Positions 1 to 34,975 of a DNA stretch of 34,975 bases are shown in pieces (the stretch's first letter is position 1; each line of letters begins with the position of its first letter). The translations under genes and the position numbers were made by a program. The notes below the pieces were generated by a model, which saw only the letters and a program-made list of their open reading frames with translations, did not search any database and was not told the DNA's origin. This stretch comes from Mycobacterium sp. (GTDB taxonomy: Bacteria; Actinomycetota; Actinomycetes; Mycobacteriales; Mycobacteriaceae), in the NCBI GenBank assembly GCA_020438845.1, contig JAGQTV010000059.1, positions 1-34,975 of the forward strand, read 5' to 3'.

Positions 1-120
1 ATCGCGCACCTGCACGGACAACTGCGCACCAACCGCATCACCGCGACCCCCGTCACAGACACCGTCCACGACGCAAATGCCAAGGTCAAGCCACCAAAAG
101 TTCCGTCCGGCCCAAGATAA
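1..120 (+). pseudogene. C-terminal fragment of an unidentified plus-strand gene, cut by the window edge
   Basis: Frame 1 is open from the first base to a TAA at 118-120 and encodes 39 residues beginning IAHLHGQLRTNR and ending KVPSGPR. The start lies outside the window. The composition, with a helical leucine/glutamine/arginine start and a polar tail, looks like the end of a real protein, possibly a coiled-coil protein accessory to a recombinase. I do not recognise the family. The last few codons overlap the point where the IS3 remnant begins, so the natural C-terminus may have been replaced by element sequence. Confidence 0.3.
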
Positions 121-382
121 CGATCGCCCGACGCAGCTCGGCGATCTCCCTGCGCAGCGCCTTGTTCTCCTCGGCGATCTGAGTCGTCACCCCCGGCCGC
201 TGGCCGGTATCGACCTCCGAACGCCGTATCCAGGTCCGCAACGTCTCCGGGGTGCCGATTCCCAACATGCCCGCGACCGCGGTGATCGCCGCCCACTGCG
301 ACGGGTACTGCGGGCGGACTTCGGCGACCATGCGCACCGCACGCTCACGAAGCTCCTCGGGGTACTTGCTGACACGTCCCAT
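86..382 (-). pseudogene. IS3-family transposase OrfA, truncated
   Basis: The 98-aa product has the usual IS3 OrfA opening (MGRVSKYPEELRERAVRMV), a helix-turn-helix around residues 30-55 ending in TLRTWIRR, and a leucine-zipper segment around residues 68-90 (EENKALRREIAELRRA). In intact members this is followed by a frameshift site and the DDE-bearing OrfB. Here the family-like sequence stops at about residue 92, the protein ends in an unrelated GRTELLVA tail, and no OrfB follows. The protein would have bound the IS ends; without OrfB there is no catalytic domain, so this is a remnant. A typical IS3 terminal repeat lies just upstream of its start. Confidence 0.75.
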
Positions 383-433
383 AACCCAGATCCTCCCAAG
401 ATCGGAAGTCTCCGGAAACGCCGGGACGGGTCA
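113..433 (-). mobile_element. IS3-family insertion sequence remnant (left end plus most of orfA)
   Basis: The element runs from a terminal repeat ending at 433 to about 113, where similarity to OrfA is lost. The rest of orfA, all of orfB and the other terminal repeat are missing, so it has been deleted or recombined. The inner junction near 113 is estimated from where the OrfA protein stops looking like its family and could be off by some 10 bases. Because only one end remains, no target-site duplication can be checked. Confidence 0.62.
408..433 (-). repeat. Terminal inverted repeat of the IS3 remnant
   Basis: Read on the minus strand from 433 the sequence begins TGACCCGTCCCGGCGTTTCC. It starts with TG and has the CCGTCCCGG core usual for ends of this IS3 subgroup. 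It lies about 50 bases upstream of the orfA start, as expected for a left end. The partner repeat is not in the window. Confidence 0.5.
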
Positions 434-535
434 TCGAGGCATGGAGAACGAATCACATTCCCACAAGTCTGGTCCACACACGACCACGTGTTCTGCGGCG
501 TACATAGTTTGTGGCTCAACGGAACTGCGTTCCGT

Positions 536-1033
536 GTGGACGCTACGCGGCCGGTCACGAAAGTCATAGGTGCTTCACGTGCGGACATACTGCTTGCACA
601 CCGACGTCACCAAAGGCTTGTTCACAGCCATGGCCGGGCGTCGATTCGTCAAGCGATCTCCGATGCCTACGAGGTAGTGGAGCACTGGAACTACTGGCAG
701 CCGTTGGAAGCCGTCAGCTTCCGCTTGGCCGAGCTTGAACCCGACGAGACCCAGCGGGGTTCCGGCACCGCTTGTCGCAACGCAGCGATGTACCCGGAGA
801 TCGTGCGCCTAGCAACTGCGCTGTCCGACCCTTCCTGGAAGTCTCGACTGCTTGCGGAGAGCAGAGCTGAGCGTGGCAAATCCCTGCTCGACCTGTTCGA
901 GCTCGTCATCGACGGCCATGTGCCGTACCGGGCCGCGGATCCCCTCTACGAGTGGAGGCTTCGTCAGCTGGCCGCGCTGGATACCGATAGCCGAAGGGAT
1001 GCAACTACCAAAGGAGAGGGAGGACCACGATGA
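536..1033 (+). CDS. Hypothetical protein, start uncertain (possibly 5'-truncated by the IS)
   Basis: The frame ending at the TGA of 1031-1033 is protein-like from roughly base 640 on, with a helical, acidic, leucine-rich sequence (for example YEVVEHWNYW, then MYPEIVRLATALS and SLLDLFELVIDGH). I do not recognise the family. The frame stays open leftward through the IS3 remnant, but that part is antisense to orfA and is not coding. GTG codons at 488 and 536 and a TTG at 509 are possible starts; none has a clear ribosome-binding site, so this may be the 3' part of a gene whose start was lost. It overlaps the next gene by four bases (ATGA at 1030-1033), which supports the reading frame at its end and suggests co-translation. 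Confidence 0.5.
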   Translation: MDATRPVTKVIGASRADILLAHRRHQRLVHSHGRASIRQAISDAYEVVEHWNYWQPLEAVSFRLAELEPDETQRGSGTACRNAAMYPEIVRLATALSDPSWKSRLLAESRAERGKSLLDLFELVIDGHVPYRAADPLYEWRLRQLAALDTDSRRDATTKGEGGPR

Positions 1034-1344
1034 CGACCAATGATGGTGTGCCGGCGCTGCCGTGGGGCGCAGCGGGTTGCACTGAATGGGAGTTGGATGG
1101 TGATGAGCTGTACAGGATTGTTTACACCGACGAGCAGCGCGTGGACGGCTGCGAACATGGGGTGCATCTGTCTGCTCTCCAGCATCCGGATGGGTCGCTC
1201 AGCCGAGATAATCCGACAGAAATCTACGTGTATATCGCTGGTGACGGCCCCTTGTCCGGTGCACAATCCCGTGCGCTGGCTCAGATACTGCTCGACGCCG
1301 CCGAGCAAGCTGACGGATGGGCGGCGCTGGAATCGAGTGAGTAA
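1030..1344 (+). CDS. Small acidic hypothetical protein (104 aa)
   Basis: The ATG at 1030 overlaps the upstream stop and follows a purine-rich AAAGGAGAGGGAGG stretch, a strong ribosome-binding site. The product is a compact acidic protein: a beta-rich first half (WELDGDELYRIVYTDE, later TEIYVYIAGDG) and a helix (SRALAQILLDAAEQAD) at the end. This resembles the many small actinobacterial proteins in which a short sheet is followed by an 'L..A..LL.AADEAD' helix, often encoded on mobile elements. No catalytic motif is visible and I infer no function. It ends 10 bases before the convergent stop of the SNF2 gene, so the two transcription units meet here with almost no intergenic space. Confidence 0.75.
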   Translation: MTTNDGVPALPWGAAGCTEWELDGDELYRIVYTDEQRVDGCEHGVHLSALQHPDGSLSRDNPTEIYVYIAGDGPLSGAQSRALAQILLDAAEQADGWAALESSE

Positions 1345-1354
1345 GTGCAAGCGG

Positions 1355-4300
1355 TCATGCGCACTCACCTGCATGGACTGTGAAGCACGACGGACAGACG
1401 CTTTCTGATCTCTGGGAACCTTGACCGTTTGATCCTAAAGCCGACGCACGCGCGGTGCTCGCGACACGTTGTTCGCTGGCCTTCGCATCCCGGCGCAGCG
1501 CCGCGACAACGGCGTTCCGCAGCTCAGTTGGTACTTGCCTGGTACGGAGCAGCTTGCCCACCCGGTCAACCAATTCGTTTTCAGACAGCGTTTTACCGGC
1601 TGACGCATTCCGACAGTACTGCAGCACCTCACTTGGGGGCACGATGTCAATGGTCCGGGGACCGAGTTCGCGTGCGACTGCTGAGGACTGGCTCGGCAGC
1701 CTGAAAGTCCTTGGCTTATTGCCGGTTTGGTTGAACGGGTTCTCCGAAACGATTCTCTGCCGGCGCTCAGCCGCTGAGATAGCCCTGTTGATTAGTCGAG
1801 AAAACTCGTCGTGAGACTCACCGCTCCCCGCGCTCTTTCTGTACACCTGGTGTATCCGCCAGCCGGTCACGGGACCTTCGACTCCGACAATGCGAACAAT
1901 GTTGTCGATGATGCGGTCGGCCGGTGTCTGCGAGATCGGTGACAACGCTTCGGAAAAAACGGGATAGGTCTTCAGTGCCGGAAGCCCAGGGCTGGTCGCC
2001 TGCGGCATAGCGCTCAAAGACGCGGGTGGCTCTTTTTGTTGCGGAGCGACGCGGCGCGGCCGGTCAGCAAACGTACCCTCCCTAGTGCGGGCGGACTCCT
2101 GGTTCGAAGGCCCGGGCTCGGCCGCCAGGCTACGGGGCGTTGGCGGCGGATGAATGACAGGTACCGGTGTCGACGGCCTCTGCGAAGCTGGCGGACGCTC
2201 GCGACAGGGTTGCTCGGAAACGGCCGTGCTGTCGCCTATCTTCGTCTCGGCTGGGGTTCCGGCGGGCGCGGCCTGTGCCGGATGGCCAAAGAGCCTTTCG
2301 CGCTCGGCGGCAATGATGTCGCGTGCGAGTTCGGCCTCGGTGACGTCATAGGCTTCCGGAGCGCTTGCGGCCAAGTCGCTCTCGCGCGCGAAACTTTCGA
2401 ATAGCGCTTTCTTCGTTGCGAGGATCTCCCGGAGCCTTTGATCCACACCTTCTTCGGAAAGCAGTCGATGAACCTGCACGGATTCCAGCTGTCCCATGCG
2501 GTGTGCACGGGCGATGGCTTGCCACTCGGTGGTGGGCTTGAATTGTGGTTCGCAGATCACGACGACAGATGCCGCTTGGATATTCAGACCCACGCCGCCG
2601 GCGACGATCTGGGCGACCAGCACCGCACCCTTCTTGGCAGCGGAGAAGTCGTCCACCAGTACCTGTCGCTGGCTGGCTGCGACTGAACCGGTTAAAGGGC
2701 CGAAGACCCTTCCGGGCATGTGCCGTGCGATGTCGCTCAGGACGTCGAGGAAGTGTGAGAACACGACAACACGGCGCCCATTTGCTTCCGCCTCCAGAAC
2801 GATCTCGACCAGGCGCTGCATTTTGGTCGACTTAAGCCCCTGCTTCATCGTGGCTTGCCGCATCGCCATGAAGTTTCGCTGCTCTACGGCAGCGCGGTAG
2901 GCGGCGACGTCCTCGCCCGACATCGGCATCCACTCGTCCACCTCGACGAGTTCCGGGAGTTCGGTGAGGACGTCTTCTTGGTTGCGTCGAAGGTACGCCG
3001 TTGCCACCTGGCGACGAAACTTCTTCGGAGCGAACTCGTTCGCATCCAACACAAGGTCTGGGCGCAGATACCCGACGAGATTGCGAAACTCGTCCAACCG
3101 ATTCTCCAGCGGTGTGCCGGTCAGGAGAATCGCTCGCTCACAAGAGTCGATGAGCTGCGACGTTCGCTGCGTACGAAGCGCATCGGGATTCTTGATGTAG
3201 TGGGCTTCATCGACGACCACGCAGCTGAGTGCCGGTACGGCGACCTCCTCGTTGAGCCAACGCAGCGTCTCGAAGGTGGTGACGCCGACGCCGCCGTTGC
3301 GCTCCCAGTTCTTGGCCGCCCATTGCCGGTCGGGCCCATGCAGGCGGTGCGCGGGCAGTTTAGATTTGGCGGTGACTTCGCGGACCCAGTTCGTCACTAC
3401 TGCGGCGGGACACACGACGAGGAAGTTGTGCTCGCCTTTCGCGCGAAGGTGCGCCAATGCTGCGATGGCTTCGACGGTCTTACCCAGGCCCATTTCGTCG
3501 CCGATGATGACTTTGCGCTGGACCAGAGCGAAGCGTGCAGCGAAGCTTTGGTAGCCGCGCAGTGACGCCGTGAGATAGTCGCCCTTCAGCTCGAAATCGC
3601 GGACCGCCTCGATGATTTCGGTGGGCAGGTCGCCATGGGTCTTCTCGTCTTCCTCGGTGATGAATCCCAGTTCGGCGAGCAGCGCGAAATAGTCCGCAGG
3701 CCGTGTGAGGAAGTCCTCCCACGGGTCACCGCTCGTCGCCGCGTCTTGCGCATCGGCGATCGCACGCGCGGACCGGGCCACAATCTGAATGGCGTCGCGG
3801 AAGTCCTCGACGGTCGACAATGCGCTCGGAATGACGATGGCATGGGTGACCTTGTTGTCGATGGCAGCCGCAACAGGCGCCAGTTCCTCGACGATCGCCA
3901 TATCAGCGGACGAAGCAGAAGCGCGACGAGCTGCGTCCCAGGCGCGGAGGCGGCGCAGGAATTCAGTGTGTTCTGGGGTGCGATTCTTGATGTCGATGCG
4001 CATCGGCATCTCATCGAAGGTGTTCTGTCTCAATGTCCGGGCGGCAGCGCGGATTCGGGTGGCGGAGGTCTGCCCGATGCCGTCGAAGTACTCGAGGCTT
4101 CCCTCGTTGTTCAGGACTGCGAGCACGTTGGTGATGCCGTTGTCTGTCAGAGCCGCGACGCGGATCTTGTCGCGGGTGGCTTCCCGGAGCCGCTCGACGG
4201 ACATATCGGCCAGCATTCGGTCGGTCTCTTTGTTTCGGACCTTATTGCCGGCGTCGACTGCAGACCTGCGCAGCTTGGACTCTTCGGCGGCTGCGCGCCG

Positions 4301-4909
4301 GATGACAGCTGTGGCGTTCGGGAGGATCGCGAAGGTCGTTGAGTCTTCAAGCGTGGCGGTTTGGCCGTGGTCGGGTAGCTGCGGTTTGAACCCCACCCAG
4401 TCGGCCAGCGCGTCGCGCATGGTCAGGGCCCGAATCCGTGGATCGTCAACCGGCCTGGCCTGGTCGATAGCCTGGCCGATACCGCTGGTGAGAAACCACC
4501 GCCGGTAGTCGGAGAGGAACTGTGCTGCCTGGTTGGCTTTGTCTCGTGTGCCGCCGAACATCAGTAGTCGGCCGAACCCCGTGACCTTTCTCAAGTCCTC
4601 CGCCGCCGCTGCGACCTCGGTGGTGAGCCTGTCGAGTTCTCGTTGAACGTCGGGGTGAATCGGTGGGAGGCAGGCCGAACGCGCCGTGGCTTGAAAGACG
4701 GCTTGGTCAGTGGAGCGCAACGGGATGACGTGCCAGAGGTAGCGATTGTTTCGCTGCGCCTTCACAGTGCGCGCTCGCAATGCTGCGGACTGTGCGGTGG
4801 ACGTGCTAGCAATCTCGTGGCGGGCCGCGGTCACCGCTGTGGCGGCGTCAACCCAGCCTCGTACTTCATCACCAATCGCCGATGTTGACGGCTGTTCCTC
4901 GCTGGCCAT
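1355..4909 (-). CDS. SNF2-family DNA-dependent ATPase with C-terminal zinc knuckle
   Basis: The 1184-aa product has a long N-terminal region (about 1-450) with a helix-hairpin-helix-like patch (GIGQTSATRIRAAA, near 280). The SNF2 motor follows: Walker A GDEMGLGKT with K477, DEAH at 567-570, and helicase C motifs VGLNIQAA and RAHRMGQ near 770-803. A proline/serine-rich linker leads to a winged-helix-like segment (DRIIDNIVRIVGVEGPV, near 1015-1030). The last 13 residues form a C-x2-C-x3-H-x3-C knuckle (C1172, C1175, H1179, C1183). Family members move along or remodel DNA using ATP; a restriction or defence role is inferred from the divergent operon. The same terminal knuckle is found on the 158-aa protein at 18029-18505, suggesting that the two work together or bind a common partner. 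It starts at ATG 4909, the last residue before a 127-base divergent promoter region. Confidence 0.9.
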   Translation of the reverse strand: MASEEQPSTSAIGDEVRGWVDAATAVTAARHEIASTSTAQSAALRARTVKAQRNNRYLWHVIPLRSTDQAVFQATARSACLPPIHPDVQRELDRLTTEVAAAAEDLRKVTGFGRLLMFGGTRDKANQAAQFLSDYRRWFLTSGIGQAIDQARPVDDPRIRALTMRDALADWVGFKPQLPDHGQTATLEDSTTFAILPNATAVIRRAAAEESKLRRSAVDAGNKVRNKETDRMLADMSVERLREATRDKIRVAALTDNGITNVLAVLNNEGSLEYFDGIGQTSATRIRAAARTLRQNTFDEMPMRIDIKNRTPEHTEFLRRLRAWDAARRASASSADMAIVEELAPVAAAIDNKVTHAIVIPSALSTVEDFRDAIQIVARSARAIADAQDAATSGDPWEDFLTRPADYFALLAELGFITEEDEKTHGDLPTEIIEAVRDFELKGDYLTASLRGYQSFAARFALVQRKVIIGDEMGLGKTVEAIAALAHLRAKGEHNFLVVCPAAVVTNWVREVTAKSKLPAHRLHGPDRQWAAKNWERNGGVGVTTFETLRWLNEEVAVPALSCVVVDEAHYIKNPDALRTQRTSQLIDSCERAILLTGTPLENRLDEFRNLVGYLRPDLVLDANEFAPKKFRRQVATAYLRRNQEDVLTELPELVEVDEWMPMSGEDVAAYRAAVEQRNFMAMRQATMKQGLKSTKMQRLVEIVLEAEANGRRVVVFSHFLDVLSDIARHMPGRVFGPLTGSVAASQRQVLVDDFSAAKKGAVLVAQIVAGGVGLNIQAASVVVICEPQFKPTTEWQAIARAHRMGQLESVQVHRLLSEEGVDQRLREILATKKALFESFARESDLAASAPEAYDVTEAELARDIIAAERERLFGHPAQAAPAGTPAETKIGDSTAVSEQPCRERPPASQRPSTPVPVIHPPPTPRSLAAEPGPSNQESARTREGTFADRPRRVAPQQKEPPASLSAMPQATSPGLPALKTYPVFSEALSPISQTPADRIIDNIVRIVGVEGPVTGWRIHQVYRKSAGSGESHDEFSRLINRAISAAERRQRIVSENPFNQTGNKPRTFRLPSQSSAVARELGPRTIDIVPPSEVLQYCRNASAGKTLSENELVDRVGKLLRTRQVPTELRNAVVAALRRDAKASEQRVASTARASALGSNGQGSQRSESVCPSCFTVHAGECA

Positions 4910-5036
4910 GGTCCCCGTTGGATCGATTCGCTCCCTTGCGGGAGATTAGCGGACCTAGCGACGGTTCGCGGACTACCCCCGATACTGTCGGAGGGGTCGA
5001 CTAGCGTGGGCCGGCTATCGACGGGGAGGACAAACA
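4910..5036. promoter_or_regulatory. Divergent promoter region between the SNF2 gene and the defence operon
   Basis: This 127-base gap must carry the promoters of both units. On the plus strand TACTGT at 4983-4988 fits the actinobacterial TAnnnT -10 pattern and would give a short leader with a GGGGAGGA ribosome-binding site just before GTG 5037. On the minus strand TAATCT (4948 to 4943) is a similar -10 candidate about 34 bases before ATG 4909. A small perfect stem, CTCCC-TTGC-GGGAG (4931-4944), lies in the leader of the SNF2 gene. The assignments are by eye. Confidence 0.4.
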
Positions 5037-8000
5037 GTGCTGCTGGAAGAGCTGAAGCCTGGCTTGCGCATCGACGGGCTGATCCCGTCCCAGGTAATCA
5101 CGGTGATCTTTGCCCAATGGCACGGCACCGACGCGCTGGAGCTGACTTACAAGACCAACGACGGCGCACTCGGTCAGCAGGTCGTGTTCCGCAAGGACCA
5201 GGACATCCTCACCGTCGCCCAGACCGGCAGCCGCGCGTTCGATGCCAACGCCACCGACTTCAAGATGGTTGCGGAGGCGCAGCGGATCACCCTGGCCGGG
5301 CTGTTTGACCCCATGCTGGCCGTGGCCACCAGCGATGTACGGCCGCTCCCCCATCAGATCCGCGCGGTGTACGGCGAGCTTCTCCCCCGCACCCCGCTGC
5401 GCTTCCTGCTCGCCGATGACCCCGGTGCCGGCAAGACCATCATGGCCGGCCTCTACATCAAAGAACTTCTACTGCGCGACGACGTTCGTCAATGCCTCAT
5501 CGTTGCTCCGGGGGGCCTGGTCGAGCAATGGCAAGACGAGCTGTTCTTCAAGTTCGGGCTACGCTTCGACCTGCTGACCAACCAGCTCATCGACGCCAAC
5601 GTCAACCTCAACGTCTTCGAGACCAACCCGCTGCTGATCGCCCGGATGGATCAGCTGTCCCGCAACGAGGAGCTGCAGGCCCAACTCAAGGAAACCGAGT
5701 GGGACCTGATCATCGTCGACGAGGCGCACCGTATGGGTGCCCACTACTTCGGCGGCAAGTTGGAGAAGACGAAACGGTTTCTGCTTGGTGAAATGCTCGG
5801 GCGCATCACGCGACATTTCTTGCTGATGACCGCGACGCCGCACTCCGGCAAGGAAGAAGACTTCCAGCTGTTCCTCACCCTGCTCGACCGCGACCGCTTC
5901 GAGGGCAAGAACACCAAGACCGCCAACACCGACGGCATCATGCGCCGGATGGTCAAAGAGGACCTGCTGACCTTCGAGGGCAAAAAGCTGTTCCCCGAGC
6001 GTCGCGCCGAAACCGTGCCCTATGAGCTCACCGAGCTGGAATATGCGTTGTACGCACAGGTCACCGACTACGTGCGCGAGGGCATGAATCGGGCCGACCG
6101 GGTAGGCGGCAAACGCAAGAACACCGTCGGGTTCGCGCTGACGGTGCTGCAACGGCGATTGGCGTCAAGCCCCGAAGCCATCTATAGGAGCCTGGTCCGG
6201 CGCACCGAGCGCCTGGAGCGCAAAAAGCTGGAGATCCTCAACGGCACCTACACCGACAAAGAACCCACCATCGACTTCGAGGCCCTGGACGCCGACGACT
6301 ACAACTCCGAACAGATCGAAGAACTCGAAGAGGAACTGCTCGACGCTGCCACCGCTGCCCAGACCGTAGAGGAACTCGACGCCGAAATCCTCGAACTCGC
6401 AGACCTGACGACGGTTGCCAAGCAAGTCCGCGACTCCGGCACCGACCGCAAGTGGACCGAGCTCAGCAGAATCCTGCAGGACGAAGCGCTGACCGTCGAC
6501 GCCAACGGGTGGCCGCGCAAGCTCATCATCTTCACCGAACACCGCGACACCCTCGACTATCTCGCCGGCCGCATTCGGACGTTGATCGGCAAGCCTAACG
6601 CCGTGCAGGCCATCCACGGCGGGGTGCGCCGCAAGGAACGGCGCATGATCACCGAAGAGTTCACCAAGAACCGCGACTGCCAGATCCTGCTAGCCACCGA
6701 CGCCGCCGGCGAAGGCCTCAACCTTCAAGCCGCCCACCTGATGGTCAACTACGACCTACCGTGGAACCCCAATCGCATCGAACAGCGCTTCGGCCGAATC
6801 CACCGCATCGGCCAAGAAGAAGTCTGCCGGCTCTGGAATCTCGTCGCCAGCAACACCCGCGAAGGCGCAGTCTTCGAACGCCTGCTGGAAAAGATCGAAG
6901 AACAGCGAAAGGCATACGGCGGCAAGGTCTTCGATGTTCTCGGCGAGGCTTTTGCCGATACACCTTTACGTGACCTGCTACTAGATGCGATCCGCTACGG
7001 TGAGCGCGACGACGTGAAGGCCAAGATGCACGAGGTCATCGACCACAAGGTGGCCGATGGACTGAAAGAGCTGCTCGACGAACGCGCGCTGGCGTCGGAT
7101 CACCTCGCCGACGCGGATCTAGCCAAGCTTCGCGCCGCCATGGACGAAGCCCGTGCCCGCCGTCTACAACCGCACTACATCGAACTCGCATTCAAGGCCG
7201 CGTTCACCCGGCTCGGCGGCCGCATCGCCAAACGCGAACGCGGCCGCTACGAGATCGCCAACGTCCCAGCACAAATCAGAGCCAGCAAGTACCAGCCGAT
7301 CGCGACCAAGTACGACCGAGTCGCCTTCGATCTGGATCACGTGCACTCCGAGGAACTGGCGCGCGCCGACCTGCTCGCGCCAGGACACCCGCTACATGAC
7401 GCGGTGATGGACGAAGCGATTCGGCATTTCGGCGGCACGCTCAACAGCGGCACGGTGCTCGTGTCGGCGACGCTGGAGGAACCCCATCTACTTGTCGGAG
7501 TCGTCGAAGAAGTCGCCGATGCCGCCGGTGCCGCGGTGTCCAGACGATTCGGCTACGCCTATGTCGACAGACTCGGCACCGTAACGCCCGCAGGCCCGGC
7601 ACCGTATCTGGATTGTGTCGCCGCACCCGATACCCCGGCCGTCGCCGGTGCGCGTCAATCTCCTTGGCTAGCCGACGCCGAAGACCGGGCAACCAGCTGG
7701 ATCATCACCACCCAACTGCCCGAGTACCTCGCCGAAGTGCAACCACGTCGCGCTGCTGAACTCGCCAAGGCGCGAGAGCTTGTCGTGAAACGGCTTGAAG
7801 GAGAACGTGACCGGCTTCTACTCGATGCTGCCGTAGCAGCCGAGAAGGAACGTGCTGGCGAGAAGCCGAAAGAGTCGGCCGAGAGCCTTAACCGGAAGGC
7901 CGTCGAGCTTGACGCGCGTCTACGCAAACGCCTTGATCTGCTCGACAAGCAGGCCCTGATGTCGACCAAACCACCGCGGATCATGACGGCCGCACTGGTA

Positions 8001-8447
8001 CTCCCCGTTTCCATGGTGGACGGCGAGTTGCCAACCTCAGCGCCAATCCACGCCAAAGAGACCAAAGAGGTCGAACGCCGAGGTGTCGACCTAGTGATGG
8101 CGACGGAACGAACGCTTGGCCGCACACCGGTCGAACAAGCATTCAACAACAAGGGATTCGACATCCTGTCCTCAGATGCCGGCGGTGACACCTACCGCAT
8201 CGAGGTCAAAGCCCGACTCGACGGTGCCACCGACTTCTTCGTCACGCACAACGAAGTGATGGTCGGCAAGAACGCAGTACCGCGGTATCGGCTGGCTTTG
8301 GTCAAGGTGGATCCACGAGGACCAGCCCATGACGAGCTCCGATACCTCGCCAACCCGTTCGCCTCGACAGACCTCGGTGACTTTGACGCGACCGGAGTCC
8401 GCGGCGACTGGAACAAAATGTGGAACAAAGGAACTGAGCCATTCTGA
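5037..8447 (+). CDS. SF2/SNF2-like helicase with C-terminal DUF3883 domain (DrmD-like)
   Basis: The 1136-aa product has Walker A DDPGAGKT (K133), DEAH at about 228-231, and a helicase C half with HGGVRRKER, ATDAAGEGLNLQ and QRFGRIHRIGQ (from Q583). The middle, about 400-455, is a Glu-rich helical insert. The C-terminus, about 1015-1115, matches DUF3883, with GFDILS and YRIEVKAR; the E-x-K pair resembles the core of a PD-(D/E)XK nuclease fold, so a nuclease or DNA-end-binding role is possible. It is the first gene of the operon, and its GTG start follows GGGGAGGA. Helicases of this architecture (HepA/DrmD type) stand beside DUF1156 methylases in DISARM-class systems, where they probably act on unmodified invading DNA. 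The stop overlaps the methylase start by one base (TGATG). Confidence 0.95.
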   Translation: MLLEELKPGLRIDGLIPSQVITVIFAQWHGTDALELTYKTNDGALGQQVVFRKDQDILTVAQTGSRAFDANATDFKMVAEAQRITLAGLFDPMLAVATSDVRPLPHQIRAVYGELLPRTPLRFLLADDPGAGKTIMAGLYIKELLLRDDVRQCLIVAPGGLVEQWQDELFFKFGLRFDLLTNQLIDANVNLNVFETNPLLIARMDQLSRNEELQAQLKETEWDLIIVDEAHRMGAHYFGGKLEKTKRFLLGEMLGRITRHFLLMTATPHSGKEEDFQLFLTLLDRDRFEGKNTKTANTDGIMRRMVKEDLLTFEGKKLFPERRAETVPYELTELEYALYAQVTDYVREGMNRADRVGGKRKNTVGFALTVLQRRLASSPEAIYRSLVRRTERLERKKLEILNGTYTDKEPTIDFEALDADDYNSEQIEELEEELLDAATAAQTVEELDAEILELADLTTVAKQVRDSGTDRKWTELSRILQDEALTVDANGWPRKLIIFTEHRDTLDYLAGRIRTLIGKPNAVQAIHGGVRRKERRMITEEFTKNRDCQILLATDAAGEGLNLQAAHLMVNYDLPWNPNRIEQRFGRIHRIGQEEVCRLWNLVASNTREGAVFERLLEKIEEQRKAYGGKVFDVLGEAFADTPLRDLLLDAIRYGERDDVKAKMHEVIDHKVADGLKELLDERALASDHLADADLAKLRAAMDEARARRLQPHYIELAFKAAFTRLGGRIAKRERGRYEIANVPAQIRASKYQPIATKYDRVAFDLDHVHSEELARADLLAPGHPLHDAVMDEAIRHFGGTLNSGTVLVSATLEEPHLLVGVVEEVADAAGAAVSRRFGYAYVDRLGTVTPAGPAPYLDCVAAPDTPAVAGARQSPWLADAEDRATSWIITTQLPEYLAEVQPRRAAELAKARELVVKRLEGERDRLLLDAAVAAEKERAGEKPKESAESLNRKAVELDARLRKRLDLLDKQALMSTKPPRIMTAALVLPVSMVDGELPTSAPIHAKETKEVERRGVDLVMATERTLGRTPVEQAFNNKGFDILSSDAGGDTYRIEVKARLDGATDFFVTHNEVMVGKNAVPRYRLALVKVDPRGPAHDELRYLANPFASTDLGDFDATGVRGDWNKMWNKGTEPF

Positions 8448-11260
8448 TGATTTCCGAAAACCAAGTGCCGAAGCGCAAGCTGATCGAAGTCGCACTACCT
8501 CTGGAAGTGATCAACCGGGAATCGGCCCGAGAGAAGTCGATCCGGCACGGCCACCCGTCGACGATGCACTTGTGGTGGTCGCGCAAGCCTCTCGCAGCCG
8601 CACGCGCAGTCTTATTTGCCCAATTGGTCGACGACCCATCTTCGCGCCCCGAAGAATTCCCCACTGACGAGCTCCAACGGGCGGAGCGCGAGCGGTTACA
8701 TAAACTCATGGAGCGCCTGGTCGTATGGGAGAACATCAGTGACAGACGGCTGTTCGCAGAGGCGCACGCCGAGATTCTCAAGTCCACCGGCGGCAATCTC
8801 CCACCAGTCGTTGACCCATTTGCCGGTGGCGGAAGCATCCCGCTGGAGGCTCAGCGACTCGGACTCGAGGCACATGCTTCCGATCTCAATCCCGTTGCAG
8901 TGCTGATCAACAAGGCGCTGATCGAGATTCCCCCAAGGTTCGCCGGGAGCGAACCAGTGTCTCCCGATGTCGCGGCAGATCAGCTTTTGCATCCGTGGCC
9001 TGGAGCCACCGGCCTGGCCGAGGACGTGCGGCGCTACGGAAGGTGGGTACGAGATGAGGCAGAGAAACGCATCGGACACCTCTACCCGAAGGCGAAGCTG
9101 CCAGACGGCTCCCAAGCGACTGTGATCGCCTGGGTGTGGGCACGCACGGTCACCTGCCCGAACCCCGCCTGCGGGATCGCAATGCCGCTGACGAGTAAGT
9201 GGTGGTTGGGCAAGAAGAAGGGAAAGGAGACATTTGTAATCCCGTCGCTAGTCCACGGCGAGGTCAAGTTCAGGATCGGACACGACATCAAACAAGCACC
9301 CACCGCTGAGACCGACGGCACCGTCGGCCGATCCGGTGCCACTTGCATAGGTTGCGAATCAGCGGTTGAGCTCAAGTACATCCGAGCGGAGGGCAAGGCC
9401 GGGCGCCTAGGCGCCAAACTCATGGCGACGGTCGCCGAAGGTAACCGAACGCGAATCTACCAAGAACCCACACCCGAGCATGAAGAAGCGGCCTGCGTTG
9501 AACGACCGTCTAACGCTCCGCCCGGCGAGATCCCGCCGCAGGCACCAAGTTTCCGCGTCCAGGCCTACGGCTTCAAGGAATACTCAGATCTCTTCACCGC
9601 GCGCCAACTTATTGCCCTGACCACATTTAGCGACCTCGTCGGTGAAGCCCGCGCAAAAGTGCTCTCAGATGCGCTTGCGTCCGGGATGCCTGAAGGTGAG
9701 GGACTCGAGGCTGGGGGTACAGGTGCTAACGCTTACGCCGACAGCGTTGCAACCTATTTGGGCTTTGCCATTAGCCGAATGACCAACAAGGCTTGCACAA
9801 TCTGTTCATGGGATTCGAGTATCAAAATGGAGGCCGTTCGGAGCGTGTTTGCACGGCAAGCCCTTCAGATGAGTTGGGATTTCGCGGAGTCGAATCCCTG
9901 GGGCGGTTCCGGTGGCGACTTCGTCGAGGATCTTCTGTGGATCAGCAGAGTGCTAGACAATTGCAGTGGCGGACAGCTCGGCATCGCACAACAGTCGTCA
10001 GCTGGCGACTGCAGCTTTGATGGTCAACTCATCTCGACGGACCCGCCTTACTACGACAACATCGGCTATTCAGACCTGTCAGATTTCTTTTATGTTTGGC
10101 TACGCCGTTCGCTTCGGCCCTTCTACCCGAAGTTGCTCAGCACCATGTTGGTCCCCAAGGCTGAGGAGCTGGTAGCTAATCCGTATAGACACGGCGGCAA
10201 GGACGGCGCGCATGAGTTTTTCGAGCAAGGTTTCCGGGACGTTTTTCGGCGCGCACGACAATCCGCCCTTCCTGACTACCCAATCACGGTGTACTACGCG
10301 TTCAAGCAGTCAGAAACGTCCGAAGCGGGTTTAGCCTCAACGGGTTGGGAAACGCTACTGGAGGGAATGATTCGGTCGGGCTGGGCGGTCACCGCGACAT
10401 GGCCGCTACGCAGTGAGTTGAGTAACCGGATGCTCTCCCAAGGCACTAACGCGTTGGCGTCTTCGATTGTGCTTGCACTGCGTCCGCGACCACACGATGC
10501 ACCGCGTATCGACCGTCGTCAGTTTGTCGCAGCTCTACAATCCGAGCTTCCGACTGCACTCAAGGAGCTCCAGCATGGCGCTATCGCGCCAGTTGACCTG
10601 CCGCAGGCGGCGATTGGGCCCGGTATGGCCGTATTCTCGCGCTATTCGGCAGTGCTGGAACCGGACGGTTCGAAGATGTCGGTGCGTTCCGCACTGGCCC
10701 GGATTAATGAGGTCCTCGACCAAGTGCTCAATGAGCAGGAAGGCGACTTTGATCCGACGAGCCGGTTCGCGATCGCCTGGTATCGCCATCACGGCTACGG
10801 AGCTGGCATTTTCGGTGATGCAAACAACCTCGCCAATGCCCGCAACACCACCGTCGACGCAATGGACCGCGGTGGAATTCTGACCAGTCGAGCTGGCAAA
10901 GTCCAACTCATCAAACCGTCAGATCTAAGCACGGACTACGACCTCCTCGCGGACCTCCACACCAGCAACTGGGAGGCACTGCACCATCTGATCAAGACAC
11001 TCGAAGGCGAAGGTATCGGCCCAGCGGGTGACTTCTTGCGCACTGCTCTGAGCCGCCCCGACGGTGCTGTCGACGCTGACCTCATCAAAGAGCTGGCGCA
11101 CCTGTTGTTCCGCATCGCAGAGAGCAACGGCTGGACGAAAGACGCACTGAGTTTCAACACCCTAGTCACGAGTTGGCCCGAGATCTCCGATGCCGCACGA
11201 ACGGACACATCTGCAGCCAGTTCGCAGAGTGCATTCGACTTCGATGAAGAGGACGACTGA
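8447..11260 (+). CDS. DUF1156 DNA methyltransferase (DrmMI-like)
   Basis: The 937-aa product opens with the DUF1156 signature (KLIEVALPLEVINRES, then GHPSTMHLWWSRKPLAAARA). It has a SAM-binding motif I, DPFAGGGSIPLEA (D123), and a catalytic DPPYYDNIGYSDL motif (D532), the order of an N6-adenine or N4-cytosine methylase. Two CxxxxC/CxxC pairs around 240-305 may bind zinc. In known DISARM-related systems this enzyme marks host DNA so that the partner helicase and nuclease proteins spare it. The specificity cannot be read from the sequence. It is co-translated with the helicase (TGATG overlap) and followed after one base by the DUF262 gene. Confidence 0.95.
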   Translation: MISENQVPKRKLIEVALPLEVINRESAREKSIRHGHPSTMHLWWSRKPLAAARAVLFAQLVDDPSSRPEEFPTDELQRAERERLHKLMERLVVWENISDRRLFAEAHAEILKSTGGNLPPVVDPFAGGGSIPLEAQRLGLEAHASDLNPVAVLINKALIEIPPRFAGSEPVSPDVAADQLLHPWPGATGLAEDVRRYGRWVRDEAEKRIGHLYPKAKLPDGSQATVIAWVWARTVTCPNPACGIAMPLTSKWWLGKKKGKETFVIPSLVHGEVKFRIGHDIKQAPTAETDGTVGRSGATCIGCESAVELKYIRAEGKAGRLGAKLMATVAEGNRTRIYQEPTPEHEEAACVERPSNAPPGEIPPQAPSFRVQAYGFKEYSDLFTARQLIALTTFSDLVGEARAKVLSDALASGMPEGEGLEAGGTGANAYADSVATYLGFAISRMTNKACTICSWDSSIKMEAVRSVFARQALQMSWDFAESNPWGGSGGDFVEDLLWISRVLDNCSGGQLGIAQQSSAGDCSFDGQLISTDPPYYDNIGYSDLSDFFYVWLRRSLRPFYPKLLSTMLVPKAEELVANPYRHGGKDGAHEFFEQGFRDVFRRARQSALPDYPITVYYAFKQSETSEAGLASTGWETLLEGMIRSGWAVTATWPLRSELSNRMLSQGTNALASSIVLALRPRPHDAPRIDRRQFVAALQSELPTALKELQHGAIAPVDLPQAAIGPGMAVFSRYSAVLEPDGSKMSVRSALARINEVLDQVLNEQEGDFDPTSRFAIAWYRHHGYGAGIFGDANNLANARNTTVDAMDRGGILTSRAGKVQLIKPSDLSTDYDLLADLHTSNWEALHHLIKTLEGEGIGPAGDFLRTALSRPDGAVDADLIKELAHLLFRIAESNGWTKDALSFNTLVTSWPEISDAARTDTSAASSQSAFDFDEEDD

Positions 11261-11261
11261 C

Positions 11262-13103
11262 ATGGGATTCCTCACAAATATGTACAAGTTGGGTGAGTAC
11301 CTGAAGTGGACTCGTTCGGGTGAGATGCAGTTGCCGGACTTCCAGCGCGGGTACAAATGGGAAGACGAACGCATCCGTCAGCTCTTGGTAACGGTGCTGC
11401 GCGGACACCCGATGGGTGCCGTCATGCTGCTGAAGACCGGCAACTCACAGGTGCGATTCAAGCCCCGCACAATCGAGGGTGTCCACCTCGCCCCAGGCAC
11501 CGAGGCTAAGTATCTGCTGTTGGATGGGCAGCAGCGTCTGACATCGCTGACGCAAGCCCTCAGCGGGAACGGTGTAGTCGCAACGAAAGATAGCCGCGGA
11601 CGACTGCTCGACCGGCGCTACTTCATCCAGATGGAGACTGCGCTCGGCGACCCGAACCGCGTTGACGAGGCGGTGATCTCGGTACCGGCGGACGGCGTCG
11701 TTCGGTCGAACTTCGGCAAAGACGTGGTGCTGGACCTCAGCGATCCGGACAAGCAGCACGAGCACGGCCACTTCCCGTTGAACCTGCTCTACGGCGACTA
11801 CATGAGCTGGATTCTAGAACTGCAGAACCCGACGCTAGGCAAGCACTTTCATGACAAGTTCATCAAGCAGTCGGCCACCTACGACATCCCCGCGATCGTC
11901 TTGGACGAGGACACTGACAAGGCGGCCGTGGCCACCGTCTTCGAGAAGGTGAACATTGGTGGCCTGCCTCTCAACGTGTTCGAACTGCTCACCGCCGTCT
12001 TCGCCGGCGACGCCGACCACTACGACAAGACCGGCGAGGACTTCCGGCTCAATGACGACTGGCGGGAGACCCAACTAAAGTGGTCGTCCTACCCGGTGCT
12101 GGCGGCCGTCGAGAACACTGATTTCCTCCAAGCGGTCACCATGCTCACCACCCGCCAACGCCACCTCGCCGACACCTCCGACCGGCCGCCGGCCATCTCG
12201 GCCAAGCGCGAGGACGTCCTGAAGCTGACCTTGAGCGACTATCTGCAGTGGCGCGAACCTCTGCGCGAGGCGTTCATCTGGGCGTCAACATTCCTGGCTG
12301 ACCGCCACATCTTCGCACCACGAGACGTGCCCTACCCCAAACAGCTGGTTCCGCTGGCCGCCATCAAGGTGGTGCTGGGCAAGCAAGCAGATCTGATCAG
12401 TGTGAGTGAACGTCTCGTCCGCTGGTACTGGTGTGGCGTGCTCGGCGAACTCTACGGCTCGGCAATCGAATCGCGGTTCGCCCGCGACATCGAGATGGTT
12501 CCGCCCTGGGCCACCGACGGCTCCTCGCCGGTGCCGAGGACCGTACAGGACGCCAGCTTCACCGAATCCCGCCTGCACTCTCTTCGAACACGCAACGCCG
12601 CTGCTTATAAGGGTATTGCTGCGCTCATCCTCGCCGGGGGTGCTCGCGACTGGATGGAAGACAAAGCGCTCGACAAGGTTCAGTACGTCGACCTCGCGGT
12701 CGACATCCACCACATCTTCCCTCAAAAGTGGTGCGACACCAATGGCATCGATGCAGAGCACCGGGAAAGCATCGTCAACAAGACAACGATCAGCGCGCGA
12801 ACCAACCGCACGATCGGCGGTGTCGCCCCATCTGCGTACCTTCCCGTAATCGAGACGCGAGCACAGATTGACTCGACTCACCTCGACGGCCTCGTGGCCA
12901 CTCACCTAATTCCGGCCGACTTCCTCCGCCAGGACCACTTCGAGAACTTTTTCCGTACGCGGCGCGAATCGCTGTGCGAGCTGGTCGAAAAGGCGATCGG
13001 TAAGGCCGTGCAGCGAGACATCGACTTGGGATTCGCCGACGAGGACTCGGCACAGTTTGAGCCCGAGGAGTTTCCCAACGACGCAGGCATGGAGAACGAC
13101 TGA
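11262..13103 (+). CDS. DUF262/DUF1524 GmrSD-like nuclease
   Basis: The ATG at 11262, one base after the methylase stop and behind a GAAGAGG site, gives a 613-aa protein; the frame is open further upstream but that part lies inside the methylase gene. The N-terminal DUF262 domain shows LPDFQRGYKW (24-33) and LLDGQQRLTSL (about 86-96), the ParB/Srx-like NTP-using half of GmrSD enzymes. The C-terminal DUF1524 half has the HNH-type nuclease motif VDIHHIFPQKWC near 480-491, followed by the conserved Asn-containing helix (TISARTNRT). GmrSD proteins are type IV enzymes that cut glucosylated or otherwise modified phage DNA. In this operon it may be the cutting module, or it may add protection against phages with modified DNA. 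Its stop overlaps the next start (TGATG). Confidence 0.93.
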   Translation: MGFLTNMYKLGEYLKWTRSGEMQLPDFQRGYKWEDERIRQLLVTVLRGHPMGAVMLLKTGNSQVRFKPRTIEGVHLAPGTEAKYLLLDGQQRLTSLTQALSGNGVVATKDSRGRLLDRRYFIQMETALGDPNRVDEAVISVPADGVVRSNFGKDVVLDLSDPDKQHEHGHFPLNLLYGDYMSWILELQNPTLGKHFHDKFIKQSATYDIPAIVLDEDTDKAAVATVFEKVNIGGLPLNVFELLTAVFAGDADHYDKTGEDFRLNDDWRETQLKWSSYPVLAAVENTDFLQAVTMLTTRQRHLADTSDRPPAISAKREDVLKLTLSDYLQWREPLREAFIWASTFLADRHIFAPRDVPYPKQLVPLAAIKVVLGKQADLISVSERLVRWYWCGVLGELYGSAIESRFARDIEMVPPWATDGSSPVPRTVQDASFTESRLHSLRTRNAAAYKGIAALILAGGARDWMEDKALDKVQYVDLAVDIHHIFPQKWCDTNGIDAEHRESIVNKTTISARTNRTIGGVAPSAYLPVIETRAQIDSTHLDGLVATHLIPADFLRQDHFENFFRTRRESLCELVEKAIGKAVQRDIDLGFADEDSAQFEPEEFPNDAGMEND

Positions 13104-16100
13104 TGGCGCTAAGCAACCGCGACCGCATCGACCGCATGTTCCAGACGATGGCACCGCCGCTGGATGACTTCATCGCTTCGGTGATCGGGCAGGGCGATCC
13201 AGCGCTCGGAGCTGCCTGGACGAAACTGGTTCAACTCAAGGACGGGAAGAAGGGTGCGCCGTCGGACAAGACCTACAACCCGCTCGACCCTCAGGTCCAG
13301 TTCCGCATCCTCACCGAAACGAACGTTACCAACGGTTTCAAGCCGGGTTGGTACCCGTTCAGCCAAACACTGGGCAAAGCCGGGGAGTCCTTCGCCATCG
13401 AACTCCGCGAAGTCCGCAACACGTGGGCCCACAACGGCACCTTCAGCGATGACGACGCCTACCGCGCGTTGGACACCGGCGAGCGACTGCTCAAGCTCAT
13501 CGGAGCGGCCAAGGAGGCCGACGAGGTTCACGCCATCCGCCTCAACCTGCGCCGTGTCACCGCCGACAAAGACGACAAGAAGACACTCAAAGCCGCCGTC
13601 GACAACCCCGAGGCTGCGGGCCTCAAACCCTGGCGCGAAGTACTGCCACCCCACCACGACGTCGCTACCGGAAACTTCGCCGCCTCCGAATTTGCCGCCG
13701 ACCTTTATAAAGTCGCCTTCGGCGGCGAGAAGGATTCCGGCTATGCCGACGCGGTTGAGTTCTTTCGCCGCACCTACCTCACCGAAGGCCTGACCGACCT
13801 CGTCGGCCGCGCAGTCCGCCGGCTCTCCGGCGACGACAACGCACCGCCTGTTATCAACCTGCAGACCAACTTCGGTGGCGGCAAGACACATTCGATGCTC
13901 GCACTGTGGCACGTCGCCGCAGGACTGCCCGTCGGGCAGTTCCCCCAGGACACCCAGGAACTGCTGACCAACAACGGCTACAACGGTGCCAGGGTCAACC
14001 GGGTCGCCATCGTCGGCAACCACTTCAGCCCGGCCGGCACGACCAAGGACGACGGCACCCACGTCAACACCATCTGGGGCGAGCTCGCCTGGCAACTCGG
14101 AGGCGCCGAGGCCTACGCCCTGGTCGCCAAGGCCGACGGAGATCGCACCACACCCGGGGAGGCGCTCCACGACCTGCTCGCGAAGTACTCCCCCGCGGTC
14201 ATCCTGATCGACGAATGGGTCGCCTACGCCCGCTCACTCGTCGGCCGCGACGACCTGGCCGGCGGTACCTTCGACGACCAGTTCACCTTCGCCCAATCCC
14301 TCACCGAGGCGGCAAAGGGCACTTCCGGTGTTCTGCTGGTCATTTCCATCCCCGCGTCGGAAACCGGGGACGATTCGGACAAGATCGTCGCCGGTAATGC
14401 CGAAGAAGTCGGCGGCGCGCACGGCCTCGAAGCGCTGAAACGACTGCAGAACGTCGTGCGTCGCGTCGCCGAACAATGGCGGCCAGCGTCCTCGGCAGAG
14501 GCCTACCAGATCGTCCGACAACGCCTCTTCGTCCAACCTGACGGTGCTGCACTCGCCTCCATCGGAGCCACCGCGCGCGCCTACGTCGACATGTACCGCA
14601 AGTACGCCGACGACTTCCCGCGTGAATCCCGCGACACCGCATACGAAGACCGCATCAAGAGGACCTACCCCATCCATCCTGAGTTGTTCGACCGACTCTA
14701 CGAAGAATGGTCCTCGCTGGAACGCTTCCAGCGCACCCGCGGCGTCCTGCGGTTGATGAGCACCGTTATTCACGCGTTGTGGGCGGGTGAGGACGCCTCG
14801 CCCTTGATCATGCCTGGGTCCATCCCGCTGGCCACAGCCAACGTCAACGCCGAACTCACGTCCTACCTGCAAGATTCGTGGAAAGCGATCATCGACGCCG
14901 ATGTCGACGGGCTAACCTCCGAGCCTGCGCGGATCGACAAGGAGAAGCCCGTCTTCGGTCAGCGGTCGCTGACCAAGCGGCTGGCCCGCACGGTGTTCTT
15001 TGGCGCCACTCCGACTATAGGGTCCGCGCACAAGGGCCTCGAAACCCAGCGGGTCTTCCTAGGCACTGCTGTTCCGGGTGATGTTCCTGGGAACTTCCAT
15101 TCTGCGCTCACCCAACTTGGTGACCGGGCCACGTACTTCTATTCCGGTTCGGGCAAGTATTGGTATGACCTGCAGGCCAACATCACTCGCACCGCCAAGG
15201 ACCAGGCGGAGCGACTGCACAAGGAAGATGTCTGGGCCGAGATCGCCCGTCGCCTGCAGGGCCAGGCGAAGACTCGTGGGGACTTCGCGGGAGTGCACGT
15301 GTGCCCCGAATCGAACGCGGATATCCCCGACACCGACGAAGCCCGACTGATCGTCCTGCATCCGAAGGTTGCGCACAAACGCGGATCGGACTCTCCCGCT
15401 AAGGCGTTCGCCCAAAAGGCAACCGAGCAGCGTGGCACCGCCAATCGAACCAACCGCAACATGCTGGTGTTTTTGGCCGCCGACGAAGCGCGACTTGAGG
15501 AGCTCGACGCCGCTACGCGGGACTACCTCGGCTGGTCCCATGTGCTGGCCAACGAGGCCGACCTGGATCTGACCCAAAACCAAAAGAATCAAGCGTCCAC
15601 TCGGCAGGCGCAGGCCGACCAGACGGTGAAGTCGCGTCTGCTGCAAACGTTCACGTGGGCACTGGTCCCGTCACAGCCTGATGCGAGCGCTCCATTCGTT
15701 GTGCGAGAAACGAAGGTCGAAGGCCAGTCCGAGTCCTTGGCCGAACGAGTAGCCCGACGCCTCGGCAACGACGGCGATCTTTCCGTTCGGCAGGCCGCGG
15801 TAACGATCCGGCTCGCCGTCAACAAGGTGCCACAAATCTGGAAGGACGGTCACGTCACCCTCGGCGCGCTGTGGGGGCTGTACTGCCAGTACCCGTACAT
15901 GCCGCGCCTGCGGGATCGGCGCGTTCTGGAGGAGGGCGTCCTCGACCTTCCGATGATCTGGGAAACCGACGCGTTTGCCCTGGCGACCGGGATCGACGCT
16001 GCCACAGGACGGTTTGTCGGGCTCTGGATCCCAGGCGACACCAATTCAGCACCCAGTCCAGCGGACTCGCTGCTCTTGGTGCGTCCCGACGTCGCGATCC

Positions 16101-16465
16101 ATCAGCGAAAGCACGAGAAACCAACTGAAACGGGTTCCGACACCGACACTGGGACCGGAGAGGGCACCGGGACGGGAACTGGGACTGGAACAAGCGCCGG
16201 AACTGGAACTGGCCCCGGCCCTATCGATATCGCGTTCACGCGGTTCTACGGAGTCAAGACGCTCAGCTCGGACAAGATTGCGATGGACTTCAAGAACATC
16301 GCCGATGAGGTGATCGCCAACCTTCGGGAACAGGGCATCAACCTGGTCGTGAAGATTGAGATCGAAGCGGTCGACGCAACAGGCTTTGATGAGAACAAGA
16401 TCCGTACGGTGTCGGAGAACGCGAAGACCCTGAAGTTTGACCAGTCGGGGTTCGAGAAAGAATGA
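13103..16465 (+). CDS. DUF499 AAA-type ATPase with N-terminal Swt1/HEPN-like domain
   Basis: The 1120-aa product begins with an all-helical domain (about 1-150) of the Swt1-like HEPN type, carrying R105-NTWA-H110, a fit to the R-x4-H signature of HEPN ribonucleases. The DUF499 ATPase core follows with Walker A NFGGGKTHSM (K261) and Walker B LIDEW (D370). A long C-terminal part includes a Gly/Thr-only linker (about 1015-1035) and a last domain, about 1045-1120, that is mixed alpha/beta. DUF499 proteins regularly stand beside DUF1156 methylases and SF2 helicases in defence islands; the ATPase probably senses or moves on DNA and controls an effector. The HEPN motif suggests that this protein could also cut RNA. 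It is translationally coupled to the DUF262 gene. Confidence 0.93.
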   Translation: MALSNRDRIDRMFQTMAPPLDDFIASVIGQGDPALGAAWTKLVQLKDGKKGAPSDKTYNPLDPQVQFRILTETNVTNGFKPGWYPFSQTLGKAGESFAIELREVRNTWAHNGTFSDDDAYRALDTGERLLKLIGAAKEADEVHAIRLNLRRVTADKDDKKTLKAAVDNPEAAGLKPWREVLPPHHDVATGNFAASEFAADLYKVAFGGEKDSGYADAVEFFRRTYLTEGLTDLVGRAVRRLSGDDNAPPVINLQTNFGGGKTHSMLALWHVAAGLPVGQFPQDTQELLTNNGYNGARVNRVAIVGNHFSPAGTTKDDGTHVNTIWGELAWQLGGAEAYALVAKADGDRTTPGEALHDLLAKYSPAVILIDEWVAYARSLVGRDDLAGGTFDDQFTFAQSLTEAAKGTSGVLLVISIPASETGDDSDKIVAGNAEEVGGAHGLEALKRLQNVVRRVAEQWRPASSAEAYQIVRQRLFVQPDGAALASIGATARAYVDMYRKYADDFPRESRDTAYEDRIKRTYPIHPELFDRLYEEWSSLERFQRTRGVLRLMSTVIHALWAGEDASPLIMPGSIPLATANVNAELTSYLQDSWKAIIDADVDGLTSEPARIDKEKPVFGQRSLTKRLARTVFFGATPTIGSAHKGLETQRVFLGTAVPGDVPGNFHSALTQLGDRATYFYSGSGKYWYDLQANITRTAKDQAERLHKEDVWAEIARRLQGQAKTRGDFAGVHVCPESNADIPDTDEARLIVLHPKVAHKRGSDSPAKAFAQKATEQRGTANRTNRNMLVFLAADEARLEELDAATRDYLGWSHVLANEADLDLTQNQKNQASTRQAQADQTVKSRLLQTFTWALVPSQPDASAPFVVRETKVEGQSESLAERVARRLGNDGDLSVRQAAVTIRLAVNKVPQIWKDGHVTLGALWGLYCQYPYMPRLRDRRVLEEGVLDLPMIWETDAFALATGIDAATGRFVGLWIPGDTNSAPSPADSLLLVRPDVAIHQRKHEKPTETGSDTDTGTGEGTGTGTGTGTSAGTGTGPGPIDIAFTRFYGVKTLSSDKIAMDFKNIADEVIANLREQGINLVVKIEIEAVDATGFDENKIRTVSENAKTLKFDQSGFEKE

Positions 16466-16498
16466 CCACCGGCAAGCTTGCAGAGTGGAGATGATGAG

Positions 16499-17014
16499 TT
16501 GTCCCGATTCGCACCACGGATACAGTCGACGCCGCTTCTTGGCCGAATATTCGGGTCCGGCGGCGAACGCCGCACCGACGAACTCGACAAGTGGCTCGAG
16601 GAGACACTCAAGCGCGAGTTCAAGCTTGACGCCATCGAGCGTGACGAGGACGGCGACATCCCCATCTCCCGCGGTAGCGCGGTTGTGTACGTACACACTG
16701 CGGATGACGATCCACCGCGCATCGAGATCTTTTCCCCGCTGCTGGAGGAGTTCACCATGCGCCCCGAGGTGTTCGCGGCAGTCAACTCCATCAATCGAAA
16801 TACACCGCTCGCCAAGGCATACGTCGACCCAGACAACGCACAAATCGTGCTGACCGCAGAGTTGTACATCTTCGACGAACTCTCCCCCGACCAGTTATTG
16901 GCAACTATCGACCTTGTGGCCGACCGAGCGGACCACTACGACAGCCTTCTTCAGAAACGGTTCGGCGGCAGAACCATGCTCGACGACGATGAACGCGACG
17001 AGTTCGATGTCTAA
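16499..17014 (+). CDS. Small YbjN / type III chaperone-like protein
   Basis: The 171-aa acidic product has the alternating strand-helix layout of the YbjN/CesT-type chaperone fold: SAVVYVHTADDDPPRIEIFSP, then NSINRNTPLAKAYVD, then IVLTAELYIFDELSPDQL and a last long helix. Such domains usually bind a partner protein and have no active site. I prefer the TTG at 16499 because GTGGAG lies eight bases before it; a TTG at 16478 in the same frame has a poorer site. It sits 33 bases after the ATPase gene and its end overlaps the protease gene by eight bases. A role as partner or inhibitor of the neighbouring ATPase or protease is inferred only from position. The family call is from the pattern of motifs and is moderate. 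Confidence 0.75.
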   Translation: MSRFAPRIQSTPLLGRIFGSGGERRTDELDKWLEETLKREFKLDAIERDEDGDIPISRGSAVVYVHTADDDPPRIEIFSPLLEEFTMRPEVFAAVNSINRNTPLAKAYVDPDNAQIVLTAELYIFDELSPDQLLATIDLVADRADHYDSLLQKRFGGRTMLDDDERDEFDV

Positions 17015-17921
17015 CACACCGGGGCGGTTGCTCCGACAGTTCAGTGACGAGATCATCGATCTGGCCGAGCGGGTTGTGCTCTCCACTGCCATCGTCAAGG
17101 GACAGACTCACGATTTCGAGGAAGGCAGCGGGTCCGCGTTCGTCTACGACGTCGAACACCTCGTCACAAACAATCACGTAGTACAAGACCTCGTCGAACC
17201 CATCTACGTTCAGCTTCCCGGCGCGCAGCATGCCGAGGCACGGGTAGTCGGTCGCGACCCTTTGACCGATCTGGCGGTCCTTCGCGTGGACCCGCAATCT
17301 GCTCAGCCACTTGCGATCTCACCCCAGGGGGCCCGGCTTGGCGAACTCTGCTTCGCATTCGGCAGCCCTTTAGGCGAGTTCCCGGAGAGCATCAGCATCG
17401 GCATCGTGAGCGGACTGAAGCGGAGCCTTCCCACCGGCGACAAGCAAGCGATCTTTGACGTCATCCAGACGGACGCGGCGATCAACCCGGGGAACTCCGG
17501 GGGGCCGTTGGTGAACGTCGACGGTCAAGTCATCGGTGTGAACACGGCAGCTATTCCCGAGGCGGACGGCATCGGCTTCGCGGTTCCCGCCGACACCGTC
17601 GCTGAGGTCGTCCATGAGCTCATCACCTACGGAGCAGTTGAACGCGCGTCGCTCGGAGTCAGCGTCGCACGTCGGGCCGTCGACCGCGCACCCGGTGGCC
17701 ATGCTCTTGTGGTGACCGCTGTTCGCGATAATTCAGCAGGCCCCTTCGAGCGCGGCGATGCCATAGTCGCTGTCGGCGATCGCGACATCCACTCCCAGAA
17801 TGACCTGCTGCGCGCATTGCGGCGAGATGTCGCCAACCGAAGGGTCAACGTTGTGGTGCTGCGTGGTGACCACGAAGTCTCGATCGAGTGTCGGCCCCGC
17901 AGCGTACGAACCTTCGGCTGA
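17007..17921 (+). CDS. HtrA/DegP-like trypsin-PDZ serine protease without signal peptide
   Basis: From ATG 17007 the product is 304 aa. The trypsin-fold triad is intact: H57 in VTNNHVV, D88 in LTDLAVLRVD, and S164 in NPGNSGGPL. A PDZ domain (about 205-300) contains SLGVSV near its start, then AVRDNSAGPFERGDAIVAVGD. HtrA enzymes normally act in the envelope and begin with a signal peptide or membrane segment; here the N-terminus (MSNTPGRLLRQFSDEI) is a polar helix, so the protease should be cytoplasmic. It overlaps the chaperone-like gene by eight bases and belongs to the defence operon. A plausible but untested role is an effector that cuts a host or partner protein when the ATPase or helicase senses foreign DNA. 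Longer upstream in-frame starts run inside the previous gene and look non-coding. Confidence 0.9.
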   Translation: MSNTPGRLLRQFSDEIIDLAERVVLSTAIVKGQTHDFEEGSGSAFVYDVEHLVTNNHVVQDLVEPIYVQLPGAQHAEARVVGRDPLTDLAVLRVDPQSAQPLAISPQGARLGELCFAFGSPLGEFPESISIGIVSGLKRSLPTGDKQAIFDVIQTDAAINPGNSGGPLVNVDGQVIGVNTAAIPEADGIGFAVPADTVAEVVHELITYGAVERASLGVSVARRAVDRAPGGHALVVTAVRDNSAGPFERGDAIVAVGDRDIHSQNDLLRALRRDVANRRVNVVVLRGDHEVSIECRPRSVRTFG

Positions 17922-18028
17922 TCGAAGACAAAGACCATCGGCCTCTTGGAAGTGCCACCCCGAATCCGGCAATGCGTGCACCATCGAACGTTCCATCCCA
18001 CTTCAAGCAGGTCGGAGGTATGTAACAG

Positions 18029-18505
18029 TTGCCCATGGTCCCCACTGGCGAATGCCCTCACGATTCAATTCGCGCAGAGATCCAACAGATCCTGATCGAC
18101 CACCCCCGCACCCGCTATGCCAAGGTGCTGCTCGGCATGCTGCGCGGGCTTACCGACGCCGAAATGGCGAAAGAGGCCGCCGAAGCAGGGGAACCGATCA
18201 GTGCCGACAGCATTGCGAATGTTCGCAGGTTGGTTCGCTTGTCCATGGACGACAAACTTGTGCCGGCTCCGTCTGATGCCGAGGGGCAAGCTGGACTTTA
18301 TCGCGAACTGCTGAACTACCGGCGTTCACCTGAACTGACACAACACATCAAAACCAAGCTGGCGAAGCTGCGGGAGCTAGACCCCAAGATTCTGCTGACG
18401 CCTCTCGGTCATGTCCATCTCGGCGCGAACGATCCCTCGAAGCCAGAGAAGCCGGAAAAAGTTTGTCCTCACTGCTATTTGGTGCATGCAGGAGAGTGCC
18501 CATGA
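18029..18505 (+). CDS. HTH-like protein ending in the VHAGEC zinc knuckle
   Basis: The TTG start at 18029 follows GGAGG at 18014-18018 with 10 bases between; an in-frame ATG at 18035 is too far from the site. The 158-aa product has a helical core, including a helix-turn-helix-like part (LTDAEMAKEAAEAGEPISAD, then SIANVRRLVRLS, about 42-72), and a C-terminal C-x2-C-x3-H-x3-C knuckle (C146, C149, H153, C157) as its last 13 residues. The same ending closes the SNF2 protein 16.7 kb away, with identity over VHAGEC. A further cysteine/histidine group (ECPHD) lies at the N-terminus. I do not know the family. It may be a DNA-binding sensor or adaptor of the system. It is 107 bases after the protease gene, so it may have its own promoter or be last in the operon. 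Confidence 0.85.
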   Translation: MPMVPTGECPHDSIRAEIQQILIDHPRTRYAKVLLGMLRGLTDAEMAKEAAEAGEPISADSIANVRRLVRLSMDDKLVPAPSDAEGQAGLYRELLNYRRSPELTQHIKTKLAKLRELDPKILLTPLGHVHLGANDPSKPEKPEKVCPHCYLVHAGECP

Positions 18506-18594
18506 GCACCAGACTCGGCGTCACCCCAACTCACCTCCCGTGTCTCCAACGCGGCGCGGGCTATCCGGCATCAGACGTCGGGGCCACTCGATAA
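18502..18594 (+). CDS. Possible 30-aa reading frame coupled to its neighbours
   Basis: An ATG at 18502 overlaps the stop of the previous gene (ATGA) and a TAA at 18592-18594 directly precedes the GTG of the next frame. The 30-aa product (MSTRLGVTPTHLPCLQRG...) has no recognisable features. It may serve only to carry ribosomes from the upstream gene to the following one. There is no evidence beyond the start-stop geometry. Confidence 0.2.
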   Translation: MSTRLGVTPTHLPCLQRGAGYPASDVGATR

Positions 18595-18813
18595 GTGAGT
18601 TACTCGGAAAGCACGCCACGCCTCTGCAATCTCAAGAACCCGGCGCACAAGGTCGAAACATGCCTGCGCTGCCAGCGATTGCTCCGCAGTCCGGAAGCTC
18701 GCAAAAACCTTCGCGAAAAGAGGAAGGCGGATCGACGCACTGAAAAGGAGTATGACGCGAAGCGCAATCCGATTCGCCTCGTGCAAGGCGGGCTAGGGTC
18801 CGGCAGCAAGTAG
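18595..18813 (+). CDS. Small basic cysteine-containing protein (72 aa)
   Basis: The GTG at 18595 directly follows the TAA of the 30-aa frame. The product contains two cysteine sites (RLCNLKNPAHKVETC and LRCQRLL) followed by a very basic helix (SPEARKNLREKRKADRRTEK). This would suit a small zinc-ribbon or DNA/RNA-binding protein. I recognise no family, and it may be a spurious frame. If real, it is the last gene of the plus-strand defence operon. Confidence 0.4.
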   Translation: MSYSESTPRLCNLKNPAHKVETCLRCQRLLRSPEARKNLREKRKADRRTEKEYDAKRNPIRLVQGGLGSGSK

Positions 18814-18869
18814 AAGGGCCCGGCACATGCTGCCAGATACATGCCACCTGATCGGGAGCAGGCAGTCGA

Positions 18870-18903
18870 TGGGATTTCACGGCACGCAGTGCCTGCCATC
18901 CCA
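18870..18903 (+). terminator. Hairpin downstream of the defence operon; rest of the 18814-19115 gap has no gene
   Basis: TGGGAT at 18870 pairs with ATCCCA at 18898-18903, enclosing the perfect stem GGCAC-GCA-GTGCC. No T-run follows, so it is not a classical intrinsic terminator; many actinobacterial terminators lack the T-run. It lies between the end of the plus-strand operon and the convergent 19116-20096 gene, where a terminator would be expected. Nothing else is seen in 18814-19115. Confidence 0.3.
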
Positions 18904-19115
18904 CCTGAGCAGTTCCGCAGTCCAGGTGCACTTTGGCGCAGGAGCGCATGCAGCCCATCGTGGCGTAGGCGCAAATACTCCTGCCGTCCGCTCCGGGGCC
19001 TACAAGCTCGACTTTGATCAGGTCCCGGCCCAGTTCGCGGAACCCTTAAGCACCGGGAACTCGAACGCCCTGGTACTGCCGGAGGATCGAGTTTCGGCTG
19101 ACCAGACCGACCGAG

Positions 19116-20096
19116 CTACCACTCCCCGTCAGGGACTACGTCGGGGCTCACCCCACCGATGGTGACCACTGTCTTCGGATCGATGGGAACAAACGGATCC
19201 TCCTTGGTGCCGAGCTTTTTGCCGACGCTCTTGACGTTCGACAAGATCTTGGACGGTGCGAGGTCCTGCGCGTCGGCGTCGTAGTAGTCGAACCAAGGCA
19301 ACCCGGCTTCTACGTAGGTGTCCCGGTCGACCGAGGTCGGCGGCGGCACCTCTCCGGTGATCGCGGTCCACTGCGCGGCCGAGCACAGGTGGACGAAGAC
19401 CCGCCGGGCGCCATCCTCGTCGTAGTCGGCCAGCGGGCGATCGTCGGCGTACACCTCTTGACGCATCCGGCCGCCAGCCCCCAATCCCATACTGCTCCCC
19501 GAGGGCGCCGGCAGCGGTCCGCCATCCACAAGGTCCTCGCAGCACATCACTTGCAGTGCTTGTGCGGCGTGCCACGCCGCCAGCGCCTGCTCGGTCAGAG
19601 CGACAGCACGGAGTTGCACGCCACCGTGGGTCTCCTCCCCCGTCACCTGTCCTTCGACTGTGGCGCCCGAACCGAGCGGCACGGCAACGAACTGGCGGAT
19701 GAACCCATCCCCCGAGTTGATGCCGTCCAGCCAGGGCTGCTGGGGCAACGCCACGTAGTTCTGCGGGTCACCGACGAGGTGATCGATCCACGGCAAACCG
19801 CTAACCGCGCACACCTTGCCCACGCCAATCTGCAGCGCTGCGGGCTCGGAAGCGCTGAACGACAGCCACATCGCCTCGCACTGGTAGACCGGCAGCATCA
19901 CCCCGCCACGAACTAGCCATTCGGCTGGTGCGGTATTGGGGTAGTCCGCGACCCGCCGCAACGGAAACCGGCCCAGACCCGGCGGCAGCGGATGCAACCC
20001 CGTCTCGGGGATTCGCAGCGTCCTCTGAAAACTCACCGTCACTGCACCCAGCACCAGCTTGTCGCTGACGATCTTTACCGGCGCGCTCTGCGTCAT
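19116..20096 (-). CDS. Conserved-looking protein of unknown function with two 'GLPW-D' repeats
   Basis: The ATG at 20096 is chosen over an in-frame ATG four codons upstream because GGAGG lies five bases before it. The 326-aa product has no signal peptide and no membrane segment. It contains QPWLDGINSGDGFIRQFVAV, then VPLGSGATVEGQVTG, and a second block with GLPWFDYYDADAQD. A related stretch, SGLPWIDHLVGDPQNY, occurs earlier, so the protein may hold two diverged copies of a module. I believe this motif set belongs to a broadly distributed bacterial family with no assigned function, but I cannot name it. It stands alone, convergent to the defence operon and upstream of the macro-domain gene on the other side. 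Confidence 0.8.
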   Translation of the reverse strand: MTQSAPVKIVSDKLVLGAVTVSFQRTLRIPETGLHPLPPGLGRFPLRRVADYPNTAPAEWLVRGGVMLPVYQCEAMWLSFSASEPAALQIGVGKVCAVSGLPWIDHLVGDPQNYVALPQQPWLDGINSGDGFIRQFVAVPLGSGATVEGQVTGEETHGGVQLRAVALTEQALAAWHAAQALQVMCCEDLVDGGPLPAPSGSSMGLGAGGRMRQEVYADDRPLADYDEDGARRVFVHLCSAAQWTAITGEVPPPTSVDRDTYVEAGLPWFDYYDADAQDLAPSKILSNVKSVGKKLGTKEDPFVPIDPKTVVTIGGVSPDVVPDGEW

Positions 20097-20175
20097 GACT
20101 ACCTCCATCTCGGTACTGCTCTATGGATAGCACCGGGCACCGACACCTAGGGATTGCGCCTTCGGCCTAGACCCC

Positions 20176-20221
20176 CCGATACCTCCACCTTGCACCACCT
20201 CGACATTCGCCGAGGTATCGG
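20176..20221. repeat. Perfect 10-bp inverted repeat between 19116-20096 and the macro-domain gene
   Basis: CCGATACCTC at 20176-20185 and GAGGTATCGG at 20212-20221 are exact inverted copies 26 bases apart. The pair lies between the end of the minus-strand macro-domain gene (20358) and the start of the next minus-strand gene (20096). It could be a terminator-like hairpin with a long loop, or a two-site operator. A second weaker pair (CTAGG near 20151, CCTAG at 20166-20170) is adjacent. The rest of the 20097-20357 gap holds no gene. Confidence 0.4.
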
Positions 20222-20357
20222 ACGGTGTGAGGCCCCAGGCGTCGCGCCTTTTCAGATCCGGTCGTAATACACACTCGTGGTGCGGATTTCAGGGACCTAA
20301 CTCGGCTGGGCTGGATGGAAGGCGGGTTCTGCAACACCCGCTGTTAACGGGCACGAT

Positions 20358-22085
20358 TCAACTCGTGGAGTCAAGTTGCGCCTGGCCAAGGGCGATCAGT
20401 ATCTGATTAGCCGCATCCCGTACCTGCGCAGCAAACTCGTTCTGCCCCTCGATCGCGAAAGCTTCTCCATACGACCAGGTTCTGAGGATCTGGATGCCAG
20501 GGCGTACGTGGATCTGAATGCCGGCTTTCTTACTGTCCAGCCACTGGTGAAGGCTTTCCTCTTCGGCGGCGCTGGCGTAGCGACGCTCCGCCAGCCACTG
20601 GAAGAAGCCCGGGTCGGCTATCTCTTCGCGGGTTCGACCGCCAGCGCGCCCGTCGTGGAAATCGTCGACCCACTGCCGCAAGTAGTCCTCTACGGAAAGC
20701 AGTCTGGTCGGAAACCAGCGTTGACGAGGTTGGGCAAACCGATGGGCAAGCTGGAAGTTGGGCTCGACAGTGAAACCGTCGCGGTTGTTCAGTTCGAGGA
20801 GGGCGTCGACTCTGGCCGGATCGGAATACATATACGTGTAATGCGGCTGGAGTTCCGCCGGCCAGACACCCAAATGAACGTACTTATCGTCAAAGAAAAG
20901 AGCTGCGCGGTCGGCACCGCGGACGTGATCGGCGGCGAATTTGATTGTGACGCCGGGCAACAGCGGGTCTCCCCGCGGGATAAGCGTTCCTTCCACAGCG
21001 CTGGCTTTCGGGGAAAGCCCCGTCGCCTTCTGGAGAATCGTCTCGAGTCGATACAGAGCGTTCGCCGTGTCGTCCGGTATTGAGGTCGATGGCAGTGATG
21101 GCATTGGAGCGGATCTCCTTGGTGCAATGGTCGCTGGCTCGGGTGGGCGGGCATGCCTGACGCCGCCGCCCCCGCCGATCTCCCACCCCGCGCTGGCGTC
21201 GAAGTAATCGGCGTACGCGATGGGTGGCAACTGGAATTGCTCGACAAGACGCATGAGTTCGGCGAACCAGGAAACGTAGGCGGGATCGTCATCGGTCGGA
21301 GCGGTCCCAGGAAGTGCGTTCAGGATCAGCTCGGCGACCGATTCGGGTCTGGTTGTCACGGTCACCTCACTCCCGGCGAATTCGGTAAGTCCGCCCGTCG
21401 AATACTGCAGTGCTGTGTCGAGGTCGATGACGTGTGGGAAGCTCACATGGTCAATCAGATTGTCAGCGGCCGTGATAGCGACGCGCCAGTACATCCCCGA
21501 GGGACTCACTCCAGGCAAAATGCGCAGTCGGTGGTAGCCCCGCTGATGCAGGACTCGAACCCCTTGCAAGATGCGGATCGGGGTCTTCGAAGCCAACTGC
21601 ATCAGTACTTGCTCGTGCACCTCGGAGTCGAATGCCACCAGTCGCACATCCTCGACACGAGTGTTGACGGTGGCAATGGTCTCAACCGCCGCCGCGATGG
21701 CGTCCCTCCGCGGCCAGCCGAAGGCTCCTGTACTGATGAGCGGAAAAGCGATACTTCGAACACCGAGTTCGTCTGCGACTTCCACGGCCCGGCGGTAGCA
21801 GGACTCCAGCAGCGAACGGTCTGTTTGCCCAGTGCTGTAGTTCGGGCCGACCGTGTGAATAACCCACCGGGCAGGCAGGTCGCCTGCTGTCGTCCAGCCT
21901 GCGTCACCTGTAGCCAGTCCGTTCGGGAACCGCTCGACGCAGTCGCGCAGAACCGCGGGGCCTCCCGCGCGATGAATCGCACCATCCGCGCCGCCACCGC
22001 CGCGCATAGCAGAGTTCGCGGGATTGACCACGGCGCCGACCTCCTGCGCGGTGATGTCGCCACAAACCGCGGTGATTGTCGGCAT
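20358..22085 (-). CDS. Macro-domain protein with long unknown C-terminal region
   Basis: The product is 575 aa from ATG 22085. Residues about 1-170 are a macro domain: CGDIT, then VNPANSAMRGGGGADGAIH with the ADP-ribose-binding Asn and Gly-rich loop, VIHTVGP, and ISTGAFGWP. Macro domains bind ADP-ribose or remove it from proteins or nucleic acids. The remaining 400 residues contain a beta-rich part (RLRILPGVSPSGMYWRVAI), a Gly/Pro/Ser linker at about 310-340, and a last domain with FFDDKYVHLGVWPAELQPHY and RQRWFPTRLLSVEDYLRQWV. I do not recognise the C-terminal domains. The start at 22085 is chosen because the macro fold begins there and a TACTGT box lies five bases upstream. No DarT-like toxin is next to it. 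Confidence 0.88.
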   Translation of the reverse strand: MPTITAVCGDITAQEVGAVVNPANSAMRGGGGADGAIHRAGGPAVLRDCVERFPNGLATGDAGWTTAGDLPARWVIHTVGPNYSTGQTDRSLLESCYRRAVEVADELGVRSIAFPLISTGAFGWPRRDAIAAAVETIATVNTRVEDVRLVAFDSEVHEQVLMQLASKTPIRILQGVRVLHQRGYHRLRILPGVSPSGMYWRVAITAADNLIDHVSFPHVIDLDTALQYSTGGLTEFAGSEVTVTTRPESVAELILNALPGTAPTDDDPAYVSWFAELMRLVEQFQLPPIAYADYFDASAGWEIGGGGGVRHARPPEPATIAPRRSAPMPSLPSTSIPDDTANALYRLETILQKATGLSPKASAVEGTLIPRGDPLLPGVTIKFAADHVRGADRAALFFDDKYVHLGVWPAELQPHYTYMYSDPARVDALLELNNRDGFTVEPNFQLAHRFAQPRQRWFPTRLLSVEDYLRQWVDDFHDGRAGGRTREEIADPGFFQWLAERRYASAAEEESLHQWLDSKKAGIQIHVRPGIQILRTWSYGEAFAIEGQNEFAAQVRDAANQILIALGQAQLDSTS

Positions 22086-22110
22086 GCAGAACAGTATGCA
22101 TCTGGGCACC
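22086..22110 (-). promoter_or_regulatory. Leaderless-type promoter of the macro-domain gene
   Basis: On the minus strand GCATACTGTTCTGC directly precedes ATG 22085. Either CATACT (22098 to 22093) or TACTGT (22096 to 22091) can act as a -10 box, placing transcription start at or near the A of the ATG. No ribosome-binding site is present, which agrees with leaderless translation as is common in mycobacteria. Confidence 0.4.
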
Positions 22111-22118
22111 GACGTCAA

Positions 22119-22554
22119 CGTGGTGGACGGCTACGGCAGCGACTGACTGGCCCCGAACCCATCCGTGACTATCCCGGCACCCCTTCGCGATCTTCGATCA
22201 CCCCTGGGCGCGCTTAGCTGCAAATTTCGCGCTGCGCGATTTGCGCTTTATCTCTGCTGTGCACTTCAGCAGATGCCGTCGGCGAGGGGTCAACTGCAAA
22301 ATGACAGTTGGTTGTCCGTACTATCCGCACTATGCCACACCGTGAAGGCCAGATCGCCCCCAGACCGCAAAGAAGGTCGCCCTGAGTTCGTTTCGCGCAG
22401 GCGCACAGACGACGGCTTGCGAGCCGCGCTGAGCCCGTGTCAGCATCACTCGGCCACTTCCCGCGGAGCCCTTAAAACCCCTGCCCTACAACGGGTTACG
22501 GCTCAATACGTCACTGTGACAAAAAGGGGCGGCCGGCGAGTTATCTAAAGCGGA
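22119..22554. other. Intergenic region without a convincing gene
   Basis: A 127-codon open frame is present on the plus strand (22165-22548), but its product has no domain-like pattern and no ribosome-binding site, so it is not called. The region holds an imperfect stem at 22220-22245 (GCAAATTTCGCGC against GCGCGATTTGC) and the 20-base element CAACTGCAAAATGACAGTTG, whose six-base arms are perfect. It separates the divergent macro-domain and vapBC units. Confidence 0.5.
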
Positions 22555-22582
22555 TATATACTGAGTGTCTCGACAGCATATA
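22555..22582 (+). promoter_or_regulatory. Putative vapBC operator overlapping a -10 box
   Basis: TATATACTG at 22555-22563 is matched by the inverted TATATGCTG (minus-strand reading of 22574-22582) at eight of nine positions. The left arm contains TATACT (22557-22562), a good -10 sequence, about 33 bases before the vapB start. VapBC complexes commonly repress their own promoter by binding such repeats, so this is the likely autoregulatory site. Confidence 0.42.
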
Positions 22583-22594
22583 CCAGGAGGTACG

Positions 22595-22801
22595 GTGACG
22601 AAACGGCTGATCGACTTAGACGATGATCTCCTGGCTGCTGCACAGCGTGAACTCAAAACCGCGGGCGTTTCCGACACTGTTCGGATGGCACTCCAGCAAG
22701 CGGCAGCCACCTCGGCACGGGCCCGTCAGGTCGCGTGGTTGCAGTCAGGCGCGCTCGAAGACATGGCGACACCCGAAGCGCGTACGAACGTATGGCGCTG
22801 A
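22595..22801 (+). CDS. vapB: VapB-type antitoxin
   Basis: The GTG at 22595 follows AGGAGG at 22585-22590. The 68-aa product begins with a ribbon-helix-helix pattern typical of mycobacterial VapB antitoxins: TKRLIDLDDDLLAAAQRELK, then VSDTVRMALQQAA. The C-terminal part (AWLQSGALEDMATPEAR) would wrap around the toxin. It should bind its own operator just upstream and hold VapC inactive. It overlaps vapC by 10 bases, so translation is coupled. Antitoxins of this kind are unstable and stabilise mobile elements or serve in stress or phage response. Confidence 0.85.
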   Translation: MTKRLIDLDDDLLAAAQRELKTAGVSDTVRMALQQAAATSARARQVAWLQSGALEDMATPEARTNVWR

Positions 22802-23214
22802 TCGCGCGCTACGTCATCGACACCAGCGCGGCCGCGCGGATGCGGTCGGCGCCGGTCGGCGCTCGGCTGGCGCCATTGATAGAGGCCGGACTGGTCGCAA
22901 CGACCGCGCAGCTGGACGCCGAAGCGCTATACAGTGCGCGTAGCTCCGAAGAGTACGAACAACTTTGGTCCGATCGGCGGTTGGCGTATGAGTATCTGCC
23001 GACAGGTGACGAACAGTGGCAAGCGGCACTGGAGGCTCATCGCGCGCTCGCGCGAACGGGCCAGCATCGGTCGGTCGGTATGGCGGATCTGCTGATCGCG
23101 GCGGTCGCTGCGCATCACGAGGTAACCGTCATCCACTACGACTCCGACTTTGAGACGGCCGCCGGCGTAATCCCCTTCGAACAGCGGTGGGTTGTGGAAC
23201 GAGGCACCGTCTGA
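22792..23214 (+). CDS. vapC: VapC-type PIN-domain ribonuclease toxin
   Basis: The 140-aa product has the PIN-domain acidic site: D10 in YVIDTSA, E44 in LDAEALYSAR, D99 in GMADLLIAA, and D117/D119 in HYDSDFE. These residues bind Mg2+ or Mn2+, and family members cut tRNA or rRNA to stop translation. All expected residues are present, so the toxin should be active. The start ATG lies within the end of vapB, and no separate ribosome-binding site is needed. The pair is flanked by leaderless-type promoters of its neighbours on either side and may be a self-contained addiction module. Confidence 0.92.
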   Translation: MALIARYVIDTSAAARMRSAPVGARLAPLIEAGLVATTAQLDAEALYSARSSEEYEQLWSDRRLAYEYLPTGDEQWQAALEAHRALARTGQHRSVGMADLLIAAVAAHHEVTVIHYDSDFETAAGVIPFEQRWVVERGTV

Positions 23215-23228
23215 CTGGCGACGCGACC

Positions 23229-23272
23229 ACACAAATGTGGCACACAAATGTGCTCAGCTCTATACTTACCCC
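23229..23272 (+). promoter_or_regulatory. Tandem palindromes and leaderless-type promoter of the HTH gene
   Basis: ACACAAATGTG occurs twice, at 23229-23239 and 23242-23252, a 13-base period. Each contains the perfect palindrome CACA-AA-TGTG, with arms CACA and TGTG. TATACT at 23261-23266 is a consensus -10 box, followed by six bases and ATG 23273, so the transcript is expected to be leaderless. The palindromes sit over the -20 to -45 region, where a repressor would block polymerase. The encoded HTH protein is the obvious candidate to bind them. Confidence 0.55.
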
Positions 23273-23941
23273 ATGCAGGAATACTTGAGCAGCACGCAAG
23301 TAGCTGATGAGCTGGGGATTAGCAGAGATGCACTCAACTCGGAGATCAGGGCTGGCCGTTTTATTGCCCCGGATGCTGTCGTCGGTGGCCGCTTTCAGGG
23401 ATGGAGTCGCGAGACGGTGGAGCAGATCCGCCGAGATCGCGAGGGCGGGAATGTCATTCGGTGCGACGTCGCTGGTGTGCGATACCTGATCGCTGAGGTA
23501 CGAGAGGCGGCCGAAACGGTCCGGGCGTATGGCTTTTCACCCGGAAAGCCCGTCAGCGACGTCTACGTGCAGATTCCGAGAACCTTACTGATCCTCGTCG
23601 CGCGGATGGAGTCCGAAATGCGGCGGCTGATTGTCCTCGATCACACGTACGCACGCATCATCACTGGTAGCGATGACCCTCGGCACCACGAAGAGACACC
23701 CATCGAGTTCGAGGTGGACCCGGTGAACAGCCTCGTATTCCCGCTAGGGACCGATCCGCAGATGCGCTCGTACCGACTGCGCAACGCTGCCCAACAGTTG
23801 GGAGCCGTGGTGACACGGATGCCCGATGTTCTCAAGAGCGCAGAAGCTCGTGCCGTGATGCGGGCGCTGGGCACGGAGCGCGACAAAATCACCGACTACA
23901 CCGACGAACTGGAACAGGACCTCAACGAGTCCATCGCATAG
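23273..23941 (+). CDS. HTH (MerR/excisionase-like) DNA-binding protein
   Basis: From ATG 23273 the 222-aa product starts with a winged helix-turn-helix of the MerR/AlpA excisionase sort: YLSSTQVADELGISRDALN, then SEIRAGRFIAPDAVVG, then a wing with GWSRETVEQIRRDR. The rest is a helical and mixed region (about 85-222) with LILVARMESEMRRLIVLDH and an acidic end (TDELEQDLNESIA); I do not recognise it. The start is supported by a TATACT box six bases upstream; longer in-frame starts run back into the vapC gene. It is probably a transcription regulator of its own gene and perhaps others on the element. Confidence 0.83.
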   Translation: MQEYLSSTQVADELGISRDALNSEIRAGRFIAPDAVVGGRFQGWSRETVEQIRRDREGGNVIRCDVAGVRYLIAEVREAAETVRAYGFSPGKPVSDVYVQIPRTLLILVARMESEMRRLIVLDHTYARIITGSDDPRHHEETPIEFEVDPVNSLVFPLGTDPQMRSYRLRNAAQQLGAVVTRMPDVLKSAEARAVMRALGTERDKITDYTDELEQDLNESIA

Positions 23942-24159
23942 CACCAGATTAGGCAGTCCATGAGGTATCTTGGTAGGCAACGCCATTGCGCGAAGGCGGA
24001 CTCCCTCGGTCGCGTTGCAGCTCCCGCCCACATCGGGGTACTGCTACCGAAGATCTCTCCGAGGACCAGGCTCATCGGGTCACGCGCTCCCAACAAAGAT
24101 CGCACGTTGTTGATGTGGGCGACTACGGGCAAATGTCTTTGAAGGGACTCGTGATTTCC

Positions 24160-24921
24160 ATGGCATCTTCAAATGCGCGCAAGCGCGCGGCGCGTGAACA
24201 CCAGCAGCGTTTCCCGGGTACACCGTATCCGGTGGCACTACGCGCCGTGTCCCACGGTGAAGAAGCACTCCAAGTCGTGATCGGCAAGGCAGGCGGGCAT
24301 CCATACTGGGTCGACATTGAAGAGGCTGCGAGCGGAGGCAACGGTCCGCATATTGCGGTCATCGGCACCTCCGAAGTCGGCCGTCGCAGCGTAGTCGATC
24401 TAATGATCGACTCGATGTCCGCCCGACCTCCTCAGCGCGGGGTTGAGGTGCTGACGACGCGGGGGGACATTAGCGGTACCGACCACCTGATTGAGGAACG
24501 GACTCGTCAGTTACAGCAGTGTGGGGTACGGGATTTCGCTGAACTGCGCAGACGGAGCGCCACCGAGCAGAGCGACCCGGGTGACCGCAGCCATGCGGTA
24601 GTCGTGGTGGTCGACGGTGATCGCCTGATGGAGGAGTTCGTCCCGGTTGCAACGAGGGAAGGCCGCGTGACACGGGCAGGAGCCGACGAGTCATTGTCCG
24701 CACTGGCCCGCTTGCTGCGGCGCGGTCGTTGCCTGGACGTTCACACAGTACTCAACGTGCGGCAGTTGTCAGGCCCGTGGCTCACGAGTCTGTCTGGGCT
24801 CATGTCAAGCGTCGTGGAAGTGGACGAGAGCGGCACTGCCGCCACCTGGCGAAATGTGGGCGTTCGCAGCGCTCCGGTCGATGTGGTGTTGCCAATGAAC
24901 AACGAAGGAAAGCAGCCGTGA
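24160..24921 (+). CDS. FtsK/EccC-like domain protein lacking Walker A
   Basis: The start is ATG 24160 (MASSNARKRAAREHQQRF) or GTG 24151 just upstream behind GAAGGGA; 253 or 256 aa. The product begins with the basic 'R.A.E.Q..FPGT.YP.ALRAV' segment seen in several actinobacterial FtsK-like transfer proteins. It then follows the FtsK/SpoIIIE layout: GNGPHIAVIGTSEVGRRSVV where an active protein has G-x-GKS, a helical LIEERTRQLQQCGVRDFAEL part, a Walker B-like strand HAVVVVVDGDRLMEEF, and LLRRGRCLDVHTVLNVRQL at the end. The catalytic lysine is replaced by arginine in 'EVGRRS' and the domain is short, so it is unlikely to hydrolyse ATP. It may be a structural subunit. The stop overlaps the next gene. 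Confidence 0.72.
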   Translation: MASSNARKRAAREHQQRFPGTPYPVALRAVSHGEEALQVVIGKAGGHPYWVDIEEAASGGNGPHIAVIGTSEVGRRSVVDLMIDSMSARPPQRGVEVLTTRGDISGTDHLIEERTRQLQQCGVRDFAELRRRSATEQSDPGDRSHAVVVVVDGDRLMEEFVPVATREGRVTRAGADESLSALARLLRRGRCLDVHTVLNVRQLSGPWLTSLSGLMSSVVEVDESGTAATWRNVGVRSAPVDVVLPMNNEGKQP

Positions 24922-25607
24922 TGTCGATGTCATCCCCGGGGTCGCCGGACGCGTATCAGCAGATCGGTGCGCAGTACGTCGCGTCTATGCGTGACGGCCT
25001 ATTGGGAAAGGTGTTGGAACAGGCCCGGTTTGGGGCGCTCGATCCGGAGTGGCGCAGCAGTGTCGTGCTGCCAAAGGAGCGACTGCAGCCGCAGATGGTC
25101 ACTGACGATGACCGGGCGGTGGTGATGGAAATCCAGCAGCTGCCGCGCCAGCCGTGGGAACCTGGTCAGGCCACTTGGCGGGTAGCGCTCAACGCGTGGT
25201 TCATTGCCCAGTTCGGGATCAACGAGCGAGCACGGGTACGCAGCGCTCAGACGCAGGTGACGCTACTCGAAATGCAGGGAATGACAGCCATGTCGAAGTT
25301 CACTGTCGCCGGCCTGACGGGGACCTATACCGACGACACGGTGCTCGAAGAGCTGACAGCGCTCCCCTACTCGGAGCTGCACGATCCCAACACCGCGGTG
25401 CACAGGGCTCAGCGCGATGAACTGATAGCGAGCTATCTTGCTGGGCTCGATGATGCCGGTATCAGCAATGACTGGGCTGAGTGGCTACGGGCGCGGTCAG
25501 AAACGTGGGGCAATCCCATGCTGCAGAACAAGTGGAACATCATGTTGAACGGCCCAAGCCTGCGAACAATGTGGCGGCTACCCGATTACTGGCACAACGC
25601 TGAGTAA
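24918..25607 (+). CDS. Hypothetical protein coupled to the FtsK-like gene (229 aa)
   Basis: GTG 24918 or ATG 24921 starts within the stop of the previous gene, with AAGGA about 10 bases upstream. The product is soluble and mostly helical, rich in Trp (QPWEPGQATWRVALNAW, DWAEWLRARSETW, MWRLPDYWHNAE). No signal peptide, membrane segment or known active-site motif is visible. It is tightly coupled to the FtsK-like protein, so the two probably function together. I do not recognise the family. Confidence 0.75.
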   Translation: MMSMSSPGSPDAYQQIGAQYVASMRDGLLGKVLEQARFGALDPEWRSSVVLPKERLQPQMVTDDDRAVVMEIQQLPRQPWEPGQATWRVALNAWFIAQFGINERARVRSAQTQVTLLEMQGMTAMSKFTVAGLTGTYTDDTVLEELTALPYSELHDPNTAVHRAQRDELIASYLAGLDDAGISNDWAEWLRARSETWGNPMLQNKWNIMLNGPSLRTMWRLPDYWHNAE

Positions 25608-25635
25608 CCACAATCGCTGCCACATCCGGTGTTTC

Positions 25636-25651
25636 TTCCCGAAGGTGGGAA
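25636..25651. terminator. Small hairpin between convergent genes
   Basis: TTCCC-GAAGGT-GGGAA is a perfect five-base stem in the 47-base gap between the convergent stops at 25607 and 25655. A terminator usable from both sides would be expected here. The stem is short and lacks a T-run, so the call is weak. Confidence 0.27.
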
Positions 25652-25654
25652 CCG

Positions 25655-26065
25655 CTAACTAGGTAGGTCCTCGTAGTGCAGCAGCACTACGGCGGCCGGA
25701 GTTTCCACAACGTGAAACTGAGTGATGGCGGCCGGCAGCTCGTGGGCGCAGCGCTCGGCCTCGGTCCAGGTGCTCACGCAGGCAGGGCAGTCGTGGTGAG
25801 CGAGGTGGGCCAGGCTGACGAGCAACGTGGTGACAGGTGCGGGATCAAGCATGGTCTCGTAATGGACTGTGAGCAGCGGTAATTGGCTGACGCTGTACGG
25901 GTGGCGGTAGAGCGAGGCGTGCGCGGTGGTCACCACAGGGTCAGCCTCGGCGCCGAAGCCGGGAATGTAGAGGGGACGTCCGTCGGTGAGGTGGTCAAGT
26001 CGGGATCTGGCGTAGCGGCCCACCTCGGAGGCGAGGACCAGTGGCGGCATGGTGCGGGTGCTCAT
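25655..26065 (-). CDS. Hypothetical protein with an H-C-x2-C cluster (136 aa)
   Basis: The ATG at 26065 overlaps the stop of the upstream gene (ATGA). The product has a cluster AHLAHHDCPACVSTW, then ERCAHE, that could bind a metal ion. The rest is beta-rich (PAAVVLLHYED) with no recognisable domain. It is the last gene of the long minus-strand unit coming from the right. The frame is open for 20 more codons upstream, but that part lies in the preceding gene. Its function is unknown. Confidence 0.78.
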   Translation of the reverse strand: MSTRTMPPLVLASEVGRYARSRLDHLTDGRPLYIPGFGAEADPVVTTAHASLYRHPYSVSQLPLLTVHYETMLDPAPVTTLLVSLAHLAHHDCPACVSTWTEAERCAHELPAAITQFHVVETPAAVVLLHYEDLPS

Positions 26066-26799
26066 AGCTCCAGCCCGCCTTGGGAGGTGTGGTGACGGCT
26101 GTGTCGGGGTCGGTGGTGCTCCCACCAGGCGTGTTGTTCGGGGGTGAGGCCGTCCTTGTCTGCGGCGGTGCGCTCGGCGGCGGCCTGCTGGTGCGTGGTG
26201 GTGTCCTGGGCTGCTTGGCGGGGCAGTAGGGCGGCCAGGCGGGGGTCTTCGTGCCAGCGGTCGCCGTAGACGGAGTGGCCGATCCAGAGCGCGATGGCGG
26301 GGGCGGCGGGTCCGGCCAGTTGTAGTGGCGGGGTGTGGTCGTCGGCGAAGGACATGGTGACTGCCCGGCGGTGGGGATCAGGGTAGAACTCAGCCATTTC
26401 GCTGTACCAGAACGATGTCCACCCGCCTTGGGGGCGGCTGCACATCAGCCGTTGGTTGGTGGTCAGGACAGCGGCTTCGCGGTAGTTGGTCCATTGGGGT
26501 TGGCTGTTGCGGTCGGCATCGCGTCGGCGCCGGTTGTTGACGACACCTTGGCCGGCCATGGCGGCGGCCATCAGGACCGGGTTGACCATGAAGGGGGCTT
26601 GGGCGCGTTCGTAGTTCCCGTTGCCGGCGGCCAGGCGGCTGTAGGTGGCGGGGCTGCTGAGGCGGGCGACCTCGTTGGAGTTCAGGAAGGGACCGTGCAC
26701 GGCCACGGTGGGGGGTTCTTTGCCTGAGCGTAAGGCCGTGGCGGTGCCGACTGCGTAACTCCACCACGGATCGGCTGCGGGCGCTGCTGGAGTGCTCAC
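26062..26799 (-). CDS. Hypothetical protein with a possible PH-like domain (245 aa)
   Basis: The GTG at 26799 overlaps the stop of the giant methylase-helicase gene (GTGA). The middle of the product (about 105-185) has the pattern of a bacterial PH-like domain: EAAVLTTNQRLMC, then GGWTSFWYSEMAEFYPDPHR, then AVTMSFAD and LQLAGPAAPAIALWIGHSVYG as the closing helix. The C-terminus is Gln/His-rich and polar. The PH-like call is from pattern alone. It is tightly coupled on both sides (GTGA upstream, ATGA downstream), so it is part of the same operon as the giant protein. Confidence 0.78.
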   Translation of the reverse strand: MSTPAAPAADPWWSYAVGTATALRSGKEPPTVAVHGPFLNSNEVARLSSPATYSRLAAGNGNYERAQAPFMVNPVLMAAAMAGQGVVNNRRRRDADRNSQPQWTNYREAAVLTTNQRLMCSRPQGGWTSFWYSEMAEFYPDPHRRAVTMSFADDHTPPLQLAGPAAPAIALWIGHSVYGDRWHEDPRLAALLPRQAAQDTTTHQQAAAERTAADKDGLTPEQHAWWEHHRPRHSRHHTSQGGLEL

Positions 26800-29700
26800 A
26801 GTGCCCTCCCCTCGTCGCCGCGGTGCTGTTGGTCCTCGCGTTGGGCGTCGCGGTACTCGCTGGCGCGGGCCTGTTCGGCGAGTCCTTGGGCGAAGCGGTA
26901 TTGATCGGCGGTGGCCAGCCCGGATTGTTCGATCAGGAATGGAGTGGGGTTCAGGTGCAGTGACCAGCCGGACTGGCGGCCGGCGGCCAGCAGTCTCTGC
27001 TCGGCTTCGGCAGCTTTGGCTTTCGCCGCCTCGGACTGGGCCTCCAGTTGCAGCAGAGTGGTCAAGGTGGTGTGTTCTTCGCGTTTGGCTGCGAGCTCTT
27101 CGCCACGGTCGAATGGCTCGACCTCGGTGTTGGTGAGGTCGGTCAGGGAGTCTGTGAGGTGGTCGTGCTGGACCTTGAGTCGCTGGTGGTGGGCGGGAAG
27201 GTCTTTGTAGAGGTTCTCCACTCGGGTCAGCAGTCCGCGGGCTTTGGCGCTGCTTGCCCCGTTGGTCTCCCCCACCTTCGGTGCGCTGTCGTGCAGGTCT
27301 TGGATAGTGAACGCGATTTCGGCTGAGGGGCCTTCAAGGGTGACCCAGAGTCGGTCGCCTACATGGTCACGGCGGGCGTGGAGAGCGATGCCGTTGATGG
27401 CGGTGTTCAGTGGCCGACTGTCGTGGGATGCTGCGTTACTCAGGGAGCCGTAGACGCGGCGGCAGACTTCGGCAAAAGGCGCTGCGCAGTCCTTGCGTTC
27501 GGGGTAGCGGCGTCCTTCGACCACGATGTCGGCTGGGGCGTCGGCGGGCTGGGATGCCATCGCCTCCAGGGTGGGGGTGAGTGCGTCCAGTTGGGCGGTG
27601 GTGATGTCCAGTTGCCGCTGGCGTTGCCGGATATCGCGGTCGCGGGCAGCCATGCCGTCGTGGTAGGCCCGTTCCAGCGCGGCGAGGTGCTCGATCTCGT
27701 CTTGGAGCTGGACCTGGCGGACGTAGCGGGGATCTCCGGTGGCCAGCGCCTTGGTTTCGGCGGCCGCGACGGTCATCTCGTTGCCGCCGATGTCATCGAC
27801 TTCATCGACACTGATGTCGGCGCGTTTGACCTGTGCGATGAACAGTGACTTGGCTTCGATTTTCTGCCACATCACCACGTCGTAAGAGCCTTCTACGACG
27901 TAGTTAAAGATGCTGACTGTCTCGTTCTGGTTTCCTTGCCGGATGATGCGGCCTTCGCGCTGTTCGAGATCGGCTGGCCGCCACGGTACATCGACGTGAT
28001 GTAGTGCGACAGCACGGGTTTGAACGTTCGTCCCGGTTCCCATTTTCTCGGTGGAGCCGATGAGCACCGACACCTGGCCGCGGTTGCATTCATCGAACAA
28101 CCGCAGCTTGTCTTCGGCTTTCTCGGCGTCGTGGATGAAGCGGATCTTCTCGGCCGGCATACCCCGGGCGATCAGGTCGTCGCGGATCGCGCCGTACATG
28201 TTGAAGTCATTCTTCTTCTTGCCGCCCTTGCTGGGTGTACCGCGGTCGCAGAAAACGATTTGCAGGCCGCCGGGGGTGGGCATGTCATGGCCGTACTGGG
28301 GGTCTTTGTAGATGGTGTCGGCGTACTGCCGGTGTACGGCCATGATGTTCTCGGCGACCGCGGCGGTCCGGGAGTGGGTGGGCTCGGGTAGATGGACCAT
28401 GCGAGGGTCGAGACTGGCTTCGCGGCCATCGTTGGAGATTTTCAGGATATTGTCGCGGGCAAGGTTTTTCGGGTCCAGGTCGCCGGATCGGTAGCCGAGG
28501 TCGGTGATGAAGTCCCGAAGGGTTTGATCGGCTGGGATGCTGACGATGGTGCGCTTGCCGTCGTTGCTGAGTTCGGGCAGCTTCAAGCCGATCTGATCCC
28601 GGGTGATGACATCGGTGAACACCGACGAAATGCGGAGTAACTCTTGGAGGTTGCAGAACTTTCCGACTCGGGTAACCGGCCGCAGCTGTGTGCCGGTCGC
28701 GTTGACTTCGACGGTGTTCACGGTCGCGGTGAAGGTGGTCGCCCAGTCGTTGATATGCAGGACCCCGGCATCTTCGAGCAGATCGGGGCGCAGATAGCGT
28801 TGCATGACATATAGCTCGCCGAGCGAGTTGGCGATCGGGGTTCCGGTCGCGAAACTGGCGACTCGCTCGTCGGCGGGGGTGGGTGTACGGCCGGCGGCGA
28901 TAGCGTCCTCGCGGCGGCGACCTCGCAGCAGTTCCATTTTCATGGCCAGGTCGTCGGCGCGTTCGGAGCCGTCCGGGCAGGCGAGTTCCTTGACGGGGCT
29001 CAGTCGGGTCCGGTTCTTATACATGTGGGCTTCGTCAATCATCAGGTAGTCACACCCGGTGTGTTCGAACAGAAGTCCGGTGTCTTTGCCGTCTTGGTCG
29101 GTGAGTTTTTCCAGCTTCGATTCGTAGCGTTGCAGTGCTGCCTCCAGCCGTTTGACGGTGGCGGCGGTGGCGTTGTCTCCGGTGATGTTCTCCAGGGATT
29201 CGCGCAGCATCTTCGACTCTCGGGCGATGTAGTCGCGCTGGGCATCCTGCCCGACGGGAATGCCCATGAACAACGATTCCGGGGCGATCACCATGTCCCA
29301 GTCCGAGGTGGCTGATTGGGCCACGAATCGGCGGCGGCCGGCGGGATCTGTGCCGGGGGTGCCGAGCAGGATATCTGCGCCGGGGTACCACCACTTGGCT
29401 TCTTTTCCTACCTGCTCGATGATGTGGTTGGGGACCACGATCCAGGGCTGGCGGGCCAGTCCGAGGCGGCGCAGTTCCATGGCTGCCATGAACATTGTCC
29501 CCGATTTGCCCGCTCCCACAACGTGATCGAGAAGAACGTTGGGTTCTGCGATGATGCGGGCTACCGCGTCGCGCTGGTGGGTGTGTGGGGTGAACCGGTG
29601 TGACAGGCCGGGCAGCGTCAGCGCCGCGCCGCTGTATTTGGGGGCGCGCAGGCTGTTGAAGCGTTCGTTGTAGGTGGCCACCAGTTCGGCGCGACGGGTG

Positions 29701-32666
29701 TCATCGGCGAACACCCAGTTCTGGAATGCCTCGCTGATCTTGGTGGCTTTGGCTTGCGCAGCCACGGTGGCGTTGCGGTTGACGCCGGTCCGGCCGGTGG
29801 TTTCGGTCTCCTCTTTGGTATATCGGATGGCGATTTCCTGGTTATTGCACACCATTTCCAGCAGCGAGATGGCATCTCGTTTGGGGAACCGGGTGCCCCA
29901 GGTCTCGGTCATGGCGGCGCTGTTGCGGCTCTGGCACTCGATCGACCAGACCCCTTGCACATGGTCGGCTTTCACATGCACTGGCGCGGCGTCGGCGGCT
30001 TTGAATGTCTCGCTGGCGAACTGTGCGACGTATTTGGCGGCGATCCACGGTGATCCGGGGCGAGCGCTGATCTGGCTGGCTTCGCGGTCGACGGGCTGGA
30101 CTTCGCGCAGGGCGGCGGCGTACTCGTGGTATCGCGGGTCGTGTTCGGCTGCGAGTTCTGCGTGTCGTAGCTGTTGGCGGACATTGCCCGACAGTGCTTG
30201 CGCGGCGGGAATGAGAATCTCTGGATCGCGTAGCGACGGGAAGACCAGTCCGCGCATCTTCTCCCGCGCGGCGGCGGGGTCGGTGTTCAGCAGTGTGGCG
30301 ATGTGCGCAATATCGACGCCACCGTTGTGGTCCAGGCTGATGGCGAGGGCCTCTTCGGCGGTCTCCGCGCGGTCGCGGACCTGCGGTGGGCTCAGCAGGT
30401 CTACCGAGAAGATGGGTGCCTTGCGCGTCTGCCCGGTGAGTTCGTCGTAGCCCTCCAGCGCCAGCACTGTGGTCCAGCCGGGATCGTTGCGCAAGGCGGT
30501 GACGATGTGCGGGCGCATCTTGTACTGGCTGGGGGTTTCCCAGGCCTGCTCGTCCCACGCCTCGAGGAGTTCGGCGGGCACGGTGTGCTGCTCTGGGTTC
30601 TTCTGACGCCACCGCTCAATGGATTTCGCGAACGACTTGTCGTGGCGGTCTTGGGTGATGATGGAGGGCTTACTCCACTTGAAGCGTTGGATAGGACCGT
30701 GTTTGGCGACGTAGGTGTCGTAGAGCCGGTTGAGTTCACCGCGCAGTTGTTCACGGACCTCGCTGGGCTGACCGGCCCGTTGTGATGACACGACCGCATT
30801 GGCAACATCACGCAGTTTGAGCAGGTGAATGGTTTCCTGCTTGCGGGTGTTGAAGACCTTCGCAGTCGCCCAGGTGTCCCCGGTCCAGGTCTGGAACTCA
30901 TCAGTTGCTTCATCGAAGCGCAGGGTGTCGCGGGCCGGGAGTCTCGTGGTGACGGCGGTGATGAGGCCGGGGTCGAAGCTGACGTCGCTAACCTCGGTCA
31001 GCGAGGCGGCGGTGGCGGTGAGTCCTTGGCCTCGATTCCGCGCAGTGTCGATGATGGTGCGCAGGCGGTGCCCGACTTGCAGAGCCAAGGGGCTGGATTC
31101 GTCGGCAGTGACGTTGAGGGTCTGGTGGCCGTGGATTCCGTGGCCGAGGCTGGGGCGTCCGAGGACGTTCTCGGGATGGTCGTGGAAGTAGGAGTTGATG
31201 TCGATCTCGGTATCGGTGCCATCATCGGCAGCCACAGTCAGCGGTGCAGTGTGTAGCCAGTCGTCAGCGCCGCCGTCGATAACCCGGTCAGCTTCGCGGC
31301 GGCGTAGCACGAGAATGTCGGTGACCACTTCGGTGCCGGCGACACGCCGGAAGGCGTTGGAGGGCAGACGTATTGCGCCTAGCAGGTCGGCGCGGGACAG
31401 GATTTCGCGGCGAGCCTTGGGGTCGGCGTTGTCCATGGTGAAGCGGCTGGTGAGAACGATCTGGTAGCCGCCGGGTGCGGTGAGGTCCAAGGACTTGACG
31501 ATGAAGTGGTTGTGGATGGACAGCCGGCGCGGGTTGTAGGCGGGATCGCGTAGCGCGAAGTTCCCGAACGGGACGTTGCCGATCACCGCGGCAAAGGAAC
31601 CGTTGGGGACGTTGGTGGTTTCGTAGCCTTCGGCCCGAACCTGCGCAGAGGGGTAGAGGTAGGCGGTGATGGCTGCGCTGATGGGATCTTTCTCGACGCC
31701 GACCATCTGCGCGGTCTCGGGCGCCAAGCCGATGAACGTTCCCGCGCCACACCCGGGCTCCAGGACCCGACCGCCGGTAAAACCAGCGTGCTGCAACGCT
31801 TTCCACATCTGCTCAGCGATGGCGGGGTCGGTGTAGTGGGCATTGAGCGTGCTTCTGGACGCGGCTTGGTATTGGTCGGGGCCCAGGGCCTCCTTGAGGT
31901 AGTCGCGCTGAGCCGCGTAGGTGTCGCTGCGGGTGTCGAAGACCTCGGGGATCGCGCCCCATCCCGACCAGCGGGCCAGGATGTCTTGTTCAGCGGCGGT
32001 GGCATGGCGGGCTTGGCCTTGGAGCTCGATGAGCGTGTCGATGGCGGCGAGGTTCGCGGTGAGCCGGGCTTTCGCCCCGGACGGGACCGCGATGGTGGTT
32101 CCGGGACGGTAGTCGATGGCCGGCGGTGAGGGCACTGCCGGTGTCTCGTTCTCACGCTGGCCGGTATCGCTGGCATCTGCGTCGGGCATCGACTGCGGAG
32201 CGCTGACGCGGGCCGGTGCCGCGGTGACATCAGTAGTTGCGGCCAGTGGAGTATGGGTCGTGTCGTCGCGGCTCGGTGCGGTGCGTTGGGGTCGCTTGAG
32301 GGTCAGCGCGTCGATAGCTGCCGAAGGCACCTGGTCGGGTTGGGCGCTGTCGTGGTCGGGTGCTGCTGGGATGAGCGGCGGTAGCGGGGCGCCACCGGGG
32401 TCGATGACGCGAGGATCGGTCGGCAGGTCAAAGCTGTCCTCGGCAAAGAGCGCAAGCTGTGGGTCGTCCTCGGCGAGAGGTTGAGCTTTACGCTTGCGGG
32501 CTACTCGGGCGGGTACCCCTCGGCCGTCATCGCTTCGGCGACTTCGACTCCCAGGTCGTGGGTCAGGCGATGGCCCGGGGCGGTGGGAATCACCCGGTTT
32601 TCTTCCAGCCGGGTTGCCAGCAGATACGCCGCCTTGACTCGGAACATCGCGCTGCGGTCCGGCCAC
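26796..32666 (-). CDS. Giant DarB-like DNA methyltransferase-helicase fusion
   Basis: Residue numbers are from GTG 32666 (1956 aa). A proline/alanine-rich N-terminus is followed by a methyltransferase domain with motif I RVLEPGCGAGTFIGLAP (near 300) and the catalytic VIGNVPFGNF (NVPF variant of NPPF/Y). An SF2 helicase follows, with Walker A HVVGAGKSGTM near 1052, MIDEAHMYKN near 1210, and GSTEKMGTGTNVQ and REGRIIRQGNQ near 1540-1575. A coiled-coil-like C-terminus ends it. Such proteins (phage P1 DarB and relatives) are carried by phages and conjugative elements to protect or modify their DNA during transfer. The start is doubtful: the frame remains open to ATG 33137, but 32501-33079 in another frame is clearly protein-coding. 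The sequence before VARKRKAQPLAEDDPQLALF looks like a shadow. Confidence 0.88.
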   Translation of the reverse strand: MAGPQRDVPSQGGVSAGNPAGRKPGDSHRPGPSPDPRPGSRSRRSDDGRGVPARVARKRKAQPLAEDDPQLALFAEDSFDLPTDPRVIDPGGAPLPPLIPAAPDHDSAQPDQVPSAAIDALTLKRPQRTAPSRDDTTHTPLAATTDVTAAPARVSAPQSMPDADASDTGQRENETPAVPSPPAIDYRPGTTIAVPSGAKARLTANLAAIDTLIELQGQARHATAAEQDILARWSGWGAIPEVFDTRSDTYAAQRDYLKEALGPDQYQAASRSTLNAHYTDPAIAEQMWKALQHAGFTGGRVLEPGCGAGTFIGLAPETAQMVGVEKDPISAAITAYLYPSAQVRAEGYETTNVPNGSFAAVIGNVPFGNFALRDPAYNPRRLSIHNHFIVKSLDLTAPGGYQIVLTSRFTMDNADPKARREILSRADLLGAIRLPSNAFRRVAGTEVVTDILVLRRREADRVIDGGADDWLHTAPLTVAADDGTDTEIDINSYFHDHPENVLGRPSLGHGIHGHQTLNVTADESSPLALQVGHRLRTIIDTARNRGQGLTATAASLTEVSDVSFDPGLITAVTTRLPARDTLRFDEATDEFQTWTGDTWATAKVFNTRKQETIHLLKLRDVANAVVSSQRAGQPSEVREQLRGELNRLYDTYVAKHGPIQRFKWSKPSIITQDRHDKSFAKSIERWRQKNPEQHTVPAELLEAWDEQAWETPSQYKMRPHIVTALRNDPGWTTVLALEGYDELTGQTRKAPIFSVDLLSPPQVRDRAETAEEALAISLDHNGGVDIAHIATLLNTDPAAAREKMRGLVFPSLRDPEILIPAAQALSGNVRQQLRHAELAAEHDPRYHEYAAALREVQPVDREASQISARPGSPWIAAKYVAQFASETFKAADAAPVHVKADHVQGVWSIECQSRNSAAMTETWGTRFPKRDAISLLEMVCNNQEIAIRYTKEETETTGRTGVNRNATVAAQAKATKISEAFQNWVFADDTRRAELVATYNERFNSLRAPKYSGAALTLPGLSHRFTPHTHQRDAVARIIAEPNVLLDHVVGAGKSGTMFMAAMELRRLGLARQPWIVVPNHIIEQVGKEAKWWYPGADILLGTPGTDPAGRRRFVAQSATSDWDMVIAPESLFMGIPVGQDAQRDYIARESKMLRESLENITGDNATAATVKRLEAALQRYESKLEKLTDQDGKDTGLLFEHTGCDYLMIDEAHMYKNRTRLSPVKELACPDGSERADDLAMKMELLRGRRREDAIAAGRTPTPADERVASFATGTPIANSLGELYVMQRYLRPDLLEDAGVLHINDWATTFTATVNTVEVNATGTQLRPVTRVGKFCNLQELLRISSVFTDVITRDQIGLKLPELSNDGKRTIVSIPADQTLRDFITDLGYRSGDLDPKNLARDNILKISNDGREASLDPRMVHLPEPTHSRTAAVAENIMAVHRQYADTIYKDPQYGHDMPTPGGLQIVFCDRGTPSKGGKKKNDFNMYGAIRDDLIARGMPAEKIRFIHDAEKAEDKLRLFDECNRGQVSVLIGSTEKMGTGTNVQTRAVALHHVDVPWRPADLEQREGRIIRQGNQNETVSIFNYVVEGSYDVVMWQKIEAKSLFIAQVKRADISVDEVDDIGGNEMTVAAAETKALATGDPRYVRQVQLQDEIEHLAALERAYHDGMAARDRDIRQRQRQLDITTAQLDALTPTLEAMASQPADAPADIVVEGRRYPERKDCAAPFAEVCRRVYGSLSNAASHDSRPLNTAINGIALHARRDHVGDRLWVTLEGPSAEIAFTIQDLHDSAPKVGETNGASSAKARGLLTRVENLYKDLPAHHQRLKVQHDHLTDSLTDLTNTEVEPFDRGEELAAKREEHTTLTTLLQLEAQSEAAKAKAAEAEQRLLAAGRQSGWSLHLNPTPFLIEQSGLATADQYRFAQGLAEQARASEYRDAQREDQQHRGDEGRAL

Positions 32667-33079
32667 AGATGGTCTGCGAGTTCCTCGATCTGTTCGCTCG
32701 GCTCGGCTCGATACACCAGGTGTCGCCACCGGTGAGTCCAGGGAATGTCGGCCGGTGTGGGCGGCTTGCTGTCGTGGCCCTCCGGTGGCTGCGGAATCAA
32801 GTCGTACAGGCTCTGCCGCACGATCGCTTCGCGTGCGTTCTGCAAGGCCGTCTCGTGCAGGCCGACCGTCGTCGCGTGGTCGGGCTGACTGCGATGCTGC
32901 TGGGTCCAGCTCTGCACTGCCTGCTCCCCCAGCTCCAGTGCCAGCGTCGCGGCCTGATCGTCCAGCCGCTGGGTCACCAGGCTCAAGAACAGCTCTGTCT
33001 GCTCCGGGGACCACTGCGCTGGTATACCGATCTGGCGGTGATACACCTGGTCGACGGCTTGGCGCATCCACTCGGTCAC
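32501..33079 (-). CDS. Hypothetical helical protein upstream of the giant gene (192 aa)
   Basis: From GTG 33079 (VTEWMRQAVDQVYHRQIG) the product is soluble and helical, with WSPEQTELFLSLVTQRL, LALELGEQAVQSWTQQ, and FRVKAAYLLATRLEENRVI. This is a much more protein-like pattern than the Arg/Pro/Gly-rich alternative frame over the same bases. It has no known domain. It ends at TAG 32501-32503, where the giant frame (VARKRKAQPL) becomes protein-like, but with no ordinary start codon there. So the two may be coupled by a start inside this gene or by frameshifting. In-frame codons upstream to ATG 33172 look non-coding. Confidence 0.75.
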   Translation of the reverse strand: MTEWMRQAVDQVYHRQIGIPAQWSPEQTELFLSLVTQRLDDQAATLALELGEQAVQSWTQQHRSQPDHATTVGLHETALQNAREAIVRQSLYDLIPQPPEGHDSKPPTPADIPWTHRWRHLVYRAEPSEQIEELADHLWPDRSAMFRVKAAYLLATRLEENRVIPTAPGHRLTHDLGVEVAEAMTAEGYPPE

Positions 33080-33164
33080 TGTGACTGTGCTCCGATTCCT
33101 CGACGCTGAACAGACCCTGGTCCTCGGTGTCGGCCATAGTCGGCGCTCCCCTACTGCAATACCG

Positions 33165-34025
33165 CTAGTCATGGATTTCTCCCGTTCCTGCGGCATCACC
33201 CTGTTCGGGGTCGCCCATCTCCGACAACAGCAACGCGTCAAGGCGTTCTCTGTCACCAAGTTCACTGATCGCGACACTGACACGCTCCAGCGCCTCGTCT
33301 ACATCCGAATGTAGCTGAGTAAGGCTCTGACTCTGGCGGGTCAGACGCACCTTCACCGCATTGAGTGTGTCCAGGGCACCATTGAGCGGAACCAACGCCG
33401 GGTTCGGCGCCACCTTGGGCCCTTTGCGCACCGGGGTACCGCCGCGCAGCGCGGTGAGCGCAGATCCACGCTCCCACAGCAAGAAGGTGTCGATGCGATC
33501 GAGGGTCTCTGCGCTCGGGCCGAAGCCTCGCTTACCCAGAGTCGCCAGCGTCGCGCGGGCCGGTCCCCCAATGGCGGCGAACTTCGATTTCGTCATATTG
33601 AGCTCGCGCAGGCGCTGATCGATCCACCGGAGCAGATGGTTGTAGTCCCAGCCAGCAGGATCTTCGAACGCCGTATCGAAGACATCGTTGAGCGCTGCCG
33701 TCGCCGCAGCGACATCCTCTTCCGGCGCGTCGACCGGCGGGGCCGGCAACTTGCCGTAAACGCCATCCTCGCGCGGTACAGGATCACCACCGTGCAGCGC
33801 CCGTTCTGCTGATCCAGGCTCCCAGCTCAGCAGGTCATCGAGCTTGGCCAGGGTTCGGTAGCTCGGCACCCGGTCGGCACCCTGAGTGATCGCTGTCAGC
33901 GTCGAGCGCGACAGAATTCCGTACTCGGATGCGGCAAGCACAGACAGTCCCAGCCGACGTAGGCGTGCCTTAACGTGGCGGGCGAGGAGGGCGACATCGG
34001 GGTCGCCGGGGTGGTCCTGGTCCAC
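33165..34025 (-). CDS. Regulator-like protein with two tandem HTH domains
   Basis: The GTG at 34025 gives a 286-aa product. Residues about 13-82 form an XRE-like helix-turn-helix (LGLSVLAASEYGILSRSTLT, LSWEPGSAERALHGGDPV). Residues about 130-198 form a second copy (LNMTKSKFAAIGGPARATLA, LLWERGSALTALRGGTPV). Both share the L-x-W-E-x-GSA-x2-AL-x-GG-x-PV ending. A coiled-coil-like C-terminus (TLNAVKVRLTRQSQSLTQLH, then DEALERVSVAISELGDRERL) probably allows dimerisation. The two DNA-binding heads suggest binding to a bipartite site. It lies first after the partition-like genes, with a 203-base gap upstream that contains its promoter, and could regulate the long minus-strand operon. Confidence 0.83.
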   Translation of the reverse strand: MDQDHPGDPDVALLARHVKARLRRLGLSVLAASEYGILSRSTLTAITQGADRVPSYRTLAKLDDLLSWEPGSAERALHGGDPVPREDGVYGKLPAPPVDAPEEDVAAATAALNDVFDTAFEDPAGWDYNHLLRWIDQRLRELNMTKSKFAAIGGPARATLATLGKRGFGPSAETLDRIDTFLLWERGSALTALRGGTPVRKGPKVAPNPALVPLNGALDTLNAVKVRLTRQSQSLTQLHSDVDEALERVSVAISELGDRERLDALLLSEMGDPEQGDAAGTGEIHD

Positions 34026-34228
34026 GACGGCCGTAATGATCGCCTCCCAGTCCCTCGTGCGGTCGGTCCCTTAGTGACGTGGTGGTGAGTGACTACGCCG
34101 CCACGTTGCCGCAGAGTTTACATGCACCGTTGGCATACATATAGGTCAACATCGCACAATGGATGATCGTGGCGTGTCGGCACGCCTGCCACCCGGGGGC
34201 TCGTTCTATCAATAGAACGGTAGAGCGA
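34026..34228 (-). promoter_or_regulatory. Promoter region of the tandem-HTH gene
   Basis: No gene fits in this gap. On the minus strand TTGACC (34149 to 34144) resembles a -35 box and TGTAAACT follows about 21 bases later as a possible extended -10, though the spacing is long. GGGAGG lies 17 bases before the GTG start and is poorly placed. The palindrome at 34202-34219 lies at the far end of the gap. Confidence 0.3.
34202..34219. repeat. Perfect 18-bp palindrome next to the partition-like genes
   Basis: CGTTCTAT-CA-ATAGAACG has perfect eight-base arms around a two-base centre, too tight for an RNA hairpin loop, so it is more probably a protein-binding site. It lies 10 bases after the stop of the partition-like gene (34229) and upstream of the tandem-HTH gene. 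Candidates are a centromere-like site for the partition proteins or an operator for the tandem-HTH protein. Only one copy was seen here. Confidence 0.5.
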
Positions 34229-34750
34229 TTAAAGGCGGATTCTTCCCTGGTTGCTCGTTTCGGGCGCAGCTTCGCGGATCGCGGCCACAACCTGTTCGGG
34301 AGTCATGTGCTCGGCCAAGTGACGCACCGCGTAGCGGATGACCGCGCTTGCCGAGGTGACCTTGGGCTTACCGTATCGACCGGCTTCAAGTGCACGGCGT
34401 ATGTACTTGTCCTCTTCCAGCTCCAGGTACGCCGTTGTCGGGTACAGCTCGGAGCTGCTACTGGCGGGTTGACTCGCCACAGCCTTGTCCGACTTGTCCC
34501 GTGCTGGCCGTTTCGCCTTAGTGCCCGGTGTCACGGCAGGCTCAGTCGATGGGCCTGATGGTGCTACTGACGAAGCACGCGTGTCCGTCGCCGCTGGCGT
34601 AGACGACGGCTCCGACTCCCCTGGCCCCTCAGGGGCGGCCGGGATGCTCACGGGCGTAGCGCGCGGGCCGTGCAGCGGCTTGGGCATTTCGTTGCCGACC
34701 GGCTTGCGTTTGTCGCGCTGCGCCTTGAGCATGTCCATCCCGTTACCCAT
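34229..34750 (-). CDS. ParB-like small DNA-binding protein (ribbon-helix-helix type)
   Basis: The 173-aa product has a disordered Pro/Ser/Thr/Ala-rich N-terminal half (about 1-100) and a C-terminal folded part: YPTTAYLELEEDKYIRRALE, then VTSASAVIRYAVRHLAEHMT, PEQVVAAIREAA. A short strand followed by two helices is the ribbon-helix-helix layout found in plasmid partition proteins and CopG-like regulators. The start ATG 34750 overlaps the stop of the upstream gene by eight bases. With the preceding gene, which may be ParA, it would bind a centromere site and help segregate the element. The partition role is inferred from layout. Confidence 0.72.
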   Translation of the reverse strand: MGNGMDMLKAQRDKRKPVGNEMPKPLHGPRATPVSIPAAPEGPGESEPSSTPAATDTRASSVAPSGPSTEPAVTPGTKAKRPARDKSDKAVASQPASSSSELYPTTAYLELEEDKYIRRALEAGRYGKPKVTSASAVIRYAVRHLAEHMTPEQVVAAIREAAPETSNQGRIRL

Positions 34751-34975
34751 TCACGTACTCCTTCACGAACTCGCACACCAGTTTGTAGCGCTCAGCCAGG
34801 AGCCGGAAGGGTTTAGCCGGCGGATCTTCCGACGTGATAGCAATCCGCTTGGTTCGTTTGGGCAGGTCAGCGACCAGCGGGATCGGCGGTGCGATCTGCA
34901 CGGGGGTTCCAGCGGTGATCTGCTCAAGCTTTTTCAGCCCGACGGCGGCTGGGACTGCGCGGACCTTGGTCGGCA
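34743..34975 (-). CDS. C-terminus of a possible ParA-type protein, cut by the window edge
   Basis: The minus-strand frame is open from the window end to TAA 34745-34743 and encodes 76 residues, including KVRAVPAAVGLKKLEQITAG, then APPIPLVADLPKRTKRIAI and FRLLAERYKLVCEFVKEYVNG. The ending with 'P-FRLLAERYKL' and the eight-base overlap with a small RHH gene fit a ParA-like ATPase, but the ATP-binding motifs lie outside the window, so the call is tentative. Confidence 0.48.
   Translation of the reverse strand, partial: PTKVRAVPAAVGLKKLEQITAGTPVQIAPPIPLVADLPKRTKRIAITSEDPPAKPFRLLAERYKLVCEFVKEYVNG

Follow-up and report, generated by a model that had tools for sequence, protein, structure and literature searches.

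The systems closest to the locus described here are Hma, a known kind of phage-defence operon, and the Type-1 BREX-related (Type-1 BR) systems. In the available text of Payne et al. (2021, PMC8565338), Hma is defined by three genes, which encode a helicase (HmaA), a methylase called an m5C methylase (HmaB), and an ATPase (HmaC). In that of Rakesh and Krishnan (2026, PMC12839542), Type-1 BR loci contain a DUF499 ATPase with a fused HEPN domain, a DUF1156 N6-methylase, and a helicase with a C-terminal PD-(D/E)XK domain, and GmrSD-type HNH enzymes are named as effectors auxiliary to BREX and BR. The words trypsin and HtrA are absent from the main text of the latter paper, and in its available text protease and peptidase turn up with BrxL, in a comparison of MoxR-vWA, and in the references. 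TY-Chap1 proteins are described in the available text of PMC9503650 as predicted chaperones, which accompany an ADP-ribosylglycohydrolase (ARG) and phosphatases. Trypsin-like domains also occur in the defence loci of Avs1 and of reverse-transcriptase-linked trypsin proteins.

The window, a stretch of 34,975 nucleotides from Mycobacterium sp., carries a locus whose core, judged by its protein family matches, is a Hma system (alias Type-1 BR) in which HmaC is fused to HEPN and a GmrSD-like nuclease has been inserted (Table 1). Neighbouring genes from HmaA to HmaC all touch or overlap when read from the open reading frames, and the enzyme-domain matches are far above noise. Pfam and PADLOC confirmed the genes and strands that a sequence-only reading of this DNA had proposed, namely a DUF499/DUF1156 core with a helicase-DUF3883 protein (DUF3883 being the former name of NOV_C) in an overlapping operon, a YbjN-like protein, a trypsin-PDZ protease, and a second, divergent SNF2 ATPase; its view of the cluster as a putative defence locus that combines a protease gene with predicted modification and cutting of DNA was right. 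A Hma-type core with a GmrSD-type partner is already in print in the available texts of PMC8565338 and PMC12839542.

Table 1 Genes of the Hma locus and its neighbours in the window
Feature	Position	Strand	Matches and remarks
SNF2 ATPase, 1184 aa	1355-4909	-	Pfam SNF2-rel_dom E=7e-35; divergent from operon
HmaA helicase with C-terminal NOV_C	5037-8447	+	PADLOC HmaA 1292 bits; Pfam NOV_C E=7e-17
HmaB, predicted DUF1156 adenine methyltransferase	8447-11260	+	PADLOC HmaB 1109 bits; Pfam DUF1156 E=9e-30
GmrSD-like nuclease between HmaB and HmaC	about 11244-13103	+	Pfam GmrSD_N (DUF262) E=1e-27
HmaC, Swt1-type HEPN + DUF499	13103-16465	+	PADLOC HmaC 879 bits; HEPN_Swt1 E=2e-29, DUF499 E=4e-26
YbjN-like TY-Chap1 predicted chaperone	about 16499-17014	+	Pfam TY-Chap1 E=5e-37
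HtrA-type trypsin-PDZ protease	17007-17921	+	Pfam Trypsin_2 E=1e-29, PDZ_2 E=4e-8
Small zinc-tail protein, optional member	18035-18505	+	Tail CPHCYLVHAGECP; no Pfam or PADLOC match

The helicase, methylase, and ATPase of the window are shared with Hma as described in the available text of PMC8565338, and each matches its own PADLOC model (PDLC00659 over residues 2-1126 of HmaA, PDLC00660 over residues 9-928 of HmaB, and PDLC00662 for HmaC), whereas the GmrSD-like gene, the divergent SNF2 gene, and the YbjN-HtrA pair, all present here, are not part of that three-gene definition. The HEPN-fused DUF499 ATPase and the DUF1156 methylase are likewise shared with Type-1 BR in the available text of PMC12839542, and HmaA, which carries a PD-(D/E)XK-like motif (G-F-D...E-V-K, GFD-x(13)-EVK) alongside its NOV_C match, may have a nuclease domain like the C-terminal one of the helicase there. 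The DPPY motif of HmaB and the same text point to N6-adenine rather than m5C methylation. An identity profile against three related genomes (G214, G493, and G565) gave a peak of HmaB variability at about residues 240-520, resembling a target-recognition region. In HmaC, the N-terminal Swt1-like HEPN domain carries an RNTWAH motif, and a GGGKTH stretch is seen, while a simple Walker-A pattern gave no match. The sequence-only reading had called the inserted gene a DUF262/DUF1524 protein; the DUF262 half, with a DGQQR motif, passes (97.9 bits, cut-off 33.2), and GmrSD_C (DUF1524) stays below threshold (E=0.024, 15.0 bits, cut-off 23), with an HNH-type HHIFPQ motif visible.

The core had also been regarded as related to DISARM, with which the locus shares DrmD-like SNF2 helicases and a methylase. 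We rejected this membership, because PADLOC names HmaA, HmaB, and HmaC instead, and DrmB is absent among the PADLOC matches listed for the eight proteins scanned, of which the best 25 were covered for each of the two helicases. The sole trace of DrmA among the matches listed is a cross-match of HmaA to the DrmA helicase model, the Pfam scans contained no DUF1998, and both helicases fall below the NCBIfam DrmD cut-off of 610 bits (HmaA 364.6 bits, SNF2 protein 54.8 bits). The SNF2 protein matches the PADLOC models DpdE PDLC02852 (E=7e-260, 863 bits) and DrmD PDLC02627 (E=5e-133), and reaches 89.7 bits against NCBIfam DpdE (NF041062), below the cut-off of 500. Among Mycobacterium Hma loci with both flanks readable, the SNF2 gene is present in all 9 HtrA-positive loci versus 3 of 11 HtrA-negative ones; this count leaves out 8 of the 28 HmaC genomes with an unreadable flank or no HmaA near HmaB (G473, G636, G626, G426, G514, G610, G414, and G598), although in G598 the upstream side could be read and held no SNF2 gene, and 12 kb of G426, G514, and G610 gave no SNF2 match.

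The operon continues into a YbjN-like protein and an HtrA-type protease whose reading frames share 8 bases. The YbjN-like protein, which starts at a TTG at 16499 or 16478, is a TY-Chap1 member by Pfam (PF22551, 126.9 bits, cut-off 27), as are the chaperones of the ARG systems in the available text of PMC9503650, but its companions here are an HtrA protease and Hma instead of ARG and phosphatases; a PDB sequence search gave no match. HtrA cross-matches RT-Protease_XI (E=1e-16) and Avs1b (E=0.004), and differs from the trypsins linked to Avs1 and reverse transcriptases in being a separate protein with a PDZ domain and its own putative chaperone; neither a reverse transcriptase nor an Avs-type ATPase was found among the listed family matches of the eight proteins. 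Its Trypsin_2 and PDZ_2 matches both pass their cut-offs, and the H/D/S triad is intact in 10 of 10 aligned sequences. Bacterial HtrA proteases usually have an export signal or a membrane anchor. By the hydropathy of its sequence, this HtrA shows neither a signal peptide nor a segment that would span the membrane (the top 19-residue value within the first 70 residues is 1.0, with no strongly hydrophobic segment) and is predicted to be cytoplasmic. Purifying selection acts on both proteins, with omega values of 0.09-0.20 for YbjN (seven comparisons) and 0.05-0.17 for HtrA (nine comparisons), those with saturated dS (several >1.4) being rough. The YbjN C-terminus reads ...DEFDV, and E-F-D-V ends all seven aligned Hma-linked YbjN sequences. 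Because the last two codons and the stop overlap the HtrA start, the conservation of D-V is confounded, and E-F alone is free evidence.

HmaC was found in 28 of 297 Mycobacterium genomes, in 9 of which YbjN lies directly downstream; HtrA, searched in the same 297 genomes at E<=1e-70, occurs in 11, beside HmaC in nine, on a too-short contig in one, and elsewhere without Hma in one. The order SNF2 / HmaA-HmaB-(GmrSD)-HmaC-YbjN-HtrA is constant in all nine pair loci, and five different arrangements follow beyond HtrA; some related species thus keep the chaperone and protease genes at one and the same place, the end of the Hma operon. Chance adjacency of the pair to Hma was ruled out, as it stands beside HmaC in 9 of the 10 readable genomes. 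The check proposed with the sequence-only reading was whether the accessory genes stay with the core; the pair does so in 9 of the 28 mycobacterial HmaC genomes and is thus a lineage-specific attachment to Hma. Two of the nine loci are damaged: YbjN is split by an insertion in G417, and HtrA lies in two frames in G395, where a further, truncated copy of HtrA also occurs and the 20 kb read around it contained no Hma. At 26 loci in the class with more distant TY-Chap1 genes, no trypsin-like gene was found within 1.5 kb. These points count against a joint system. On balance we lean, with moderate confidence, towards reading the locus as a Hma restriction locus with a fixed YbjN-HtrA cassette, which would form an optional chaperone-protease arm with a presumed role in defence.

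A possible but rather unlikely explanation is that YbjN-HtrA works on its own in defence or stress, shares the island with Hma, and neither acts on Hma nor needs it. Consistent with this, G578 has a diverged pair (HtrA 66%, YbjN 57%, the latter ending in E-F-D-A) in a defence island in which no Hma was found and which also holds a truncated PglW gene and a PDC-S37-type helicase, and the 3' end of the mycobacterial Hma operon appears to be a slot for varied cargo (Schlafen AlbA_2 and HATPase genes). In the HmaC tree, moreover, all rows with the pair fall into a single mycobacterial clade of 14 rows (SH-aLRT 99), 5 of which lack it. However, in those 9 of 10 readable genomes HtrA follows HmaC and YbjN without a gene in between and in constant order, despite differing flanks. 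A single entry of the pair into one Hma lineage of mycobacteria seems likely, and its co-occurrence with Hma may reflect one gain and several losses. The tree comprised 37 chosen HmaC proteins, leaving out G367 (broken frame), G636, G414, G598, and most of the more distant loci; the near-copies (the window, G214, G337, G395, and G417) were each counted in the tree and in the Fisher test, and an independent-pairs test had one supported pair only, hence no power.

Spread of the pair by plasmids was rejected, as neither YbjN nor the zinc-tail protein had a match at E<=1e-3 in 72,556 plasmid records. HtrA matches were found in 59 plasmid records, each below 60% identity, and the two with neighbours viewed were not with Hma; at five plasmid Hma loci viewed, out of 108 matching plasmid records, the pair was not annotated. 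Two Hma loci lacking HtrA (G640 and G452) carry another kind of trypsin-like gene just upstream of HmaA. It has two plasmid relatives in Rhodococcus, neither beside Hma, which ruled it out as Hma-specific. These genes speak for the chaperone-protease arm and also bear on a more elaborate proposal, in which YbjN would hold the cytoplasmic HtrA through E-F-D-V and the PDZ domain, infection sensing by the HmaC complex would free the protease to cut proteins of phage or host, and trypsin-like proteins would have been recruited to Hma perhaps twice in mycobacteria; we regard it as doubtful, and the second-recruitment argument is weakened because the upstream-type trypsin is not Hma-specific.

Protein quality control is a job of HtrA family members. 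HtrA could accordingly be a caretaker that, with the chaperone, keeps the stoichiometry of HmaA, HmaB, and HmaC and clears HEPN or nuclease subunits that have misassembled and might be toxic, and the HEPN RNase predicted in HmaC, which could be toxic, suits this idea. We nevertheless consider it unlikely, since most Hma loci do without HtrA: the pair was not found in 28 of 30 other Hma-type loci read (24 of the 30 from other families, none of these 24 with the pair), nor HtrA in 19 of the 28 genus genomes, some loci being cut by contig ends.

The small protein and the SNF2 protein, whose C-terminal extension ends in a CPxC...HAGEC tail (...VCPSCFTVHAGECA), have nearly identical Cys/His tails, which one profile recovers together. 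The PDZ domains of HtrA proteases bind C-termini. The whole cluster might thus be a single composite system in which both tails are tags for the HtrA PDZ domain, and both are indeed present in 4 of the 9 HtrA loci, but we hold this to be very improbable: 3 of the 9 (G493, G554, and G565) have neither tail, on which ground we rejected the idea that HtrA recognises the tail as a degron or through its PDZ domain; members of the tail family are present in 32 of 297 Mycobacterium genomes versus 11 for HtrA, many of them without HtrA and some without Hma; and the tail resembles a zinc knuckle more than a free peptide. Zinc-tail proteins had been listed as members of the cluster, and the small protein and the similar SNF2 tail are real, but constant membership was rejected, with the small protein in only 5 of the 9 Hma-HtrA loci; by its sequence, it is assigned to a wider mycobacterial family. 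It is probably helical (six low-confidence helices, mean pLDDT 55.8 from a three-row alignment). A PDB sequence search gave two chance-level matches, tblastn gave no phage match, and the weak match of the tail to the phage family phrog_1581 comes from a model that also matches 3 of 14 control genomes.

Returning to the Hma locus with a chaperone-protease arm, the roles of the core proteins would follow published family descriptions: HmaB would mark self DNA, with its variable region determining the site, HmaC, as an ATPase with a HEPN RNase, would scan, and HmaA, as a helicase with a PD-(D/E)XK-like nuclease, would destroy unmarked DNA. The GmrSD-like nuclease would provide a second cutting activity, probably directed at phage DNA that is modified, and the divergent SNF2 protein may help translocation. 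While the analysis shows which genes are present, their order, their conservation, and purifying selection, the chaperone-protease steps and their link to Hma we infer. The YbjN-like chaperone and cytoplasmic HtrA would be made as a pair, with the chaperone probably binding HtrA, and its C-terminal E-F-D-V perhaps docking on the PDZ domain; it would either keep HtrA inactive or supply it with substrates that infection exposes. The targets of HtrA would then be proteins of the phage or the host, or else it would trim the Hma complex.

Among the matches listed, a YbjN-like TY-Chap1 protein overlapping a cytoplasmic HtrA directly after HmaC was not found in the literature. Should YbjN-HtrA act together with Hma, regulated proteolysis inside the cell would be linked to a defence of the restriction type, and HtrA, normally an envelope protease, would be active in the cytoplasm and controlled by a chaperone of its own. 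This would give TY-Chap1 proteins a testable function, and proteases should then be looked for in other BREX-related loci, for which the available text of PMC12839542 lists nucleases as auxiliary effectors. Bacteria that carry the pair may thus supplement a defence based on cutting DNA with a step that cuts proteins.

The window is the complete contig C36 of a draft genome (4.53 Mb, 118 contigs), and ORF reading and Pfam confirmed every gene named in the sequence-only reading in its place. The DISARM-related label which that reading gave to the core is wrong, because PADLOC models identify the core as Hma.

Main features of the contig and the support or setting of each
Feature	Positions	Support or setting
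SNF2 gene	1355-4909 (-)	divergent
HmaA	5037-8447	PADLOC model, 1292 bits
HmaB	8447-11260	PADLOC model, 1109 bits
GmrSD gene	11244-13103 (+)	
HmaC	13103-16465	PADLOC model, 879 bits
YbjN-like TY-Chap1	16499-17014	
HtrA	17007-17921	
Zinc-tail protein	18035-18505 (+)	
Unknown 330-aa protein	19116-20108	convergent with operon
Macro-domain protein	20358-22118	convergent with operon
DarB-like antirestriction/methylase-helicase protein, 2113 aa	26796-33137	phrog_10089, 1204 bits

The name Hma dates from 2021, when it was given to an operon of helicase, methylase and ATPase genes (PMC8565338); a reclassification in 2026 made it the Type-1 BREX-related system (PMC12839542). The later paper describes these systems as HEPN-fused in 1370 of 2446 taxa, and the auxiliary effectors that it names for BREX and its relatives include GmrSD-type HNH nucleases. 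In the window, the N-terminus of HmaC is a Swt1-type HEPN domain with an RxxxxH motif (Pfam, motif reading), and a GmrSD-like protein is encoded between HmaB and HmaC. Since the Hma core and the GmrSD nuclease are already described in PMC8565338 and PMC12839542, neither is new. A word search found neither "trypsin" nor "HtrA" in the main text of PMC12839542, and no paper among the matches listed from the open-licence PMC literature, as far as its text was available, linked a protease of the trypsin or HtrA kind to Hma or to DUF499. Compared with three relatives, HmaB diverges most at about residues 240-520, the pattern expected if target specificity changes.

Among 297 Mycobacterium genomes, this HtrA was found in 11 (E<=1e-70), and in nine (the window, G214, G337, G395, G417, G436, G493, G554, and G565) it lies directly 3' of YbjN and HmaC. 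Genome G404 carries YbjN-HtrA-Macro on a contig of just 3.6 kb, and the genus HmaC search (E<=1e-100) found no HmaC in it. In G578 the pair has no Hma with it (HtrA 66%, YbjN 57%); its neighbours there are a helicase of PDC-S37/Hhe-like type and a truncated gene for PglW, which belongs to BREX type 2 (L156, L219). G395 holds a second HtrA copy with a truncated start, accompanied by a zinc-tail gene and with neither YbjN nor Hma within the 20 kb read; this partial second copy of the cluster end (L151: truncated HtrA, zinc-tail, 330-aa gene, and Macro, without Hma) lies about 117 kb away from the full cluster.

Seen from the core side, HmaC occurs in 28 of the 297 genomes (E<=1e-100). The proposed co-conservation of the pair with the core holds in the nine where YbjN lies directly 3' of HmaC (interrupted in G417) and is not seen in the other 19, two of which (G414, G598) reach a contig end there. 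Class-wide, only G214 and G337 had the pair among 30 HmaC-type loci read outside the window, 24 of them from other families and several ending at a contig edge. No such protease is annotated at the five plasmid Hma loci viewed (Rhodococcus, Arthrobacter, Gordonia; 108 matching records), where annotation is incomplete, and in the 26 loci scanned around more distant TY-Chap1 genes of the class nothing trypsin-like lay within 1.5 kb.

A tree built from 37 HmaC proteins places all nine loci with HtrA inside one 14-row clade (SH-aLRT 99) and requires four changes of the HtrA label; the simplest reading is one gain of the pair and several losses. The HmaC of G557 is 92-93% identical to that of the window yet the pair is absent, so the pair can be lost. 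Against the window, omega was 0.05-0.17 for HtrA (nine comparisons) and 0.09-0.20 for YbjN (seven), both including the Hma-free G578, and 0.04-0.07 for HmaC (four), with some dS values saturated. The catalytic triad is present in all ten aligned HtrA sequences, and hydropathy revealed no strongly hydrophobic segment indicating a signal peptide or membrane anchor. These features make HtrA a maintained cytoplasmic enzyme, presumably active. Damage is seen at two of the nine pair loci: in G417 an IS3-like element (named by eye) splits YbjN, and in G395 HtrA lies in two frames. Transposase genes recognized by eye (L072 5371-6825, L074 6001-7455, L104 7407-8675) break HmaB in two genomes, G337 and G082, and YbjN in G417, apparently M. 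parafortuitum; such interruptions of HmaB and YbjN indicate frequent decay of the locus.

Counting mycobacterial loci with both flanks readable, which leaves out 8 of the 28 HmaC genomes, the SNF2 gene is divergent beside HmaA at 9/9 HtrA-positive versus 3/11 HtrA-negative loci (Fisher p=0.0014, kinship uncorrected). Beside Hma in two other families (G347, G367) sits a relative (53%) that lacks the Cys/His tail, and genes annotated as DEAD/DEAH helicases are divergent to HmaA on one Arthrobacter and one Rhodococcus plasmid. The SNF2 gene therefore accompanies Hma repeatedly, in mycobacteria and in other families, and probably joined it earlier than the protease did. Its Cys/His tail is found in five of the nine HtrA loci (the window, G214, G337, G395, and, behind a frameshift, G436) and is absent from G417, G493, G554, and G565.

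The small zinc-tail protein is not a constant cluster part: it is present in just five of the nine HtrA loci, the same five that bear GmrSD, and because these form one clade (98), the shared presence may be a single event. GmrSD also occurs without the pair in G452 and, in another family, G212, with a remnant in G258. A profile search found the zinc-tail family in 32 of 297 Mycobacterium genomes; a single-sequence query matched 4 of 296 class genomes, all of the genus Mycobacterium. The two named records with this protein are Mycolicibacterium parafortuitum and [Mycobacterium] fortunisiensis, which agrees with the window being mycobacterial in a broad sense. Some members consist of the domain by itself, while in others it forms the C-terminal end of a different protein, for example an enzyme of endonuclease/exonuclease/phosphatase type (L163 by Pfam; L014, L166, L170 by likeness), and HATPase, SIR2, TIR, ARG, and N6-methylase genes lie near members at loci with neighbours scanned. 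The family shows specificity for neither Hma nor HtrA. The L014 enzyme (7052-8380) is encoded in the window's own genome (C93), two genes after an N6-methylase gene.

Macro and 330-aa genes follow the cluster in six species (the window, G214, G337, G395, G493, G554); G404 has Macro without the 330-aa gene, and G417, G565, and G436 have neither. TY-Chap1 and Macro co-occur in ARG systems too (PMC9503650). The DarB-like protein on the Hma contig suggests a mobile element.

A different trypsin-like gene lies directly 5' of HmaA in G640 and G452, both without this HtrA (L198 6303-7430; L200 2716-3849). The proteins, of 375 and 377 aa (Trypsin_2, E=2e-17 and 2e-18), are only suggestive, at two loci, of a second protease at Hma; relatives on two Rhodococcus plasmids were not beside Hma among the neighbours viewed. 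The 3' end of the mycobacterial Hma operon is also a cargo slot, holding 3' of HmaC a Schlafen AlbA_2 (L182) and a HATPase (L193) by Pfam, and by eye a PIN-like protein (L178) and a second HATPase (L194).

As is usual in their families, HmaB would mark self DNA by methylation, HmaC and HmaA would scan and degrade DNA without the mark, and the GmrSD-like protein would add cutting of modified DNA. Roles of the core proteins are described in PMC8565338 and PMC12839542. Our firmest new inference is that YbjN and HtrA form a chaperone-protease pair, based on three observations: the reading frames overlap, nine loci have both genes, and in G578 the two occur together without Hma. PDZ ligands carry hydrophobic residues at positions 0 and -2, and the E-F-D-V C-terminus of seven aligned Hma-linked YbjN sequences resembles such a ligand; the last YbjN codons overlap the HtrA start, so independent evidence comes from E-F only. 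Among 13 distant TY-Chap1 proteins listed that have no adjoining trypsin gene, 7 (L019-L023, L025, L026) have a variable linker followed by a terminal -YL, suggesting that short C-terminal motifs may be a habit of the TY-Chap1 family. HtrA may act as effector, regulator, or caretaker; the pair itself is a lineage-specific attachment to Hma rather than a universal part of it.
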